The notes beneath the pieces are model-generated. The model worked only from the letters and a program-made list of their open reading frames with translations, was not told the DNA's origin and searched no databases. This document shows positions 1-64,000 of a stretch of DNA of 64,000 nt, one piece after another (position 1 is the stretch's first letter; every line of letters starts with the position of its first letter). A program made the position numbers and the translations under genes. Location of the stretch: NCBI GenBank assembly GCA_910573755.1, contig CAJTBO010000014.1, forward strand, positions 1-64,000, written 5' to 3'. Source of the stretch: Lachnospiraceae bacterium. GTDB taxonomy: Bacteria; Bacillota; Clostridia; Lachnospirales; Lachnospiraceae.

Positions 1-83
1 CCGAGACGAGGAGGTAGATAGGCGGGAGGTGTAAGAGCAGCGATGTTTGTGCTGACCCGTACTAATAGGCCGAAAGCTTGACC
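1..83 (+). rRNA. 23S ribosomal RNA, 3' end only
   Basis: The first bases hold the conserved 3' terminus of bacterial 23S rRNA (GTACTAATAGGCCGAAAGC followed by TTGACC). The rest of the gene lies before the window. The 111 bp between it and the first tRNA do not resemble 5S rRNA: no conserved 5S core motif is visible. The 5S gene must therefore sit elsewhere in this operon or genome. Confidence 0.9.
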
Positions 84-194
84 AGAAGGAAAGAGGTTTT
101 TGGAAGTGGATGGATCAGGAGTTCAGTGTTCGGTTTTGAGGGGATGAACCCTCAAAGATGCAGTAATGGTGTGTGGATAAGGTTTCCACATGTT

Positions 195-268
195 GGCCCA
201 GTGGCTCAGTTGGTTAGAGCGTCGCCCTGTCACGGCGAAGGTCGTCGGTTCGAGTCCGATCTGGGTCG
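195..268 (+). tRNA. tRNA-Asp (GTC)
   Basis: Full cloverleaf: acceptor stem GGCCCAG paired with CTGGGTC, anticodon loop CTGTCAC giving GTC, T-loop GGTTCGAGTCC. No CCA is encoded. First gene of a six-tRNA array directly behind the rRNA operon. Confidence 0.95.
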
Positions 269-278
269 TCTCGGTTTT

Positions 279-351
279 GGGATCTTAGCTCAGCTGGGAG
301 AGCATCTGCCTTACAAGCAGAGGGTCACAGGTTCGAGCCCTGTAGGTCCCA
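279..351 (+). tRNA. tRNA-Val (TAC)
   Basis: Acceptor stem GGGATCT pairs with AGGTCCC; anticodon loop CTTACAA gives TAC; T-arm GGTTCGAGCC. CCA is not encoded. It lies 10 bp after tRNA-Asp. Confidence 0.95.
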
Positions 352-392
352 TTTAAAAGAGAAAATGCCGATATGGCTCGAGTTTTAAAGAT

Positions 393-465
393 GCCGATGT
401 GGCTCAATTGGCAGAGCAGCTGATTTGTAATCAGCAGGTTAACGGTTCGAGTCCGTTCATCGGCT
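393..465 (+). tRNA. tRNA-Thr (TGT)
   Basis: Acceptor stem GCCGATG pairs with CATCGGC; anticodon loop TTTGTAA gives TGT; T-arm GGTTCGAGTCC. CCA is not encoded. A 16-base near copy of its own 5' end sits 26 bp upstream at 367. Confidence 0.95.
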
Positions 466-487
466 TTGAAACAGATATTAAGTATAT

Positions 488-569
488 GGACGGATTCCCG
501 AGTGGCCAAAGGGGACAGACTGTAAATCTGCTGCAAATTGCTTCGGTGGTTCGAATCCACCTCCGTCCA
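488..569 (+). tRNA. tRNA-Tyr (GTA)
   Basis: An 82-nt class II tRNA with a long variable arm. Acceptor GGACGGA pairs with TCCGTCC; anticodon loop CTGTAAA gives GTA. CCA is not encoded. Confidence 0.95.
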
Positions 570-601
570 GTCGGCGAAAGCCGTAAAACTAAATATTATA
601 T

Positions 602-675
602 CGCGGGGTGGAGCAGTCTGGAAGCTCGTCGGGCTCATAACCCGAAGGTCATAGGTTCAAATCCTGTCCCCGCTA
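602..675 (+). tRNA. initiator tRNA-fMet (CAT)
   Basis: Anticodon loop CTCATAA gives CAT. The anticodon stem has the three consecutive G-C pairs (GGG/CCC) that mark bacterial initiator tRNA. The first acceptor position is an unpaired C1 against U72, also an initiator trait (C1:A72 is more usual). CCA is not encoded. Confidence 0.93.
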
Positions 676-682
676 CTCAAAT

Positions 683-755
<73 letters not shown>

Positions 756-763
756 TTTAACAT

Positions 764-803
764 GCTTGTAAATACGGCGTTTTTAGTATTTACAGGCTTT
801 TTT
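764..803 (+). terminator. Rho-independent terminator of rRNA/tRNA operon
   Basis: A 12-bp stem (764-775 with 786-797, one G-U pair) is followed by a run of six T. It closes the transcript of the rRNA operon and tRNA array. Confidence 0.9.
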
Positions 804-1215
804 CTATTTGCAGGTTTTTTCATATCATACTTATTCTGTACCAATTATTTCTATAAATGGAAAATCGGGATAAAATAGAAATTCCTGCAAGACGGCAGTG
901 AAAGGGCGGATAGACAGTTCTTCAGCTCTCAGGCAATCTATGCCTGCGAAAAGGACGGTATTTCCTCCCAAAGATGTTTTCAGGTTCCGTCCACTGCTAT
1001 AGTGGTGTTCCAAGAACTTTAGATGAAAACAGCTGATAAGGCATATTGAATGCTTTCTGTGGTTTGATATCTCTTTTTGCGGCATTCTCTATGAAATATG
1101 CAGCAAAGATTCAAGTAATTAATTTTTTGATCATTTTTTGATTTTTGTGATATACTCATAAATGACATTTGATGTTTAGGGATAAAAATATGGTGTCGGA
1201 AGAAAGAGATATAAA
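804..1215. other. Intergenic region without recognisable gene
   Basis: About 410 bp between the tRNA terminator and the HD gene. A minus-strand reading frame at 831-1085 (84 codons) has no ribosome binding site, no recognisable motif and an amino acid mix typical of chance frames. AT-rich sequence near 1120-1170 may hold the promoter of the next operon, but no clean -35/-10 pair could be fixed. Confidence 0.6.
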
Positions 1216-1761
1216 ATGAAAAGTATAAGGATATATCTGCAGGAACGCAAAAGGGAGAAACGCAGGAAGTATTTTAAAAAACAAAAAAAGATTCAGAAGG
1301 AATTGAATCGGTATGCCTGGGATATTCTTCACTCCGAAAATTTTGACAGCAGTAAAAATAATATGCAGCACGGCAGTATATCCGTGAAAGAGCATAGCAT
1401 TCAGGTGGCGCGGTACAGTGTGGCATTTTCGGAATTGCTGGGAGTGGAACACAGCCGAAGAGATCTGGTAAGAGGGGCATTGCTTCATGATTATTTTCTG
1501 TATGACTGGCATAAGGCGGATAAGGAAAATCCGCACCGGCTGCACGGATTCCACCATCCGGCAAGAGCGCTGAAGAATGCGGAAGCGGAATATGAACTGA
1601 CTGACAGGCAGAGGGAGATCATTAAAAAGCATATGTGGCCGCTTACGGTAAAACCGCCCGTGTGTAGGGAAGCGTGGGTTGTTACTGCGGCGGATAAATA
1701 CTGTTCTCTTTTGGAGACAATACATTTACAGAAAGGCCATCGGAGAAAAAAGAAAAAATGA
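1216..1761 (+). CDS. HD-domain hydrolase
   Basis: 181 residues with a very basic N-terminus (residues 8-30, many Lys/Arg). The middle carries the HD-family pattern of metal ligands: H in KEHSIQVA, the HD pair in LLHDYFLYDWH, and HH in GFHHPARA. Such proteins are usually metal-dependent phosphohydrolases acting on nucleotides or phosphate esters; the substrate cannot be read from sequence. The gene ends with a Lys-rich tail and overlaps the next gene by 4 bp (ATGA), so the two are translationally coupled. That link to the decarboxylase-like enzyme is consistent across its position but gives no specific pathway. Confidence 0.8.
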   Translation: MKSIRIYLQERKREKRRKYFKKQKKIQKELNRYAWDILHSENFDSSKNNMQHGSISVKEHSIQVARYSVAFSELLGVEHSRRDLVRGALLHDYFLYDWHKADKENPHRLHGFHHPARALKNAEAEYELTDRQREIIKKHMWPLTVKPPVCREAWVVTAADKYCSLLETIHLQKGHRRKKKK

Positions 1762-3425
1762 AAAGTTTGTGGGAAGAATTGGAACATTATAGTAGATCGG
1801 ACTACTACCCCTTCCATATGCCCGGCCATAAGCGCTGTCCGGAGAAAGATATACCTCCCTGTTATAAAGAACTTTCAAAAGAAGATACGCTTCCCTGTTA
1901 TAAAGAACTTTCAAAAGAAGATACGCTTCCCTGTTATAAAGAACTTTCAAAAGAAGATACGTTTCTCTGTCATAAGCGGCTTTCAAAAGAAGATACGCTT
2001 CCCCGTTATAAACGGCTCCCGAAAGAAGAGATGCCTCCCTGCAGTAAACAGCTTGCAAAGGAAAACAAATTACCCTGTGACAGTGCCGGGACCGGTCCGG
2101 AAGATATATACCGGTATGATATTACAGAGATAGAAGGATTTGATAATCTGCATGATGCAAAAGGGCTTCTGTTATCGCTGCAGCAAAAGGCGGCTTCCAT
2201 TTACCATGCAGAAGAAAGTTTTTTTCTGGTAAACGGGAGTACCGGCGGAATTTTAAGTGGCGTTTCAGCGCTGGCGCAGGAGGGAAAAAAGCTGCTGGCG
2301 GCGAGGAACTGCCATAAATCGGTATATAACGGAATATTTTTAAACCGTCTGCAGGCAGAGTATTTATGGCCGGAGTCTATAGAGGAGTTTGATATTCAGG
2401 GTGAGATTACGGCGAAACAGGTAAAAGACCATCTAGCGGGAAGGGAAGATATCTGTGGCGTGGTGGTCACATCGCCGACTTATGACGGCATTGTATCGGA
2501 TATCCGGGAAATTGCCAGAGAGGTGCATGCCTGTCATATCCCGCTTATTGTGGACGAGGCTCATGGCGCGCATTTTATTTTGTCGGAAAAGGCGCCGGAG
2601 AGCGCGGCGGCCTGCGGCGCGGATATTGTGATAAACAGTGTTCATAAAACGTTACCGGCATTAACACAGACGGCGCTGCTGCATGTACAGGGAGAACTTG
2701 TTGACAGAGAAAAGCTTAAAAATTATTTGAGCATATATCAGAGCAGCAGTCCGTCCTATCTGCTTATGGCGAGTATAGACCGTTGTATGGATTTTGTCGC
2801 GGAAAGGGGACGGGAAGGGTATGAAAGGCTGCTGGAACTCAGAAAGCTGATCGAGGAAGCGGCAAAAGGCTTTTCCCTCATTAAAATTTTGCCTGCCGGC
2901 AAAAGGCGTGACCCCGGAAAGCTGGTTATTTCTGTAAAGGGAACAAAGATGACGGGGCAGGAACTTTATCGGATCTTGTGGAAACAATATCATTTGCAGA
3001 TGGAGATGGCGGGAGCAACATATGTACTGGGAATTTTGACGGTCATGGACTCAAAGGAGGGGGTAAGGCGGTTGACGGATGCCCTTGCCCGGATAGATAA
3101 GGAATTGTCAATTTCCGGCAGGCAGGGGGCAGAGATTATGGGAGAGAAAGAAAAAGACGATATTTATAATATAACACCGGCACCTTCAAAACTCGGCATC
3201 TATGAGGCAATGCAAAAACAGAGAGAGTGGGTTTATCCGGAAAAGGCGGCGGGGAGGATCAGCGGGGGATTCCTTTATTTTTATCCGCCGGGGATTCCTT
3301 TTGTCATACCCGGGGAGAGAATAAGCTGGGAACTGATCCGGAAAGTGAAGCAGATCCGGGAAAAAAAGGAGTATCTGACAGGAATTTCAGAGGAAGGAAA
3401 AATCTGTGTTCTGAAAAGCTGCTGA
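1758..3425 (+). CDS. Orn/Lys/Arg decarboxylase-family PLP enzyme with internal repeat
   Basis: 555 residues of the fold-type I PLP family that contains ornithine, lysine and arginine decarboxylases (short, SpeA/YaaO-like branch). Family signatures are PFHMPGHKR (residues 18-26), DITEIEGFDNLH, VNGSTGG, DEAHGAHF and NSVHKTLPALTQ with the Schiff-base lysine at K297. Between HMPGHKR and DITEIEG, normally separated by a short loop, sit six copies of a 12-residue unit (residues 35-106, type CYKELSKEDTLP). YaaO-like genes often lie beside tmk-like, yaaR and holB genes in firmicutes, as here. Likely product is a polyamine precursor decarboxylase, but the amino acid specificity is not determinable. 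Confidence 0.85.
   Translation: MKSLWEELEHYSRSDYYPFHMPGHKRCPEKDIPPCYKELSKEDTLPCYKELSKEDTLPCYKELSKEDTFLCHKRLSKEDTLPRYKRLPKEEMPPCSKQLAKENKLPCDSAGTGPEDIYRYDITEIEGFDNLHDAKGLLLSLQQKAASIYHAEESFFLVNGSTGGILSGVSALAQEGKKLLAARNCHKSVYNGIFLNRLQAEYLWPESIEEFDIQGEITAKQVKDHLAGREDICGVVVTSPTYDGIVSDIREIAREVHACHIPLIVDEAHGAHFILSEKAPESAAACGADIVINSVHKTLPALTQTALLHVQGELVDREKLKNYLSIYQSSSPSYLLMASIDRCMDFVAERGREGYERLLELRKLIEEAAKGFSLIKILPAGKRRDPGKLVISVKGTKMTGQELYRILWKQYHLQMEMAGATYVLGILTVMDSKEGVRRLTDALARIDKELSISGRQGAEIMGEKEKDDIYNITPAPSKLGIYEAMQKQREWVYPEKAAGRISGGFLYFYPPGIPFVIPGERISWELIRKVKQIREKKEYLTGISEEGKICVLKSC
1860..2075 (+). repeat. 36-bp in-frame tandem repeat, six copies, inside decarboxylase gene
   Basis: Six 36-bp units encode a 12-residue period starting at Cys35. 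The first three units are almost identical at DNA level, the last three have diverged. Period is a multiple of three, so the reading frame is kept. The most recent copies are at the 5' side. Confidence 0.95.
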
Positions 3426-3530
3426 AAATTCAAAGATTTCAGGGAATAAACCTTCTTTTAAAATATAAAGTATGTTAAAATATAAATAAGCATGTGCAAT
3501 GATAGCAGAAGCTGCGGCATTGAGGAATTT

Positions 3531-4130
3531 ATGGGAAAAATCGTCTACCTTATGGGGAAAAGTTCATCGGGAAAAGATACGATCTATAAACGGCTTCTGG
3601 GGAAGAGCGAGTTTCTGTTTTATACGGCAGTGCTTTATACGACCCGTCCGATCAGGGCAGGAGAGAAAAACGGTGTGGAATATTATTTTACGGATGAGGC
3701 GGGTTTTCGGAAACTGCAGCAGGAAGGCAAGGTCATAGAGGACAGAACCTATCATACGGTGCAGGGAGTATGGAGATATTTTACGGTAGTAGAGGATAAT
3801 ATATTTCAGGATCAGAAAAACTATCTGATGATAGGGACGCTGGAATCTTATGAAAAAGTCTGTGCATATTTTGGCAGAGAAAAAATGATTCCGGTATTTA
3901 TCGATCTGGATGACGGGGAGAGGCTTCAGCGGGCGCTGGATCGCGAGCGGATGCAGGAGGTCCCGCAGTATGAGGAGATGTGCAGGCGTTTTCTGGCGGA
4001 TATGCAGGATTTCAGTGAAGAGAAGATTGCACAGGCAGGTATAGAGAAGCGTTTTTTAAATGATGATCTGGAGAGGTGCCTTTCGGAAATTTCGGAATAC
4101 ATTAAAGAAAAATGTGAAGAGAAAGCCTGA
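3531..4130 (+). CDS. Guanylate-kinase-like P-loop protein
   Basis: 199 residues starting at the ATG preceded by GAGGAA; an upstream in-frame ATG at 3492 has no ribosome binding site. The N-terminus MGKIVYLMGKSSSGKDT is a Walker A variant of the guanylate kinase fold, and TTRPIRAGEKNGVEYYF matches the GMP-binding TTRxxRxGExxGxxYxF signature. It is thus a guanylate kinase or close paralogue, phosphorylating GMP to GDP. The canonical gmk of Clostridia usually sits near remA/rpoZ, so this copy next to yaaR-holB may be a second, specialised enzyme. Confidence 0.8.
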   Translation: MGKIVYLMGKSSSGKDTIYKRLLGKSEFLFYTAVLYTTRPIRAGEKNGVEYYFTDEAGFRKLQQEGKVIEDRTYHTVQGVWRYFTVVEDNIFQDQKNYLMIGTLESYEKVCAYFGREKMIPVFIDLDDGERLQRALDRERMQEVPQYEEMCRRFLADMQDFSEEKIAQAGIEKRFLNDDLERCLSEISEYIKEKCEEKA

Positions 4131-4199
4131 TCCGGCAGGGTAAATGACCAAAGAGGTTAAGGCTTTATATGAAACGGGAAAACAAAGGGAGGCGGCATC

Positions 4200-4640
4200 G
4201 TGGATATTAAAGTGAATCAACTGACACAGGTGTCACAAGTAGCGCCGGCGGCGGAGAAGACGCAGGCGGACGGTACTTTTAAATTTACATTGGCAAGCCG
4301 TGTGGAGGAGCAGGAACTGCAGGCAAGGCTGACGGCATTGATGGAAGAGATCACGATGCAGGGAAAACGTCTCGGGAAACGTCGGGATGTAAGGGATATG
4401 AAGCGGTACAGAGGACTGATCAAAGATTTTATGAATGAAGTAGTGAGCCGTTCCCATCATTTTTCCAGAGAAAACTTTCTTGACAGAAAAGGGCGGCATC
4501 GCGTATACGGTATTATCAGACTGATTGATCAGAATCTGGACGAACTGGCGCAGGAACTTATGAAAGACGAGAAGGATAACCTTCTGATCCTCAGCAAAAT
4601 AGGGGAGATAGAAGGGTTGCTTCTGGACATTTTTACGTAG
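4200..4640 (+). CDS. yaaR: YaaR family protein (DUF327)
   Basis: 146 residues from a GTG start 6-8 bp after GGGAGG. The sequence MDIKVNQ at the start and the segment [26 protein letters not shown] are typical of the YaaR/DUF327 family, a small, mostly helical firmicute protein of unknown function. It is placed directly before holB and ricT exactly as in Bacillus. Charged helical C-terminal half, no membrane segment. No biochemical role is established for the family. Confidence 0.88.
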
Positions 4641-4656
4641 AGGGGCAGGTGAGAGT

Positions 4657-5646
4657 ATGCGTAGCTTTGACGACATTATCGGACAGGAACATATAAAAGA
4701 GTATCTGCAAAATGCGATATCGGAAAATAAAATTTCTCATGCCTATATTATTCAGGGAGAACGGTTTTCAGGGAAAGAGTTTATAGCAAAGACTTTTGCA
4801 GCAACGCTGCAATGTGAAAAGCAGGGGATGAAACCCTGCGGAGAGTGCCGCTCCTGTAAGCAGGCGGAGACGGGAAACCAGCCGGATATCATATTTGTAG
4901 GACATGAAAAACCGAACTCTATCGGTGTGGAGGATGTGCGCAGCCGGATCAACGGTGATATTGCGATCAAACCTTACAGCAGCCCCTATAAGATCTATAT
5001 CATAGGCGACGGGGAGAAGATGACGCCTCAGGCCCAGAATGCCCTGTTAAAGACGCTGGAGGAGCCTCCCGCCTATGCGGTGCTTATTATATTGACAACA
5101 AATCTGGAAGAACTTCTGCCGACCATTTTAAGCCGTTGTGTGGTGCTCCATATGAAGCCGGTACAGGACGAACTTGTAAAAGAATATTTAAAGCAGGAGT
5201 TGATGATCCCGGATTATAAAGCTGACATATGTGTCGCTTTTGCGAGAGGAAATATCGGACAGGCAAAGCAGCTTGCGTCCAGTGAGGAATTTGAGAATAT
5301 CAGAAATGAAGCGCTCAGCCTTGTGAAAAATATCCGCGGTATGGAACTTCATGAAGTGATGGAGGCGGTGAAGAAGATCCGCGAATACCATATAGATGTG
5401 AACGAGTATCTGGATGTGCTTTCGATCTGGTACCGCGACGTGCTTCTTTTTAAAGCGACAAACGATACGAATCATCTGATCTTCAGAGAAGAGATACAGT
5501 ATATCAGAAAAGCGGCCGATAAAAGCGCTTATGAGGGGATTGAGAATATTTTAAAAGCATTGGACAACGCAAAGAGCAGGCTGCGCGCCAATGTTAATTT
5601 TGAACTGGTCATGGAACTCTTGTTTATCACCATCCGGGAAAATTAA
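4657..5646 (+). CDS. holB: DNA polymerase III delta' subunit
   Basis: 329 residues. It is the clamp-loader delta' subunit that works with DnaX and delta to load the beta clamp. The N-terminal AAA+ domain has IIGQEHIKEYLQNA, a Walker A-like GERFSGKE that is degenerate as expected for delta', a zinc module with CGECRSC and an upstream Cys, and the switch/sensor segments ALLKTLEEPPAYAVLIILTT and LLPTILSRC (SRC arginine-finger motif). Starts 17 bp after yaaR with GAGAGT upstream. Same operon as yaaR and ricT. Confidence 0.95.
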   Translation: MRSFDDIIGQEHIKEYLQNAISENKISHAYIIQGERFSGKEFIAKTFAATLQCEKQGMKPCGECRSCKQAETGNQPDIIFVGHEKPNSIGVEDVRSRINGDIAIKPYSSPYKIYIIGDGEKMTPQAQNALLKTLEEPPAYAVLIILTTNLEELLPTILSRCVVLHMKPVQDELVKEYLKQELMIPDYKADICVAFARGNIGQAKQLASSEEFENIRNEALSLVKNIRGMELHEVMEAVKKIREYHIDVNEYLDVLSIWYRDVLLFKATNDTNHLIFREEIQYIRKAADKSAYEGIENILKALDNAKSRLRANVNFELVMELLFITIREN

Positions 5647-5694
5647 AGTCCGGCCTGCTAAAAAATTGCCTGAGGGCAGAATGTGAGGTTATAG

Positions 5695-6615
5695 ATGAAG
5701 GTAATAGGTGTGCGTTTCAGGACGGCGGGTAAAATATATTATTTTGCGCCGCTGGAGTTTACAATAAAAAGGAATGATCATGTGATCGTGGAAACCGCCA
5801 GAGGCATTGAGTTCGGCACGGTGGTAATGCCGCCGAAGGAAGTGGAGGATGAGAAGGTAGTACAGCCTTTAAAGCCGGTGCTCAGACTGGCGACCCAGAA
5901 GGATATCGAGCAGGAGGCCGCAAACCGTAAGAAGGAAAAGGAGGCGTTTCGGATCTGTCTGGAGAAGATCAGGAAGCATAATCTGGAGATGAAGCTGATC
6001 GATGCGGAATATACTTTTGATAATAATAAGGTGCTGTTTTATTTTACGGCGGACGGACGGATCGATTTCAGGGAACTGGTAAAAGATCTGGCGGCAGTCT
6101 TTAAGACCAGGATAGAGCTTAGGCAGATCGGCGTCAGGGATGAGACAAAGATCGTCGGAGGCATCGGCATCTGCGGCAGGCCGCTCTGCTGTCATACGTA
6201 CCTGTCGGAGTTTGCACCGGTCTCCATTAAGATGGCAAAGGAACAGAATCTGTCCCTGAACCCGACCAAGATATCCGGCGTCTGCGGAAGGCTGATGTGC
6301 TGCCTGAACAATGAAGAAAATATTTATGAAGAGTTGAACAGGAAGCTTCCGAATGTGGGAGACTTTGTGACAACGGATGACGGCCTGAAGGGCGAGGTAC
6401 ACAGTGTCAATATACTGCGTCAGCTTGTGAAAGTTCTGGTGGAAGTTAACGATGAAAAGGAATTGAAAGAATACAAGGTGGAACAGCTCCGCTTTAAAAG
6501 ACGCCATAAAAACAGAAAAGAACATGCTTCTTCAGAGGAGTTAAAGGAACTGAAGGAGTTGGAGAAACTGGAAAAGAAAGAGAAAAAGGAACAGTTATCC
6601 GGGCTTGACGAATGA
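5695..6615 (+). CDS. ricT: RicT (YaaT), PSP1-domain protein
   Basis: 306 residues with the PSP1 domain. Two cysteine clusters, CGRPLCCHTYL and CGRLMCCLNNEE, match the conserved cysteines that in Bacillus bind iron-sulfur clusters in the RicA-RicF-RicT (Y) complex, which controls RNase Y-dependent mRNA maturation and development. The C-terminal 40 residues are a Glu/Lys-rich helix. It overlaps trmN6 by 4 bp (ATGA). RicA and RicF are not in the window. Confidence 0.93.
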   Translation: MKVIGVRFRTAGKIYYFAPLEFTIKRNDHVIVETARGIEFGTVVMPPKEVEDEKVVQPLKPVLRLATQKDIEQEAANRKKEKEAFRICLEKIRKHNLEMKLIDAEYTFDNNKVLFYFTADGRIDFRELVKDLAAVFKTRIELRQIGVRDETKIVGGIGICGRPLCCHTYLSEFAPVSIKMAKEQNLSLNPTKISGVCGRLMCCLNNEENIYEELNRKLPNVGDFVTTDDGLKGEVHSVNILRQLVKVLVEVNDEKELKEYKVEQLRFKRRHKNRKEHASSEELKELKELEKLEKKEKKEQLSGLDE

Positions 6616-7373
6616 TAAAGGATAAGTTCATGGAAGAAGATCAGCTGATCAGACCGGGAGAGCGGGTGGATGATCTGCAGAGAAACGGTTACCGTATTAT
6701 TCAGGACCCGGGGCGGTTCTGCTTCGGAATGGATGCCGTGCTTCTTGCCGGTTTTGCAGGGGATGCAAGAGGAGAGCGGCTGCTCGATATTGGTACAGGG
6801 ACCGGAATCCTGCCGCTTCTGATGGAAGCAAGGACAGCGATACCGCATCTGTGGGGGCTTGAAATCCAAAAAGAAAGTGCGGAAATGGCAGAAAGAAGCA
6901 TAAAGCTGAACGGTCTGGAGGAAAAAATTGAGATCATAACAGGAGATATCAGGGAGGCCGACAGGTTATTTGAAACGGCCTCTTTTGATGTGATTACCTG
7001 CAATCCGCCCTATATGATAGGGCAGCACGGCCTTCAAAATGCCAGTGAGGCAAAAACCATCGCCCGTCATGAGGTATGCTGTACCTTTCGGGATATAGCG
7101 GAAATGGCGGCGAAGCTTTTAAGACCGGGAGGACATTTTTATCTTGTACACAGACCTTTCCGCCTTTCGGAAATCCTTGTCACACTGACAGATAGCAGGC
7201 TGGAGCCGAAGCGGATGCAGCTTGTATATCCTTTTGTCGATAAGGAGCCCAATATGGTGCTGATCGAAGCGGTGCGAGGCGGAAAGTCCCGTATGCGCGT
7301 AGAAAAACCTCTGATCGTTTATCTAAGTCCGGGGGTATACGCCCCCGAAATTTGTGATATATATGGATATTAG
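6612..7373 (+). CDS. trmN6: tRNA1(Val) adenine N6-methyltransferase
   Basis: 253 residues, Rossmann-type methyltransferase of the TrmN6/YabB family (m6A37 of tRNA-Val). Motif I is LLDIGTGTGILPLL, and the catalytic NPPY appears in ITCNPPYM, the hallmark of amino-methylating enzymes. N-terminal DDLQRNGYRIIQDPGRFCFGMDAVLLAGF is family-typical. An alternative ATG at 6630 is possible. Coupled to ricT by ATGA overlap; order matches Bacillus yaaT-yabA-yabB-yabC without yabA. Confidence 0.92.
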   Translation: MIKDKFMEEDQLIRPGERVDDLQRNGYRIIQDPGRFCFGMDAVLLAGFAGDARGERLLDIGTGTGILPLLMEARTAIPHLWGLEIQKESAEMAERSIKLNGLEEKIEIITGDIREADRLFETASFDVITCNPPYMIGQHGLQNASEAKTIARHEVCCTFRDIAEMAAKLLRPGGHFYLVHRPFRLSEILVTLTDSRLEPKRMQLVYPFVDKEPNMVLIEAVRGGKSRMRVEKPLIVYLSPGVYAPEICDIYGY

Positions 7374-7422
7374 CTGGCAGGATCATATTTATGTTTTTTT
7401 ATTGAGTTATTTTATTTAGGAG

Positions 7423-7458
7423 AGAGTTTCCGAAGCGGTGGATGGTTTTGGAAGTTCT
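7423..7458 (+). repeat. Dispersed 36-bp hairpin element, copy 1
   Basis: A 14-bp stem with G-U pairs (7423-7436 with 7445-7458) and an 8-nt loop GGTGGATG. The same loop and right arm recur after acpP at 8775-8810, where the left arm differs but still pairs. No T-run follows this copy, so terminator function here is doubtful. Confidence 0.7.
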
Positions 7459-7485
7459 CATTGATAATCTGATTGAAAAGCGCAG

Positions 7486-7525
7486 CCGTCAGCAGGGTTT
7501 CCGTCTTTGGGGAATCTGCTGACGG
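7486..7525 (+). promoter_or_regulatory. Perfect hairpin in rsmI leader
   Basis: CCGTCAGCAG (7486-7495) pairs perfectly with CTGCTGACGG (7516-7525) across a 20-nt loop. It ends 21 bp before the rsmI start and has no T-run. It may affect translation or processing of the leader; the role is inferred only from position. Confidence 0.55.
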
Positions 7526-7546
7526 CGGAAAGGCAGTGAGGTACCA

Positions 7547-8389
7547 ATGTCCGGAACATTATATATCTGCGCCACCCCCATCGGTAATCTGAAGGATATG
7601 ACGCCGCGGGTGGCGGAAACACTTTCCTCTGTGGATCTGATCGCGGCAGAGGATACCAGAAACAGCATCAAACTTCTGAATCATTTTGAGATCAAGACAT
7701 CTATGACAAGCTACCATGAATATAATAAAGTGGAAAAGGCACAGGTGCTGGTGCAGAAGATGAAAGAGGGGCTGGATGTGGCGCTGATCACAGATGCCGG
7801 AACGCCGGCGATATCCGACCCGGGAGAGGTGCTGGTGAGGCTGTGCCAGCAGGAAGGGATCACGGTAACTTCCCTGCCGGGGGCGGCGGCATGTATCACG
7901 GCGCTGACACTGTCCGGGCTTTCCACGAGACGCTTTTGTTTTGAGGGCTTCCTTCCCCCGGAAAAAAAGGAGAAGGCGGAAATTCTGGGACTGCTTGCGG
8001 AAGAGACAAGGACGATGGTTCTGTATGAAGCGCCCCATCGTCTGGTGCGCACCCTGAAGGAACTTTATGAAGCACTGGGAGAGAGAAAACTTACGATCTG
8101 CAGAGAACTGACAAAGAAGTTTGAGACTGTAATGCCTACAACCCTTGAAGGGGCGCTTGCTTTTTACGAGACTGAGGAACCCCGGGGCGAATATGTGCTT
8201 GTGATAGAGGGGAAAAGCCTCTTGCAGATAAAGCAGGAACGGCAGGAGGGCTTTTTGAACCTCAGTATTGAGGAGCATATGAAGCGTTATGAAGGGGAGG
8301 GAATGGAGCGGAAAGAGGCAATGAAAATGGTGGCAAAAGATAGAGGTATCAGTAAACGAGAAATTTATCAGTATATGCTTGACAAATAA
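7547..8389 (+). CDS. rsmI: 16S rRNA (cytidine1402-2'-O)-methyltransferase
   Basis: 280 residues of the tetrapyrrole-methylase-fold family. The N-terminal signature GTLYICATPIGNLKDMTPR, AAEDTRNSIKLLNHF, ITDAGTPAISDPGEVLV and LPGAAACITAL are all RsmI hallmarks. It methylates the ribose of C1402 in the ribosomal P site together with RsmH. The C-terminal region (residues 235-280) is a family-typical small helical extension. Ribosome binding site GTGAGG. A 170-bp gap with two hairpins separates it from trmN6. Confidence 0.95.
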   Translation: MSGTLYICATPIGNLKDMTPRVAETLSSVDLIAAEDTRNSIKLLNHFEIKTSMTSYHEYNKVEKAQVLVQKMKEGLDVALITDAGTPAISDPGEVLVRLCQQEGITVTSLPGAAACITALTLSGLSTRRFCFEGFLPPEKKEKAEILGLLAEETRTMVLYEAPHRLVRTLKELYEALGERKLTICRELTKKFETVMPTTLEGALAFYETEEPRGEYVLVIEGKSLLQIKQERQEGFLNLSIEEHMKRYEGEGMERKEAMKMVAKDRGISKREIYQYMLDK

Positions 8390-8408
8390 GGAAAGTCTAA
8401 CTAAACTA

Positions 8409-8424
8409 TACTCTGTACAGAGTA
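8409..8424. promoter_or_regulatory. 16-bp perfect palindrome before acpP
   Basis: TACTCTGTACAGAGTA is fully self-complementary. It lies 88 bp before the acpP start and 20 bp after rsmI. Size and place fit a dimeric repressor site in the acpP control region, possibly for a fatty-acid regulator, but it does not match a FapR or FabT consensus known to me. Confidence 0.5.
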
Positions 8425-8511
8425 AGAAAGCCGTCTGCTTTGAGAAAAAAACCTGAAGCAGAATATAATAAAATGTGATAAGGCTAGATTTAAAAAAAGG
8501 AGACAAAAAAG

Positions 8512-8748
8512 ATGTTAGAAAAAATTGCAGCACTCATAGAAGAGCAGTTAGGATCGGTATCCGCAAGCGAGATCACAGAGGAAACTTCCTTTAAGGATGA
8601 TCTGGGCGCAGACTCCCTGGATTTGTTTGAACTGGTAATGCAGTGTGAGGAAGAGTACGGTGTGGAGTTCCCTTCTGATGATCTGGAGAATATGAAGACC
8701 GTAGGCGATGTAATGCGGTTTATTAAAGAGCAGGGGATTGATGCTTAA
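8512..8748 (+). CDS. acpP: Acyl carrier protein
   Basis: 78 residues, acidic and helical. The phosphopantetheine attachment motif is GADSLDLFELV with Ser35. Ribosome binding site AAAGGAG. It carries growing acyl chains in the type II fatty acid synthase in the cytosol. It stands alone, not beside fabD/fabF genes, and is followed by its own terminator, so it is a monocistronic or distal unit. A 16-bp palindrome upstream may be its operator. Confidence 0.95.
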   Translation: MLEKIAALIEEQLGSVSASEITEETSFKDDLGADSLDLFELVMQCEEEYGVEFPSDDLENMKTVGDVMRFIKEQGIDA

Positions 8749-8774
8749 GAGGAATTGAAAAGAGAGATTATGAG

Positions 8775-8814
8775 AGAACTTCTGAAACAGTGGATGGTTT
8801 TGGAAGTTCTTTTT
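8775..8814 (+). terminator. Terminator after acpP; hairpin element copy 2
   Basis: A 14-bp stem (8775-8788 with 8797-8810, two G-U pairs), loop AGTGGATG, then four T. It fits a Rho-independent terminator. Loop and right arm are shared with the hairpin at 7423-7458. Confidence 0.75.
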
Positions 8815-8840
8815 GTTAAAAGAGAGATTTGTTATGCTGA

Positions 8841-9101
8841 ATGTTTTTTGGAAATCTGCAGAATATCGGAAGGGAAAATCTCTATAATCTCCCTTATGCC
8901 GCAGAGGAGATTTACGGCTTATATTCGTCAGGAAAATATCAAAATATAAAAAAGATATACCATAAGATATAGCGTATTTATTCAAATCATCAACAGCTTC
9001 CGATTAAACCTGAAAAGATTATTGTGGAAGATTCCAATTCCGGTTATAAGTTTAGAGTATGGGGGGATAGAACGGTAAAGGAACAGGTGTCTGATCTATA
9101 A
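8841..9101 (+). pseudogene. Possible broken small gene with in-frame amber
   Basis: One frame runs 87 codons from ATG at 8841 to TAA at 9101 and is interrupted only by a TAG at 8970 (codon 44). The second half, with KPEKIIVEDSNSGYKF and VWGDRTVKEQ, has a composition like a real protein. No family is recognised and no good ribosome binding site is seen. It may be a decayed gene. The rest of the acpP-to-9219 interval holds only the next promoter. Confidence 0.3.
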
Positions 9102-9128
9102 AATGCCAGTTTCTTTTTTAAATATTAT

Positions 9129-9168
9129 GGAAACGGTTTACAAGCGGGGCAAAATAATGATATATAAT
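9129..9168 (+). promoter_or_regulatory. Promoter and LacI-type operator of sugar locus
   Basis: GGAAACGGTTTACA (9129-9142) matches 11 of 14 positions of the operator before the lacI-type gene at 10534. It overlaps a likely -35 (TTTACA or TACAAG) upstream of a consensus -10 TATAAT at 9163-9168. The start codon of the first isomerase is 51 bp downstream of the -10. Confidence 0.65.
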
Positions 9169-9218
9169 TTACTATGGTCATTTATATGTCCAAAAAATAA
9201 AGAAAAGGAGAAAAAAGA

Positions 9219-9821
9219 ATGAGTTACATCGAAACGTATCAAAAATTTTCCAAAGCGATCGTGGAAGAACACGCTTCTGTCTTCTCGCAGCTGGACATGG
9301 GACAGCTCAAGGCATTTGTTGACGCTGTCATTGAGGCGAAACATATCTTTGTCCACGGTACCGGCAGGGAAGGCATATCCATGAGAGGGTTTGCCATGAG
9401 GCTTGCGCATCTTGGAAAGCCCGCTTACTGGCTGATGGATGACACGACGATCGGTATGCATGAGGGAGATCTGTTTATTATCTGTGACGGCAGGGGAGAT
9501 GTCGGGATTCACAGGAGGATCGTACAGCAGGCTAAAAAGACCGGCGCCAGGATCGCTATGGTGACGGCGCTGCCGGAAGGAAACCTTGCAAAGAACTATG
9601 CGGACCTTATTTTATTTGTCCACTCCACGGTTTATATGGACGAAAAGCATGCGGAGCCGGATGCGCCGAAACAGCATGATGTAGTTCCCACAAAACAGCC
9701 CATGGGAAATCAGTATGAGCAGCATATCTACCTTTTGATGGATATTATCGCTATCATTGTAAAAGACGAGATGGGACTTGACTATGATGATATGGAAGCG
9801 AACCACAGAAATATAGAATAA
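9219..9821 (+). CDS. SIS-domain isomerase, HxlB-like (copy 1)
   Basis: 200 residues with one sugar-isomerase (SIS) domain: HIFVHGTGREGISMRGFAMRLAHLG is the phosphosugar-binding loop, followed by DLFIICDGRGD and IAMVTALPEGNLAKNYADLIL. Closest in plan to 6-phospho-3-hexuloisomerase (HxlB). Compared with the second copy at 17578 it has a longer loop (DEKHAEPDAPKQHD) before the last helices, so the substrate may differ. First gene of the rare-sugar locus, behind an operator. Ribosome binding site AAAGGAG. Cytosolic phosphosugar isomerisation is inferred. Confidence 0.8.
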   Translation: MSYIETYQKFSKAIVEEHASVFSQLDMGQLKAFVDAVIEAKHIFVHGTGREGISMRGFAMRLAHLGKPAYWLMDDTTIGMHEGDLFIICDGRGDVGIHRRIVQQAKKTGARIAMVTALPEGNLAKNYADLILFVHSTVYMDEKHAEPDAPKQHDVVPTKQPMGNQYEQHIYLLMDIIAIIVKDEMGLDYDDMEANHRNIE

Positions 9822-9839
9822 TTTTTTTTACAGTGGCAA

Positions 9840-9851
9840 GAAACCGGTTTC
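9840..9851. promoter_or_regulatory. LacI-type operator
   Basis: GAAACCGGTTTC is a perfect 12-bp palindrome, the same core as the site at 10534. It lies in the 53-bp gap between the first isomerase and the RpiB-like gene. Confidence 0.6.
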
Positions 9852-9874
9852 ATAGTCGAAAAAAGGAGAAAATC

Positions 9875-10354
9875 ATGAAAAACGAAAAGGTAAAAAAAGT
9901 GATTATCGGAGGAGATCCGGGCGGGTTTGAACTGAAAAATGCGGTCCGGGATCATCTGATCGAAGAAGGGTATGATGTGACGGATGTAGATCCCCAAAGC
10001 CCTGACCTGTTTCAGGATGTAGCGGTGAAAGTGGCGCAGGGAGTACAGAGCGGCACATATGACAGGGGCATCGCCATCTGCGGTACGGGTATGGGTGTCA
10101 GCATTATCTGCAACAAACATCGCGGTGTTTATGCGGCTTTGTGCGAAAGCGTTTATCAGGCGAGAAGGGCAAAACAGGTAAATAATACCAATGTACTGTG
10201 CATGGGCGGATTTATTATAGGACCCGAGATGGGCCGCGTCATGGCTGATGCGTGGCTGGAGGCGGAACACATGCAGGGGCTTACGCCCGGGATGGCGGCG
10301 ATCGTGGAAAAAGAGTTTGACCAGCTTGTGGAATTTGAAAAAACAGTGTATTGA
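9875..10354 (+). CDS. RpiB/LacA/LacB-family sugar-phosphate isomerase
   Basis: 159 residues, starting at the ATG 8 bp after AAAAGGAG. The family core is clear: GIAICGTGMGVSIICNKHRGVYAALC with the catalytic Cys, and NVLCMGGFIIGPEMG. The N-terminal loop reads GGDPGG where RpiB has the conserved DHAG, so the His that helps open the sugar ring is replaced by Pro. That points to a changed substrate or mechanism. Likely an aldose-ketose phosphate isomerase for ribose, allose or galactose phosphates; the exact sugar cannot be read. Lies between two LacI-type operators and beside the importer genes. Confidence 0.85.
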   Translation: MKNEKVKKVIIGGDPGGFELKNAVRDHLIEEGYDVTDVDPQSPDLFQDVAVKVAQGVQSGTYDRGIAICGTGMGVSIICNKHRGVYAALCESVYQARRAKQVNNTNVLCMGGFIIGPEMGRVMADAWLEAEHMQGLTPGMAAIVEKEFDQLVEFEKTVY

Positions 10355-10495
10355 TAAATTTACGGATATGCGGAGCAGATCCTGCGGCACGGAGGAACAA
10401 AAGCTGAATCAAAGTTTTGTTATACATATTCAACAAAAATGGACGCTGAAATTCGGTAAAAACGTAGAATGTGATGGATGAATGTGAGAATACGG

Positions 10496-10547
10496 TTGAC
10501 AAATTATTCAAAGGTGTTTACTATAAATACAAATGTAACCGGTTTCA
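10496..10547 (+). promoter_or_regulatory. lacI-type gene promoter with operator
   Basis: TTGACA at 10496-10501 is followed after 17 bp by TACTAT (TATAAA lies 3 bp further). Immediately downstream TGTAACCGGTTTCA (10534-10547) is a near-palindrome that fits the LacI/CcpA consensus TGNAANCGNTNNCA. This placement implies autorepression by the local regulator or catabolite repression by CcpA. The 260 bp from 10355 to 10616 hold no gene. Confidence 0.7.
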
Positions 10548-10636
10548 CGCAAAAAATGACTGCATAACAGTAATATACAGTAATAAAAGCAATATGAAAC
10601 AGAAATGCAGCAGGATTGACAAGAGGTACTGAGAGG

Positions 10637-11650
10637 ATGGGAAATGTTACGATTACGGATATTGCCAGAGAAGCCGGTGTTTCAAAAGCAACCGTTTCAA
10701 GGGTTTTAAACAGATCGGCTTCCGTGGACAGCAACACCCGGGAGAGGGTGGAAGAGATTATCCGCAGAAAGAAATATTCTCCCTCAACGGTAGCGAGAAA
10801 TCTTGCCTATGGAATCAGTTCTATCGTAGGAATCATCGTACCGGAGATCGATAATCCGTTTTTTGGGGAACTGCTCAGAGGAGCATCAAGCATCGCGGAT
10901 AAAAATGACCTGACACTGATGTGCTTTAATTCCGATGATAACGCGGAAAAGGATTATAAGGCATTAAAAACGCTGAAGGATTACAGGGTAAGGGGGATGC
11001 TTTATACACCGGCAACGGATTATGATACGTCGGAACAGAGAAAAACGGTGACAAAGCTGATCGAAAGCCTGGATATTCCGGTGATCCTGATGGACAGGGA
11101 GCCGGCGGCGTTTGAACGGTATGACGGGATTTTTTTTGAAGACAGAAAGAGTATGTATGAAGCGACTGAAAAACTGATACTGGCGGGGCATAAAAAGATA
11201 GGTATCATAAACGCCACGCTGGACCGGGGACTGGCACGCATCAGACAGGCGGGATACAGGGATGCGCTGGAGAAGTATGATATCCCCTATGACGAAAAAT
11301 ACTGCTATCTGGGAGATTATTCCGTTGCGCAGGCCTACAGGCACGCCAGCGAAATGCTGGAAAAGGAAGACCGTCCTACAGCAGTCGTAACCTGCAACAA
11401 TAATATCAGTATGGGATTTTTAAAAGCCCTGCAGGAACATGATATGAAGATTGCCGGAGACATTGTATGTATCGGTCTGGACAAGATAGAAGCCCTCGAC
11501 ATCGTCGGAAGCGGGTTTAACTATATCAGGCGGGATGCGATCGAGATGGGAAAAAAGGCAATGGAGATGCTGATCCACAGAATGGCCTTTCCGACAGCGG
11601 CGGTTCAGAAGGTATATCTGGATTCCGAGATCGTGATCAGGAAACTCTGA
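10637..11650 (+). CDS. LacI-family transcriptional regulator
   Basis: About 337 residues. The N-terminal LacI headpiece reads VTITDIAREAGVSKATVSRVLN, followed by the hinge YSPSTVARNLAYG and a periplasmic-binding-like effector domain (GIIVPEIDNPFF). The ATG at 10637 is chosen because AGAGG lies 11 bp upstream; a TTG at 10616 is an alternative. It sits inside the rare-sugar locus and three look-alike operators lie at 9129, 9840 and 10534, so it most likely represses the isomerase genes and itself until the sugar or its phosphate binds. Confidence 0.9.
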   Translation: MGNVTITDIAREAGVSKATVSRVLNRSASVDSNTRERVEEIIRRKKYSPSTVARNLAYGISSIVGIIVPEIDNPFFGELLRGASSIADKNDLTLMCFNSDDNAEKDYKALKTLKDYRVRGMLYTPATDYDTSEQRKTVTKLIESLDIPVILMDREPAAFERYDGIFFEDRKSMYEATEKLILAGHKKIGIINATLDRGLARIRQAGYRDALEKYDIPYDEKYCYLGDYSVAQAYRHASEMLEKEDRPTAVVTCNNNISMGFLKALQEHDMKIAGDIVCIGLDKIEALDIVGSGFNYIRRDAIEMGKKAMEMLIHRMAFPTAAVQKVYLDSEIVIRKL

Positions 11651-11661
11651 CCTGTCGGATC

Positions 11662-11677
11662 GCCGGAAAATACCGGC
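11662..11677 (+). promoter_or_regulatory. Small hairpin between regulator and binding-protein gene
   Basis: GCCGG (11662-11666) pairs with CCGGC (11673-11677) around AAAATA. No T-run follows. It could be a weak pause or processing site; no separate promoter for the binding protein is evident in this 100-bp gap. Confidence 0.3.
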
Positions 11678-11749
11678 ACCTGTAACAAAGCCCATTAAGG
11701 GATGCAGAAATGCATATACATATAAAAATCTCAAAGGAGGAACAGAAAC

Positions 11750-12922
11750 ATGAAAAAGAAAATTGCTTTATTCTTGGTTGCGGCTATGACCATTTCCACA
11801 CTGGTTGCCTGCGGCAACAACGCAGAAGAAGCACCGGCGGCAGCTACGGAAGAAGCGGCACCGGCAGAGGAAGCGGCACCGGCAGAGGAAGCGGCTCCCG
11901 CTGAAGAAGAATCGGGGGGGGTAGAGGAGGCACCGGCGGCAGGTGACGATGACCTGTTTAACGTTGCAAACTACAAGTCTGACAAAGACAAATCTGAATG
12001 GACGATTGCGGTTGTCACAAAGGACAACACGGCAGACTGGTTCAAGCGTATGGAACTTGGTGTGAATGAGTACGGCGAAGAGTCCGGCATCAACGTTATC
12101 CAGAAAGGCCCCGCTAATGCGGATGCGGCTTCTCAGGTGGAAGTAGTGGATAATATGATCGACCAGGGCGTAGATGCTCTTTGCGTAGTACCGATCGATC
12201 CTGGCGCATTAGAGGCTTCTTTAAAGAGAGCTATGGAGCAGGGTATCGTTGTTATCTCCCACGAGGCATCCAACCTTGAAAATACCTTATTCGACACAGA
12301 GGCATTTACGGCTGACGATTTTGGCGCGGCTATTATGGATGCACTGGCAGAGGATATGGGTGAAGAGGGCAAATATGCGATGATGGTTGCTTATACAACA
12401 TCCACAACGCATATGGAATACGCAAATGCTCAGTACAATCGTCAGCAGGAAGCATATCCGAACATGGAGCTGATCAACGACGGCGCTATTCCTACTTGCG
12501 AATCTGAAGAATCTATCGATACCTCTTATGAAAGAGCAAAAGAAGTATTAAAAGCTAATCCTGACCTGAAAGGTTTTACAGGCGTGGCTTCCACAGACTG
12601 CCCCGGTATTGCAAAAGCGGTCGAGGAACTTGGCCTGGATGTCAAGGTTGTCGGTGTCGGTACACCGAACAGCTTTAAGCCTTATGTTATGTCCGGTACG
12701 ATCACAAAGGTTAAACTTTGGGATCCGAAGGTATCCGGTTATGTAATGTGTAAGCTGGCAGCAGACATCCTTGCGGGCGAAGACATCGGAGACGGTGAAG
12801 GCTTTAACGCGGGAGTGGAAGGCTATGAAAACATGAGCCTCTCCAACGGAATCAACAGATGCCTTATCGGTCAGGCAGATATCACCCTGACAACAGATAA
12901 CATCGATGAGTATGATTTCTAA
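11750..12922 (+). CDS. Sugar ABC transporter substrate-binding lipoprotein
   Basis: 390 residues. A lipoprotein signal peptide ends in LVAC with Cys21 as lipid anchor. A flexible linker follows (residues 25-62) made of repeated AAPAEE units. The mature part is a type I periplasmic-binding fold of the ribose/AI-2/rhamnose class: WTIAVVTKDNTADWFKRMELGVNEYG, then DQGVDALCVVPIDPGALE. It collects the sugar outside the membrane and hands it to the permeases encoded downstream. Ribosome binding site AAAGGAGG. The ligand is probably a pentose or ketohexose, judged from the epimerase gene. Confidence 0.92.
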   Translation: MKKKIALFLVAAMTISTLVACGNNAEEAPAAATEEAAPAEEAAPAEEAAPAEEESGGVEEAPAAGDDDLFNVANYKSDKDKSEWTIAVVTKDNTADWFKRMELGVNEYGEESGINVIQKGPANADAASQVEVVDNMIDQGVDALCVVPIDPGALEASLKRAMEQGIVVISHEASNLENTLFDTEAFTADDFGAAIMDALAEDMGEEGKYAMMVAYTTSTTHMEYANAQYNRQQEAYPNMELINDGAIPTCESEESIDTSYERAKEVLKANPDLKGFTGVASTDCPGIAKAVEELGLDVKVVGVGTPNSFKPYVMSGTITKVKLWDPKVSGYVMCKLAADILAGEDIGDGEGFNAGVEGYENMSLSNGINRCLIGQADITLTTDNIDEYDF

Positions 12923-12952
12923 AGACAGACAGCAAAACAGAAAATAATGACA

Positions 12953-12987
12953 GGGAGCCGTTGCAGAAACTATTCAGCGCGGCTCCC
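12953..12987 (+). promoter_or_regulatory. Intercistronic stem-loop after binding-protein gene
   Basis: GGGAGCCG (12953-12960) pairs with CGGCTCCC (12980-12987). No clear T-run follows. Such stems after binding-protein genes commonly protect the upstream mRNA or partly terminate, giving more binding protein than ATPase and permease. Confidence 0.6.
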
Positions 12988-13043
12988 CTACTTTAAAACA
13001 GGGTTAGAGGTATTTTGCCTGGGAAGAAGGAACAGGAGGTATC

Positions 13044-14528
13044 ATGGAAAATATACTCTCTGTAAAGGGAATTAAAAAATCTTTCGGCGGCGTTCATGCG
13101 CTGAAAGGGGTGGATCTGACGATTAGAAAAGGAGAAACACATTGTCTTGCCGGCGAAAACGGGTGTGGCAAATCTACGATCATCAAGGTGATATCCGGGT
13201 TTTATAAACCGGATGGGGGTACGATCGAGGTAGACGGAAGAGATTATCCGGTAATGACCCCGGCGGACGCGATCAAAGCAGGCGTTCAGGTGATTTATCA
13301 GGACTTCTCTATTTTCCCGAATCTGACAGTAATAGAGAATCTGGCATTTAATCAGGTTCTGGCAAACGGCAAAAAGTTTGTAAATAAAAAGGAATTCAGA
13401 AAGATAGCGGAAGAAGCGGTTGCAAAGATCAATTTTAATGTGGACATGGATGCACTTGTGGAGACGCTTCCCGTCGCAGACAAACAGCTTATTGCAATCT
13501 CCCGTGCGCTTTTGGATAATGCGAAACTGATTATTATGGACGAGCCGACAACGGCCTTGACTAAAAAGGAAGTAAAACGGTTATTTGAGATCATTGCCGA
13601 CTTAAAGAAAAACGGAATTACCATTTTATTTGTATCACATAAACTTGATGAGGTATTTGAGATTTCAGACAGTATCACGATTTTGAGAAGCGGAGAAAAT
13701 GTGATCTCCTGTCCTGCTTCCGAAATGACGGAAGAAAAATTCGCCTATTATATGACAGGGCGCCACTTTGATAATCAGGAGCTGGCGGACAATAAAAAGA
13801 GAACATATGGTGAAGAAGTCCTCAGCGTAGAAAATCTGAGCGCACCGGGATTTGAAGACATCAGCTTTAAATTACATAAAGGTGAAATCCTGGGTGTTAC
13901 CGGCCAGCTGGGTTCGGGACGTACAGAATTGTCTTTATCTTTATTTGGACTGAATAGACCGACCGCAGGCAGGATCATGGTGGAAGGAAAAGAAGCGAAA
14001 CTTACGGATGTATCAAAGGCGGAGGAACTGGGGATTGCGCTGGTTCCGGAAGACCGCCTGACGGAGGGGCTCTTCCTGCCGCAGTCCATTATTAAAAATA
14101 TAACAGTAACAAGATTTGACGCACTGGCAGGCAGGCTTGGATTTATCCGTGAGGATTCCCTTGTGGAAGAATCTGCAAAATGGGTAAAAGAGCTGGGGGT
14201 GGCGACCAAAAACCACGAATTTCCGGTGCAGACGCTTTCCGGCGGAAATCAGCAGAAGGTCGTGCTTGCGAAATGGCTTGCAAACAATCCCAAAATACTG
14301 ATCCTGAACGGACCGACCGTGGGCGTGGATATCGGCGCGAAATATGATATCCATAAACTGCTGCATAAACTGGCGGCGGATGGTATGGCGATCATTGTGG
14401 TGTCGGACGATACGGCGGAGGTTATCGCAACCTGTGACAGCGCTATCGTTATGCATGACGGGAGGATAACCGGCATACTGGAAAAGGAAGACCTGACGGA
14501 AGCCAAACTGGCGGAAGCAGCGATATAA
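13044..14528 (+). CDS. Sugar ABC transporter ATPase, two domains (RbsA/LsrA type)
   Basis: 494 residues with two ABC domains. Domain 1 has Walker A GENGCGKST and Walker B LIIMDEPTTAL, with a degenerate signature (PVADKQLIAISRAL). Domain 2 has the altered Walker A GQLGSGRTE and a good signature LSGGNQQKVVLAKWL, which is the usual asymmetry of RbsA-type ATPases. Powers import through the two permeases that follow. Ribosome binding site CAGGAGG. In the family, Walker B is followed by a D-loop and here domain 2 reads LILNGPTVGVD rather than LILDEPT, with Asn-Gly in place of Asp-Glu; domain 1 would then do the hydrolysis. Confidence 0.93.
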   Translation: MENILSVKGIKKSFGGVHALKGVDLTIRKGETHCLAGENGCGKSTIIKVISGFYKPDGGTIEVDGRDYPVMTPADAIKAGVQVIYQDFSIFPNLTVIENLAFNQVLANGKKFVNKKEFRKIAEEAVAKINFNVDMDALVETLPVADKQLIAISRALLDNAKLIIMDEPTTALTKKEVKRLFEIIADLKKNGITILFVSHKLDEVFEISDSITILRSGENVISCPASEMTEEKFAYYMTGRHFDNQELADNKKRTYGEEVLSVENLSAPGFEDISFKLHKGEILGVTGQLGSGRTELSLSLFGLNRPTAGRIMVEGKEAKLTDVSKAEELGIALVPEDRLTEGLFLPQSIIKNITVTRFDALAGRLGFIREDSLVEESAKWVKELGVATKNHEFPVQTLSGGNQQKVVLAKWLANNPKILILNGPTVGVDIGAKYDIHKLLHKLAADGMAIIVVSDDTAEVIATCDSAIVMHDGRITGILEKEDLTEAKLAEAAI

Positions 14529-14546
14529 GAGGGGGAGCGGGATAAA

Positions 14547-15569
14547 ATGAAAAAACAGATGAATAAAGTTTTAAGACAGACAGAGTTCTGGGTATTTCTC
14601 ATTATTATTTTCCTTGCCCTGATCATTCAGGCGCGTTCGGGCGCATTTTTTGCGAATAATAATATAGTGGACATCATGCGTTCCATGATCTGCCCTTCAC
14701 TGTATGCAGTATGTGCGCTGCTCGCTTTTGTCAGTACCGGGCCGGATGTTTCTTTTCCTCTGGTAGCGGCATTGAGCAGCTATCTTGCCATCACGATTTC
14801 CATCAAGATAAATTATGACGGACCGTGGTTTGTCGTATATCTGATCGGAATGTTTTTCGGGGCGCTTATGGGAGCGCTGAACGGTTTTATTATCGTGAAA
14901 TATAAATTTCCCAGCCTGATCGTTACGCTTGGTACATCGTCTCTTTTCAGCGGCATTCTGCTCGGTACTTTTGAGGCGGCCCGTATGGATCTGCCGGCAA
15001 CGCTGCAGAGATTTGCGGAATTATCATTACTCACCGTAAAAAATGAAAAAACAGGACTGGGTTCCACATTGCCGATGACCTTCCTGATCCTGGTGGCGGT
15101 TTATATCGCGGCATATCTGGTTTTGAATTATACTATGGTAGGAAGAGGCGTATACGCGATAGGCGGTGATGAAATTTCGGCGGAACGTGCCGGCTTTAAC
15201 GTAAAGAAGATCCGTTTTGGCATCTTTGTTGTGAACGGTATGATCGCTTCCATTGCAGGGCTCTGTTATGCGGTTATGTCCATGCGGTATCTGCCGAACG
15301 AGTATGCGGGAGGTGAGATGGTGGTTATCGCGGCGATCATTCTGGGCGGAACGAGAATGACCGGTGGTATCGGTACCTTGAAGGGCTGTATTCTCGGGAC
15401 GCTGCTCTTGACGATGGTGACAAACAGCCTGATCCTGGTAGGTATTTCCGTATACTGGCAGAAGGTATTTATCGGTGCGATCATTATCATCGGAACAGCG
15501 ATTCCGGCGATCCAGAGTATTTTTGGAAAGAATAAGGGGAAAAAAGTGAAAGGCGGTGAAGCAGCATGA
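14547..15569 (+). CDS. Sugar ABC transporter permease 1
   Basis: 340 residues, about nine hydrophobic segments, BPD_transp_2 (RbsC/LsrC) family. The cytoplasmic coupling region GVYAIGGDEISAERAGFNVKKIR is the EAA-like motif of this class. A short basic tail KGKKVKGG ends the protein. Overlaps the second permease by 4 bp (ATGA), so the two are made together and probably form a heterodimeric channel. Confidence 0.92.
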   Translation: MKKQMNKVLRQTEFWVFLIIIFLALIIQARSGAFFANNNIVDIMRSMICPSLYAVCALLAFVSTGPDVSFPLVAALSSYLAITISIKINYDGPWFVVYLIGMFFGALMGALNGFIIVKYKFPSLIVTLGTSSLFSGILLGTFEAARMDLPATLQRFAELSLLTVKNEKTGLGSTLPMTFLILVAVYIAAYLVLNYTMVGRGVYAIGGDEISAERAGFNVKKIRFGIFVVNGMIASIAGLCYAVMSMRYLPNEYAGGEMVVIAAIILGGTRMTGGIGTLKGCILGTLLLTMVTNSLILVGISVYWQKVFIGAIIIIGTAIPAIQSIFGKNKGKKVKGGEAA

Positions 15570-16540
15570 AAAAGAAATTAAAAATAGATGATAATATTTT
15601 CAGGTTGATTATTATTTTGGTTGTTTTCCTGCTGATTGCCGGAATTACAAAAGGAAATTCGTTTTTGAAGGTTTCCATTTTTCAGACGATGGGAAGGCAG
15701 ATGGCGGAATACGGCCTGATGGCAGTGGGGTGCGGTATCTGTATGATATCCGGCGGTATTGATCTTTCCTGTGTTTATGTTGCCAATTTATGCGGTATTT
15801 CAGCGGCGCTTCTGATGCAGAAAAACGAAAACGCGATCCTGCCCGCTATTTTGCTGGCGATCGTGATCGGTGCGGCATGCGGCGCGTTTAACGGATTTTT
15901 AATTTCCTATTTGAGAATTCCGCCGATGCTGGCGACGCTCGGCTCCTATCAGCTCTTTCAGGGAATATCCGTCGTTATTTCGAACGGAAGCACAGTCAGC
16001 GGCGCGCCTGAAAAGTATACGGATTTCGGGATGAAGACCGTAGCGGGGATTCCCGCGGCATTCCTTGTTTTTGTATTGATCATCATCATTATGAGCGTGG
16101 TCATGGGAAAAACAAAATTCGGTGCAAGGGTATTTCTGGTAGGTACCAATGCGAAGTGCGCAACCTTTGCGGGAATTAAAAATAAGTCAATTATCATTAA
16201 GACCTATATGATCTCCGGCATCGTGTCCGGCTGTGCAGGGCTTTTGTCTTTAGCGAGGATCAATTCGGCGAAGGCGGACTTCGGAACCAGTTACACCATG
16301 CAGTGCATTCTGATCGCGGTGCTTGGCGGCGTGAATCCGAACGGAGGATTTGGCACGATACCGGGTATTGCGATCGCGGTACTGATACTTCAGGTATTAT
16401 CTTCGTACTTAAATACGTTCCCTGATGTCAGCAACTATTACAGGGACTGTATCTGGGGCATAGCGCTGATCGGCGTATTGATCCTGAATCATGTTATCAA
16501 TAAAAAGAAATCAGATAAGCTTGCAAAGATGGGCTCTTAA
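15566..16540 (+). CDS. Sugar ABC transporter permease 2
   Basis: 324 residues, same BPD_transp_2 family as permease 1. Motifs include GGIDLSCVYVANLCG and the coupling segment GARVFLVGTNAKCATFAGIKNKSI. Ends with a basic tail. Completes the importer (binding protein, one double ATPase, two permeases). Confidence 0.92.
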   Translation: MKKKLKIDDNIFRLIIILVVFLLIAGITKGNSFLKVSIFQTMGRQMAEYGLMAVGCGICMISGGIDLSCVYVANLCGISAALLMQKNENAILPAILLAIVIGAACGAFNGFLISYLRIPPMLATLGSYQLFQGISVVISNGSTVSGAPEKYTDFGMKTVAGIPAAFLVFVLIIIIMSVVMGKTKFGARVFLVGTNAKCATFAGIKNKSIIIKTYMISGIVSGCAGLLSLARINSAKADFGTSYTMQCILIAVLGGVNPNGGFGTIPGIAIAVLILQVLSSYLNTFPDVSNYYRDCIWGIALIGVLILNHVINKKKSDKLAKMGS

Positions 16541-16579
16541 AGGATATACTTAAAAAAACAAAAAGGAGGCGGTACGAAT

Positions 16580-17455
16580 ATGAAATATGGGATTTATTTT
16601 GCATATTGGGAGAAGGAGTGGTTTGCGGATTATAAAAAATATATAGATAAGATCGCAGAGCTGGGTTTTGACATTTTAGAGATTTCCTGCGGTGCATTTA
16701 ATAATACATACACAACGGATGAGCAGTTGTATGAACTGCGTGATTACGCGAAGGAGAAAAATGTTATCTTAACGGCAGGGTATGGCCCCCAGGCATCCCA
16801 GAATCTGGGCTCCGCAGATCCGGCAGTACAGGAGAATGCGATACTGTTTTTTACAGAGACACTGCATAAGCTGAAAAAGATGGATATTAAGGCATTGGGC
16901 GGCGGGCTCTATTCCTACTGGCCGGTGGATTATTCGAAGCCGGTGGATAAAGAAGGGGATCTGGAGAGATCCATTGCCAACATGAAGAAGGTTGCGAAAG
17001 TAGCGGAAGAGTGTGACGTTGTGCTCGGTATGGAAGTGCTGAACAGATTTGAGGGTTATCTTCTGAATACCTGTGACGAGGCGATCAGATATGTGGATGC
17101 AGTCGGCAGTAAAAATGTACGGATCATGCTGGATACGTTCCATATGAGTATTGAGGAGGACAATATCGCGGCAGCAATCAGAAAAGCGGGCGATAAACTC
17201 TGCCATTTGCATCTGGGAGAGAGAAACCGTAAAGTGCCGGGCAAGGGAACCATGCCCTGGGATGAGATCGGGCAGGCGCTCCGTGACATCAACTATCAGC
17301 ATGCGGCGGTTATGGAACCGTTTGTCATGCCGGGAGGCACGATCGGTTCGGAAGTGAAGGTCTGGAGAAATCTGGTGGAGGATACCTCGGAGGCGGCTTT
17401 GGATGCGGATGCGAAGAACTCTCTTCAGTTTGTAAAACATGTATTTGGACTTTAA
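16580..17455 (+). CDS. Ketose 3-epimerase, D-allulose (psicose) 3-epimerase-like
   Basis: 291 residues, xylose-isomerase-like TIM barrel. It strongly resembles clostridial D-psicose 3-epimerases: MKYGIYFAYWEKEW, LTAGYGP, LGGGLYSYWPVDYS, GMEVLNRFEGYLLNT, MLDTFHMSIEE, LHLGERNRKVPGKG, VMEPFV. The metal ligands of that family are all present (Glu in GMEVLNRFE, Asp in MLDTFHM, His in HLHLGE, Glu in VMEPFV). It should interconvert free ketoses such as fructose/allulose or tagatose/sorbose at C3. Ribosome binding site AAAAGGAGG. Last gene before a strong terminator. Confidence 0.9.
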   Translation: MKYGIYFAYWEKEWFADYKKYIDKIAELGFDILEISCGAFNNTYTTDEQLYELRDYAKEKNVILTAGYGPQASQNLGSADPAVQENAILFFTETLHKLKKMDIKALGGGLYSYWPVDYSKPVDKEGDLERSIANMKKVAKVAEECDVVLGMEVLNRFEGYLLNTCDEAIRYVDAVGSKNVRIMLDTFHMSIEEDNIAAAIRKAGDKLCHLHLGERNRKVPGKGTMPWDEIGQALRDINYQHAAVMEPFVMPGGTIGSEVKVWRNLVEDTSEAALDADAKNSLQFVKHVFGL

Positions 17456-17488
17456 GCTTTCAATGGTCTGAAAGCGGATCAAATGGAT

Positions 17489-17525
17489 AAAAAGCCGTAT
17501 ATGGTTCATCTGTATACGGCTTTTT
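17489..17525. terminator. Bidirectional-type terminator after epimerase gene
   Basis: A perfect 13-bp stem AAAAAGCCGTATA / TATACGGCTTTTT (17489-17501 with 17513-17525). The 3' arm ends in five T, so it should end the importer-epimerase transcript. It separates that unit from hxlB-hxlA. Confidence 0.88.
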
Positions 17526-17577
17526 CAATAGAACTGACGCATGAGAGATCAGTCTGGAAAGACTGCGTGGAAAGGAT

Positions 17578-18150
17578 ATGGTTATTCAGATGGCAAAAGT
17601 GCAATATTTAATGGAAATTTTGGAGGAACTGAAGGAAAATGCACAGCAGGTGAGTGAAAAAGAAGTGGAAGAGATGGCGGCATGCATTTTAAAGGCGGAG
17701 CGTATCTTTGTGGCGGGTGCAGGAAGGTCCGGGTTTGCGGCAAGGGCGTTTGCCAACAGGCTGATGCATCTGGGACTTAACGTATTTTTTGTGGGGGAGC
17801 CTACAACGCCTGCGGTCGGAGGCGGGGATCTGCTGATCATCGGTTCCGGTTCGGGGGAGACGGAGAGCCTTGTCGTTATGGCGCAGAAAGCCAGAAGGCT
17901 CAAGGCGGCGGTAGCGACTGTCACGATCCATCCGGAGGCTTCTATCGGAAGGCTTTCGGAATGCCGTATTGTCCTGCCCGGAGCAACGCCGAAGAGTGAA
18001 TTGGCAGATACCTGTAAAACGGTGCAGATCATGGGAAACGCTTTTGAACAGATGACGTGGATCGTTTATGATGTAGTGATCATGTACCTGATGAAAAGGA
18101 TGGGGCTGTCGGAGGAGGAGATGTTCGGCAGACATGCAAATTTGGAATAG
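17578..18150 (+). CDS. hxlB: 6-phospho-3-hexuloisomerase-like SIS protein (copy 2)
   Basis: 190 residues, single SIS domain: RIFVAGAGRSGFAARAFANRLMHLGLNVFFVGE is nearly canonical for HxlB, as are PAVGGGDLLIIGSGSGETESLV and LPGATPKSE. HxlB interconverts 3-hexulose-6-phosphate and fructose-6-phosphate. Start ATG 17578 or 17590. The gene is followed after 15 bp by hxlA, the partner of the ribulose monophosphate pair. The two lie behind a terminator, so they may have their own promoter. Confidence 0.9.
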   Translation: MVIQMAKVQYLMEILEELKENAQQVSEKEVEEMAACILKAERIFVAGAGRSGFAARAFANRLMHLGLNVFFVGEPTTPAVGGGDLLIIGSGSGETESLVVMAQKARRLKAAVATVTIHPEASIGRLSECRIVLPGATPKSELADTCKTVQIMGNAFEQMTWIVYDVVIMYLMKRMGLSEEEMFGRHANLE

Positions 18151-18165
18151 AGCGGGGGTGGAAAA

Positions 18166-18804
18166 GTGGAGTTACAGCTTGCATTGGATGATATGACTTT
18201 GGATGAGGCACTGGCGCTGGTAAAAAGCGTGCAGGCCCATGTAGATATTATTGAGGTGGGAACACCGATGGTGATGGAGTATGGCATGGCGCCGGTCAGA
18301 GAACTGAAAAAACTGTTTCCGGATAAAAAGGTATTGGCGGATCTGAAAATAATGGATGCCGGAGAATACGAGGCGGAAGTGGCTTTGCGGGCGGGGGCGG
18401 ACTATATTACCGTGCTGGGGGTTACGGACGAACGGACGGTTCAGGGGTGTATGGAAGCGGCGGGGAGATATGGCGGCTGTGTTGCGGCGGATATGATATG
18501 CGTGGATGATATGGCGGGAAAGATCCGCCGGCTGGAAGAGATGGGAGTCGATTTTATTTCGGTCCATACAGGAGTGGACCAGCAGGCGATGGGCAGAACG
18601 CCGCTGGATGATCTGAAGGTTGTGAGAGAGACGGTTAAAACGGCAAAAGTTTCTGTGGCGGGAGGCATCTGTGCGGAAACACTGCCGGCATATCAAAAAT
18701 ATAAGCCGGAAGTCATCATTGTAGGATCGGGAATCACGCACGCGGAAGATCCGAAGGAGGCGGCGGAAAAAATTCATAAAATAATAAAAGCGCAAAAGTT
18801 TTAA
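18166..18804 (+). CDS. hxlA: 3-hexulose-6-phosphate synthase-like aldolase
   Basis: 212 residues from a GTG start. TIM barrel of the HxlA/KGPDC branch of the OMP decarboxylase superfamily: LQLALDDMTLDEALAL, VDIIEVGTPMVMEYG, VLADLKIMDAGEYEA (catalytic D-K-D set), and VAGGICAETLP near the phosphate site. HxlA joins ribulose-5-phosphate and formaldehyde, or runs in reverse to cleave hexulose-6-phosphate; the relative UlaD decarboxylates 3-keto-gulonate-6-phosphate. Pairing with hxlB favours the HxlA role. Here it could trap formaldehyde or feed hexulose phosphates into the pentose pool. Confidence 0.85.
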   Translation: MELQLALDDMTLDEALALVKSVQAHVDIIEVGTPMVMEYGMAPVRELKKLFPDKKVLADLKIMDAGEYEAEVALRAGADYITVLGVTDERTVQGCMEAAGRYGGCVAADMICVDDMAGKIRRLEEMGVDFISVHTGVDQQAMGRTPLDDLKVVRETVKTAKVSVAGGICAETLPAYQKYKPEVIIVGSGITHAEDPKEAAEKIHKIIKAQKF

Positions 18805-18922
18805 AATTAAAGTATCAACTCGAAGGTATTAAAAAGAAAAGTATCAAAGAATATCAGCCGGATGGTCAAGTTTTCAGGGACAGGCGCATAAAGATATAAA
18901 AACGGAAGTTTAGGAGGATGCT

Positions 18923-19552
18923 ATGCTGAATTATATTTGGGCAGGCATGTTGCTCGTCGGAATTCTTTATGCACTTTTTACCGGCAATATGGAGGCTGTC
19001 TCCAACGCCTGTCTGGAGTACGCGGAATCGGCGGTGACGCTGTGCATCACGATGTCGGGGGCGATGGCGCTCTGGGTGGGGCTGATGGAAATAGCGGGAC
19101 AGGCGGGACTGATCGAAAAATTTACGAAAAAGCTTCAGCCCTTTATCAGTTTCCTTTTTCCGGATGTACCGGAGGGACATCCGGCAAGGGGGTATATTGC
19201 GACGAATCTTGTGGCAAATATTCTGGGGCTTGGCTGGGCGTGCACGCCGGCAGGGTTAAAGGCGATGGAGGAACTGGCAAAGCTGGAGGAAGAGAGGGGG
19301 ACACCGGGATATGATAAAGCGGGCGGAAAGAGAAAGGAAGGAAGAGCCGCCAGCGATGCTATGTGCGGCTTTCTGATCTTGAATATTTCCTCTTTGCAGC
19401 TGATTCCGGTGAATATGATCGTATACCGCAGTAAATACGGATCCCTGAACCCTTCCGGCATCATCCTTCCGGCGATCCTTGCCACCTGCTGCTCCACGTT
19501 GGCGGGCATTGTCTATATTAAGATAAGATACGGGAGGGAAAGCGGATGTTGA
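18923..19552 (+). CDS. spmA: Spore maturation protein A
   Basis: 209 residues, nucleoside-recognition (Gate) domain membrane protein with about four hydrophobic stretches. MSGAMALWVGLMEIAGQAGLI and ATNLVANILGLGWACTPAGLKAMEEL are SpmA hallmarks. With SpmB it helps dehydrate the spore core. Ribosome binding site AGGAGG. A charged segment (KAGGKRKEGRAAS) lies in the middle loop. Overlaps spmB by 7 bp. Its presence implies a spore-forming ancestry. Confidence 0.92.
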   Translation: MLNYIWAGMLLVGILYALFTGNMEAVSNACLEYAESAVTLCITMSGAMALWVGLMEIAGQAGLIEKFTKKLQPFISFLFPDVPEGHPARGYIATNLVANILGLGWACTPAGLKAMEELAKLEEERGTPGYDKAGGKRKEGRAASDAMCGFLILNISSLQLIPVNMIVYRSKYGSLNPSGIILPAILATCCSTLAGIVYIKIRYGRESGC

Positions 19553-20064
19553 TGCGGCTTTCGGTGATCATTATCCCGGCGCTTATTTTTTATATTGTAC
19601 TAAACGGAGTCCTGAATAAAACGGATGTGTATGATGCCTTTGTGAAGGGGGCGATGGACGGGCTGAAAACAGTGGTATCGGTGCTGCCGACACTGGTGGG
19701 ATTGATGGTGGCGGTGGGCGTGCTTCGGGCATCCGGATTTTTATCCATGCTGGGAGAGATTTTCGGAGGGCTGACCGAAAGGGCAGGGGTTGGCGCTGAA
19801 TTTGTGCCACTTGTGTTTATCAAGATGTTTTCCTCTTCGGCGGCTACCGGGCTGGTGCTGGATATTTTTGAACAGTACGGGCCGGATTCCCGCACGGGTC
19901 TTCTGACTTCGATCATGATGAGCTGTACGGAAACCTGCTTTTACACGATGAGCGTATACTATATGGCGGCGAAGGTGAAAAAGACAAGATGGACGCTGCC
20001 GGGGGCACTGCTTGCCACGGTAGTGGGGATCGCGGCAAGCGTGGTGATGGTGTGGAATATGTAA
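19546..20064 (+). CDS. spmB: Spore maturation protein B
   Basis: 172 residues, nucleoside-recognition domain. Family motifs are YDAFVKGAMDGLKTVVSVLPTLVGLMVAVGVLRASGF and FVPLVFIKMFSSSAATGLVLDIFEQYGPDS. Four or so membrane segments. Translationally coupled to spmA, same complex and process. Confidence 0.92.
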   Translation: MLMRLSVIIIPALIFYIVLNGVLNKTDVYDAFVKGAMDGLKTVVSVLPTLVGLMVAVGVLRASGFLSMLGEIFGGLTERAGVGAEFVPLVFIKMFSSSAATGLVLDIFEQYGPDSRTGLLTSIMMSCTETCFYTMSVYYMAAKVKKTRWTLPGALLATVVGIAASVVMVWNM

Positions 20065-20080
20065 AGGGCATATGGTACGG

Positions 20081-21991
20081 TCATTTTTCATTCTGCAGTT
20101 TTTCCTGCAGGGAAGAAAAGTCCGAAGGGCCTGCATCCAGATAAAACCGGTGAAAGCGGTAGTCGGAATATTCCTCTTTCCAGAGCGCTTCGGCATCCTG
20201 CTTTAAGGACAGGATCTCAAGGTAGCTGAGATAATACTTTAAGTAGTTTGCCGGTTCCTGTTCGATATAGGAGTAGATATTTTCCGCAGAGTCCGCCGGG
20301 ATTCCAAAGCCGGCGAGGAGCGCTTGTGTCTGGGGCAGGGTGAGGCCATAATAATGAATATGAAGGTCCAGCAGGGCGCATAGGCAAAGCTCCAAAGAGC
20401 GGGCGGTTTTCTGGATATCGGTATCAATGGCGTAATAGTTTGCGGCATAGTCATAGGAACCCAGTTCCACATAGAGGGCCCAGCCCTCGCAGTAGCCCGG
20501 ATAATCAAGGATTCCCCGCAGCGGATTTTTACGGTCCGCAATGCCGCTTTCCCTCGTATAGACGGTCTGGTAAAGATGTCCCGGAAAGCCTTCATGTGCC
20601 AGAGTGGTAAAGAGAGCGGCACCTTCTAATGAAGAGTCCGGATTGATGTAGATCACATTTTTATCGAAGGCGTCCATCGGCGGCGTCAGATAGAAAGCCG
20701 GCGCGCTGGAGGCGGACAGGCTCTTTGAAATATATTTGATGTCACAGGAGACAGCGGGAAGCTGTCTTTTTAACGGATTTTTTGACTGATCCGGAGAGCC
20801 GGAAAGAAGGGAGGGAAAATCTTCCTTCATGTCTTCCTGCAAAAAAGTGAGGATATCTTCTACAGACAGAGGATGGGTATGCCGGTCCGCGATCTGGGGA
20901 TCGGCGTCCTGTTTTCTGAGATTCATCAGTTCTGCACGAAGCGTGTCAAATTGTATATAGAGCATTTCCTGCACTTCTTCCAAAGGGCGGCAGGAGCCGG
21001 TGGATTTTTGAACCAGCAGGGTATAATATTTCTTTTTTGAGGCGGCTTTGTCGGAACTGTCCGAAATTTCGGGGGTATCGGAATACGCGGAAAGACCGGG
21101 ATCACCAGACATACTGTTATGTGAGGCACTTTCCGACAGGCGGGTCATTTCTTCTGCCAGCATCTGATAGGCGGGCATCACATCTTCTTTTAAAATACGG
21201 ATATTTTCCTGATAATAATGCTCAAAAGCCTCTTCGTTGAGCAGTTCCGGGTAGTTTTTCTGAAATTCCATAAGGCGGGAGACAAAAGAATCCACTAAAA
21301 AGTGGGAGCCGTTGTTTATGGAATCTTCCGTAAGGAAGGTTTCGCATCCGCTGATCAACATATCTGCGCTGCTTTCGGACATAAACAGCCCGGCATTTGC
21401 CTTTTCCTGTTCGAAGGCGAGAAGCCCCTGAAAATAGTCCCCGGTCTGGGAGAGCAAGGAGAGATAATCGTCAATATCTTTCCGTTTTGTAAACCGGTAT
21501 TCGGAAAAAAGAACGGGAAGCGTCTGTTGCATGCCGCTGTTTGGAGAAAGAGGCTCTTCGTAACAGGAGTAGGCGGAAAGGGATTGCTGCAGCGCCAGAT
21601 AACGGGTGAGCAGTGTGTAGCTGTACCGGTTCTGGTCGGAGAGATTTTCCGGGTCAATGGCGGCGAGCCGTTCCGACCAGCCGGTGATGGCGGCATTGGA
21701 AAGGGCGCGGTTATCCGCGGAATAGACAGGAAGGTGCGCCTCATCCTCGTAAATACCATAATCTGCAGGATTCTGCAGGGTGTAGTGGAGAGTCAGCGTA
21801 TTACCGGAAAGCTCGCTGCGGAATATTTCCCGGCAGAGCTTATCATAGGAGGCATCGGCAAAAAAAACCGCTGCATTGCGGGAAAAGAAAACGGGTAAAA
21901 AACCGGCAAGAAAGAACAGGGAGCCGAGAAACAGGGTCAATAAAAATTTTTTCCATGCGGAAAGGTTACGGATTTTGGTTAGAATGCGCAT
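20081..21991 (-). CDS. DUF885 family protein, membrane-anchored putative metallopeptidase
   Basis: 636 residues. One N-terminal membrane segment (about residues 14-36) preceded by basic residues suggests an outward-facing anchored protein. The C-terminal half has the DUF885 core with HEGFPGHLYQ (His466 and His472), EGWALYVELGSYDY and a helical tail. DUF885 proteins carry an HExPGH-type metal site and are thought to be peptidases; the substrate is unknown. A Ser/Asp-rich linker near residues 295-325 joins two halves. Converges with spmB, 17 bp between stop codons. Confidence 0.82.
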   Translation of the reverse strand: MRILTKIRNLSAWKKFLLTLFLGSLFFLAGFLPVFFSRNAAVFFADASYDKLCREIFRSELSGNTLTLHYTLQNPADYGIYEDEAHLPVYSADNRALSNAAITGWSERLAAIDPENLSDQNRYSYTLLTRYLALQQSLSAYSCYEEPLSPNSGMQQTLPVLFSEYRFTKRKDIDDYLSLLSQTGDYFQGLLAFEQEKANAGLFMSESSADMLISGCETFLTEDSINNGSHFLVDSFVSRLMEFQKNYPELLNEEAFEHYYQENIRILKEDVMPAYQMLAEEMTRLSESASHNSMSGDPGLSAYSDTPEISDSSDKAASKKKYYTLLVQKSTGSCRPLEEVQEMLYIQFDTLRAELMNLRKQDADPQIADRHTHPLSVEDILTFLQEDMKEDFPSLLSGSPDQSKNPLKRQLPAVSCDIKYISKSLSASSAPAFYLTPPMDAFDKNVIYINPDSSLEGAALFTTLAHEGFPGHLYQTVYTRESGIADRKNPLRGILDYPGYCEGWALYVELGSYDYAANYYAIDTDIQKTARSLELCLCALLDLHIHYYGLTLPQTQALLAGFGIPADSAENIYSYIEQEPANYLKYYLSYLEILSLKQDAEALWKEEYSDYRFHRFYLDAGPSDFSSLQEKLQNEK

Positions 21992-22436
21992 AAGAACTCC
22001 TGAGAAGGTAAGTCCTTAAAATATATGCGGGGGAGGGCATGTATTAGCACCGGATGTTAAATGCGTATACCGGAGGGTTCATATTTCTGGTTCATATTGC
22101 GAAAGACTGTCAGATGTATCCACCATAAATATAGCGGGCAGAATATTACCACAAAATATTGCGGCAAAGAAGAAATGCTGGAATATTGACGGCAGAAAGT
22201 GTAAAATACTTTTATGGAGAGGCACCGGACAATGAAAGGCGGTTTGAAACGCAGCCGGGAAAAAGTATTCTGCCGGATGGTATAGTAACAGCGGAGCGGG
22301 GAAAGTATGTTATTTGTCCCACGGGCATGATGACGGAACTGCCGGAAAAAGGAATTTCAGGGGCTGCTGGGAACTGCCGTGAAGCGGCTGGTGGAATAAA
22401 AAGTAACGATCTTGAAGTAAAGGGCAGAAATATTTT
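21992..22436. other. Intergenic region before Mrr-like gene
   Basis: About 440 bp with divergent promoter potential. A plus-strand frame from a TTG at 22159 runs to 22440 and overlaps the next start by ATGA, but no family resemblance or convincing ribosome binding site is seen, so it is not called. Direct ATATTGCGGC-type repeats near 22100-22165 are weak. Confidence 0.45.
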
Positions 22437-22886
22437 ATGAATACAAAAGCATACATTACCATAATCATTGCATCCACCATTGTTTTCCTGATCATATTCC
22501 TTATCGTGATGCGCATCAGAAAAAACCGCGCATACGGAAGAGAGTTTGACCTGCTGGAGGGACATGAATTCGAGTATTACTGTGCGGATCTTCTGATGAA
22601 GCGCGGCTTTCAGGAGGTGGAAGTGACAAGAGGCAGCGGCGATTACGGCATTGACATTTTAGCGGAGCGGGACGGCGTTACCTATGCGATCCAGTGTAAA
22701 TGCTACAGTGCCCCGGTAGGTGTAAAAGCGGTGCAGGAGGCTTATGCAGGAAGAGATTATTATGACTGTATGGTGGGTGCCGTGCTGACGAACCAGTATT
22801 TTACACAGCCTGCCGTGGAGGCGGCAAAGAAACTGAAGATACTGCTCTGGGACAGGGGGTATCTGGAGAGTATGATAGAGGAGTAA
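22437..22886 (+). CDS. Membrane-anchored Mrr-like restriction endonuclease domain protein
   Basis: 149 residues. Residues 6-25 form one membrane helix, then basic RIRKNR. The rest is a compact PD-(D/E)xK nuclease of the Mrr_cat type: EFEYYCADLLMKRGF, RGSGDYGIDILAE with Asp73 and IQCKCY with Gln86 and Lys88, the D-QxK set. These nucleases cut modified or foreign DNA; the membrane anchor and small size are typical of a stand-alone clostridial subfamily. No methylase partner lies nearby. Role in defence is inferred. Confidence 0.82.
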   Translation: MNTKAYITIIIASTIVFLIIFLIVMRIRKNRAYGREFDLLEGHEFEYYCADLLMKRGFQEVEVTRGSGDYGIDILAERDGVTYAIQCKCYSAPVGVKAVQEAYAGRDYYDCMVGAVLTNQYFTQPAVEAAKKLKILLWDRGYLESMIEE

Positions 22887-22928
22887 AAAGCGGACCGGAC
22901 GGGAAAGTATCCTGTATTCAGTCTGACT

Positions 22929-23230
22929 TTGAAATACGCAGAACAGGAAGATTACGGTATGGCAGTGTATATAATCCGCAGCGCAGCCGGCACGGAATTT
23001 GAAAGATACAGAGTCGTTGTGGAGGGGCAAAGGATGCCCTTTCGTCCGCAGAGTACGGGCGGTATATCGAGATTGCGGAGGGGAAGGCTGAGGAGGCTGC
23101 TGTGGGGGGCGCCCTGTGTCTGTTTAGTCAATGTATGTATAAAGCCACGGGAAAAAGTACGGGAGTTGTTGGCCTAAAAAATGGGATCATGTATAATCGC
23201 ACACAAAATGCACGTAAAATGCACAAATCA
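22929..23230 (+). pseudogene. Frame-shifted gene remnant, family unknown
   Basis: Between the Mrr-like gene and the antitoxin, coding-like sequence changes frame. One frame gives AGTEFERYRVVVEGQRMPF (from 22929), then near 23070 another frame reads EIAEGKAEEAAVGGALCLF and runs to about 23232. The pieces look like one protein broken by an indel. No family is recognised. Confidence 0.35.
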
Positions 23231-23261
23231 TGTTGACTTTAAAGGGAAGAGCGGATATAAT
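23205..23261 (+). promoter_or_regulatory. Toxin-antitoxin promoter with direct repeats
   Basis: TTGACT (23233-23238), 17-bp spacer, TATAAT (23256-23261): an almost ideal vegetative promoter. Two direct AAAATGCAC repeats (23205-23213 and 23216-23224) just upstream are candidate binding sites for the antitoxin complex. Confidence 0.75.
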
Positions 23262-23292
23262 GCATTATAGCAAAAAATTGGAGGAAATGGGT

Positions 23293-23559
23293 ATGAAAAG
23301 TGTGAATGTTACTTTTCGGGTGGATGAAGAGTTGAAAACACAGGCGGATTCTCTGTTTTCTGAATTGGGAATGAGTCTTTCAACTGCGTTTAATATTTTT
23401 TTGAGGCAATCCGTGAGGGAGCAGCAGATGCCGTTTATGATAAGTAAAAATATTCCAAATGCGGTAACGATGGCAGCCATGGAATCAGCAGAAAATGAGG
23501 AGGATATGTATGGACCGTTTGATGATGTGGATTCCCTGATGGAGGCATTAAATGCTTAA
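23293..23559 (+). CDS. RelB/DinJ-family antitoxin
   Basis: 88 residues. The ATG at 23293 is chosen because GGAGG lies 9 bp upstream; earlier in-frame starts lack one. N-terminal VNVTFRVDEELKTQADSLFSELGMSLSTAFNIFLRQSV is the ribbon-helix-helix DNA-binding part typical of DinJ/RelB. The C-terminal acidic tail (ENEEDMYGPFDDVDSLMEALNA) would wrap the toxin. Overlaps the toxin gene by 8 bp. Should repress its own promoter and neutralise the toxin. Confidence 0.9.
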   Translation: MKSVNVTFRVDEELKTQADSLFSELGMSLSTAFNIFLRQSVREQQMPFMISKNIPNAVTMAAMESAENEEDMYGPFDDVDSLMEALNA

Positions 23560-23830
23560 GGCGGAATTCACAGGGCAGTTTAAAAAAGATTATAAACTGG
23601 CATTAAAGAGCGGGTGCGATCCGAATAAGCTGCAGGCGGTAATCACTTTGTTGATAAAGGAGAAACCACTGCCGGAACAATATAGGGACCACGCATTGAC
23701 AAATTCCCGAAATTATAAAAGCATGCGGGAATGTCATATCGAACCGGACTGGCTGTTGGTTTATAAAATAGAACAGAAAGTTTTGATATTGAAGCTGATT
23801 AGAACAGTGCCCCACAGTGATTTGTATTAG
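23552..23830 (+). CDS. YafQ-family mRNA interferase toxin
   Basis: 92 residues, RelE/ParE superfamily, YafQ branch. FTGQFKKDYKLALKSGCDPNKLQAVI at the start and HALTNSRNYKSMRECHIEPDWLLVYKIE with LKLIRTVPHSDLY at the end carry the conserved His and Asp residues of YafQ (the last H in PHSDLY corresponds to the catalytic His). It would cleave mRNA on the ribosome when the antitoxin is degraded. Pair placed next to metG. Confidence 0.9.
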   Translation: MLKAEFTGQFKKDYKLALKSGCDPNKLQAVITLLIKEKPLPEQYRDHALTNSRNYKSMRECHIEPDWLLVYKIEQKVLILKLIRTVPHSDLY

Positions 23831-23930
23831 TATGAAATATAAAATTTCATGATCCTGGTTTGAGTGCCTGCTGGAGCGGGCGAATGGGAGTTAGAGTAAA
23901 AAGAGATGACAAGACAGGGAGGACGCGGAA

Positions 23931-25985
23931 ATGAACAGGGGAAAATATTATATTACAACGGCGATTGCCTATACATCAGGCAAGCCGCATATCGGAAACA
24001 GTTATGAGATCGTGCTGGCGGACAGTATTGCGAGATTTAAGAGAAAAGACGGCTATGATGTGTTTTTCCAGACAGGAACGGATGAGCACGGTCAGAAGAT
24101 TGAACTGAAGGCGCAGGAGGCGGGCGTTACGCCGAAGGAGTATGTAGACGGTGTGGCGAATACGATCAGGGAGATCTGTGATTCCCTGAATACTTCCTAT
24201 GATAAGTTCATCAGGACCACAGATGATTACCATGAGAAACAGGTACAGAAGATCTTTAAACGGCTGTATGATAAAGGGGATATCTACAAAGGGGCTTATG
24301 AGGGTCTGTACTGTACGCCTTGTGAGTCTTTCTGGACGGAGTCCCAGCTGGTGGACGGGAAGTGCCCGGACTGCGGCAGAGAGGTAAAGCCGGCGAAGGA
24401 AGAAGCATATTTCTTCAAGATGAGCAAATATGCGGAAAGACTGATCAAGCATATCAACGATCATCCGGAGTTTATTCAGCCGGTGGCCCGGAAAAACGAG
24501 ATGATGAATAACTTTCTGCTGCCGGGCCTGCAGGATCTGTGTGTTTCGAGAACTTCCTTTAAATGGGGCATTCCGGTGGATTTTGACAACAGGCATGTGG
24601 TTTATGTGTGGCTGGATGCGCTCACCAACTATATCACAGGGATCGGTTACGATGCGGAGGGGAATTCCACGGAGCAGTATAAAAAGCTGTGGCCGGCGGA
24701 TCTTCATCTGATCGGGAAGGATATTATCCGTTTCCATACGATCTACTGGCCGATCTTCCTGATGGCGCTGGAGGAGGAACTGCCGAAGCAGGTATTCGGG
24801 CATCCCTGGCTGCTGCAGGGCGACGGCAAGATGAGCAAGTCCAAAGGGAATGTGATCTATGCGGAAGACCTGATCTCTTTCTTCGGCGTGGATGCGGTGC
24901 GTTATTTTGTCCTGCATGAGATGCCTTTTGAAAATGACGGTGTGATCACCTGGGAGCTGATGGTCGAGCGCTTTAATTCCGATCTTGCCAATACTATGGG
25001 GAATCTGGTAAACCGCACGGTTTCCATGAGCAATAAATATTTCGGCGGCGTTGTCGCCGATAAAAAGGCAGTGGGGGATCAGGCGGATATCGATGCGGAC
25101 TTAAAACAGACGGCGGCAGATGCCTATAAGAAAGTTTCCGCGAAAATGGAGAGTCTGCGGGTAGCGGATGCCATCAGCGAGATATTTACCCTGTTTAAGA
25201 GATGTAATAAATATATTGATGAGACTATGCCCTGGGCGCTGGCGAAGGATGAGGCGCAGAGAGACCGCCTCGGTACAGTGCTCTATAACCTGTTAAACGG
25301 GATACTGGTGGGAGCGAGCCTGCTGGAGCCCTTTATGCCGGAAACAGCACAGAGGATAGCGGAGCAGATCAAAGCGCCTCTATGCGGATTTGACAAACTG
25401 GAACAGGGAAGCGCAGAGGAGATCGGAAGCCTTTACCCGTCCGGAAATCGGGTGGTGGAGACGCCGGAGATACTGTTTGCGAGATTGAAAACGGAAGAAG
25501 TGATGGAAAAAGTAGACGCTATGTTTGCGGGGCGGAACGCGGAGGCTGCCTCCGGGACAGATGCCGGGAATTCCGGGGCGGAGAACGCTGCTGGAGATAC
25601 CGCGAAAGATGGAGAGAGCAAGGGAGCGGCGGCCGAGGCGATGGATATCGAGGCAAAACCGGAGATCACCTATGATGACTTCGCGAAATGTCAGTTCCAG
25701 GTAGGCGAGATCATCGACTGTAAGGAAGTGCCGAAGTCGAAAAAGCTGCTTTGTTCTCAGGTAAAGGTCGGTTCCGAGATACGGCAGATTTTGTCAGGTA
25801 TCAAACAGTATTATTCTCCGGAGGAGATGGTCGGAAAAAAAGTCATGGTGCTTGTCAATCTGGCGCCGAGAAAGATGGCGGGCCTGGAATCACAGGGGAT
25901 GCTGCTCTGTGCGGAAGATGCGGACGGAAATCTGGCGCTTATGACACCGGAGAAGGCGATGCCTGCGGGCGCGGAAATCTGTTGA
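23931..25985 (+). CDS. metG: Methionyl-tRNA synthetase
   Basis: 684 residues, class I synthetase. The HIGH motif appears as KPHIGNSYE, the KMSKS loop as DGKMSKSKGNV. A zinc knuckle has CTPCESFW and CPDCG. The C-terminal domain (about residues 575-684) is the EMAP/Trbp111-like tRNA-binding dimerisation module, joined by an Ala/Gly-rich low-complexity linker (residues 540-570). Ribosome binding site GGGAGG. No T-box leader fits in the 100 bp upstream. Confidence 0.96.
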   Translation: MNRGKYYITTAIAYTSGKPHIGNSYEIVLADSIARFKRKDGYDVFFQTGTDEHGQKIELKAQEAGVTPKEYVDGVANTIREICDSLNTSYDKFIRTTDDYHEKQVQKIFKRLYDKGDIYKGAYEGLYCTPCESFWTESQLVDGKCPDCGREVKPAKEEAYFFKMSKYAERLIKHINDHPEFIQPVARKNEMMNNFLLPGLQDLCVSRTSFKWGIPVDFDNRHVVYVWLDALTNYITGIGYDAEGNSTEQYKKLWPADLHLIGKDIIRFHTIYWPIFLMALEEELPKQVFGHPWLLQGDGKMSKSKGNVIYAEDLISFFGVDAVRYFVLHEMPFENDGVITWELMVERFNSDLANTMGNLVNRTVSMSNKYFGGVVADKKAVGDQADIDADLKQTAADAYKKVSAKMESLRVADAISEIFTLFKRCNKYIDETMPWALAKDEAQRDRLGTVLYNLLNGILVGASLLEPFMPETAQRIAEQIKAPLCGFDKLEQGSAEEIGSLYPSGNRVVETPEILFARLKTEEVMEKVDAMFAGRNAEAASGTDAGNSGAENAAGDTAKDGESKGAAAEAMDIEAKPEITYDDFAKCQFQVGEIIDCKEVPKSKKLLCSQVKVGSEIRQILSGIKQYYSPEEMVGKKVMVLVNLAPRKMAGLESQGMLLCAEDADGNLALMTPEKAMPAGAEIC

Positions 25986-26111
25986 GATGTTACTTTAAAA
26001 CGTGTATGAAGAGATGAAAAACGGTTGGGGGAGCTGATGGATCGGTACATGTGAAGCGGGGGAAGTAACAGGGTATCAGCGACAGCAGACAGATGGGGGT
26101 ATGGACTTAAG

Positions 26112-26591
26112 ATGGTGTCAGAAAACAACATTAAGATCAGACAGGCGAATATATATGACTGGGATGAGGCGATCGCGCTTGCCTGGAGAACGTTTCTGAG
26201 GTTTGAGGCAAAGGATTACGGGCAGGAGGGCGTGGACAGTTTCCGGGATTTTCTGTCGGATTCTTTACTGCGGCGCATGTTTCTGATGGGGGATTATCCG
26301 GTGTTTATCGCACTTGACGGCGATAAGCAGACAGGTATGATCTCCCTGCGGAATAAAAAGCATATTTCGCTTCTGTTTGTGGAGGAGGGACACCATCATC
26401 GCGGAATAGGGAGAAGGCTTATTGAGAGCATGGAACGCTATATCAGGAGGGAATATCAGGAAGAGCGGATCACGGTAAATGCCGCGCCCTATGCGGTCGG
26501 ATTTTATCATCAGATAGGCTTTGAAGATGTAGCGCCGCAGCTTTCCAAAGACGGTATCATCTATACACCGATGGAGAAGAGGATTTACTGA
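26112..26591 (+). CDS. GNAT-family N-acetyltransferase
   Basis: 159 residues with the GNAT acetyl-CoA loop HHHRGIGRRLIESM and the downstream beta strand TVNAAPYAVGFYHQIGFEDV. IRQANIYDWDEAIALAWRTFLRFEA starts the fold. Substrate cannot be told. Stand-alone between metG and msmK; weak ribosome binding site. Confidence 0.85.
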   Translation: MVSENNIKIRQANIYDWDEAIALAWRTFLRFEAKDYGQEGVDSFRDFLSDSLLRRMFLMGDYPVFIALDGDKQTGMISLRNKKHISLLFVEEGHHHRGIGRRLIESMERYIRREYQEERITVNAAPYAVGFYHQIGFEDVAPQLSKDGIIYTPMEKRIY

Positions 26592-26825
26592 GACAACAGA
26601 GTCCCCGGGCTTTGTGAAAAATGTACAGAAACGTGAAGATCTTTTATGCAATCTGACGGACGGGGGATTTTTGAGCGGATTTCATAAACAAGTTGACCAA
26701 GCAAGCGGGAAAAAATTTATGAAATAGTGGTATGGCAAAACTACACTGTTTTTTGTATACTTCCTAATTAGAGACGGGAAAGAGCCTGTCAGCAATCCAA
26801 ACAAAATTCAGGAGGAAAAGAAAAA

Positions 26826-27935
26826 ATGTCAAGCTTATCATTAAAGAATATCTGCAAAAAATATCCCAATGGCTTTGAAGCTGTTAAAGACTTCAATCTG
26901 GAAATCGAAGATAAAGAGTTTATCATCTTCGTAGGTCCCTCCGGTTGTGGTAAATCTACTACACTGCGTATGGTGGCCGGTCTGGAAGACATTTCTTCCG
27001 GTGAACTGTATATCGACGGCAAGCTGGTAAACGATGTTGAGCCTAAGGACAGAGATATCGCGATGGTATTCCAGAACTATGCTCTGTATCCTCACATGAC
27101 AGTATATGATAACATGGCTTTCGGTCTGAAGCTGAGAAAGGTACCGAAAGATGAAATCGATAAGAAGGTTCGTGAAGCAGCAGAGATCCTTGATCTGTCC
27201 GCACTTCTTGACCGTAAGCCGAAAGCTCTTTCCGGCGGTCAGAGACAGCGTGTAGCTATGGGTCGTGCTATCGTTCGTAAACCGAAAGTATTCCTGATGG
27301 ATGAGCCGTTATCCAATCTGGATGCGAAGCTCCGTGTGCAGATGCGTATAGAGATCGCAAAACTGCATCAGAATCTGGGAACAACCATCATCTACGTTAC
27401 ACATGACCAGACAGAGGCTATGACTCTTGGTACAAGGATCGTTGTTATGAAAGCCGGTATCGTACAGCAGGTTGATACACCTCAGAATCTGTATGAGAAA
27501 CCCGCCAACCTGTTCGTAGCAGGCTTCATGGGATCTCCTCAGATGAACTTCCTTGACGCAACCGTTAAGGTAGAAGGCAATGTGGCAAATCTGGTAGTGG
27601 CAGGCAAGAGCATTCCTCTGCCGGCAGCAAAATCCAAAGCCCTGATTGATGGCGGCTACAACGGAAAGACCGTGACATTCGGTATCCGTCCTGAGGATGT
27701 ATATGATTCCGAAGAGTTCCTTGCAAATGCACCGACAACCTTCGAATCCAAAGTAAAAGTATACGAGCTGCTCGGCGCAGAAGTATATCTGTACTTTGAT
27801 CTGGATCAGTTCCCGATCACTGCAAGGGTTGACTCCAGAACGAATGCAAGACCTGGCGATGCGATCAAGTTTGCATTTGACATTGATAAGATCCACGTAT
27901 TTGACAAAGAAACAGAAGTGACGATCTGCAATTAA
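26826..27935 (+). CDS. msmK: MsmK/UgpC-type sugar ABC transporter ATPase
   Basis: 369 residues. ABC domain: FVGPSGCGKSTTLRM Walker A, LSGGQRQRVAMGRA signature, VFLMDEPLSNLDAKLR Walker B. C-terminal OB-fold regulatory domain (residues 240-369, with FGIRPEDVY) is typical of the MalK/MsmK/UgpC branch. In firmicutes one such ATPase serves several CUT1 sugar importers whose own operons lack an ATPase; its isolation here agrees. GGAGG ribosome binding site. Codon choice is that of a well-expressed gene (many GGT/CGT codons compared with neighbours). Confidence 0.93.
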   Translation: MSSLSLKNICKKYPNGFEAVKDFNLEIEDKEFIIFVGPSGCGKSTTLRMVAGLEDISSGELYIDGKLVNDVEPKDRDIAMVFQNYALYPHMTVYDNMAFGLKLRKVPKDEIDKKVREAAEILDLSALLDRKPKALSGGQRQRVAMGRAIVRKPKVFLMDEPLSNLDAKLRVQMRIEIAKLHQNLGTTIIYVTHDQTEAMTLGTRIVVMKAGIVQQVDTPQNLYEKPANLFVAGFMGSPQMNFLDATVKVEGNVANLVVAGKSIPLPAAKSKALIDGGYNGKTVTFGIRPEDVYDSEEFLANAPTTFESKVKVYELLGAEVYLYFDLDQFPITARVDSRTNARPGDAIKFAFDIDKIHVFDKETEVTICN

Positions 27936-28030
27936 GTCGCTGTTTTCCAAGCGACGCTACGAGCAAAAAGCGAAGCGTTTGCGAGTCAAGCCACGAAGTG
28001 GCGCTGCAGAGGCGAAGCGTTTGCGAGTCA
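27936..28030 (+). repeat. 3'-UTR repeats after msmK
   Basis: A small hairpin GTCGCT/AGCGAC (27936-27941 with 27950-27955) is followed by GCGAAGCGTTTGCGAGTCA twice (27970-27988 and 28012-28030), a 42-bp period. The sequence between the copies (GCCACGAAGTGGC) is itself a small dyad. Confidence 0.75.
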
Positions 28031-28054
28031 GGCCGTTGCAATTAATCAAAACAT

Positions 28055-28084
28055 AGAGGGGGATGTGATAAGCATCCCTCTTTT
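28055..28084 (+). terminator. Terminator after msmK
   Basis: AGAGGGGGATG pairs with CATCCCTCT with a two-G bulge, followed by TTTT. It ends the msmK transcript. Confidence 0.7.
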
Positions 28085-28131
28085 AGGCTTTATAAAACCA
28101 TACATTAAATTACGAAAAGGAAGGGAAGCGC

Positions 28132-29220
28132 ATGATTTCAAACCAGATCATTCAAAACAGCATAGAAGAATTAAAGAATATTACAAAAATTGATTTTGGC
28201 GTATTTGATTTAAACGGCAGCTGCATGGCATCAACTTTTGATACATCGGAAGAGGAGAAGGAACTGGTAGTGAATTTTGTGGCTTCACCTGCGGATTCTC
28301 AGGTGATCGGTGCCCACCATCTTTTGAAGGTGATGGATGAGGATGAGGTAAATTATATTCTGGATGCAAGGGGACTTGGCGATGATGCCTATATGATGGG
28401 CAAGGTTGCCGTATGCCAGCTTCAGAATCTGATGATCGCCTATAAAGAGCGGTTTGACAGAAATAACTTCTTTCAGAATCTGATTTTGGATAATCTGCTT
28501 CTTGTGGATATTTACAACAGGGCGAAACGCCTTCATATTACAGACCAGCAGGATCGGGTAGTCTATATCGTGGAGGCGGGAGATAAAGATGAACTTTCCG
28601 TAAGTGAACTGATGAAAGGGATGTTCTCGCCGCAGAACGGAGATTATGTGACGACCGTGGATGAGGACAGCGTGATCCTGATCAAAGCGCTGGACGGGGA
28701 AGTGAGCGAAGAAGGGCTTGAGCGCATTGCCAGAACGATCATGGATATGATCAATGCGGAGGCGATGATCAATGTCCGCGTGGCGTTCGGGACGATGGTG
28801 CATGAATTAAAGGATGTGTCCAAGTCGTATAAAGAAGCAAAGATGGCTTCCGACGTAGGACGTATCTTCTATCAGGAAAAGCAGGTTATTTCCTACAGGC
28901 TTCTGGGCATCGGCAGGCTGATCTATCAGCTTCCGATCAATCTCTGCCGGATGTATATCCATGAGATATTCGGAGAGAGCATGCCGGATGAGATCGATGA
29001 TGAGACACTGGTAACCGTGGAGAAGTTCTTTGAGAATAATCTGAATGTTTCGGAGACTTCAAGGCAGCTGTTCATCCACAGAAATACGCTTGTCTACCGG
29101 ATAGAAAAATTGCAGAAGGCGACAGGACTGGATATCCGTGTATTCGACGATGCGCTGACATTGAAGATAGCCCTGATGGTAGTCAGCTACATGAACTATC
29201 TGGAAAAGAGAACCAGCTGA
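28132..29220 (+). CDS. CdaR/PucR-like transcriptional regulator
   Basis: 362 residues. The C-terminal 60 residues hold the PucR-type helix-turn-helix NVSETSRQLFIHRNTLVYRIEKLQKATGLDIR. The N-terminal part (residues 1-130) resembles the putative sugar-diacid recognition domain of CdaR, and the middle is a GGDEF-like fold common in PucR regulators. Such proteins activate carbohydrate acid or purine genes. Its place next to msmK suggests a carbohydrate signal. Ribosome binding site AAAAGGAAGG. Its last codons form the first unit of a 69-bp tandem repeat. Confidence 0.82.
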   Translation: MISNQIIQNSIEELKNITKIDFGVFDLNGSCMASTFDTSEEEKELVVNFVASPADSQVIGAHHLLKVMDEDEVNYILDARGLGDDAYMMGKVAVCQLQNLMIAYKERFDRNNFFQNLILDNLLLVDIYNRAKRLHITDQQDRVVYIVEAGDKDELSVSELMKGMFSPQNGDYVTTVDEDSVILIKALDGEVSEEGLERIARTIMDMINAEAMINVRVAFGTMVHELKDVSKSYKEAKMASDVGRIFYQEKQVISYRLLGIGRLIYQLPINLCRMYIHEIFGESMPDEIDDETLVTVEKFFENNLNVSETSRQLFIHRNTLVYRIEKLQKATGLDIRVFDDALTLKIALMVVSYMNYLEKRTS

Positions 29221-29536
29221 ACCGTCAGGTGAAGCTGGTTCGATACGGTGCGATTTACGAAAGTAAATAGCAGCGTTTCCCGCAGCTGAACCGTCAGGTG
29301 AAGCTGGTTCGATACGGTGCGATTTACGAAAGTAAATAGCAGCGTTTCCCGCAGCTGAACCGTCAGGTGAAGCTGGTTCGATACGGTGCGGTTTACGAAA
29401 GTAAATAGCAGCGTTTCCCGCAGCTGAACCGTCAGGTGAAGCTGGTTCGATACGGTGCGGTTTACGAAAGTAAATAGCAGCGTTTCCCGCAGCTGAACCG
29501 TCAGGTGAAGCTGGTTCGATACGGTGCGGTTTACGA
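29214..29536 (+). repeat. 69-bp tandem repeat, four full copies plus one partial
   Basis: Copies begin at 29214, 29283, 29352, 29421 and 29490 (partial). They are nearly identical; copies 1-2 read GCGATTTACG, copies 3-5 GCGGTTTACG. Each unit can form GAACC...GGTTC and TTTAC-GAAA-GTAAA stem-loops. The first unit contains the stop codon of the upstream regulator. No protein is encoded on the plus strand. Confidence 0.95.
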
Positions 29537-29634
29537 AAAAACAAATAAAATAAACAGGAATATAGAGCCCCGTTTTCTCATAAGATGGTCAATAGGAAGT
29601 ATATAAAATGACTGTCTAAAGGAGGAAACGGGGT

Positions 29635-30966
29635 TTGTATTATGATAAAAGAATCAGATATCTGAGTTATTATGAGAGCGGCATTAAACTGCAGAATGCC
29701 GGTTATGTGAAATTTCAGGTGAGGGACAGCCTTTGCCAGATGATCATTTATGTGAAGGGACCGAGGCTGATGGGAAGCGGGGAGGCAAGAGTGTATCTGC
29801 TTTCGGAAAAGCCGGAGAAAAAGGGAGAGGACAGTTTTTATCATGAGGGCCGGAAAAATAATCTGAATAAGCATTTACTGGGGACACTTGCCGTCCGCAA
29901 TGGACAGGGCTATTGCGCGGTGCGGATGCATGCGGAGAATATGGCTGATTCCGGGGTATGGTACGATGAGATATGCGGTATCAGGATTGAGATGCATGAA
30001 TATCAGTATCTGGAATCGCAATGGACGGTAGTAAACTTAATGCCGGGACAAAAGAACCGCCGGGGCAGTGCAGATAACAAGGCGGCAGGAAGAGGGAATA
30101 ATACAGACAGTTCATCGACAGGAGGCAGGCAGAGCGGTGCGGACGCTGCGGCAGCGGGAAGAGGGCAGAGAAAGACAGGCGAACCGGCAGACGATGGGCG
30201 CGTAGAGGTCAATCTGATAGTGACGCCTGTGTCAGAAAATCTGCGGGTTGAAAAGGTGGTAAAAGAAAAGCCTGTGATCGACATCGAAGAGATGGAAAGG
30301 TTTGAGATAGAAGAAGATTTTATGGCTGTGGATGAGGGGACGGAAATCGCGGAAGAGATCACCGTGGACGCAGCCGGGAATAATGCGGATACAGCAGGCG
30401 GAAAAGAGGAACTGCCGGCAGAAGAAAAAACAGAGAATATGACAGGGCAGCCGTCGGGGGAAGAGGACTCCATGCAGGAGATGCTGGAAAGAGAAATCTT
30501 AAGGGAAGAGACGCAGCGGACTTTGGATGAGGAAATTCTGAAGGGAATGGAAGAAGGAGAAAGAGAGGAGACCGCGGAGATCCCGGAGGAGATACGTTCC
30601 TCTGAACGGGAATTACGGACTGATAAGTGGGAGCAGCTCAGAAAGACTTATCCTGTGGTACATCCGATCCGGGAGGAAGAGGAATATCTGAAGATCGCAC
30701 CGAAAGATTTTGTGATCTTCACGGAAAAGTATCAGGAACTGGTACATAACAGTTTTTTGCTGCACGGCTATTATAATTATAAGCATCTGATTCTGGGGAG
30801 AAAAGAAAAGGATAACAGGACGGTTTACTATCTGGGCGTACCAGGCACGTTCCATGAGAGAGAGAAGACGGTGGCGGTAATGTTCGGCTTTGAGGCCTTT
30901 GACGGAAAGCGGGAGCCGGCGGAGAACGGGGATTTCGGGTATTACCTCAGGAGGGTGGAGATATAA
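29635..30966 (+). CDS. Conserved Lachnospiraceae-type protein of unknown function
   Basis: 443 residues from a TTG start, 9 bp after GGAGG. The N-terminal 115 residues (YYESGIKLQNAGYVKFQVRD, LCQMIIYVKGPRLM) form a compact domain. The middle (residues 140-330) is low-complexity and very acidic. The C-terminal 110 residues (LRKTYPVVHPIREEEEYLKIAPKDFVIF, HGYYNYKHLILGR, YYLGVPGTFHEREKTVAVMFGFEAF) form a second conserved domain. From memory this domain resembles one labelled DUF6128 in Lachnospiraceae; that label is not verified. No membrane segment or signal peptide. Function unknown. Confidence 0.75.
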   Translation: MYYDKRIRYLSYYESGIKLQNAGYVKFQVRDSLCQMIIYVKGPRLMGSGEARVYLLSEKPEKKGEDSFYHEGRKNNLNKHLLGTLAVRNGQGYCAVRMHAENMADSGVWYDEICGIRIEMHEYQYLESQWTVVNLMPGQKNRRGSADNKAAGRGNNTDSSSTGGRQSGADAAAAGRGQRKTGEPADDGRVEVNLIVTPVSENLRVEKVVKEKPVIDIEEMERFEIEEDFMAVDEGTEIAEEITVDAAGNNADTAGGKEELPAEEKTENMTGQPSGEEDSMQEMLEREILREETQRTLDEEILKGMEEGEREETAEIPEEIRSSERELRTDKWEQLRKTYPVVHPIREEEEYLKIAPKDFVIFTEKYQELVHNSFLLHGYYNYKHLILGRKEKDNRTVYYLGVPGTFHEREKTVAVMFGFEAFDGKREPAENGDFGYYLRRVEI

Positions 30967-30999
30967 AAACAGTCCCGCGGATACGGGAGTATGGCAGAA

Positions 31000-31024
31000 G
31001 GAGACAGAGAACCTGTCTCCTTTT
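31000..31024 (+). terminator. Terminator before truncated kinase
   Basis: GGAGACAG (31000-31007), loop AGAAC, CTGTCTCC (31013-31020), then TTTT. It ends the upstream unit and lies just before the kinase remnant. Confidence 0.85.
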
Positions 31025-31068
31025 GAATATACGGCCTTATACCAAAAGTGCCATAGACACTTGGAAAT

Positions 31069-31857
31069 ATGCCGCCGGGGCAGCGCATGCCTGATTTGTT
31101 TCAGGAACTGATAGACGCTTATCAGGCGATGATGGCACGGCTGGATAAAGCGCTGCGGAATGAAAAACAGGCGGCGATGCTTCAGCTGCAGGCACAGTTT
31201 GATACGCTGCAGGCGCAGGTAAATCCTCATTTTATATATAATGTGCTCAATACGATCTCTTCCCGGGCAGTGCTTGACAATGATGAAACTATCTGCGAAA
31301 TGTGCGGATGTCTCGGAAATATGCTTCGCTATTCTACAAATAATAAAGAACGCTATGCTACTGTTGAAAAGGAACTGGAATATCTGGATAATTATTTTTA
31401 CCTGTTGAAATCCCGTCATGAGAACCGGCTGGAGGCGGATATTGATGTGGACAGGGAGATCGGAAGACAGATCATTCCGAAGATGACTCTGCAGCAGCTG
31501 GCGGAAAACTGCGTGAAACACGGTTTTAAAAATACGGATTCCCCTATCCATATTTCGGTGACGGGAAAGGTACTGAAAGACCGCTGGATCATCCGGGTGC
31601 AGGATGGCGGCCCGGGTATTTCCAAAGAGAAACTTCTGGAATTGCAAAGCCGTCTGGAGGAAGTGCGGAAGGATATTCTGGAGAGGGCTATCCCGGCGGA
31701 GATGGAAATAGGCGGCATGGGAATTGTAAATACATATACGAGATGCCTTTTGTTATATGCGGAAGACCTGATCTTTGAGATGGATAACGTGCCGGAGGGA
31801 CAGGGATTTGTGGTGACAGTCGGGCAGAAGATAAAGACAGAGAAAAAACGGCTATAG
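31069..31857 (+). pseudogene. 5'-truncated LytS/YesM-type histidine kinase
   Basis: 262 residues homologous only to the cytoplasmic half of YesM-type sensor kinases. It starts inside the HAMP-linker helix (LIDAYQAMMARLDKAL), then the His_kinase motif QVNPHFIYNVLNTISS with the phospho-acceptor His, N-box QLAENCVKHGF, and G-boxes DGGPGIS and GGMGIVNTY. The sensor and both membrane helices are missing, and no AraC-type response regulator follows. A terminator stands right before it. Likely the relic of a deletion, although the ATG at 31069 could still yield a soluble kinase domain. Confidence 0.75.
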
Positions 31858-31894
31858 AGTTAAGAAAGACAGATATCTTAGAAAGGAATCGATC

Positions 31895-34201
31895 ATGAAG
31901 ATTAAACATTTAAAGATCAACCATTTGACAAACCCGTTGGGATATGATCTGGCGAACCCCACGATCTCCTATGTGGCGGAGCAGGCGGCGGGAAAACGTC
32001 AGGCTTTTGCGCAGGTGCAGGTTTCCCTGAAAGAAGATTTTTCGGAAATATTGTATGACAGCGGAGAAAATGACAGTATTGTCAGTACGGGATTTGAACT
32101 GCCCATTGCGTTGAGTCCGATGACCAGATATTACTGGAAAGTCCGTGTGGCGGATGAGAGGAGCGATGAGGCATGGAGTGATGTGCAATGGTTTGAGACC
32201 GCAAAAACGGTGACGGGAAATGACTGTGCCTGGCAGGCAAAGTGGATCAAACCGCAGGCGGAAAAAAACATGCAGGCGGCGGTATGGCAGGATATCGAGA
32301 TCACAAAACCGGTGGCTAAGGCAAGGGCGTATATGATCGGACTTGGTCTCTATGAGTTTTATCTGAACGGGGAAAAACAGGGAGATGAATGCCTTCTTCC
32401 GGGATTCTGCGATTATGACAGCTGGCTTCAGTATCAGACCTATGAACTGTAGCTTGCAAAAGGGAAAAATCGTCTGGAACTGCTGCTGGGAGACGGCTGG
32501 TATAAAGGCCGGTACGGAATGCGGGTAAAATCTGAAAACTACGGAGAGAGTCTGGCAGCGCTGGTTGAGATTCATATCCGTTATGAAGACGGTACGGAAG
32601 AGATTATCGGTACGGATGAAACGTGGAAAGCGCGAAAGAGCAGGATTGTTTCAAGCGGCATTTACTCAGGCGAAGTATATGATACGACACTGGATATCAG
32701 TGAAGCATTCGGAACGGAGGTTATTGAATTAGGATATGACCGCCTTTCATCGAGGCTGTCTCCTGCAATTACGGTACATGAGAAGATCAAACCGGTTGAA
32801 GTGATCCAAACGCCTGCCGGAGAAACGGTTCTTGATATGGGACAGAACATGGTGGGTTGGCTGCAGTTCCACTGTAAGGCGCCCGCCGGAACAAAACTGT
32901 ATTTCCAGTTCGGCGAGATCCTGCAGGATGATAATTTTTACAATGAAAATCTCCGCAGTGCGGAGGCGGAGTTTACTTATATTTCGGACGGAAGAGAGCG
33001 GGATGTCCGGCAGCACTTTACATTCTACGGATTCCGGTTTGTGAAAGTGACAGGCTGGGAGGGGGAAATAGATCCGGAAGATTTCCGCGGCCTGGTGATC
33101 CATTCGGATATGGAGGAACTGGGGGAGATCACAACCTCCGATCCGCTGGTGAACAGACTGGTTTTAAATGCGAAATGGGGGATGAAAGGAAATTTTCTGG
33201 ACGTACCTACAGATTGTCCGCAGCGCGACGAGCGCTATGGCTGGACAGGCGATGCGCAGATATTTTCCGGTACAGCCTGCTATTTTATGGATACCTGTGC
33301 GTTCTATACAAAGTACGGGCGGGACATTTACGCGGAGCAGGTGAAGCTTGGCGGCAGTGTGCCGGATGTTGTGCCTGTGGCTAATTTCCCGGGGGATGCC
33401 TCCACTGCCTGGGCGGATGCGGCTACGATCATTCCGTGGAATGTGTATCTGCATTACGGTGATAAGAATATCCTGCGCCGCCAGTATGACAGCATGAAGG
33501 GCTGGGTGGATTACATGAAGAGGGAGGATGATAAGGACGGGGCGAAACACCTGTGGCAGTCGGGCACCCATTATGCAGACTGGCTGGCGCTGGACGGCAA
33601 TTATCCCGGCGGCGTTTACGGGGCGACAGATCCGAATCTGATCGCTTCCGCCTATTATTATTATTCTGTTAATATTGTGGCAAAAGCGGCTGAGGTTCTG
33701 GACAAAAAAGAGGATGCGGAGAGATATGGAAAACTGGCGGGAGAGATCTGTGATGCTTTCGTGAAAGAGTATTTCACACCGGCAGGCAGGCTGGCGGTGG
33801 ATACCATGACGGCTTACGTGGTTGTTCTGTATATGGGACTGACGCCGGATTTCGCATACGAAAAGGTGTGCAGAGGGCTTCTGAACAGGCTGAAAAAGAA
33901 TTTCTATCATCTGGATACGGGATTTGTAGGAACACCTTATCTATGCCGTGTATTGTCTGAAAACGGAATGAATGATCTGGCGTATCACCTGCTTCTGGAA
34001 AAGGGATACCCGGGATGGCTGTATGAAGTGCTGATGGGTGCGACCACGATCTGGGAGCGCTGGAATTCCGTGGAACCGGACGGCCGGATGAGCGGAACGG
34101 CGATGAATTCCCTGAACCATTATTCCTACGGATCGATCGTAGAGTGGATGTTCCGCAATATGGCGGGCATCAATCCCTGTGAGGATGCTCATGTACGGTA
34201 A
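31895..34201 (+). pseudogene. GH78 alpha-L-rhamnosidase, amber-interrupted and 3'-truncated
   Basis: Reading through one TAG at 32450-32452 gives 768 residues of bacterial alpha-L-rhamnosidase. Domains in order: N-terminal beta domain (NPLGYDLANPTISYVAE, PMTRYYWKVRV), a second beta domain (AYMIGLGLYEFYLNG), the middle domain DMGQNMVGWLQF, and the (alpha/alpha)6 catalytic barrel with VPTDCPQRDERYGWTGDAQIF. The TAG stands where sense continues at once in frame (LAKGKNRLELLLGDGWYKG), so it is a nonsense change. The usual C-terminal beta domain is missing: the reading frame enters the island at 34185 and stops after HVR. Inactive in all likelihood. Confidence 0.88.
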
Positions 34202-34455
34202 AGAAGCAAGCAACCAAAAACAAGAGATAGACCGCCAGCACCACACTATTCCGAACCAAAGAAGCCAAAGACCAAAAGACAAACATTATGGAAATGTGCA
34301 TAACAGGCTATGGAATCATGGATAACTCTATTCACAGCACATGGAAAAGCTAAAGTGCAGCTTTCCCACGTCCTGCAAACAGAGTTACCCACAATTCCAT
34401 GAGACAGCCAGTTATACACATTCCCACAATGCCGATGACGACGGAATCCCTCTCA
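34185..34455 (+). repeat. Outer inverted repeat, left copy
   Basis: Matches the reverse complement of 41599-41869 with few differences. The outer 100 bp carry no gene; the inner 168 bp are the near-palindrome listed separately. Confidence 0.9.
34284..34451 (-). repeat. ~170-bp near-palindrome, copy L
   Basis: Reverse-oriented copy of the element also found at 41602-41770 and 54385-54553. Its two halves pair along most of their length. Contains TTATACACA, which matches the DnaA-box consensus TTATNCACA. Its position next to the WYL regulator 3' end mirrors the other copies beside cargo genes. Confidence 0.88.
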
Positions 34456-35421
34456 TTCATTCATACTTGTTTCCAAACTGCAATAATGCTGATGTAATTC
34501 ATATATTTTTTGCTGCATTAGTTTTATTAGCTCCAATGGTGCTAACACAGTGGCGTTGTTCCCAAATGGCAATATATAATCGGCAACCCATTCTAAAGCT
34601 GCATGATTTATTTCCATGTCGATTATCCCGCCGCCCGTTGGAAATGTTGTTAATCCGCTTGCAAGCAAACATTCACTTTCACAGCGTTTAACGCCTATAT
34701 CCGTTAGTTGGATTTTCATATGGTAATCATTCCTAACATCTGTTTTTTCAAGATATTCTTGAATAGACGTAGGAATAGGGTATTTCCCTTTTGGATAGGG
34801 CTTTTCCTCTATGATTTCTTTAATACGGTCAACTCGGAATACTCTGATTTGATTTGCCGTTGTACAATAGGCGGGGCAATACCAAAGTCCATTCATAGCA
34901 TATAAGCCGATAGGTATAATTGTGCGTGTACTTTCAGAATATGTTGACGAATACCGTATTGTTGCGGCATGACGGTTTATCACAACAAGGAACATTGATT
35001 TAAGTAATGGCGAATCGCAATGTCTGTCTGGAATCCAAAATACTACCTTGTTTTGAATCTGCGTAATACTGTTTTGTACATCTAATGGCAGACAATTCAA
35101 AAATTTTTTTAGGACGGATATGGTTTCCTGTTCAAACGGCAAGTCACGGTGATATTGCAAGGCTTGACAGGCAAAGAAAATAGCTTTTGCTTCGCTTTCT
35201 GAAAAAGCAATAGGCGGCAAAATGCGTTCTTTTAAGATATGATACCCACCCGCCGCCCCAACTTCGGAGTAAAGAGGGAAACCAGCTTGTTCCAATTCTT
35301 GCAAGTCACGTAGTATGGTTCTTTTTGATACGGAAAATTCATTTGCCAATTCGCCTACAGTAAAATCTTTTTTTGCATTTATTGTTATCATCATCTCGAT
35401 AAGCCGTTCTGCTTTTGACAT
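34453..35421 (-). CDS. WYL-domain transcriptional regulator (YafY-like)
   Basis: 322 residues. N-terminal HTH_11 domain (LIEMMITINAKKDFTVGELANEFSVSKRTILRDLQELEQAGFPLYSE). The middle carries the WYL domain (RTIIPIGLYAMNGLWYCPAYC, FRVDRIKEI) and a C-terminal WCX part (GKYPIPTSIQEYL). WYL regulators sense small ligands or nucleic acids and often control stress or defence genes. It diverges from the sigma cassette A; a GTGACA/TGTCAC dyad lies between them. Ribosome binding site AAAGGAG. Confidence 0.88.
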   Translation of the reverse strand: MSKAERLIEMMITINAKKDFTVGELANEFSVSKRTILRDLQELEQAGFPLYSEVGAAGGYHILKERILPPIAFSESEAKAIFFACQALQYHRDLPFEQETISVLKKFLNCLPLDVQNSITQIQNKVVFWIPDRHCDSPLLKSMFLVVINRHAATIRYSSTYSESTRTIIPIGLYAMNGLWYCPAYCTTANQIRVFRVDRIKEIIEEKPYPKGKYPIPTSIQEYLEKTDVRNDYHMKIQLTDIGVKRCESECLLASGLTTFPTGGGIIDMEINHAALEWVADYILPFGNNATVLAPLELIKLMQQKIYELHQHYCSLETSMNE

Positions 35422-35442
35422 TTTTGAACTCCTTTCCGAATG

Positions 35443-35459
35443 GTGACAGCCCTTGTCAC
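35443..35459. promoter_or_regulatory. Dyad operator between WYL gene and sigma cassette A
   Basis: GTGACA (35443-35448) and TGTCAC (35454-35459) are inverted with 5 bp between. It lies 22 bp before the WYL start and 92 bp before the sigma start, fitting an autoregulatory site of the WYL protein. Confidence 0.6.
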
Positions 35460-35550
35460 TATTCTATGATAAACTATCCATGTACCAAATGCAATATAGC
35501 ATTAAAACGAAACCATGCACGCCCCATGTGGGAGAAAGGGGGAATCATTT

Positions 35551-36009
35551 ATGGCTTGTACAGAAGCATACAAAGAACATATCATGTATACGTTCAACGG
35601 CTTTTGCAAGACCGTCATACGCTTTGCGGCTATCAACGCATGGCGTGACAGGAGCAGACGGCGACAAAAAGAAATATCCCTTGAATACCTCACAGAAGAA
35701 AAGTTTTACCCTTTAGGCACAACAGACGAATATTTTGAAGCACCCTATGAAGAATACTCCATTACGATGTGCGGTCAGACAGTTATCCTCACCAACGGAA
35801 AACTTGCCGCCGCCCTGTTAGCTCTGCCGGAGAAAAACCGGGAAATCATTTTCCTTTACTTTTTCAGGCATTACACACAGCGGGAAATCGGGGAAATGTA
35901 CGGACGCTGCCGGAGTACGACCGGGTATCAAATCCATAGGACTTTACAACTCCTGCATAAAGAAATGGAGGTGCTTTCACATGGGGAATCCGAATCTTTT
36001 GCCTTATGA
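35551..36009 (+). CDS. Sigma-70-like factor of cassette A (Tn916 Orf7-like)
   Basis: 152 residues from the ATG after AGGGGG. Family: short sigma-70-like proteins of conjugative transposons. Helix block 1 (ACTEAYKEHIMYTFNGFCKTVIRFAAINAWRD, conserved in all three copies) resembles region 2; the C-terminal block (LPEKNREIIFLYFFRHYTQREIGEMYGRCRSTTGYQIHRTLQLL) is region 4 with its HTH. Overlaps the next gene by 29 bp. The two other copies are at 39066 and 51720. Likely redirects RNA polymerase to element promoters. Confidence 0.88.
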   Translation: MACTEAYKEHIMYTFNGFCKTVIRFAAINAWRDRSRRRQKEISLEYLTEEKFYPLGTTDEYFEAPYEEYSITMCGQTVILTNGKLAAALLALPEKNREIIFLYFFRHYTQREIGEMYGRCRSTTGYQIHRTLQLLHKEMEVLSHGESESFAL

Positions 36010-36193
36010 AACGATTGTCCGGGCGACCAGCGGAGAGCCGGAAGCCGTGGAAGAGGTTTTACGACATTACAGCAAGCGTATCCGTATGGCAGCCCTTGAA
36101 AATGGTCATATAGATACAGACACCGAGGATAGCATAAAACAGCGGCTTATCTCTGCTTTGTTCCGTTTTCGGTTTGACGGACAGGCTACATAA
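35981..36193 (+). CDS. HTH_16-type conjugative-transposon protein of cassette A
   Basis: 70 residues. NLLPYETIVRATSGEPEAVEEVLRHY is the helix-turn-helix domain typical of Tn916 Orf8-like proteins, followed by KRIRMAALENG and DTEDSIKQRLISALFRFRF. Overlaps the sigma gene, so the two are coupled. About 80-85% alike to the copies in cassettes B and C. Confidence 0.85.
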   Translation: MGNPNLLPYETIVRATSGEPEAVEEVLRHYSKRIRMAALENGHIDTDTEDSIKQRLISALFRFRFDGQAT

Positions 36194-36199
36194 TGGGAG

Positions 36200-36628
36200 G
36201 TGAGATTTGTCGGGAAAATAGTCATGCTTACATTCAATGGCACAGAAGAAAAAGCGATTGAAAAAGCCATAGCTGGCCTTGCCCATATAATACCGCTGGA
36301 CGCCATGCCGCCGCCACACTTCCCCACACTGATTTTTCCAGGATTGGAAATCAGATTACACCAACGCCGGGTACTGAAAGGCGGGGCAGACATAAATCTC
36401 ACCCGTTTAGAGTATGGCGCACTCTGTTGCCTTGCCACCAGTCCGGGGAGGGTATTTACAAAGGCGCAAATCTTTGAAACTGTATGGAGCATGGAAAGTG
36501 AAAGCTGCCAGTCAAGCGTTGCCAATGTAATTTGCAACTTGCGAAAAAAGATAGAGCCGGACAACCGCAAGCCTACCTACATAAAGACCGTTATAGGCGT
36601 GGGCTATAAGTTTGTTTCCAGAGAATGA
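36200..36628 (+). CDS. Orphan winged-helix (OmpR-type) protein of cassette A
   Basis: 142 residues or slightly fewer. It has the DNA-binding effector domain of response regulators (IFPGLEIRLHQRRVLKGGADINLTRLEYGALCCL, SPGRVFTKAQIFETVW, SSVANVICNLRKKIEPDNRKPTYIKTVIGVGYKF) but the N-terminal 50 residues are too short for a receiver and have no phospho-Asp pattern. The GTG start at 36200 lies within its own GGGAGG, so the ATG at 36224 is an alternative. It should bind DNA without phosphorylation control. Confidence 0.85.
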   Translation: MRFVGKIVMLTFNGTEEKAIEKAIAGLAHIIPLDAMPPPHFPTLIFPGLEIRLHQRRVLKGGADINLTRLEYGALCCLATSPGRVFTKAQIFETVWSMESESCQSSVANVICNLRKKIEPDNRKPTYIKTVIGVGYKFVSRE

Positions 36629-36706
36629 CAGACAGATTGCTATTGCCGGATAAATATAATATAATACCCTCAGTGAATCCCCATAGAATGTAAAGGAGAA
36701 AATCGT

Positions 36707-37006
36707 ATGGAAAAATTGATGTATATGATGATGATTGAGAAAAGCAAGACCTATAATAAAATGACAAAACAGGTAGTTATGGAACACGTTGAGAACATAA
36801 GAAAGCTGGACGATGAGGGAAAGCTGGAAATCTGCGGTGTCTTTAAAGGCTATCCGGGAATGGCAGGTATGTATATCCTAAAAACAGAGAGCCGTGAAGA
36901 AGCAGAAGAAATTTGCAAAGCAGAGCCGCTGGTTATGGGAGGATATGCAACCTACAAATTGGTTGGTTTGCAGATTGCAAACCGGGAAAATAATTACTTG
37001 CTGTAA
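36707..37006 (+). CDS. YCII-family small protein
   Basis: 99 residues. KSKTYNKMTKQVVMEHVENIRKLDDEGKLEICGVFKGYPGMAGMYILKTESREEAEEICKAEPLVMGG fits the YCII dimeric alpha-beta fold. Members are small enzymes or binding proteins of mixed function. Ribosome binding site AAAGGAG. It stands between the winged-helix gene and the cassette terminator, a place empty in cassettes B and C, so it is extra cargo. Confidence 0.75.
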   Translation: MEKLMYMMMIEKSKTYNKMTKQVVMEHVENIRKLDDEGKLEICGVFKGYPGMAGMYILKTESREEAEEICKAEPLVMGGYATYKLVGLQIANRENNYLL

Positions 37007-37093
37007 TTGCGAAAAGGAACAACACTGGGGCAAATTAAATCCGGCTTATTTGTAAACTGAATAACCGCCGCTACATGGAACGGCACACCAAGA

Positions 37094-37125
37094 CAGGAAA
37101 TCAAGAAAAGGTTTCCTGTTTTTTT
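37094..37125 (+). terminator. Terminator of cassette A
   Basis: CAGGAAA (37094-37100) pairs with TTTCCTG (37112-37118), then seven T. The same stem, loop and flanks recur at the end of cassettes B and C. Confidence 0.88.
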
Positions 37126-38348
37126 GCGCCCATTTTTGGCATTTTGAAAAATCGCCAGTATTATGCCGTGCAAAGGGGATAGAAAGAAATTTCCTCTCCC
37201 ATTTGGCAAATCCGCAAGCTGTCCGTGGAGGGCAGGCAAAGAGAAATTTCCGTAAATCTCCGCCTATTCCGGCTTGTGTGGTGTTGTAAGGAATAAGGGG
37301 AAATTTCCGCAAATCAACGTCCATTTTGCATTTTGCAGGTTTGTAGGTATCAGAGGGAGAAATGTTTCCGCAGCTTTGGCAAAATCCCCGTTTGCAACAC
37401 TAAAGGTATTGACGGAAGCCCACACAGAGGAAGCCGCCACTTTCTTAGAGTTATACCGAAAAGTAGATTATACCGAATTTTCTTCAGATATCCTTGAAAA
37501 TCGAGACTCGCCATTCAAAAATTCGGGATAAGATTTTTTCTTACAGATGGTAGCCAGCCTACAAAAATTCGGGATAAGATTTTTCTTGTTTCAATCTACA
37601 AGAACAAAATTTTTATTTTTTATGGCTAAATGAGAACCTGGCAATCAAAATCGTCAAAAATGTGATAAATATATGCGAACTAAAAAAATGTTATCCCGAA
37701 TTTTTTGTATAGCACTTCAAGACAGATGAATAAATATTATCCCGAAATATTCTTTAGAACAGCTTGTATTTGGAGACTCTTTCGTAAATATCGGGATAAG
37801 TCTTTTTTCGGTATAACTCTAAGAAACTGCGCTGTGTGGTATCTTCACTTACTATCCAGCTTTCCGGGGCTGGTTTATTGCGTTCCGGCGAAAATTTCTC
37901 ATGGAATTTTCTGATACCCTTGACGGACGGGGCGGGGATTCTGCCAAAGCTGCGGAAAAATTTCTCCCCCTAATACCTACAACACCACGCAAAGCAAAAT
38001 GGACGTTGATTTGCGTAAACTTCCCCTTAATCCTTACAACACCACACTTTGCGATTTTGCCAAAGATTTCATAAAATCTTAATATTTTTCTTTTTGCTTC
38101 CACGTCACATAAAAAGAGAAAACTGCCAGACAAAGCGGCAGTTATTTTCACTTTTCCCTTGTTACGCACGGCGGGCGTGAAATGGATAAGTTCTCTATCT
38201 TTTGTTGAAATTTCTTTTCGCTGAAATATACGGGCGGTTATTTGCCCCTCTATAACTTACTACGGGAAAAAATGAAATTTTGGCAACATTATCCGAAACT
38301 TTTTGAAGTTTTTCAGTCCGGCGCAAAATCCGGCTCGGTTCTGGGCGC
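37126..38348. other. 1.2-kb gene-free centre of the inverted segment
   Basis: No convincing gene. Both sides carry related sequence in opposite orientation, for example the stretch around 37290-37390 and the reverse complement of 37930-38030, sharing CAAATCAACGTCCATTTTGC. The middle (37441-37826) is a repeat-rich block listed separately. Short frames at 37274-37531 and 37852-38169 are chance products of the inverted arms. Confidence 0.65.
37441..37826. repeat. 386-bp block with 22-bp perfect terminal inverted repeats
   Basis: The ends (37441-37462 and 37805-37826) are perfect inverted copies containing TTAGAGTTATACCG. Inside are five copies of the motif TTCGGGATAA or its complement (37522, 37568, 37691, 37737; a one-base variant at 37790), most flanked by A/T runs. 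It is too short for a transposase gene. It may be a miniature element or a cluster of protein-binding sites. Confidence 0.8.
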
Positions 38349-38380
38349 AAAAAAACAGGAAACCTTTTCTTGATTTCCTG
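38349..38380 (-). terminator. Terminator of cassette B
   Basis: Minus-strand CAGGAAA / TTTCCTG stem with a seven-base T-run (38349-38355 on the plus strand as A). Same design as cassettes A and C. Confidence 0.88.
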
Positions 38381-38431
38381 TCTTGGTGTGCCGCTGTGAT
38401 GGGTGGCGGTTATTCTGTTGTCTGGTGTTAG

Positions 38432-38860
38432 TCATTCCCCGGAAGCAAACTTGTAGCCTATGCCTAAAACTGTCTTTATGTAAGTGGGATTTTTGCTGTC
38501 CGGCTCTATCTTTTTCCGCAAATTGCATATCACACTGGCAACGCTTGACTGGCAGCTTTCGCTTTCCATGCTCCACACGGATTCAAAGATTTGCGCCTTT
38601 GTAAATACCCGCCCCGGACTGGCGGCAAGGTAGCAGAGTGCGCCGTACTCCAAACGGGTGAGATAGATGTCTGCACCGTCTTTCAGTACCCGGCGTTGGT
38701 GTAATCTGATTTCCAATCCCGGAAAAACCAGTGCGGGGGAATGGGGCGGCTGTATGGCTTCCAGCGGTATCATATCGGCAAGGGCGGCTATGGCTTTTTC
38801 AACCGCTTTTTCTTCGGTGTCGTTGAATATAAGCATGACTATTTTCCCGACAAATCTCAC
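38432..38860 (-). CDS. Orphan winged-helix protein of cassette B
   Basis: 142 residues, same architecture as the cassette A protein: short N-terminus, then FPGLEIRLHQRRVLKDGADIYLTRLEYGALCYLAASPGRVFTKAQIFESVWSM and a wing reaching GIGYKF. No receiver domain. The start codon overlaps GGGAGG as in copies A and C, so this odd start context is conserved. Confidence 0.85.
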   Translation of the reverse strand: MRFVGKIVMLIFNDTEEKAVEKAIAALADMIPLEAIQPPHSPALVFPGLEIRLHQRRVLKDGADIYLTRLEYGALCYLAASPGRVFTKAQIFESVWSMESESCQSSVASVICNLRKKIEPDSKNPTYIKTVLGIGYKFASGE

Positions 38861-38866
38861 CTCCCG

Positions 38867-39079
38867 TTATGTCGCCTGTTCATCAAAACGGAACTGTAAC
38901 AGGGCAGCGATAAGCCGCCGTTTGATGTTGTCCTCGGTGTCCTTGTTGACCTGTCCGTTTTCAAGGGAAGCAAGCCGGATTCGCTTGCCGTAATGCCGTA
39001 AAACCTCGTCCACCGCTTCCGGCTCTCCGCTGGTCGCTCGGACAATGGTTTCATACGGCACAAGTTTAGGATTCCTCAC
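38867..39079 (-). CDS. HTH_16-type protein of cassette B
   Basis: 70 residues: PYETIVRATSGEPEAVDEVLRHYGKRIRLASLENGQ and a C-terminal helix. It overlaps the sigma gene by 14 bp. Closest relatives in the window are the copies at 35981 and 51533. Confidence 0.85.
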   Translation of the reverse strand: MRNPKLVPYETIVRATSGEPEAVDEVLRHYGKRIRLASLENGQVNKDTEDNIKRRLIAALLQFRFDEQAT

Positions 39080-39509
39080 GGAAAATCACCTCCATTTCTT
39101 CATGTAACATTTGCAAGGCACTGTGTATATGATGCCATGCCGTATTCCGGCAGCGTCCGTATAGCTCCCCGATTTCCTGCTGTGTGTAACGCCCGAAAAA
39201 GTAAAGGTAGATGATTTCCCTCTTTTTCTCCGGCAGAGAGGACAGGGCTTCGGCAAGCTCTCCGTTCGTAAGGATAACCCTCTGACCGCATATCGTAACC
39301 GGGTATTGCTTACAGGGGTCTATAAAATACTTATCTGTTGTACTGAATGGGTAAAACTTTTCTTCGGTGAGGTATTCAAAAGATATTTCTCTTTGCCGCC
39401 TCCTATCCCTGTCACGCCATGCGTTGATAACTGCATAGTGTATGACTACTCTGCAAAAGGCGTTAAATGTGTATTCGATATGCTCCTTATATGCTTCTGT
39501 GCAAGTCAT
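39066..39509 (-). CDS. Sigma-70-like factor of cassette B
   Basis: 147 residues starting at MTCTEAYKEHIEY after a GGGGGA ribosome binding site. Same region 2-like and region 4-like blocks as the cassette A protein (LPEKKREIIYLYFFGRYTQQEIGELYGRCRNTAWHHI). It lies 54 bp after the BlaR1-like gene on the same strand, with no terminator visible between, so the BlaI-controlled promoter may drive the sigma cassette. Confidence 0.88.
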   Translation of the reverse strand: MTCTEAYKEHIEYTFNAFCRVVIHYAVINAWRDRDRRRQREISFEYLTEEKFYPFSTTDKYFIDPCKQYPVTICGQRVILTNGELAEALSSLPEKKREIIYLYFFGRYTQQEIGELYGRCRNTAWHHIHSALQMLHEEMEVIFREES

Positions 39510-39562
39510 GGAAGTTCCCCCTTTCTCCCACATAGAGCGTTGCATGGTTTATGGTTATGTTT

Positions 39563-41095
39563 TCAATTTGATTCTATTTTATATTCATATGGATAATAGC
39601 TTTGCAATTCGTCTATGTCTATTTCTTTTCCTGCATACTCCTTAAACCAGTTTTCATAATTTGGATTATTCCAAACTGTGCCATCTTCAAAAACAACCTG
39701 CTTTAAACAAAGTAATGAATATGCAACTTGATTCGCTTCTCCGTTCCCGACTTTCAAAAAGTCCCCCATGATTTCACCATCATATAATGACCATCCGCCA
39801 CGGTATTCCTCGGTTTGATTGGATAGAATGTTCGCCTTTGTCCGAACAATATTTTCAAAGCTGCTTTCCGTACTGCTGTCAAGGAAATTCCAATATAGCT
39901 TTAATGGTGAACCGTTTTCGCTATAAGCCAGCATACAATATTGGGTTTCTACAATGGTACTGTCGGTATTGTTTGTAAGTATATCGTGGATATAAGGTGC
40001 GCCATCTTCATAATGGAGAATATCTGCGCTTTCATGTATAATTGTCATAGCGCTTTTTTTGTCTGTAATATCATCGCTTGTAGTTGTTTTTCGTTCACTG
40101 ATAACTGGTGTATCATTTGCTTTATTATCAGCCTGAGCCATTGCAGAAGTGGCAAACAAACTAACGGTAACAAATACGATAATACAGGCAGATAAAAGAG
40201 CAGTGATTGTCGTTCGTTTTGTGTTCATAATTGCTGTAATCCTTTCCTCAATGGCATTTTTACTAAAATTGCTGCAAAGCGGTGACAGCCCGCTTTTCTT
40301 TGCTTCCATACTGATAAGCATTAGCGAATAGGCAGATTTTGATTTATCTCCAAATTGTTTTATAACGCTTTCATCACATGCAAGCTCAATATCACGATTA
40401 AAGAGAACGTACATTACCCAGACAAAAGGATTGAACCAGTGAACACAAAGGGCATATGTAGCAATCAGCTTTGTAATGGTATCAAAACGATATATATGCA
40501 CATATTCATGTGAAAAAATATATTGTAACGGCTCTGTATTTTCCCAGTCTGTTTGTTTCGGCATTAAAATAACAGGATGTAAAATACCATATGTCAACGG
40601 TGTAGAAATTCTATCCGATTGTTTAATCGAAATTCGCCGTTTTAAGGGGCGTTCTTTAATCCATTGCTCTACATAGGGATTATTGACTGGTAAAGCTGCC
40701 CGAAACTCAATTCGGCAACGTAAATAAGATACCATGAAAAATGCTGCAAAAAGTATCATTCCAATACACCAGACAACAAACCAAACAGAAACGGATGGAA
40801 TATCTGTTACTGGCTGCCCCATGCCTTGTATCATCATAAAATATTCCCGTGATACGGCAGAGGCAGCATTGTTTGTTTCTGCTTCAAAAAATGCGGGCGT
40901 TGATATATTGTGGTTAATAAGCGTATATATACTGAACGCAGACGGAATAGTAAATGGAATAATCAGCCTTAAAAGCACCATTTCCCACAAAACAAGAAAT
41001 GTTTTTTTAGGCAGACTATTTATTGCTACTGCCCGAATCATCACAACCGCAATAATAAAAATAGCCCCTGAAAAGCTCACTTCCAGCAAAGTCAT
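39563..41095 (-). CDS. BlaR1-like M56 membrane metallopeptidase with non-penicillin sensor domain
   Basis: 510 residues from the ATG after GAGGTG. Four membrane segments in the N-terminal half, with the M56 zinc motif HEYVH in IFSHEYVHIYRFDTITK and a downstream ELACDESV helping to bind the metal. The last membrane helix (near TTITALLSACIIVFVTVSLFATS) leads into a C-terminal extracytoplasmic domain of about 190 residues that lacks the SxxK and KTG motifs of penicillin-binding sensors. It therefore senses some other signal and then cleaves the BlaI-type repressor. The next gene on the strand is the sigma factor. Confidence 0.88.
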   Translation of the reverse strand: MTLLEVSFSGAIFIIAVVMIRAVAINSLPKKTFLVLWEMVLLRLIIPFTIPSAFSIYTLINHNISTPAFFEAETNNAASAVSREYFMMIQGMGQPVTDIPSVSVWFVVWCIGMILFAAFFMVSYLRCRIEFRAALPVNNPYVEQWIKERPLKRRISIKQSDRISTPLTYGILHPVILMPKQTDWENTEPLQYIFSHEYVHIYRFDTITKLIATYALCVHWFNPFVWVMYVLFNRDIELACDESVIKQFGDKSKSAYSLMLISMEAKKSGLSPLCSNFSKNAIEERITAIMNTKRTTITALLSACIIVFVTVSLFATSAMAQADNKANDTPVISERKTTTSDDITDKKSAMTIIHESADILHYEDGAPYIHDILTNNTDSTIVETQYCMLAYSENGSPLKLYWNFLDSSTESSFENIVRTKANILSNQTEEYRGGWSLYDGEIMGDFLKVGNGEANQVAYSLLCLKQVVFEDGTVWNNPNYENWFKEYAGKEIDIDELQSYYPYEYKIESN

Positions 41096-41105
41096 ACTTA
41101 TCACC

Positions 41106-41465
41106 TCATTCCAAATCTGAAACAATTTTTTTCAGTTTTTCGATTTCTTCGGCAGAGAGTTTTTTTCTGCTCAACAGGGCAGCAAATAATTTGTCCGCAG
41201 AACCATCATAAATTTTGTTAATCAGTTCATTCGTTTCGGCTTCCTGTACTTCCTCTTTGGGAATAAGTGCATGACACATGAAATTAGGTTCGGAACGTTC
41301 AATAGCTCCCTTTTTTATACACCTTTTTATCAGTGTATAGGTGGTATTCATGTTCCAGCCGATTTCCTCTTTCAGAACATCGGATATATGTTTTGCCGTG
41401 GTATCGCCCTCACTCCAAAGCACACACATTACTTTCAATTCTGAATCGAAAAGTTTAATATCCAT
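41106..41465 (-). CDS. BlaI/MecI-family repressor
   Basis: 119 residues, start at MDIKLFDSELKVM after AGGAGG. N-terminal winged helix (LKVMCVLWSEGDTTAKHISDVLKEEIGWNMNTTYTLIKRCIKKGAI) and C-terminal dimerisation helices that are the cleavage target of BlaR1-type proteases. It binds the dyads in its own promoter and represses the repressor-protease operon. No beta-lactamase gene is nearby. Confidence 0.92.
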   Translation of the reverse strand: MDIKLFDSELKVMCVLWSEGDTTAKHISDVLKEEIGWNMNTTYTLIKRCIKKGAIERSEPNFMCHALIPKEEVQEAETNELINKIYDGSADKLFAALLSRKKLSAEEIEKLKKIVSDLE

Positions 41466-41486
41466 TTTAATCCTCCTTTTCACAAG

Positions 41487-41557
41487 ACCGCAGTAGTTTC
41501 TGCTTGATTATACATTACACCTTTTTCGATCCTTTGTCAACACTACCGCAGTAGTGT
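41487..41557 (-). promoter_or_regulatory. blaI-type promoter with two operator dyads
   Basis: On the minus strand, TTGACA (41540-41535) and TATAAT (41512-41507) lie 22 bp apart; TAATGT at the usual 17-bp distance is an alternative -10. The dyad ACACTACCGCAGTAGTGT (41540-41557) abuts the -35, and a second ACTACTGCGG half-dyad lies near 41487-41500 after the -10. This two-site layout is typical of BlaI control. Confidence 0.75.
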
Positions 41558-41598
41558 TGTGAAAAATTCAAATATTATTTTATGATAGATAGGAGAAA

Positions 41599-41869
41599 GA
41601 TAGGGATTCCGTAGTAGTCGGCATTGTGCGTAATGTGTATAACTGGCTGTCTTATGGAATTATGGGTAACTCTGTTTGCAGGACGTGGGAAAGCTGCACT
41701 TTCGCTTTTCCATGTGCTGTGAATAGAGTTATCCATGATTCCATAGCCAGTTATACACATTTCCACAATGCTTATCTTTTGGTCTTTGGCTTCTTTGGTT
41801 CGGAATAGTGTGGTGCTGGCGGTCTATCTCTTGTTTTCGGTTGCTTGCTTCTTTACCGTACATGAGCAT
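41599..41869 (-). repeat. Outer inverted repeat, right copy, with near-palindrome copy R
   Basis: Reverse complement of 34185-34455. It contains near-palindrome copy R at 41602-41770, in which TGTGTATAACTGGCT near the start pairs with AGCCAGTTATACACA near the end, and TAACTCT with AGAGTTA inside. Confidence 0.9.
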
Positions 41870-41993
41870 TCGCGCCCAGATTGTCGTTGCCGTAGCCCTC
41901 CATCAGATTGATTACGCCCCAGATACCAAGCCCGGCTCCAAGTGCTACAACAAGGGTCTGCAAAACGTCTACTGCGCTATTGAAAAATGCCAT
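41853..41993 (-). pseudogene. Truncated Maff2 (VirB2-like) membrane protein gene
   Basis: 46 codons: MAFFNSAVDVLQTLVVALGA, GLGIWGVINLMEGYGNDN and then the foreign tail HVR. The family protein normally continues for another 20-30 residues with a second hydrophobic helix. The break coincides with the inverted-repeat end at 41869. In intact elements this gene lies after the coupling protein and encodes a small subunit of the conjugation channel. Confidence 0.85.
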
Positions 41994-42404
41994 AAATATA
42001 TCCTTTCTGCCGCGTCTGCGGCTGTCCGGCAAGCGGACAAAAGGCGGTCAGCGTATGGTCGCCGCCGCATAAAAAAACCGCCCTCTGGTAAAGGCGGCTG
42101 TCCCCGCGCTGCGTAAGTCCTGCGGCGCGGCGGTATTCAGTTGTAAGGGGTGCGGCTCCTGCCGCTGTGTACTGCGCCGGAAAGTGGGGGCGCGTATCAT
42201 GTAGCCGGTATGGATAGATGTGATTGCTTCAATCGCTCCTTTCTGTGTCCCGCTGTGCTGCCGGACGTTTTTTTCAGACTTTCGGGAAGTGAATAGCTTG
42301 CGTAGCAAGGTGTTCGCTTCCCGAAAGTTCACAAAGGGGTAGCTGCCGCAAGGCAGCGTAGGGGAAGTGTAGCTTCCCCTGTCCCCCGGCGGTCTGCCAT
42401 GCTG
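41994..42404. other. Intergenic stretch with strong stem-loop
   Basis: About 410 bp without a convincing gene. CTTTCGGGAAG (42279-42289) pairs perfectly with CTTCCCGAAAG (42317-42327), and the loop contains a second stem CTTGC/GCAAG. It precedes Maff2 on the minus strand and may be a structured leader or processing site. A 94-codon minus frame through this stretch is not supported. Confidence 0.55.
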
Positions 42405-42575
42405 TCACTGTTGCGGGATAAGCCCCCGGCGCGTGACATACTCCGTTGCAAAACGGCGGTGTTCCGCTTCCTTTTCCCGCCAATACTCCCATAATGCAGC
42501 GTCGGCGGCTTCCGCAACATTCATTAAAAACCGTTCAAGCTGCTTTTGTTTTTCCTCTGCGCTACGTTTCCTCAT
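42405..42575 (-). CDS. Small conjugation-module protein
   Basis: 56 residues, start at MRKRSAEEKQKQLERF after AGGAGG. Highly charged and helical (FLMNVAEAADAALWEYWREKEAEHRRFATEYVTRRGL). It overlaps the end of the coupling protein gene by 14 bp. Small proteins of this kind are common between virD4 and Maff2 in firmicute elements; role unknown. Confidence 0.65.
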   Translation of the reverse strand: MRKRSAEEKQKQLERFLMNVAEAADAALWEYWREKEAEHRRFATEYVTRRGLIPQQ

Positions 42576-43239
42576 GGTCTGCGTCCTCCTGTAAGTCTGC
42601 CGCGTCAATCTCGTAATAGTCAAAAACCTCGTCGGGCTTGACAATGGCGGGGCGGCGTTTAAGGTGCTTTTCCATGTCAAAGGCGTTCTTCGGGTCTGCG
42701 TCGGACAGGTACTTGTATTTCGGGTGCTTCGTTATGTCGAATTTATCCGAAAAGAACGGGCGCACCCCGCGTAGCTGCAAGATACATTTCCCTCCGTCCA
42801 TGACTGCGATTTCATCTTCCGTCATAAGCTGCTTTCCCAATTTCTGATAGTTCAGCCCATGCGAAAGCTCCCGCCCCCTTGTTTCGGACGTGTTAAAGCT
42901 GTCTATCGTTTCTTTTCCTAAAATTTCCGATATTTCTTTAAGGGTGGTTTTCTCCTTGCCGCCCAAGAAAAGCGTGGTGTCGCAGTTGCCGACTATGGTA
43001 TCGGCGTTGTCTTTGTAAATGGCTTTTAGCTGTGACTGGCTCTGCAAGATGATTGACGCGGATATTTCCCGGCTCCGTATCGTTGCAATGAACTTTTCAA
43101 ACTTCGGTATCTGCCCGATATTCGCAAATTCATCAAGTAAGCACCTTACATGGACGGGAAGCCGCCCGCCGTATTCATCATCTGCCTTGTCGCATAAAAG
43201 GTTGAATAACTGTGTGTAGAGAATACTCACGACAAAGTT
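42562..43239 (-). pseudogene. pcfC: Coupling protein PcfC/VirD4, C-terminal exon
   Basis: Encodes about 225 residues starting at NFVVSILYTQLFNLLCDKADDEYGG. Contains the Walker B-like LLDEFANIGQIPKFEKFIATIRSREIS and Q-loop SIILQSQSQLKAIY of VirD4 ATPases. It is joined in frame to the middle part if the group II intron (43240-45748) is removed (DTF to NFV). The acidic tail reaches EDADHEET. The full protein would be about 600 residues and would feed DNA to the conjugation channel. Confidence 0.88.
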
Positions 43240-45748
43240 GTAGGGTAGGAAAGTGCCGCCTTGCCGTATTTCTAGGGTAGGTCTGCACAGTCCCCCCTCA
43301 GAACCGTGCTTACAACTCTCGCTGTACACGGCTCCGTCTTTGCTTGGTCAATAAAAAACTCATTGGTTGTGAATCTTGATATGGCACTGTTTGCATACTA
43401 CAAGAGTTTTTCGCCGTTTGGCTATCATCGCACGCTCCCAATCCTCTTTTCCTTTCAGATTTTTGAGTTTGTTGATGTGATGAACCTCATAGCAGTCACT
43501 TTCGGTTGTACCACACAATTCACAAGTGTGTGCCTTTAGTCGCTTTTCAAACGTATTTACCGACATTCTGTATATCTGCGTTGCATAGGTAATTCTATTG
43601 GTAGGGTTCTTCACGTTTTTACTGTCAGCATATTTGGCAAAATAACATCTTTTCAGCCCCTGCTTTGTTTCATATGGGATACCCCATTCGCCTTTGCCGT
43701 CCTTAAACTTTCTTATCATTTTAGGTACAGAACTTCTATGCTTATTGGCAAGGGTTCGCAAGCAGCTATATTCCATCAGGTATGTCAGATAGCATAATCT
43801 GTTGAAATTACTCGCCAGACTGTAGTAATTGCATATCCCCCGCAACTCGCTGTTATAGCTTGACACTATTTCAAGGTCTGAAAGATGCAATAGTTCCGCC
43901 CGGTGGACTGGACGTAAATTTCCATTAAGTTCCTGTATTGCGATGCCTTTTGAAAAGATAAATTTGTGGATTTTATCCGAAAGAGGAACCACAAGTTCAA
44001 CTTTGTTGCTCATTGTTCGTTTAGCGTGTTTCATTTTGCCGACACGCTTTACTTTTGCGTCACGCCTTACACGAATGTCATAGCCAAGGAAGCGTGCATA
44101 ATTATTGCTGTGGGTAATAAGCGTCTTTTCATCACTTAATTCCATTTTCAGTGCCTGTCCGATAAACTCGGCAAGTTTTCGCTTGATTTCCACACAGTCT
44201 TCACGGCTTCCATTCACACCGACTAAAAAATCGTCCGCATACCGTATATATTTGATTTTCTTATCGGTCTGCGATTTAGCAGGAGTTTTCAGCACCAGTT
44301 TATGGATACGTTTGTATTCATTAATCCAGTTCTGCCGTTCCTCACCGCTTGATTCGTTGATGTGCCTTCGGGCTACCGTCTGTTTGCTTAACAATGCCCG
44401 GTATTCCGGCGTGTAGTTTTTTTCTTCATAAACATCGAAATCAGCTTTTAGCTTCATCACAAATTTATCCAGCTCATGAAGATAAATATTGGCGAGTATC
44501 GGTGAGATAATCCCGCCCTGTGGAGTTCCGCTGTATGTACCATAGTAGCGCCAATCTTCCATATATCCCGCTTTCATAAACTTGTGTATCAGCTTAATCA
44601 GCCGTGTGTCCTTGATTTTACTGTTAATCAGGCTTGCTAATACAGTGTGGTTAATGTTATCAAAACAGCCTTTAATGTCACCCTCAACGAACCACCTTGC
44701 CCCGGTAAATTCTTTTTTAATTCAGTCAGGGCAGTATGGCAGCTTCTGTTTGGTCTGAATCCATGTGAGCAGTTTAGAAAAACAGGTTCATATACGGCTT
44801 GCAGTACCATTCTAAGGGCTTCCTGTACCAGCTTGTCTGTGAATGTGGGTATCCCAAGCGGCCGCTTCTTTTTACTGTTTGACTTTTCAATGTAAGTTCG
44901 GCGTACCGGCTTAGGTTGATAGGTTTCATCTGTCAGCGATTTTATGATTTTTGCGATTTTTGTTTCGCTGAAACCATCTGCTGTGTCATGGTTTACCCCT
45001 TTTGTTGCCGCTCCATTATTGGCATACAGATTCCTGTACGCTTCATAATAGATGTCAGGGCGCAACAGGTAACGGTATAACTTGGTGAATACTTCTTCTT
45101 TGTTACGGTTTGAGTTCTTATTGATTCTTGCTAAAATCTCCATTGTTGGTTTCATTATGAGGTTTTCCTCCCTAATCAATTTTTGATTTTAGTACGCATT
45201 GACTACGCCCCTTCGCCATGTGAGCGGCGTTACCGCTTCCGGTTTTACGGCTATCCCTGTCAGTTCAGGGTTCTCGGACTACTACGGGCGTTCCGTACCC
45301 ATGCAGGATATTCAGGCTCTGCGCCATAGCCAGTTCATGGCATTCCTGTTTAGGGTATCCCCAGTTAGCACTCTGCCTCGGTAAGTGTGGATTGTCGGCT
45401 CTGCTTTCGTTTCGTTAATACAGGTTCTCCTGCTTGTCACGTGTGATTGTGATAACCGTTTACTAACGTTCAAGTAGCAAACGCCACACGTCAGAGGTTA
45501 CAGGCACTTTCCTCCGTCTGGACGCAACAGAAACTTGAAACTCACATTCAGTAAATCCAACTTAAACCTCATATCCACTTGGTCTTGCGGTTCAGTCGTG
45601 CCCGATTGCCTTTGGGCAACTTACCGCTTCCCTGCCGTGCTGTGTTCCCGTGTCAGCTTTCGCCTTTCGGTCAGGCAGGCGACCTCCCGCGTTATCATGC
45701 GGAACAGTACCAATAATCTGCAATGCAAAATGCCCTATCTGGGCGCAC
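43240..45748 (-). mobile_element. Group II intron in coupling protein gene
   Basis: 2509 bp. On the minus strand the intron begins GTGCGCCC after exon end GACACCTTT and ends CTACCCTAC before AACTTTGTC, giving the canonical GUGYG start and AY end. Removing it restores the pcfC frame. It encodes a reverse transcriptase with YADD and an HNH endonuclease domain. The 5' part (45180-45748) holds the ribozyme domains I-III, the last 120 bp domains V/VI. Confidence 0.92.
43360..45155 (-). pseudogene. ltrA: Group II intron reverse transcriptase-maturase-HNH, frameshifted
   Basis: Start at MKPTMEILARINKNS after GGGAGG. Order: RT domain (RRTYIEKSNSKKKRPLGIPTFTDKL, FRPNRSCHTAL, GTPQGGIISPILANIYLHELD, IRYADDFLVG), maturase X domain, and C-terminal HNH (CELCGTTESDCYEVHHINKL, CKQCHIKIH). 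The frame changes by -1 at 44712-44718, exactly at A-AAA-AAG, after LTELKK. Downstream sense continues as EFTGARWFVEGDIKG. Either one A was lost from a run of seven, or the heptamer is a working slippery site. Confidence 0.85.
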
Positions 45749-46346
45749 AAAGGTGTCGTCGGTGTCGCTGATAATCACGAAAAGGGCGGTCTTTCTGTCG
45801 CCTATGGTGTCAAGCTCCATTTCGTCGGTTTCCATAAGCTCCCGCAGCTCCTTAATGTCGAATGGGGCTAACCTCGCGCCGCATGAGATAAGTATGCTTT
45901 TTGCGGTCTTGCCCGCCGCAAGTTTGTATTTTTTGTACTGCTTGACTGCAAAATGTTCCGGGTCTTTTTCTTCCAGACGTTCAAACATGAGGTCAACCGG
46001 GTTCTGGAAGTCCTCGTCGTCCTCGCGGGCTTCCGACGCATTTATCATTTCAAGCAGCGTCGTGAAGTTCTTCTCGTCCTCCGGGGCTTCATACCAGATA
46101 TAGCCGATTAGCGCGGCGTAGTAGAGCTTTTCCGCTTTCACCCAGAAATCCTCGCCGGATTTTTCCCCGTCGCCTTTGGTGTTGGCGATAATGGTATTGA
46201 CTAACTTCAAAATGTCCTTTTCGCTCCGCAGATAGGCAAAGGGATTGTATTTCATGGATTTTTTGAAGTTAATCGTATTTAGCACTTTGATACGGTATTT
46301 GTACCGCTGTAACATTTTCCCGGTTTCCAAAATCAGTGTTCCTTTT
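45749..46346 (-). pseudogene. pcfC: Coupling protein PcfC/VirD4, middle part
   Basis: About 199 codons from PKGTLILETGKML to DTDDTF. Includes INFKKSMKYNPFAYLRSEKDI and GEDFWVKAEKLYYAALIGYI, typical of TcpA/VirD4 proteins. The expected preceding TDP is found at 57012, on the far side of the inserted element, so this stretch has no start of its own. Confidence 0.88.
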
Positions 46347-46387
46347 GGTAATGTCAAGTAGGGAACAAGAAAAAGTGTATCTTCTTT

Positions 46388-46573
46388 TCAGTTGGTTACA
46401 CTGTCCTTGTCATTCTCAATAAGCCGCACTACCTTGTCCGTAAAGGTTTCCCGGCTTGTTTCGCTGAAATGGATATGTATGTCAAAGGTGGTATTCCCTA
46501 TCCGCTTCACAAGGTCGGGCTTCGCATCCAGAGGGGCGGCGGTGCGGCTGGTCTTGCTGGTGTCATTGTTCAT
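46388..46573 (-). CDS. TnpW-like transposon protein
   Basis: 61 residues. PDLVKRIGNTTFDIHIHFSETSRETFTDKVVRLIEND matches the TnpW family of Tn4451/Tn4453-type elements. Function unknown. Overlaps the preceding ATPase gene by ATGA. It is the last gene before the left end of the element. Confidence 0.8.
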   Translation of the reverse strand: MNNDTSKTSRTAAPLDAKPDLVKRIGNTTFDIHIHFSETSRETFTDKVVRLIENDKDSVTN

Positions 46574-47421
46574 AGGCTCTCCTTTCCGTTCATCAGTCCT
46601 TTTAACCGTTCCATTTTCCCCTGTGCTGTGGATTTTCTGATATTTTCCCCGGTGAAGAATACCGGGCAGCACATTTCAAGCAGACGGTCATAAATCCGGG
46701 CATGGGCGGTGTCCTCCGGGTGCTGTAATTCCTCCAGCGTCAAATTCGTTGTGACAATTAGCGGCTTCCGGCTTCGGTATCGGCTGTCAACCACGTTGTA
46801 AACCTGTTCAAGCCCGTATTCCGTGCCGCGCTCCATGCCGAAATCGTCAAGGATAAGCAGAGGGAAGCGGCAAAGGCGGTCTATGTATTCGTTCCTGCCC
46901 TTGTAGCTGGCGGCAAGGTCATTGAGTATCAAGGCAAAATTCGTCATGCACACGGAAATCTCACGCTCCATAAGGGCGTTGGCGATACACCCGGCAAAAT
47001 AGCTCTTGCCTGTGCCTACCTTGCCCCATAGCAGATAGCCGATATTTTCCGCTTTCATTTCCTCCCAGTTCGCCGCATAGAATAAAGCCTTATCCATTTG
47101 GGGGCATTTGCCGTTGTCATTTCCAAAAGTCCACTGGCGCATGGCGGCGTTGGAAAATCCCCGGCGTTTCAGTTCTTCCACGGTGTCGCGGTGCTTGCGC
47201 TCCCGGTCGGCGGCTTCCTGCTTTTCCCGGCGTTTGCGCTGGCAGTCACATTCTTTCGGGTGTCGGTCACGTCCGAAAAGCCCCTTTCCCTCGGTGAAAT
47301 AGGCTTCTTTGGGCTGGCGGCAGCTCCCGCAATATAAAAGCCCGTCCTCGCCTGTGTAGTCCTCCGGCTCTGGCTCTGTTTCTGTGGCAAGCCGGAAAAT
47401 GGCGTTATCATAATCACACAT
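46570..47421 (-). CDS. DnaC/IstB-like ATP-binding protein
   Basis: 283 residues, start at MCDYDNAIF after GGAGG. An N-terminal cysteine cluster (LLYCGSCRQPK, CDCQRKR) may bind zinc. AAA+ core: LLWGKVGTGKSYFAGCIANAL Walker A, LLILDDFGMERGTEYGLEQVYNVVDSRYR Walker B and sensor region, LIVTTNLTLEEL. It is a helicase-loader-like protein that would help the RepA-type initiator copy the excised element. Confidence 0.88.
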   Translation of the reverse strand: MCDYDNAIFRLATETEPEPEDYTGEDGLLYCGSCRQPKEAYFTEGKGLFGRDRHPKECDCQRKRREKQEAADRERKHRDTVEELKRRGFSNAAMRQWTFGNDNGKCPQMDKALFYAANWEEMKAENIGYLLWGKVGTGKSYFAGCIANALMEREISVCMTNFALILNDLAASYKGRNEYIDRLCRFPLLILDDFGMERGTEYGLEQVYNVVDSRYRSRKPLIVTTNLTLEELQHPEDTAHARIYDRLLEMCCPVFFTGENIRKSTAQGKMERLKGLMNGKESL

Positions 47422-47485
47422 AAAATCGTCCTCCTTGTTCATGGTCTTATTCACGCCCTGTTTACGGGGCGTTTTATCTCCGCTG

Positions 47486-48235
47486 TCAAAGGCTCTCGCC
47501 CTCTTTGAAAGAATAATCGGGGATTCCCTTTTTCGGGTTCTCCTTTTTCTCCCTGTCCGCCCACCTGTAAAGCGTGGCGGCATGGTTCGCATAGTCATTC
47601 CCGCTGGAAGCAATGTACCGGCTCATTTCCTCAATAAGCCGTTCAAGGCAGTCCGGGTATTCCTGCTTCAGCTCCGCATACTCGCTTTCAGTGAGGAAAA
47701 CATTCTGGTATTTGCCATAGGGCGCGGGCGGCTCTCCACTCGCTCCCATTCGTTGGCTCTCTTTTAGTTTGTTTATATTTAGTTGGTTAGGGTAAAGTTT
47801 TCTTTGTATCATAGGTAAAGTTTTCTTTGTGTCTGATGTACAGTTTTCTTTAGGACTGACATCAAGATTTCTTTGTGTCATATCTAAAGAAACCTTTACT
47901 ACTTCCGGCACTTTCACATAAAGGCGGTTCGGCGCGGAAAATCCCCGGCGTTCCCTCTCTAAAAGCCCGGCAATATCCAGTTCTTTTAGGGAGTTCTGTA
48001 TTGTCATGGTGCTTTTATCCAGTATTTCCGCTATCTCTGCTATGGGGTAGACAATATACGTCCTGCCCTCATTGTCCTGCCAGCCGTTCTTCTGTGAGAG
48101 GGTGGAACGGTCAAGGAGCAGCGCATAAAGCAGCTTTGCAGTCTGTGACAAGTCCATTTTCAGCAGAAATCGGGGATAGGGGAAAAAGGGCGGCATTGTG
48201 GTGTTGGCTGTAATGTATTCGGTTATGGTTTTCAC
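47486..48235 (-). CDS. repA: RepA-N-type replication initiator
   Basis: 249 residues from a GTG that overlaps the stop of a short upstream frame (GTGA) and follows AGGAG. TMPPFFPYPRFLLKMDLSQTAKLLYALLLDRSTLSQKNGWQDNEGRTYIVYPIAEIAEILDKSTMTIQNSLKELDIAGLLERERRG is the RepA_N winged-helix domain. The C-terminal part (YPDCLERLIEEMSRYIASSGNDYANHAATLYRW) is DnaD-like. It would start replication of the circular form. ATG 48196 is an alternative start. Confidence 0.88.
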   Translation of the reverse strand: MKTITEYITANTTMPPFFPYPRFLLKMDLSQTAKLLYALLLDRSTLSQKNGWQDNEGRTYIVYPIAEIAEILDKSTMTIQNSLKELDIAGLLERERRGFSAPNRLYVKVPEVVKVSLDMTQRNLDVSPKENCTSDTKKTLPMIQRKLYPNQLNINKLKESQRMGASGEPPAPYGKYQNVFLTESEYAELKQEYPDCLERLIEEMSRYIASSGNDYANHAATLYRWADREKKENPKKGIPDYSFKEGESL

Positions 48236-48366
48236 CTCCTGTCTGTGGCTTCTGTTACGCATTTAAAACGGCTTTTTTGGGGGTAAAGGATAAAAGTACC
48301 GCATACCCGTTGAGCAGTAGCCGGGAAGCCTTGATTTACGGGGGTTCTGTGTTTTCTAAAGCGTGA
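48232..48366 (-). CDS. Short leader-like frame before repA
   Basis: 44 codons ending with FILYPQKSRFKCVTEATDRR. Its stop codon overlaps the repA GTG. A similar peptide end (YPPKPRFYCVT) precedes the DUF6017 initiator at 59278. Its 5' part overlaps the Cys_rich_VLP gene. Expression is unproven; it may couple translation to repA. Confidence 0.35.
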   Translation of the reverse strand, partial: SRFRKHRTPVNQGFPATAQRVCGTFILYPQKSRFKCVTEATDRR

Positions 48367-48722
48367 CATTTCCCCCTCTGTTTCCGCTTGCGCTGTGCGG
48401 CTCTGGTTCTTTTCATGCGTCCAGCGCAATCGGGGCAGTATTTCCCCCGGTTGGATTTTGGGAGAAACTGACCGCCGCACTCGGTACAGTGTTTCAGTTC
48501 TGCCCGGTGCAAAAGGGCGGCTTCCAGTTTCCAGTCAAGGGGAAGCACGGCGGCAGTGAACCAGCGGCAGAGAAGCGAATAGCTGATACTCTGGACGCAT
48601 ACACAAGGCTCGCCGTTATCCAGCACAATACAGTTGCCGTTATCGTAGTTACAGCACTCATGCACAAGGCGGCGGGCGGCTCTGTACTGTGGGTAGTCCA
48701 TGTAGGGGAGTTTACCGTTCAT
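48336..48722 (-). CDS. Cysteine-rich VLP-domain protein
   Basis: 128 residues. Cysteine pairs ECCNYDNGNCIVLDNGEPCVC and CTECGGQFLPKSNRGKYCPDCAGRM show the Cys_rich_VLP family, common in mobilizable firmicute elements. Two likely zinc knuckles and a basic tail (RTRAAQRKRKQRG) suggest nucleic-acid binding. Start overlaps the relaxase 3' end by 11 bp. Confidence 0.85.
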   Translation of the reverse strand: MNGKLPYMDYPQYRAARRLVHECCNYDNGNCIVLDNGEPCVCVQSISYSLLCRWFTAAVLPLDWKLEAALLHRAELKHCTECGGQFLPKSNRGKYCPDCAGRMKRTRAAQRKRKQRGKCHALENTEPP

Positions 48723-50352
48723 TTACCCGCCCCTTTCCGCGCTCTGGCTCGCGCCTTAAAATCTGCTCAATGTTGCCCTTTACGGTCTGCAATTCCTTTG
48801 TGCGTTCCCTCTTTTCCCGGTACTCGTTGTAAAGGGCGTTTTTCTCTTTGGTAAGCTGCTCAATCTCGGTCTGTAATGCTTTGGACGCTGGCAGCTTTTG
48901 GATTCCCTGTGCCTTAAAAAACCGGGTGGCAGCTTCGGCTATGATAAAATCGCTTTCGTGCTGCTCCCGGTAGTTCTTGCGGGCTTTCTCTGTTTTCTGT
49001 GCTTTCAGCCCGTCACGGGCTGGCTTGGTCTTGATGTACGCCAATAGCTGTTTCTGTAAGTCCTTTTTCTCCCGTAAAGTGCTTTCCACGGCTTTCAGTT
49101 TGGCATGGACGCTGTTCAGTTCCGCACTGGCGGCGGCAAGGGCGGCTTCCAGTTCTTCCGGGGAAGAAAAGCCGGATTTCTCGTAAACGCTCATGGTAGC
49201 CGCCATTTGCTTCAAGTTGTGCAAGGTCGCCCACTTTTCATAGCCCCGCCCCTTGCCCTCGGCTTTCTTGGCGGCTATGTCTACCATGCGTTGTACTCCG
49301 TCATTTTTCGGGGCGTTTATGGCGGCTTTGTTGCGCTGTAAGCGGTCTTTTATGCTGCGGGGGTATTCCTGTTGGGGTAGGGGCGTTTCGGCGGCTCTGG
49401 CGGCGTTCTGTGCGTTTATGGTGAGTGTTTCCAGCACGGCGGCACGGTCAAAATCATCACCTAATTTCCGGGCGGTGATGGGCTTCGTCCTGTCCGGCGT
49501 GAGATAGGATAGCCGCCCCCGGCTCTCCTTGACGGTCACGCCCTGTTGTAGCAGTTTCCCGGAGAAGTCCTCAAAAGAGATAGCAGAGGACAGGGCGGCT
49601 CGGATTGTGCGCCGTAGTTTCTCCTTGTCGGTTTCAAACTTGGTCTGCTTGGGCGGCTCTCCTGTGACAGCTTGGGAAGCGTTCCCTTTATCCAGTGCGG
49701 CTTGTCCTTTCCGTTTCGCCCAATACTCGCGCTCGGTAATGCGGTTCTTGCTCCCGTTCAGCAAGTCAATCTGATAGAGGTTTTCCCGGTGGCACATCTC
49801 CATGACTTCCGCTTTGAAATACTCCATAGCTGCGTCCGTACAGCGGTGCTTGCAGCCCTCCCTTGTGTCGGCTGGTCTTTCCATGTAGGGCAGTAACGGA
49901 ACTTCCGCAATCCTTAAAGAATTGATTACGATATGCACATGGATATTGCCGCTGTGGTTATGCCCGTCCGGGTGGGTGCATACCAACGCTTGGTGTCCGG
50001 GGAAATGCGTCTTGCAAAATTCCTCGCCCAATGCCTGCGCCCGGTCTACGGTCAAGCCGTTGTCGGGTGCGTCACGGGGGTCAAAACTGATAATGTAATG
50101 GTGGCTCTTTACGTCCTCCCGTTTTTGGTTCTTGCCGTATTTCAGATTGGAGCGCATACACGCTATGGCGAAATCTTCCCCGCCGCAATTCAGAGAGGAA
50201 ATGAGATAGCCTGTCCTCGGTATTATCTGCTCGTTTTTATCCAGTGTGGGCTTCATGGTAAACTCGTCATGCTCAAAGGTTAGGTACTGCTCGGCTGCTC
50301 CATAGTTGGCATTTTTAGAGCTGATATGTTTGAACGTTGCCAACGGCTTCAC
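48712..50352 (-). CDS. Relaxase/mobilization nuclease, MobP type
   Basis: 546 residues from a GTG start that lies inside the mobC 3' end. Motif III is GNIHVHIVINSL with the metal-binding HxH; SHHYIISFDP is an adjacent strand of the relaxase fold. The catalytic Tyr is probably in the N-terminal part (NYGAAEQYLTFE). Long coiled-coil C-terminus (residues 380-546, with KAVESTLREKKDLQKQLL and LQTEIEQLTKEKNALYNEYREKRERTKEL). It nicks oriT and leads the strand into a recipient through another element's channel. Confidence 0.9.
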   Translation of the reverse strand: MKPLATFKHISSKNANYGAAEQYLTFEHDEFTMKPTLDKNEQIIPRTGYLISSLNCGGEDFAIACMRSNLKYGKNQKREDVKSHHYIISFDPRDAPDNGLTVDRAQALGEEFCKTHFPGHQALVCTHPDGHNHSGNIHVHIVINSLRIAEVPLLPYMERPADTREGCKHRCTDAAMEYFKAEVMEMCHRENLYQIDLLNGSKNRITEREYWAKRKGQAALDKGNASQAVTGEPPKQTKFETDKEKLRRTIRAALSSAISFEDFSGKLLQQGVTVKESRGRLSYLTPDRTKPITARKLGDDFDRAAVLETLTINAQNAARAAETPLPQQEYPRSIKDRLQRNKAAINAPKNDGVQRMVDIAAKKAEGKGRGYEKWATLHNLKQMAATMSVYEKSGFSSPEELEAALAAASAELNSVHAKLKAVESTLREKKDLQKQLLAYIKTKPARDGLKAQKTEKARKNYREQHESDFIIAEAATRFFKAQGIQKLPASKALQTEIEQLTKEKNALYNEYREKRERTKELQTVKGNIEQILRREPERGKGRVNER

Positions 50353-50710
50353 CTACTTTCTGCAAGACTTCAAACTTCAAGGCGGCAAGCTCCGCTGTGG
50401 CGGCTCGCACTTCTTGGGAGAGTGCGTTATAAGGTGCGCCGTACTCGTTCAGACAGCGGGCAATCTGGTTCAAGTTGCCGCCGATTTTCCCATACTCGGC
50501 GGTTAGCTTCCCAACAGCAGAAAGTAATTCATCATTGACCGGGGAAACGGTGATTACCGGGCATATCCTTGACTTGGTGAGGGCTTGCCGGATAAACTCG
50601 GCTTGGCTCATTTTGCAGAGGGCGGCACGCTCGGAAAACTCGGCGTATTCTTCCCCGGTCAAGCGTGTTTTGATTACCCGGCGGCGGTGTGGCGTGTTGT
50701 ATTTTTTCAT
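50315..50710 (-). CDS. mobC: MobC-like relaxosome protein
   Basis: 131 residues, start at MKKYNTPHRRRVIKTRLTGEEYAEF after AGGAGG; upstream in-frame ATGs are ignored for lack of a binding site. Ribbon-helix-helix-like N-terminus (SERAALCKMSQAEFIRQAL) and MobC core GGNLNQIARCLNEYG. It helps the relaxase open oriT. Overlaps the relaxase gene by 38 bp. Confidence 0.9.
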   Translation of the reverse strand: MKKYNTPHRRRVIKTRLTGEEYAEFSERAALCKMSQAEFIRQALTKSRICPVITVSPVNDELLSAVGKLTAEYGKIGGNLNQIARCLNEYGAPYNALSQEVRAATAELAALKFEVLQKVGEAVGNVQTYQL

Positions 50711-50771
50711 GGCTGTGAACCTCCTTTCGTGGGTGGATTTTTCAAGCGGCGCAAGCCGCAAAAGGGCGGGC

Positions 50772-50793
50772 TTGGGGTGGCAACCCCAACAAG
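50772..50793. other. Candidate oriT hairpin of the nested element
   Basis: TTGGGGTGGCAACCCCAA (50772-50789) forms a 7-bp stem with loop GGCA and is followed by CAAG. It lies 62 bp upstream of mobC, the usual position for oriT. A look-alike hairpin followed by CAAG lies at 63948-63967. Confidence 0.55.
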
Positions 50794-50850
50794 ATTCCCG
50801 CAGGACAAAATGAGCCGGTAGGCGAAATTTGGTACTGTGGTAGAATCTTG

Positions 50851-50914
50851 CTCTTAGTAACTGACGGATTCCGCTGTGCTGGCTCTTAGTAACTGACGGA
50901 TTCCGCTGTGCTGG
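50851..50914. repeat. 32-bp tandem duplication
   Basis: Two perfect direct copies (50851-50882 and 50883-50914), each beginning CTCTTAGTAACTGACGG. They lie between the mob genes and the end of sigma cassette C, maybe at a junction. Confidence 0.9.
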
Positions 50915-51012
50915 CTTTCGCCGTTTTCCCCCGGCTTGCGTGGCGTGGATTCTGCCAATTTTGCGGCGGTATTTTCCCATACAGTAAAGCCGGAAATAAG
51001 CAAAATGGGCGC

Positions 51013-51046
51013 AAAAAAACAGGAAACCTTTTTCCTTGATTTCCTG
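51013..51046 (-). terminator. Terminator of cassette C
   Basis: CAGGAAA / TTTCCTG stem with a seven-base T-run on the minus strand. Same design as cassettes A and B. Confidence 0.88.
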
Positions 51047-51083
51047 TTTCGTATCTTCGCCAATAGCGGCGGTTATCCTGTTG

Positions 51084-51512
51084 CTATTCCCCGGAAGTAA
51101 ACTTGTAGCCTATGCCTAAAACGGTCTTTATATAGGTGGGGCGGCGGCTGTCCGGCTCTATCTTTTTCCGTAGATTGCATATCACATTTGCCACGTTTGA
51201 CTGGCAGCTTTCGCTTTCCATGCTCCACACGGCTTCAAAGATTTGCGCTTTTGTGAATACCCTCCCCGGACTGGCGGCAAGGTAACAGAGTGCGCCATAT
51301 TCCAGACGGGTGAGGTAAATGTCCGTGCCGTCTTTTAATACCCGGCGTTGGTGTAATCTGATTTCCAATCCCGGAAAAATAAGCGCCGGGGAGTGGGGCG
51401 GCTGTATGGCTTCCAGCGGTATCATATCGGCAAGGGCGGCTATGACTTTCTCAACCGCTTTTTCTTCGGTGTCGCTGAATGTAAGCATGACTATTTTCCC
51501 GACAAATACCAC
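51084..51512 (-). CDS. Orphan winged-helix protein of cassette C
   Basis: 142 residues. IFPGLEIRLHQRRVLKDGTDIYLTRLEYGALCYLAASPGRVFTKAQIFEAVW and the final wing match copies A and B closely. No receiver domain. The GTG lies inside GGAGG as in the other two copies. Confidence 0.85.
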   Translation of the reverse strand: MVFVGKIVMLTFSDTEEKAVEKVIAALADMIPLEAIQPPHSPALIFPGLEIRLHQRRVLKDGTDIYLTRLEYGALCYLAASPGRVFTKAQIFEAVWSMESESCQSNVANVICNLRKKIEPDSRRPTYIKTVLGIGYKFTSGE

Positions 51513-51532
51513 CTCCCGTTATGCAGTCCTTT

Positions 51533-51733
51533 TCAGTCAAAACGGAACTGGAACAGAGCGGTGATAAGCCGCTGTTTTATGCTGTCCTCGGTGTCTATGT
51601 TGACGTGTCCGTTTTCAAGGGCGGCAAAGCGGATTCTCTTGCTGTAATGCCGTAAAACCTCGTCCACGGCTTCCGGCTCTCCGCTGGTCGCCCGGACAAT
51701 GGTTTCATACGGTATAAGGTTAGGATTCCCCAT
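51533..51733 (-). CDS. HTH_16-type protein of cassette C
   Basis: 66 residues: MGNPNLIPYETIVRATSGEPEAVDEVLRHYSKRIRFAALENGH and a shorter end than copies A and B (it stops after QFRFD). Overlaps the sigma gene by 14 bp. Confidence 0.85.
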   Translation of the reverse strand: MGNPNLIPYETIVRATSGEPEAVDEVLRHYSKRIRFAALENGHVNIDTEDSIKQRLITALFQFRFD

Positions 51734-52163
51734 GTAAAAGCACCTCCATTTCCTCCTGCAACATCTGTAATGCACTGTGGATATAATGCCATGCCGTACT
51801 CTTGCATTGCCCGTATAAATCCGCGATTTCCTGCTGTGTGTAATTCCCGAAAAAGTAAAGGTAAATGATTTCCCTCTTTTTCTCCGGCAGAGATAGCAGG
51901 GCGGCAGCAAGCTCCCCATTGGTGAGTATGATTGTCTGACCGCATATCGTAACGGGGTATTGTTCGTAGGGTGATTTGAGAAATTCGTCTGATGTGCTTA
52001 GAGGGTAGAACTTTTCTTCTGTGAGGTATTCAAAGGATATTTCTTTTTGCCGCCGCCTGTTCCTGTCGCGCCATGCGTTGATAGCGGCATAGCGTATGAC
52101 AACTTTGCAAAAGGCGTTGAAAGAATACACGATATGTTCTTTGTATGCTTCTGTGCAAGCCAT
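51720..52163 (-). CDS. Sigma-70-like factor of cassette C
   Basis: 147 residues from MACTEAYKEHIVYSF after AGGAGG. Region 2-like VIRYAAINAWRDRNRRRQKEISFEYLTEEKFYPL and region 4-like LPEKKREIIYLYFFGNYTQQEIADLYGQCKSTAWHYIHSAL. Follows the radical SAM gene on the same strand with a 77-bp gap that holds a long stem-loop. Confidence 0.88.
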   Translation of the reverse strand: MACTEAYKEHIVYSFNAFCKVVIRYAAINAWRDRNRRRQKEISFEYLTEEKFYPLSTSDEFLKSPYEQYPVTICGQTIILTNGELAAALLSLPEKKREIIYLYFFGNYTQQEIADLYGQCKSTAWHYIHSALQMLQEEMEVLLHGES

Positions 52164-52223
52164 AGAAAAATCCTCCTTTCTCCCACATGGGGCGGTGCTT
52201 GGTTTACGGTTGCATTTATAATC

Positions 52224-52257
52224 CAGAGGGGCGGCAATTTTATATTGTCGCCCTCTG
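52224..52257 (-). promoter_or_regulatory. Long stem-loop between radical SAM gene and sigma C
   Basis: CAGAGGG (52224-52230) pairs with CCCTCTG (52251-52257) and the stem continues inward for seven more pairs past a one-base bulge. It overlaps the radical SAM stop codon. No T-run on the minus strand, so attenuation or mRNA protection is more likely than termination. Confidence 0.55.
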
Positions 52258-53100
52258 ATTGTCTTTAGCGTTTGACTGCTTTTTTTCTGCAACAAGTAAA
52301 CTATGATAAAAATAATTTGTATACTTGATATTTTTTTGAGCGCAATAACTATCTATATCAGCGGATAATTGTTTCCAATATTCCATGTTCTTATTGTTAT
52401 ATATGTCTTTATAACCACTTAAATATTGTGGGTATTTTTCAGAAACGTATTGAAAAATATCCTGTTTGTAATTCCCACGAAGATTCAAATTCTCGAACCA
52501 ATATTCACATACAAACGCTGCTGTTGCTTCAATGATTTTTTTAAAATCTGTTATATACGGAAATATGGGTGACATAAATAAAACTGTATAAATACCCTGT
52601 TTATGTAATTCCTTTAATGCTGTAATCCGCTGTGTAATGCTGCTGGCGTTATCCATATCACTTTGAAAATCGTTATCTAAAGTGTTAATAGAAATTGCAA
52701 CTACTAAATTTTTCAGCTCTGTTAATATATCAATATCTCTTAGTATCAAATCAGACTTTGTGGAAATAGTAATCAAACAATCCGCTTTCTTTAGCTGCTT
52801 TAAAACATTTCTTGTCACTTGATATTTTGCTTCAAAAGGATTATAACAATCCGTTACAGAAGAAATAAATACAGATTTTTGATACAGCTTTTTTACACTA
52901 ATTGTTTTATCACAACGCTTTATATCTATAAAATTTCCCCATTCTTCTGTATGTCCTGTAAATCGTTTCATAAAACGGGCATAGCAGTATTTGCAAGCGT
53001 GAGGACAGCCAACATAAGGATTGATTACATAATCACTGGCTGGTAAATTCGATTTTGTAATCAAGTCTTTTGTAACAATTTCTTTTTCTATTATGCTCAA
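52240..53100 (-). CDS. Radical SAM protein (SPL/Rv2578c type)
   Basis: 286 residues. The 4Fe-4S motif is CPHACKYCYARFMKRF (CxxxCxxC), preceded by YVINPYVG. ITISTKSDLILRDIDILTEL and SINTLDNDFQSDMDNASSITQRITALKELHKQGI are typical of the spore-photoproduct-lyase/Rv2578c branch. The exact reaction is unknown for the branch outside true SPL, which repairs UV-damaged DNA. The final residues (KKQSNAKDNQRATI) are basic. Cargo of cassette C with the flavin reductase upstream, which could supply electrons. Confidence 0.85.
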   Translation of the reverse strand: MSIIEKEIVTKDLITKSNLPASDYVINPYVGCPHACKYCYARFMKRFTGHTEEWGNFIDIKRCDKTISVKKLYQKSVFISSVTDCYNPFEAKYQVTRNVLKQLKKADCLITISTKSDLILRDIDILTELKNLVVAISINTLDNDFQSDMDNASSITQRITALKELHKQGIYTVLFMSPIFPYITDFKKIIEATAAFVCEYWFENLNLRGNYKQDIFQYVSEKYPQYLSGYKDIYNNKNMEYWKQLSADIDSYCAQKNIKYTNYFYHSLLVAEKKQSNAKDNQRATI

Positions 53101-53161
53101 GATAAATCACCTCCATAAAACAAACAGAAATATACATTTTTATTAATTGCCTATTATATTC

Positions 53162-53192
53162 AAAAGGGCGGTAGCACTTTAAGCTATCGCCC
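53162..53192 (-). terminator. Terminator between flavin reductase and radical SAM gene
   Basis: On the minus strand GGGCGATAGC pairs with GCTACCGCCC and is followed by TTTT. It separates the two cargo genes at least partly. Confidence 0.75.
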
Positions 53193-53291
53193 CTCTGAAT
53201 TATCAGCCTAAAATTGAATAGGCTGTCCACAATGGTGCTTATAACTTTTGTTTTCCGTTGATTGATTTGTCTACTTTTTTGTTACACTAAT

Positions 53292-53795
53292 TTATTTTTC
53301 CTGTGCCGGAGCAACTTTCGCATAACCGTCCCATGCAAATAATGCGTCTTTTGATTCATCTGCAACGATTTTCTCAATGTTGCAAAGATACAAGTAATGG
53401 TCGCCGGATTCCATAGTTTGTGCAAGGGATACCACAAAGGCAACTCGTGTATCCTCTGGAATTTGAATATTGCTTCCCTCAATATTTTGTAACACAATCG
53501 GTGTTTCTTTCAGCTTGTCCTGCTCGTTGCCGCTGAAAGAACCATATGCCATTACTGCATTGTTTAAGCTGACACCCGGAGCAGCAAAAACCGCTTTTCC
53601 TGTCCGGCGAATGTTACTGCCGGAATTAGATTCTTTTCCCATTGCAAATGCAAGCATAGGCGGGTTATAAGATGAGTACATAAAGAACGATACCGGAGCC
53701 ATATTAAGGCTTCCATTTTCCTTTGTCGTGCAAAGCAGCATAAGCGGGTCTGGTGAGGTAACTGCTGTTGCCTGTTCAATGTTAATTTCTTTCAT
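53292..53795 (-). CDS. Flavin reductase-like FMN-binding protein
   Basis: 167 residues of the flavin_reduct split-barrel family: VTSPDPLMLLCTTKENGSLNMAPVSFFMYSSYNPPMLAFAMGKES and NIRRTGKAVFAAPGVSLNNAVMAYG. In anaerobes such proteins serve in electron transfer or stress response (flavoredoxin-like). Divergent from the HxlR regulator, with an inverted repeat between. Ribosome binding site GAAAGGA. Confidence 0.88.
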   Translation of the reverse strand: MKEINIEQATAVTSPDPLMLLCTTKENGSLNMAPVSFFMYSSYNPPMLAFAMGKESNSGSNIRRTGKAVFAAPGVSLNNAVMAYGSFSGNEQDKLKETPIVLQNIEGSNIQIPEDTRVAFVVSLAQTMESGDHYLYLCNIEKIVADESKDALFAWDGYAKVAPAQEK

Positions 53796-53917
53796 GATAA
53801 AACTATCCTTTCTATGATAAAATTTTTGAATTACAGCAGAGCCTTTGTTGACTTTTGCTGATAAGATAATTATACTTAGTTTGAAATGTTCTTCAAGTAC
53901 GCAGAATATTCTTACAT

Positions 53918-53935
53918 AGTATGGTAGACCATACT
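53918..53935. promoter_or_regulatory. HxlR-type operator dyad
   Basis: AGTATGGTAGACCATACT: two 8-bp perfect arms around AG. It stands midway between the divergent flavin reductase and HxlR genes, so HxlR likely controls both. Confidence 0.7.
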
Positions 53936-53985
53936 GTTAAACACATATTTGATATATTCATATCCTAAAGAAAGGACGATTCAGT

Positions 53986-54351
53986 ATGGATAAGGATTTA
54001 ACTTATGACGAATGGACACAAAAAGTTAAAATCGGTATTCTCACCGAAGCTGGTAATTGCCCGGTAACATCTTTAATTATCATGTTACAAGGCAAATGGA
54101 AATTTCAGATTATTTACGAAATGTGTATTAAATCCCCTATACGTTTTGGCGAATTGAGAAAAAACATTGACGGCATTACAAATACAATGCTCACTTCTTC
54201 TTTGCGCGAACTGGAAAAAGACGGGTTGGTGTCACGAATACAATTTAACGAAATTCCTCCCCATGTAGAATATTCTCTGACTGATAAAGGCGCAGCATTA
54301 TTGCCTGTCTTTTACGCTATGACAAAATGGGGGCTAACCTATATTCCGTAA
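53986..54351 (+). CDS. HxlR-family regulator
   Basis: 121 residues with the winged helix CPVTSLIIMLQGKWKFQIIYEMCIKSPIRFGELRKNIDGITNTMLTSSLRELEKDGLVSR, the hallmark of HxlR/HTH_hxlR. Two Cys (C in GNCPV and EMCIK) could sense redox or electrophiles as in other members. Regulates the divergent flavin reductase by inference. Ribosome binding site AAAGGA. Confidence 0.9.
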   Translation: MDKDLTYDEWTQKVKIGILTEAGNCPVTSLIIMLQGKWKFQIIYEMCIKSPIRFGELRKNIDGITNTMLTSSLRELEKDGLVSRIQFNEIPPHVEYSLTDKGAALLPVFYAMTKWGLTYIP

Positions 54352-54384
54352 AATAAAAATATGTTTTAAAAGATAAAGAAAAAG

Positions 54385-54553
54385 AGGGATTCCGTAGTAG
54401 TCGGCATTGTGCCGTAATGTGTATAACTGGCTGTCTTATGGAATTGTGGGTAACTCTGTTTGCAGGACGTGGGAAAGCTGCTCTTTGCTTTTCCATGTGC
54501 TGTGAACAGAGTTATCCATGATTCCATAGCCTGTTATGCACATTTCCACAATG
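54385..54553 (+). repeat. ~170-bp near-palindrome, copy C
   Basis: Same orientation as copy R and about 90% alike. Begins AGGGATTCCGTAGTAGTCGG and ends TTCCACAATG. In this copy the right DnaA-box-like site reads TTATGCACA, still within TTATNCACA. It lies 40 bp from the serine recombinase stop codon. Confidence 0.9.
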
Positions 54554-54593
54554 CGCCCTTGCTTTTCCGGCTCTTGATGTTCAGACGGGGAGG

Positions 54594-56945
54594 CTATGCG
54601 GTTCTCTCTGCTTCCTGTTTTTTCCTGTGGTATGCTTCCCTCCTTGCGGCAAGATAATTCTCATAGCGTTCCACCGCTTCCGGGTTTCCAGTGGCGGCTT
54701 CCTCATACATTTTCTGCCGGGATTTCTTGGTGGCTTCGGAAGCATACGCCCGCTTGTTCGCAAGCTCTGCCGCCGCTGCCGGGTCGGTTTCGGCTTGCCG
54801 TACCAGCTTTTCCCTTGCTATCTTTTTCCGGCTCTTGTGGGCTTCCAGACGTTCCGATTCCTCCGGCGTTAAGGCTTCCCCCTCTTTTTGGGCGGCGGCA
54901 AGCTCTTTGAGCGTCCTTGTCTTTGGCTGTCCGGCTTTCTGCCTTTCGCGCCATGCCTTATGCTGTGCGGCTTTTTTCCGGCGGTATTCCGCAAGCCGTT
55001 CCGTTTCCTCCGGCGTAAGCTCTGCCCCGGTCTTTTCCAGTTCCATAAGTTCCTTTATGGATTTTTTCTTAGGCGGCTTGGGCGGCTCTGTGGCTTTTCG
55101 TTTCTCCCTCCATTCCTTTTGCCACTCCCGGTTATGTGCAAGCCGTTTTTCCTCCGCTTCCTGTTCCTCCGGCGTGAGAAGCCCCGCTTTTTTCCTTGCG
55201 GTAAATTCCCGTTTCTCTGCCTTGCGCTTCTCATACCGCGCCTTTTGAAGCTCCTTTGAACGGGCTTCCTTTGCCGCCTGTTCCTCCTGCTGGCGGCGTT
55301 GTTCCTCCACCTCTGCCGGGGTGACGATATGGGCGGGTACTTCAAATGCGCCGATAAAGTTTAAATAAATGTCTATCCGCTGGCGGCGGTCATTCCCCCG
55401 CCCCTCACCCTCATGCACAATCACTTTTTCGATAAACTCGTTGAGCATGGGCGTTGTGAGTTCGGAGAAGTCGGTATAGCGTTTCACAAGCTGGATAAAC
55501 TGGTCTGTTTTCAGCTTGTCGGCGTTCCAGCTTTCAATCTGCCTTTGCCATTCCGCTATGGACGTTTCCAGCCCGGTCTGTTCCTCGTCATATTCGGCAA
55601 GAAGCCGGGTAAAATGCTTATCGGGTATCTTGCCCGTGGCGTTGCCCTCATACAGCTTTTTCACAAGCCCGTCAAGCTCTTTGTGCCGCTTCTGTGCCTT
55701 GTTGATTTTCTGCTTGCACTCTTTGACGGTTTTCTCTTGGTTCTGGTCGGACGCTTCCCGGACACGCTCTGTAAACTCTTTTTCATTGTGCCGCACATAC
55801 CAGCTTACCCGCTGGATAACGGCAAGGATAGCGGCTTCAATTTTCGCCGTAGGGATATGGTGCATGGTGCAGTCATGGATTAAGTGGCGGTAGCCGGAGC
55901 AGATGAAAGCGTCCTCAATCCATTTCCCTTGCACAAGGGTATAGCGGTGTGTGAGTTTAGAGCCGCAGTCGGCGCAGTAGAGAAGCCCTGTCAAACGGTT
56001 CGGGGCGTTCTGCCGCTTTGGTGCGCGGCGCACGGTTTCCCGTATCTTCTGTACGGTCTGCCATGTTTCCACGTCCACAATGGCGGGGATTGCGCCCTCA
56101 AAAATATACTGTTCCTCCGGCGTGGTCTTGCGGCTGCTCTTGGTCTTGTAGTTCTCGCATACGGTTTTCCCCAGTACCTTGCGCCCTGTGTATTCCGGGC
56201 GTTTCAGTATGTAGCCGATAGTGGTCGCTGACCATGCGTAGGGGTCTGTGTATTTTGCCGCCCGGACTGGCTCGCCTGTCCGTTTCCAATGCTCGGACGG
56301 GATAGGGATTTTCTCGGCGCGGAGTGCCTTTGCTATGCTGGCTATGGTTTCCCCGGCAAGGACGCTCTGGAAGATACGGCGCACAACGGCGGCGGCTTCC
56401 TCGTCAATTATCCACTCGCCTTTTTCTTCTTTGGAAGCGCGGTAGCCATAGCAGACACTGCCCGAACAGCGCAAGCCCTTTTCCATTCTGGACTTGAAAA
56501 CAGCCTTGATTTTGCGGCTGGTGTCGGCAACGTACCACTCGTTTATCACGTCACGGAAGATAGACATAATATCAAAGCCATTGGCTGTGTCAAGGTTGTC
56601 ATTTGCGGCGATAAAACGCACATGGTATTCATCAAAGGTGCGCTTCAAAAGCCCCACTTCAACCACGTCACGCCCGATTCGGCTCTGGTCTTTGATGATA
56701 ACCGTTGCCACGTTCCCCGCCCGGATTTCGTCCAACATTGCGTCCAGCCCCGGACGCTTGAACGTAGTTCCCCGGATTCCGTCATCTGTAAAGTGCCGGA
56801 TATTGGTAAAGCCGTTTTTCCTTGCGTAGTCCTCTAAAATCCGCTTCTGGTTCTCAATGCTTACGGATTCCCCGGCTCGCTCATCGTCATGGGAGAGTCT
56901 TTCGTACAGGGCGGTGAGTTTGTCTTTCTCTGTCTGCTTTTTCAT
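54594..56945 (-). CDS. Large serine recombinase of the nested element (TnpX-like)
   Basis: 783 residues. N-terminal resolvase domain with catalytic Ser18 in YERLSHDDE, then IIKDQSRIGRDVVEVGLL. Recombinase domain (CYGYRASKEEKG, IGYILKRPEYTG), zinc ribbon (LLYCADCGSKLTHR, then further Cys), and coiled coil. The C-terminal 230 residues are a long Lys/Glu/Arg-rich helical tail. It ends 58 bp from the right end of the element, as expected for the enzyme that excises and inserts it with a 2-bp core. Ribosome binding site AGGAGG. Confidence 0.92.
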   Translation of the reverse strand: MKKQTEKDKLTALYERLSHDDERAGESVSIENQKRILEDYARKNGFTNIRHFTDDGIRGTTFKRPGLDAMLDEIRAGNVATVIIKDQSRIGRDVVEVGLLKRTFDEYHVRFIAANDNLDTANGFDIMSIFRDVINEWYVADTSRKIKAVFKSRMEKGLRCSGSVCYGYRASKEEKGEWIIDEEAAAVVRRIFQSVLAGETIASIAKALRAEKIPIPSEHWKRTGEPVRAAKYTDPYAWSATTIGYILKRPEYTGRKVLGKTVCENYKTKSSRKTTPEEQYIFEGAIPAIVDVETWQTVQKIRETVRRAPKRQNAPNRLTGLLYCADCGSKLTHRYTLVQGKWIEDAFICSGYRHLIHDCTMHHIPTAKIEAAILAVIQRVSWYVRHNEKEFTERVREASDQNQEKTVKECKQKINKAQKRHKELDGLVKKLYEGNATGKIPDKHFTRLLAEYDEEQTGLETSIAEWQRQIESWNADKLKTDQFIQLVKRYTDFSELTTPMLNEFIEKVIVHEGEGRGNDRRQRIDIYLNFIGAFEVPAHIVTPAEVEEQRRQQEEQAAKEARSKELQKARYEKRKAEKREFTARKKAGLLTPEEQEAEEKRLAHNREWQKEWREKRKATEPPKPPKKKSIKELMELEKTGAELTPEETERLAEYRRKKAAQHKAWRERQKAGQPKTRTLKELAAAQKEGEALTPEESERLEAHKSRKKIAREKLVRQAETDPAAAAELANKRAYASEATKKSRQKMYEEAATGNPEAVERYENYLAARREAYHRKKQEAERTA

Positions 56946-57009
56946 GGTGTGTAACCTCCTTTCTTTGAGGGTGCGCGCTTCCCTATAACCTTATTATACT
57001 TATCTGTTC

Positions 57010-57542
57010 GGGTCAGTGACGATATACGACGTTGGAAAATCCTTTGACGTACATTGCATGAGCGACGGTTTCACAAAGAACCGGGTCTTGCCGCTGCCGG
57101 AACCGCCGATTACAAGGATATTTTTGTTTCTTGCGTATTTCGGCTGCTTCGGGCGGCTGTTCATGGTGAGCCGTTCCGTCTGCGTTAGGGGGATATTGTT
57201 CTCAAATACCGGGTCGGTGTACGGCTTTATATCGTCGGCGGTTCCCCAACGCGCCGAACCGTATTCTGTCCCGCGGCGGTATTTCTTCGCGTTCTTGCCT
57301 TTGGTGTAGATAATCAGCCGGACAATGACCGCCCCCGCAATGCCTAAAGCTAAGTCTGCCGGGTGGAAGCTCGGCGCGATACTGGAAAAGGCGGCGGTAA
57401 AACCGTCCCCAAGATGTAGCAGCTTTACGCTCGCGTCCGCGCCGGGGGAGAGCCGGACAGCCGCGCCCACTTTATCAAAGAGCCAGACAAAGAGCAGATA
57501 CGGGAGATTTAAGATAAGCAGCTTCTTGATTTCCGGCTTCAT
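57010..57542 (-). pseudogene. pcfC: Coupling protein PcfC/VirD4, N-terminal part
   Basis: About 177 real residues. Two membrane helices (LLILNLPYLLFVWLFDKVG and LALGIAGAVIVRLIIY) anchor it, then GSARWGTADDIKPY and the Walker A VIGGSGSGKTRFFVKPSL, ending SYIVTDP. The frame stops three codons into the inserted element. Start overlaps pcfB by 4 bp. It continues at 46346. Confidence 0.9.
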
Positions 57543-58015
57543 AGCGATACCTCCCTGTCTTTGTTCTTGACCTTTGCCCGTTCCGCGTTTCTGCTCTGTG
57601 CAGCTTCTTTGAGGGTAGAGAGCAGCTTTCGGATTGAGGGCTTTTTCTCCTGTGTCAGCTTTTTTGCGGAAAATTCCTTAAAGGCGGCGGTCAGCACGTC
57701 CGCGTCCCGCCCCTTGAAGAAAACCAGATAGCGGGGCGGGCTTTCCGTCGCGTCCTTTTTCAGCGCAAAGTCGATACCGTACTTTTTCGCCGTACTCTCA
57801 AAGGCTTTGATATTGCCCTCGGTAATCTCAATGTTGGAAACGCCCGCGTTCTGCTTCATAAGCTGCTTTAAGCTCTGCTTGCCCTGTGGCGGTTTTGCAA
57901 GCTGCTTTTTTCCCTTTGACAGTATGGCTTTCATTGCCTTTTGGAGCGTCTGGGCGGTCAGCTTCCCGGTCTTGATGTAAAAGGCTATGGTCTTTTCGTT
58001 TACTTCGTCCTGCAA
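57539..58015 (-). CDS. pcfB: PcfB family protein (DUF3801)
   Basis: 158 residues. VNEKTIAFYIKTGKLTAQTLQKAM at the start and GISNIEITEG-like, FALKKDA, YLVFFKGRDADVLTAAFKEF are typical of PcfB/DUF3801, the partner placed before the PcfC coupling protein in pCF10-type conjugation systems. Basic C-terminus. ATGA overlap with pcfC. Confidence 0.88.
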   Translation of the reverse strand: MQDEVNEKTIAFYIKTGKLTAQTLQKAMKAILSKGKKQLAKPPQGKQSLKQLMKQNAGVSNIEITEGNIKAFESTAKKYGIDFALKKDATESPPRYLVFFKGRDADVLTAAFKEFSAKKLTQEKKPSIRKLLSTLKEAAQSRNAERAKVKNKDREVSL

Positions 58016-58056
58016 TTTGTCGCGTCCTCCTTTCGCGTTTCTTTATGGGGCGGCGG

Positions 58057-58278
58057 TCAGATACGCACCCGCAGCCCGTTCAAGTCCTCGGCTCTGATAC
58101 CCACAAGATACCAGTTGTCGCCGTACTCAATCCGGGTCGGCTTCCACTTGCCCCGCACGAATACGTCAAAGCACTCGCCGCAATGCAAGCCCCCGTAGTA
58201 GCTGTTTAAGTCAAAGCGGATGTCGTAACGGTCGGTGCGCTCGTCAAATACCAATGCTCCTGTCATTTTCTGTGCCAT
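58057..58278 (-). CDS. DUF5348 small protein
   Basis: 73 residues, start after AGGAGG. ALVFDERTDRYDIRFDLNSYYGGLHCGECFDVFVRGKWKPTRIEYGDNWYLVG fits the DUF5348 family, a small beta-rich protein always found in conjugative element backbones. Function unknown. Confidence 0.82.
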   Translation of the reverse strand: MAQKMTGALVFDERTDRYDIRFDLNSYYGGLHCGECFDVFVRGKWKPTRIEYGDNWYLVGIRAEDLNGLRVRI

Positions 58279-58309
58279 AATAAAATCCTCCTTTTGTGGT
58301 TGTGGGTGG

Positions 58310-59278
58310 TTACAGGCTTTCGCCCTCGTTGCATGAATAATAGTCCGGGTCGCCGTACTGTGGCTTTTTCGGTGACAGTGCGCCGCTTGCCATGTCATGG
58401 GCGACAAGGGAAGTGTAATAATTGCCGATAGTGGACGGGGCGTTGAAAAGGGCTGCTTTCAGATATTGCTTGATGTTGCGGATTTTCGTTGTGTTCTCCC
58501 GCATACAGTCAAGCACAAAGCGGATATGCTCGCCGTCCAGTTTCATAAACTTAGATTTCACAAGCTCTGCCGGGTAGTCGTCCCCCGTAATCCGCACCCG
58601 CTTTCTGGCGGTGCATACGGTTTCAAGCATGAGGTCTACAATCTCGTCAAGCCTGTCACTGTCAAACTTCATGTCCTGTTTGAGAATGTGGTAGTCGATA
58701 TTGTCCTTAATGATTTCCCGGTATATATCAACTGCGCTCTGTGCTGTCGCTTCCGTTCCTTTCCGTTCCGGCGGAGTAGCCGCTTCTCTGCAAGGAGAGG
58801 GGTTAGGGGAAAGGATAGGAATGGAATGGGTACTTTGTTCATCAGTAATTATTTTTTCTTTTTTTGGTAAGTCAGTTCTTTGTATATCTTTATTTAATTG
58901 CATTGGATTTTCCAACGTAGGTTTTTCCAATGTTGGTTTTTCCTGCGTTGGATTATCCAATGTAGGTAAATCCGGCGTAGGCGGCTGTGGCTGCTCGAAT
59001 ATCACATAGTCCGCGCCCCGCAAGCGTCCTTTCTCGTCGCGCTCCCTTGAACGGACGATATACCCGGCGCGTTCAAGCTCCTTAATGGCTTCGCGGATAG
59101 CGTCTATCTTCTCCCGGTTGATAAGGGATAAGCCTTTCAAGGTGTAGTCCCAATCTTCGGGGAGTGACAGCATTTGCGACAACAGCCCCTTTGCCTTTAG
59201 GGAAAGCTCCTTGTTGCGTAGGTGGTGGTTGCTCATTACGGTGTAGCCCTTGTTCCGTTCCACTCTGAAAACTGCCAT
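58310..59278 (-). CDS. DUF6017-type replication initiator/DnaD-like protein
   Basis: 322 residues. N-terminal winged helix YTVMSNHHLRNKELSLKAKGLLSQMLSLPEDWDYTLKGLSLINREKIDAIREAIKELERAGYI resembles primosomal DnaD/RepA. A linker with repeated PTLEKPTLENP units follows (residues 105-127). The C-terminal DUF6017 part (YREIIKDNIDYHIL, EIVDLMLETVC, VKSKFMKLDGEHIRFVLDCM, IRNIKQYLKAALFNAP) is conserved in firmicute elements. Likely acts in replication of the excised element. First gene of the backbone operon. Confidence 0.85.
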   Translation of the reverse strand: MAVFRVERNKGYTVMSNHHLRNKELSLKAKGLLSQMLSLPEDWDYTLKGLSLINREKIDAIREAIKELERAGYIVRSRERDEKGRLRGADYVIFEQPQPPTPDLPTLDNPTQEKPTLEKPTLENPMQLNKDIQRTDLPKKEKIITDEQSTHSIPILSPNPSPCREAATPPERKGTEATAQSAVDIYREIIKDNIDYHILKQDMKFDSDRLDEIVDLMLETVCTARKRVRITGDDYPAELVKSKFMKLDGEHIRFVLDCMRENTTKIRNIKQYLKAALFNAPSTIGNYYTSLVAHDMASGALSPKKPQYGDPDYYSCNEGESL

Positions 59279-59480
59279 AGTTCATAGCTCCTTTGCTTTG
59301 GATTTGTTACGCAGTAGAAGCGCGGTTTCGGGGGATAAGGTATAAATCCCTTTCCGCGCCAGATACGCGCCCGGAAAACCGCTTGTAGCAAGGCTTTTTC
59401 TGCCCCTACTGCGTAACAAAGGGCATGAAAAAAGCGGCGTTCCTGTTCTCCCATGTAGAGAGTAAGAAACGCCGCTTCTG
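59236..59480 (-). promoter_or_regulatory. Leader of DUF6017 operon with short frame and two hairpins
   Basis: A 72-codon frame (59454 to 59236) starts MGEQERRFFHALCYAV, includes YPPKPRFYCVT and overlaps the initiator start by 43 bp. Inside, TTTGTTACGCAGTAG (59305-59319) and its exact inverse (59407-59421) flank 87 bp. Upstream, AAGCGGCGTT and AACGCCGCTT (59431-59475 region) form a stem followed on the minus strand by TTTTTT, a terminator-like structure overlapping the leader start. The layout suggests attenuation. Confidence 0.5.
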
Positions 59481-59578
59481 CGTCGTATTCAGTTTTTAGT
59501 ACAATACCCTGCTTGTCCGTCGCTCGAAAAACCTTGATTTTCCAGTGTTTTCAAAAGTATCGTTATCTAACGTCAGCT

Positions 59579-59806
59579 TTCCAAAGACCCGGCTTCCAGT
59601 CCATGCTTGCCGACATTGAAGCGGGGCTTGTTGGTACAGTCATAGTCAAAGATATGTCACGGTTAGGGCGAAATTATCTGCAAGTGGGAATGTACACAGA
59701 AATGATTTTCCCACAGAAAAACGTCCGCTTCATTGCCATCAATGACGGCGTTGACAGCGCACAGGGCGACAACGATTTTGCCCCCTTGCGTAACATTTTT
59801 AATGAG
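59579..59806 (+). pseudogene. Serine recombinase fragment
   Basis: About 76 codons matching the middle of a resolvase domain: FQRPGFQSMLADIEAGLVG, VIVKDMSRLGRNYLQVGMYTE, FIAINDGVDSAQGDNDFAPLRNIFNE. Both ends are lost: the catalytic Ser part upstream and everything after NIFNE. The break at 59806 is probably the left end of the next element. Confidence 0.85.
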
Positions 59807-59867
59807 AACCTTACATAAAGAACGATGTATACATTGGCAACCGGCAAGATAGTTTGGCTGGTATGTA

Positions 59868-59893
59868 CCCCGGTGTAAAACCGGGGCTTTTTT
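59868..59893 (+). terminator. Terminator near element left end
   Basis: CCCCGG (59868-59873) pairs with CCGGGG (59881-59886), then C and six T. Points outward-in; blocks transcription entering the recombinase gene antisense. Confidence 0.85.
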
Positions 59894-59896
59894 GTG

Positions 59897-61519
59897 TCAG
59901 GCTTCGATATAACCCACGAAATTGTAATGGATTTTGATGTCCCGGACGGTGCATCCGTCCTCGACTTTCTTTTCTCCAACCTCGATTCGCTTGATGAGCC
60001 GCAGGAGGGTGGGACGGTCGAGTTCTTCCAGCTTTGCGTACTCTCTAATCAGCTTCATCCACTGCTGGACATCATCCGTCTCCTGCTGGTACGCCTCCAA
60101 CTCGCCCGACAAATGCGCCCTCTGCTCCAGCTTGTCGGCGCGTTCGGCTTCGTACTGGTTCATCAGCTGGACGCAGACGGCCTCCGGGATGTGCCCCATC
60201 ACCTTGTCCTCATAGATGGCCTGGGTCAGCCTGGAAAGTTCCGCAAGCCGTTTCTCAATAGCCGTCAGAAGAAGTCTGGTCTGCTTCATCTGTTCGTCGG
60301 ACGATGCCCTGCGCTGGGTCTGGATTTGCTCAATCAACCCGGATGGGTCGTTCCTCGCCTGTTTCGCTTTCATGCGGATGTCGGTCAGGACAACCTGTAT
60401 CAGCACCTTTTGATTCATCGTGTGGGCCGTACAAATGTCTTTTCCACCGCAGCAGTACCGATTGCACAGGTAACTTTCATAGGTGGACCTGACCGGGGTC
60501 CCGTCCTTGCACTTGTGGTAGTCCCCATGATGGCGCATGGTCGAGCCGCAATCCATACAGTAAAGCAGTCCGGCAAACAGAGCGGTCTCCCCATTTGCCT
60601 GTGTCCGGCTCCGGGCGTTCTGCTGCTCGATTGTCCGTACCAGTTCCCAGACCTCCATCGAAATCAGCGGCTCATGCGTACCCTCGACACGAATCCACTC
60701 GGCCTCCGGCTTGCCTACCTGCTTGTGAACCTTGTAGGAGATATTGCCGGTTTTGTTCTGCACCGTATGACCGATATAGACCTCATTGCGAAGGATGGCC
60801 TTCACGGTCTGGGCTTGCCAGTAGCCTCCGTCCTGCCGGGGATTGACCATGCCTTTCTGCAAGTAGTAGAGGTCGCGGGGCGTGGACACCTTCTTCTCAT
60901 TCAGCGTTGTGGCGATTTTACGGTAACTGAGTCCCTGACAGCGCATATCGAAAATACGCCGCACAAGGGGTGCTGTTGCCGGGGCGGGAATGAGGATGTG
61001 CTTGTCATCAGGGCTTTTCAGATAGCCGATAGGGGCATAGCATCCCACATACTTCCCGGCTTGAAACGAGGAGCGTTTGACTGCCCTGATTTTGGCGCTG
61101 GTGTCCCTGGCGTAGAGGTCGTTCATGACATTTTTCAGAATCACCAGCATCTCATTGTTTTTGTGAGCGGTGTCCACCCCATCATTGAGGGCGATGAACC
61201 GGCAGCCGAGGCTCGGAAAAACGATGTCCGTATACTTCCCGCTTTCGATATAATCTCTGCCGAGACGACTGAGGTCCTTACAGAGTACCAGATTGATTTT
61301 TCCGGCGGTGGCGTCGGCGATAAGCTGGTTGAACCCAGGCCTATCGAAGGTCGTACCTGAGACCCCATCGTCACAGTAGGCGGCATAGAGGTTCCAGCCC
61401 TGCTCCAGGACATAGCGGCTGAGCATCTCCCTCTGGTTCTCCACGGACACGGACTCGCCGGTTCTCTCGTCCTCCCGGCTGAGCCTGCAATAAATTCCAA
61501 CATTGTAGGTTTCCTGCAT
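59897..61519 (-). CDS. Large serine recombinase of the third element
   Basis: 540 residues. Resolvase domain with Ser14 in YCRLSREDERTGES, DDGVSGTTFDRPGFNQLI, VLCKDLSRLGRDYIESGKY. Recombinase domain YAPIGYLKSPDDKH and ILRNEVYIGHTVQNK, zinc ribbon LLYCMDCGSTMRHHG with C-x-n-CC downstream, coiled coil (LTAIEKRLAELSRLTQAIYED) and a final beta part. About 500-550 residues is the usual size for this family. Should integrate and excise the third element. Confidence 0.92.
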   Translation of the reverse strand: MQETYNVGIYCRLSREDERTGESVSVENQREMLSRYVLEQGWNLYAAYCDDGVSGTTFDRPGFNQLIADATAGKINLVLCKDLSRLGRDYIESGKYTDIVFPSLGCRFIALNDGVDTAHKNNEMLVILKNVMNDLYARDTSAKIRAVKRSSFQAGKYVGCYAPIGYLKSPDDKHILIPAPATAPLVRRIFDMRCQGLSYRKIATTLNEKKVSTPRDLYYLQKGMVNPRQDGGYWQAQTVKAILRNEVYIGHTVQNKTGNISYKVHKQVGKPEAEWIRVEGTHEPLISMEVWELVRTIEQQNARSRTQANGETALFAGLLYCMDCGSTMRHHGDYHKCKDGTPVRSTYESYLCNRYCCGGKDICTAHTMNQKVLIQVVLTDIRMKAKQARNDPSGLIEQIQTQRRASSDEQMKQTRLLLTAIEKRLAELSRLTQAIYEDKVMGHIPEAVCVQLMNQYEAERADKLEQRAHLSGELEAYQQETDDVQQWMKLIREYAKLEELDRPTLLRLIKRIEVGEKKVEDGCTVRDIKIHYNFVGYIEA

Positions 61520-61608
61520 CTTTGATTTTACCTCCCAAAGAGCAGTGCGAATGGCGGTCGATTACCTACCGCCATTATAGCACGCTCACACTCTGATGCA
61601 AAGGCCCT

Positions 61609-61809
61609 TTACGCGATACGGCTGAGTTTTTCCATCGCCGCCAAGTCGAGCAGATCACCCAACTGTCCTTTGTCAGAAAATACACTTTTGACCCGGTAGA
61701 CCACGCCGCCGATTTTGACTTCGGTGTAATCGTTCAGGCGGCTGACCTCCTTTCCTTCCACAGGTTCCGGGGACGGAACAGCCCTCCGGTTCATGTTCAG
61801 CTTCTCCAT
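61609..61809 (-). CDS. Small transposon protein
   Basis: 66 residues, start at MEKLNMNRRAV. LNDYTEVKIGGVVYRVKSVFSDKGQLGDLLDLAAMEKL has the TEVKIGGxxYxVxSxFS pattern of small proteins that sit between ATPase and recombinase in such elements; it is reminiscent of TnpW but shorter. It begins 5 bp after the ATPase stop. Confidence 0.7.
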   Translation of the reverse strand: MEKLNMNRRAVPSPEPVEGKEVSRLNDYTEVKIGGVVYRVKSVFSDKGQLGDLLDLAAMEKLSRIA

Positions 61810-61813
61810 ACCG

Positions 61814-62956
61814 TCACGCCCCTTCCGAATCATCAGGGGTGGGCGTGTAGGTTGTGTAGGTATTGCAGATATTTTTACGACCGTCACCGGCACTCAAAAT
61901 ACCGTCATTACCTACATTATCTGCATCGTCCATGTCGGTGCTGACCCAGGGAGCATTCAAATCCAGCAGAGAGACCAGCCGGCCCTTCCCAGTGCGTTTC
62001 CCGGAACGGTAGCGGACGCCATACTCTCGCTCAAGTTCTCCGATGCTGGCGTTCAGTAGCCGGGTCAGTGTGTTCGGCTCGGCGTTGATTTCCGTTTCCG
62101 CCTTCAACTCGTCCAGCAGCACAGCGGCGTAACCCCGCCACACGCCATGCACCTGGGTGAAGGTCTGAACGGCAGTCAGGATAGGGTCAGGCTCTTTCTG
62201 TGAGGCCTCGCCCCCAAAGGAAACAAACTCCCACACTTTCCTCTGCTTGTCAAAGCGGAGGTTCAGTTGAGTGTCGGCCACCTCCCGCCCGGTCACATCC
62301 AGCGTGGCGGAGGTCTCCATCCGGGAGGACTTTTGCAGGACAAGCGCACCGTCAGCGCATCCCAGAAGGCCGGTCGTGCCGGAGATCATGTTGAAGGAAT
62401 CGGCAGACCCGGCCTTGCGGGTGTGGTGGACTACCAGCACTGTTACCAGGAAGCGGTCGGCAATTTTTTTCAAAGAGCAGACTGTCTCATAGTCGCTGGC
62501 ATAGTTGTATTGCTCCTGCCCGGCCTTGCGGACACGCTGGAGAGTGTCAACAATCGCCAGCTTCACATGGGGATGGGCGGCGAAGAAGTTTGTAAGCTGT
62601 TCCTCGAAGCCCTCGCCGATATACAGGGCCTCGGTCGCCAGCCAGATGCTGCCGGGCTTTCCGCCGCTGACATCGTTCAGCCTCTGCTGCATCCGCTGGA
62701 AAGTGTCCTCCAGGCTGATGTAGAGGACACCACATTGTTCCGTTTTCATTCCCCAGACCGGCTCGCCTTTGCTGACCTGGTTCGCCAGCCACAGCACCAG
62801 CCAGGATTTGCCCACCTTGGGCGCACCGGCGAGGATGTAGATGCCCTGGCCTATCAGCCCGTCAATCAAAGTGCCGGACGGGGCGTAGGTCGTGTCCAGC
62901 AGTTCCTCCGCCGGGATCACTTTCAGTTCAGGGATTTTGCTTTTTTCTTCCGTCAT
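61814..62956 (-). CDS. RepA-like AAA_25 ATPase/helicase
   Basis: 380 residues. RecA-fold core of the RepA/RSF1010 hexameric helicase type: YILAGAPKVGKSWLVLWLANQV Walker A, GVLYISLEDTFQRMQQRL, LAIVDTLQRVRK Walker B, and VTVLVVHHTRKAGSADSFNMISGTTGLLGCADGALVLQK. The C-terminal 120 residues include a small winged-helix-like part (LTRLLNASIGELEREYGVRYRSG). It likely unwinds or replicates the element. Ribosome binding site AAAGGAA. Confidence 0.88.
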   Translation of the reverse strand: MTEEKSKIPELKVIPAEELLDTTYAPSGTLIDGLIGQGIYILAGAPKVGKSWLVLWLANQVSKGEPVWGMKTEQCGVLYISLEDTFQRMQQRLNDVSGGKPGSIWLATEALYIGEGFEEQLTNFFAAHPHVKLAIVDTLQRVRKAGQEQYNYASDYETVCSLKKIADRFLVTVLVVHHTRKAGSADSFNMISGTTGLLGCADGALVLQKSSRMETSATLDVTGREVADTQLNLRFDKQRKVWEFVSFGGEASQKEPDPILTAVQTFTQVHGVWRGYAAVLLDELKAETEINAEPNTLTRLLNASIGELEREYGVRYRSGKRTGKGRLVSLLDLNAPWVSTDMDDADNVGNDGILSAGDGRKNICNTYTTYTPTPDDSEGA

Positions 62957-62976
62957 TCACAGTTCCTTTCACGGCA

Positions 62977-63006
62977 TCCGCCAGCGAACACCATAACGCT
63001 GGCGGA
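62977..63006 (-). promoter_or_regulatory. Perfect hairpin in ATPase gene leader
   Basis: TCCGCCAGCG (62977-62986) and CGCTGGCGGA (62997-63006) pair perfectly around a 10-nt loop, 20 bp before the ATPase start codon. Possible translational or attenuation control. Confidence 0.5.
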
Positions 63007-63101
63007 GACAGTGGGTGGAGCGGCGGGGTGGTCCGGCTGACCTCCTTCCTGTCCGGGCTGGCCGCTGATTTGGCATGTATGCCGGGGTGTTCTATTTACG
63101 G

Positions 63102-63212
63102 AAGTTCATAGAGTTCACTTTTGAACTGTGATTATCATTATAGCCATTCAGAAATGTGCTGTCAAGTGATTTGCAAAAATTCCTTTCATTTTTGAACGGC
63201 GTGTGATATAAT
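63102..63212. promoter_or_regulatory. Divergent control region of XRE regulator
   Basis: AGTTCACTTTTGAACT (63112-63127) is an inverted repeat with 4-bp spacing; related half-sites AAGTTCA at 63102 and TTTGAAC at 63190 lie on both sides. TATAAT at 63207-63212 is a good -10 for the XRE gene; no clear -35 is seen. The 308-bp gap between the ATPase and XRE genes holds no further gene. Confidence 0.6.
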
Positions 63213-63264
63213 ATCCGGCAGGACGGCTATACTCAAATCAACACCAGAACAGGGAGGGCGCGGC

Positions 63265-63891
63265 ATGGAACTGCTGTCAATTAACTCGACATTGGGGGAG
63301 CGAATAAGGTTTTACCGCCAGCAGGCGGGGCTGACGCAAAAAGAACTCGCCGCCCTATGCGAGGTCAGCGAGTCCGCTATCAGGAATTATGAACTGGGGA
63401 ACCGAGTGCCGGATTTTCTCACGCTCCATATAATTGCCGAAAAACTCCGGGTCAACTACGCCGCCATCAGCGGTGAAAAAATCTCGGATATGGAAGGGGC
63501 GCTGCAGGCGTTATATAAGCTGGAGGAGATTTACGGATTGTACCCGACGGAGGTGGGCGGGCATATCCATTTTGTGTTCAGGGACAGTGTGGCAATGGAC
63601 GATTTCAAGCCGGATATAGAGACCATCACGAGAAGTCCCGGTGCGTTGCTCCAATACCGTACTCTGGGATTTATGAAAGCCTGCGCCCAGCACGATGCCG
63701 GAGAAATGACCGATGAGGAGTACGCCCTCTGGAAAAGCAAGTTCCCGGCGTTCCTGAGCGACTTCTACGAATTTCGGAAACAGGCAGGGCAGACAGAAGA
63801 AGAAAACTTTGATGGCGATGCTCCCGTCTCTTCTGAAAAACCGCAGTCCCCGAAGCGGAGACGGGAACGGAAAATCAACAGTGGGCGGTAG
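63265..63891 (+). CDS. XRE-family helix-turn-helix regulator
   Basis: 208 residues. Residues 9-65 are a Cro/C1-type HTH (LGERIRFYRQQAGLTQKELAALCEVSESAIRNYELGNRVPDFLTLHIIAEKL). The rest (LQALYKLEEIYGLYPTEVGGHIHFVFRD, LLQYRTLGFMKACAQHDAGEMTDEEYALWKSKFP) is a conserved tail of element regulators with unknown role. A basic tail ends it. Ribosome binding site GGGAGGG. Likely controls the divergent ATPase operon and itself. Confidence 0.9.
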   Translation: MELLSINSTLGERIRFYRQQAGLTQKELAALCEVSESAIRNYELGNRVPDFLTLHIIAEKLRVNYAAISGEKISDMEGALQALYKLEEIYGLYPTEVGGHIHFVFRDSVAMDDFKPDIETITRSPGALLQYRTLGFMKACAQHDAGEMTDEEYALWKSKFPAFLSDFYEFRKQAGQTEEENFDGDAPVSSEKPQSPKRRRERKINSGR

Positions 63892-63917
63892 CCAGAAGCG
63901 GCGGAACGCCGCGCAAC

Positions 63918-63967
63918 CAACCTCGGTAACGAGGTTGTTCAAAGGGTTTGGGACGCTTCCCAACAAG
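63918..63967. other. Paired hairpins, candidate oriT of third element
   Basis: CAACCTCG-GTAA-CGAGGTTG (63918-63937) is a perfect stem-loop. TTGGGA-CGCT-TCCCAA (63948-63963) follows and is trailed by CAAG, the same design as the candidate oriT at 50772-50793. No T-run, so terminator function is unlikely. Confidence 0.5.
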
Positions 63968-64000
63968 CAGAAACAGCGATTTCCGGCGGAGCCGGGAACC

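Follow-up and report, generated by a model that had tools for sequence, protein, structure and literature searches.

Three blocks in the window

The window, the whole 64,000-nucleotide stretch of Lachnospiraceae DNA analysed here, holds the same block of genes three times, at 35551-36628 (+), 39509-38432 (-) and 52163-51084 (-); these coordinates were checked and agree with the original prediction. Copy 1 consists of a sigma gene (35551..36009, +; read below as regions 2.3-2.4 and 4), an HTH_16 gene (35981..36193, +; read below as region 2.1-2.2) and a winged-helix gene (36200..36628, +), with the Pfam domains Sigma70_r4, HTH_16 and Trans_reg_C. Tested as an OmpR/PhoB response regulator, its winged helix gave Trans_reg_C alone in Pfam and no receiver domain. 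The respective genes lie at 39066..39509, 38867..39079 and 38432..38860 in copy 2 and at 51720..52163, 51533..51733 and 51084..51512 in copy 3, all on the minus strand. By their coordinates, the sigma and HTH_16 genes overlap by 29, 14 and 14 nt, and the third gene has a candidate GTG start inside GGGAGGTG, the alternative being an in-frame ATG at codon 9.

At the DNA level, copy 1 is 82% identical to copy 2 over 1099 nt and 84-85% identical to copy 3, and copies 2 and 3 share 86-89% among the 300-nt stretches listed. A protein identity of about 80-85% had been predicted, a figure that masks a real spread of 69-92%. Relative to copy 2, the sigma protein is 78% (copy 3) and 69% (copy 1) identical, HTH_16 82% and 76%, and the winged helix 92% and 82%. 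Recent local duplication is ruled out, as had been predicted, by the DNA identity of 82-89% and by the residence of the copies in three separate elements with unlike cargo.

The shared CAGGAAA/TTTCCTG terminator stands straight after the three genes in copies 2 (38342..38393, -) and 3 (51013..51046, -; read off the sequence), as had been claimed for all three, but in copy 1 (37081..37132, +; a 100% match to that of copy 2, inverted) a YCII gene (36707..37006, +) comes between. Among 109 terminator copies, 107 match the stem pattern and in those 107, T makes up 6-8 of the following 9 nt. The gene order of the block recurs in most of 80 fetched relatives, some lacking sigma and HTH_16, and is thus beyond chance. 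The underlying search, at E <= 1e-3, gave 280 matches, some of which may be ordinary OmpR-type regulators; the set overlaps a second one of 40 loci by some contigs, and identical 600-nt sigma contexts recur, so that 106 sigma genes represent 82 distinct ones.

The host elements

Judged from the sequence, each of the three blocks lies in an integrative mobilizable element (IME) of its own; the three IMEs are related but separate, and are nested in and beside an ICE. This Tn5252/Tn1549-like ICE carries the copy 3 IME in its virD4/traG region and the copy 2 IME in its maff2 gene, where positions 1-43 of 70 of the Maff2 profile are left; the copy 1 IME is inserted in a rhamnosidase gene. Copy 3 has its own serine recombinase (54594..56945, -), relaxase (48712..50352, -) and NikA/MobC-like relaxosome gene with an upstream oriT-like block (50315..50980, -, the ORF as listed, its start probably further in), together with a RepA_N replication protein (47486..48262, -) and a DnaC-like ATPase with an IstB_IS21 match (46570..47613, -). 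Copies 1 and 2 have lost the mob (relaxase and relaxosome) and recombinase genes and retain the left end alone. The two broken copies are joined by a MITE-like insertion of about 385 bp (37445..37829) at the oriT CTTAGAG site, and a 96% match to it lies at L128:4907-5290, between the terminator (4756) and mobC (5536) of that locus.

The left end of copy 1 (34185..34443, -) comprises the terminal sequence and a hairpin of about 150 nt; it is 95% identical to the copy 2 end, and the boundary is common to many loci. In copy 2, the hairpin (41610-41771; DNA fold z -12.0) and left end span 41610..41869 (+), and a hairpin (54393..54554, +) stands at the left end of cargo 3. This left-end hairpin has no U-tract. 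As a universal left mark it was rejected: among the 105 loci for which an upstream gene was called, it bounds the cargo slot in 73, the rest having the end sequence alone (17), a recombinase or maff2 (4) or no bound found (11). With identical contexts removed (81 loci), the numbers are 53, 14, 4 and 10, respectively.

The general layout is a left end (with the hairpin in most), cargo, sigma and HTH_16, an optional second slot, the terminator and the oriT-like block, followed in intact members by mobC-relaxase-repA-dnaC with a serine recombinase. Both terminal repeats are present in 9 of 10 layout A loci with a right maff2 junction, L062 being the exception. With virD4, DUF3801/PcfB-like and Maff2 as markers, no type IV secretion genes were found between the maff2 halves of L102, L116 and L132, which enclose only cargo, the pair, MobC, MobA, RepA, DnaC, recombinase and small ORFs.

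An exchangeable cargo slot

The predicted cargo calls are correct by Pfam. Left of sigma, copy 1 carries a divergent WYL/HTH_11 regulator (34453..35421, -; Pfam WYL), copy 2 a BlaR1-like M56 peptidase with DUF5780 (39563..41095, -) and a BlaI-family repressor (41106..41465, -), and copy 3 a radical SAM protein (52240..53100, -), a flavin reductase (53292..53795, -) and a divergent HxlR regulator (53986..54351, +).

Across the relatives, this slot holds 39 gene strings in 94 bounded loci (73 without identical contexts), counted with a left boundary and ORFs of at least 80 aa. In 30 of the 39 strings, the gene nearest the element end encodes a DNA-binding regulator, as against 5 of 60 later genes, and the regulators form 26 clusters of 12 families. 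The gene next to sigma is oriented towards it in 38 of the 39 strings; likewise, 41 of 43 upstream-neighbour types are co-directional with sigma, one analysis of these types taking in 41 of the 43. Hence the neighbours of the block are not always the same, and the idea of a fixed sigma and HTH_16 with changeable sensor cargo is borne out, the pair being joined to the mobilization operon.

A leader hairpin recurs 5' of sigma. An RNAalifold run on this leader gave no useful result.

The slot after HTH_16

The predicted obligate triplet gives way to a doublet, followed by a second variable slot that is often, but not always, filled by the winged helix. Among 124 occurrences (100 without identical contexts), the slot after HTH_16 is empty in 9 and filled by other genes in 9, and this variability rules out the triplet as an obligate unit. 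An accessory regulatory role is probable for the winged helix. With the E limits applied, its matches number 5 records in plasmids and 18 in phages, all below 60% identity. In the same genome, a 67% identical winged helix lies directly 3' of a tetracycline ribosomal-protection gene, with no sigma pair directly adjoining.

The sigma and HTH_16 pair

The sigma gene lacks region 2.1-2.2, and the TIGR02937 match to the sigma proteins starts only at position 46-49 of 165. The profile alignments of HTH_16 and the sigma protein are complementary. The best ten VIA rows for the HTH_16 model are all sigma factors, aligned over region 2, with moderate structural support; in Foldseek alone, the best E is 1.2 and sigma region 2 appears at ranks 3, 5, 6 and 12. 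All 10 long-frame loci scanned, out of 15 fetched, have Pfam HTH_16 above the cut-off at the N-terminus of full-length sigma factors. Moreover, HTH_16 lies directly 3' of 113 of 114 full-length sigma genes (90 of 91 without identical contexts).

These alignments, the late TIGR02937 start, the VIA rows, the long-frame matches and the directly downstream HTH_16 point strongly to a split ECF-like sigma, with HTH_16 as region 2.1-2.2 and the sigma gene encoding regions 2.3-2.4, a linker and region 4. By sequence, and with moderate support from structure, the sigma regions are divided over two complementary proteins, as in a two-subunit sigma. The predicted unit of sigma and HTH_16 stands as a fixed pair, but HTH_16 most plausibly forms part of the sigma factor itself. 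The literature searched, with subscription journals mostly outside it, yielded no papers on HTH_16, and sigma terms were absent from the papers listed (20 of 577 and 20 of 446) on split or two-subunit sigma in mobile elements.

Promoters and the proposed control of mobilization

Sigma-A-type promoter matches are enriched upstream of cargo (15 of 25; shuffles 5.2) and at chance level upstream of sigma (5 of 41; shuffles 4.3). None was found in 31 regions between terminator and mobC, with 5.3 sites expected. Of 102 loci run through a crude finder, 2 have a terminator-like site between the upstream gene and sigma, 2 further loci with too distant a neighbour being left aside. A 25-nt motif picked post hoc occurs 5' of mobC in 52 of 94 terminator-mobC regions at <=6 mismatches. 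The WYL arrangement is an exception, in which a single regulator is divergent from sigma, YCII occupies the second slot, and a promoter-like site GTGACA-16-TATGAT over a GTGACA/TGTCAC palindrome (35443..35470, +) points towards sigma 1.

The promoter statistics favour sensors that would alter sigma expression and a sigma that would switch transfer. We consider it fairly probable that the blocks are IME control units, in which a split sigma without a promoter of its own is transcribed from interchangeable sensor cargo and activates mobilization. The pair would lack a sigma-A promoter of its own. A sensor would free the cargo promoter, from which transcription would pass along the cargo, continue into the pair and end at the terminator. 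The reassembled sigma would direct RNA polymerase to the mobilization operon, for which no sigma-A-type promoter is seen before mobC.

A swap of the cassette would then alter the trigger of mobilization. As each pair is combined with a different sensor gene set, the sensor on board may determine the moment at which the element moves. Gut IMEs may thus swap signal-response cassettes that could set the timing of their movement. If true, the spread of cargo, including resistance genes, would be tied to the signal that the cargo itself senses.

Rather unlikely is that the slot is a cargo hot spot without signalling, where the regulators govern their own effectors only and the pair is constitutive or has its own non-sigma-A promoter. 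The promoter scans detect sigma-A sites alone and are blind to such a promoter, and the end hairpin and the recurrent sigma leader are possible homology arms for cargo exchange. However, the last cargo gene is co-directional with sigma, promoter matches before sigma stay at chance level, and the WYL arrangement places the effector 3' of the pair.

It is improbable that the split sigma and the winged helix drive the cargo or second-slot genes and not transfer, with the mobC adjacency incidental: the winged helix beside the tetracycline gene fits this, but cargo starts have ordinary sigma-A-like promoters and the mobC upstream regions have none. Still less probable is HTH_16 as an ordinary DNA-binding helper of the Orf8 type with the sigma gene alone active, as database names such as that of Pfam imply; an HTH_16 profile search of PDB gave no sigma match, but the incomplete sigma gene, the alignments, the VIA rows, the full-length sigma matches and the position directly after sigma genes speak against it.

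Relation to known systems

We take Orf7 and Orf8 of Tn916 to be a sigma-like and an HTH_16-type protein. The two genes are adjacent in Tn916 as in the window, and the models reported there connect orf7 and transfer with cargo transcription that a drug induces, according to the available parts of PMC11658703 and PMC7288454. By the same parts, Tn916 has its own orf7 promoter, whereas none is seen before sigma here, and the window pair has other cargo and sits inside a short mobilizable element.

Tentatively, we propose a sensor-exchange platform, in which a promoterless split ECF sigma would read any sensor-effector cassette that had recombined into the stretch bounded by the end hairpin and the sigma leader, swaps would rewire the environmental signal for mobilization, and the Tn916-type Orf7/Orf8 would be the same split sigma. 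This offers a testable reading of Orf7/Orf8-type pairs in Gram-positive mobile elements as a sigma factor in two pieces.

In SigO-RsoA, sigma activity is divided over two small proteins, and the window pair as read here is alike in this respect. Unlike this two-subunit sigma of Bacillus subtilis (PMC10141391, in the part available), the pair is cut between regions 2.2 and 2.3, is ECF-like and resides in mobile elements.

The host IMEs belong to a known kind. Serine-recombinase IMEs in maff2, traG and snf2 of Tn5252-superfamily ICEs (PMC5357655, PMC5704250) share with the window the maff2 and virD4/traG insertion, serine recombinase, relaxase, replication genes and cargo; the accessible text of these papers describes no sensor-first cargo slot, cassettes shared between insertion families or split sigma.

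The IME_Rho_tet family (PMC12904643) has terminal inverted repeats and, like the window elements, a maff2 insertion, 5'-end cargo, mobC, relaxase and recombinase; 'two putative transcription factors' are listed, and the words sigma and HTH are absent from its main text as available. Its definition there calls for a tetracycline protection gene co-located with a relaxase and a recombinase, whereas the window elements carry other cargo, Pfam finding no tet gene in it, and neither mob nor recombinase genes remain in copies 1 and 2. The family also has a 21-bp TIR motif, shown as a figure in the text available, and the layout A relatives have their own TIR pair. Tet-type relatives are present outside the window, and L164-L166 show the IME_Rho_tet gene order with a sigma of 59-60% and an HTH_16 of 55-57% identity.

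Three copies of a variable module

The three blocks of sigma, HTH_16 and winged-helix genes lie at 35551–36628 (+), 38432–39509 (-) and 51084–52163 (-), here copies 1, 2 and 3, as the original prediction placed them. Copy 1 carries the Pfam domains Sigma70_r4, HTH_16 and Trans_reg_C, and a receiver is absent. The copies share 82–89% DNA identity; protein identity, earlier put at about 80–85%, spreads over 69–92%. The common CAGGAAA/TTTCCTG terminator holds as a sequence, but in copy 1 an added YCII gene precedes it.

The predicted module is real and unusual, and its logic was well guessed. Its make-up is different: an exchangeable cargo with the sensor first, what appears to be a two-piece sigma factor (the sigma and HTH_16 genes, or the pair) and an optional winged helix, all inside a mobilizable element of a known kind. 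We infer the signalling step.

Host elements

Winged-helix relatives were scanned in one genome per species, giving 280 matches at E ≤ 1e-3, of which the top 80 were retained with flanking sequence and mapped. Two layouts appear in these maps. Layout A runs from the virD4 of an integrative conjugative element (ICE) through maff2 codons 1–44, junction, element end, hairpin, cargo, sigma, HTH_16, winged helix, terminator, MobC, relaxase, RepA, DnaC and serine recombinase to a junction with maff2 codons 41–70. Layout B has a DUF3801 gene, ~180 codons, recombinase, hairpin, cargo, pair, mob genes and the remaining virD4. The ~180 codons, read as the virD4 start, had no match in a Pfam search.

The right maff2 junction is present in 10 loci, 9 with inverted repeats GCTCATGTACGGTAAAGAAG and CTTCTTTATCTCACATGAG at both ends and one (L062) with the left repeat only. 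Many left ends are in maff2 and others in unrelated sequence. Judged against uninterrupted maff2 genes, a 2-bp AA repeat appears to arise when layout A inserts. The host elements are a known kind of integrative mobilizable element (IME): published IMEs sit in the maff2 and traG genes of ICEs of the Tn5252 superfamily (PMC5357655, PMC5704250), and MAFF2 genes are also the site of IME_Rho_tet, which carries tet(W) (PMC12904643).

Copy 3 has layout B, with the DUF3801 gene at 57539–58015, the serine recombinase at 54594–56945 and the mob and replication genes at 46570–50980. Two virD4 pieces (45695–46330 and 42562–43329) have a group II intron between them at 43240–45179 (-), with an Rfam match at 43240–43336 and a maturase/HNH ORF at 43360–44577. 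TnpW (46388–46573) and Cys_rich_VLP (48336–48722) genes also lie within this IME.

Copy 2 has layout A in the maff2 of the same ICE, of which Maff2 profile positions 1–43 of 70 remain. Copy 1 is an inverted layout A that interrupts an alpha-L-rhamnosidase gene close to the 3′ end of that gene. Both end at CTTAGAG, the beginning of an oriT-like block, and no mob or recombinase gene is present after them. A 385-bp MITE-like piece (37445–37829) with TTATACCGAAAA ends and TTATCCCGAA-type repeats inside links the two, sited exactly at the oriT CTTAGAG; it is also found in L128, a fetched relative locus, between terminator and mobC.

A near-perfect hairpin of ~150 nt marks the left end of each window cargo (41610–41771, 34284–34432 and 54393–54554). 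It has no U-tract, and that of copy 2 has a DNA fold z of -12.0. Some loci have this hairpin by itself between virD4 and maff2, and the window's genome has it at several further sites.

Cargo ahead of sigma

Counted at ≥ 60% identity in 133 fetched loci and three window stretches, there are 106 sigma genes in 82 distinct 600-nt contexts. The slot upstream of sigma is bounded in 94 of them (73 distinct), with 222 ORFs, 77 clusters and 40 gene strings including one empty. Pfam assignments for one member of each cluster put a DNA-binding regulator (TetR, OmpR-type, MerR, BlaI, HxlR, AraC, WYL, PadR, XRE, GntR, RpiR or MarR) in 34 of the 39 non-empty strings. The effectors include cation efflux, histidine kinase, BlaR1, VanZ, DJ-1, radical SAM and tetracycline protection proteins.

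The regulator adjoins the element end in 30/39 strings, while later positions hold regulators in 5/60. It is placed later in four strings, L063, L083, L142 and the tet type L164; in the first three, the preceding genes resemble a transposase or a piece that was inserted or inverted. The last cargo gene is oriented at sigma in 38/39. The sole exception is the WYL type, with a divergent regulator, a promoter-like site aimed at sigma across a GTGACA/TGTCAC palindrome, and its putative effector YCII after the pair.

The optional winged helix

Between HTH_16 and terminator, 124 occurrences comprise winged helix (83), winged helix with YCII (4), empty (9), other ORFs (9) and terminator not found (19), or 62, 3, 9, 9 and 17 among 100 after removing identical contexts; the winged-helix share is inflated because the first 80 loci were picked via this gene. 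By eye, the other ORFs include acetyltransferase-like and membrane proteins. The winged helix is not part of an obligate triplet.

Cassette exchange

Of 43 neighbour types, 2 are common to both layouts. In the BlaI/BlaR1 type, identity between L068 (A) and L098 (B) is 94% in cargo versus 83% in sigma, 82% in hairpin and 89% in MobA. The contrast is small against L099 (B; cargo 86%, sigma 82%), and the cargo of L157 (A) is alike to L098 and L099 in part only (90–93% over ~1,550 nt; sigma 80–82%). For the kinase/VanZ type, L128 (A) shares 97–100% in pair and winged helix versus 90% in MobA with L100 (B), and 91–92% versus 88% with L083 (B); the comparison here covers the pair, winged helix and MobA, since L128 has no hairpin. 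These identity contrasts across A and B suggest that cassettes have passed from one layout to the other, either alone or together with the pair. Loci from differently named records (e.g. L056, L058, L060, L061) have identical 600-nt sigma contexts, which points to recent spread.

Promoters and leaders

By one consensus rule, 5/41 types have a promoter-like site within 120 nt ahead of sigma (shuffles 4.3), and 15/25 have one ahead of the first co-directional cargo gene (shuffles 5.2; 5–95% 2–8). None is present in 31 terminator-to-mobC regions (shuffles 5.3 sites; 5–95% 2–10). Since the scored regions are related to each other, these counts are indications. Thus, by site counts versus shuffles, ordinary promoters precede cargo. 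The mob operon seems to depend on a different sigma. Within the window, copies 2 and 3 do have promoter-like matches 74–112 nt upstream of sigma. Published work on Tn916 describes transcription of the transfer genes from the orf7 promoter once the element has excised, and proposes that transcription induced by drugs feeds this promoter (PMC11658703, PMC7288454).

Upstream of sigma, conservation drops under 1 bit past roughly -50; a weaker stretch (0.6–0.8 bit) lies at -90 to -61, where a GC-rich hairpin is present in many types. This leader hairpin, of the GGGGCGACAGC..GCTGCCGCCCC type (e.g. 52263–52200 (-)), precedes sigma in many cargo types; by eye its sequence varies and its stem is kept. 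It is possibly an attenuator. The terminator-to-mobC regions hold a 25-nt motif, GTAGTAAGTAATAGAGGGAGAAATA (e.g. L065:6153 and 6318), often twice, ~165–190 nt apart, one form being flanked by TTTTCCC/GGGGAAAA. It is a candidate operator, iteron or promoter.

Wider relatives

A family-wide search finds a sigma relative at E ≤ 1e-35 in 26/397 genomes. L164–L166 share the IME_Rho_tet order, with sigma at 59–60% and HTH_16 at 55–57% identity but lacking the winged helix; the L164 protection gene is of the TetM/W/O/S type. In L147 (6001–8401), a winged helix of 67% identity lies directly 3′ of a tetracycline ribosomal-protection gene, and neither end nor hairpin of these IMEs is within the 18 kb fetched. 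In L145 (4764–5203), a winged helix and terminator occur without sigma and HTH_16, preceded by kinase-, regulator- and lipoprotein-like genes as judged by eye.
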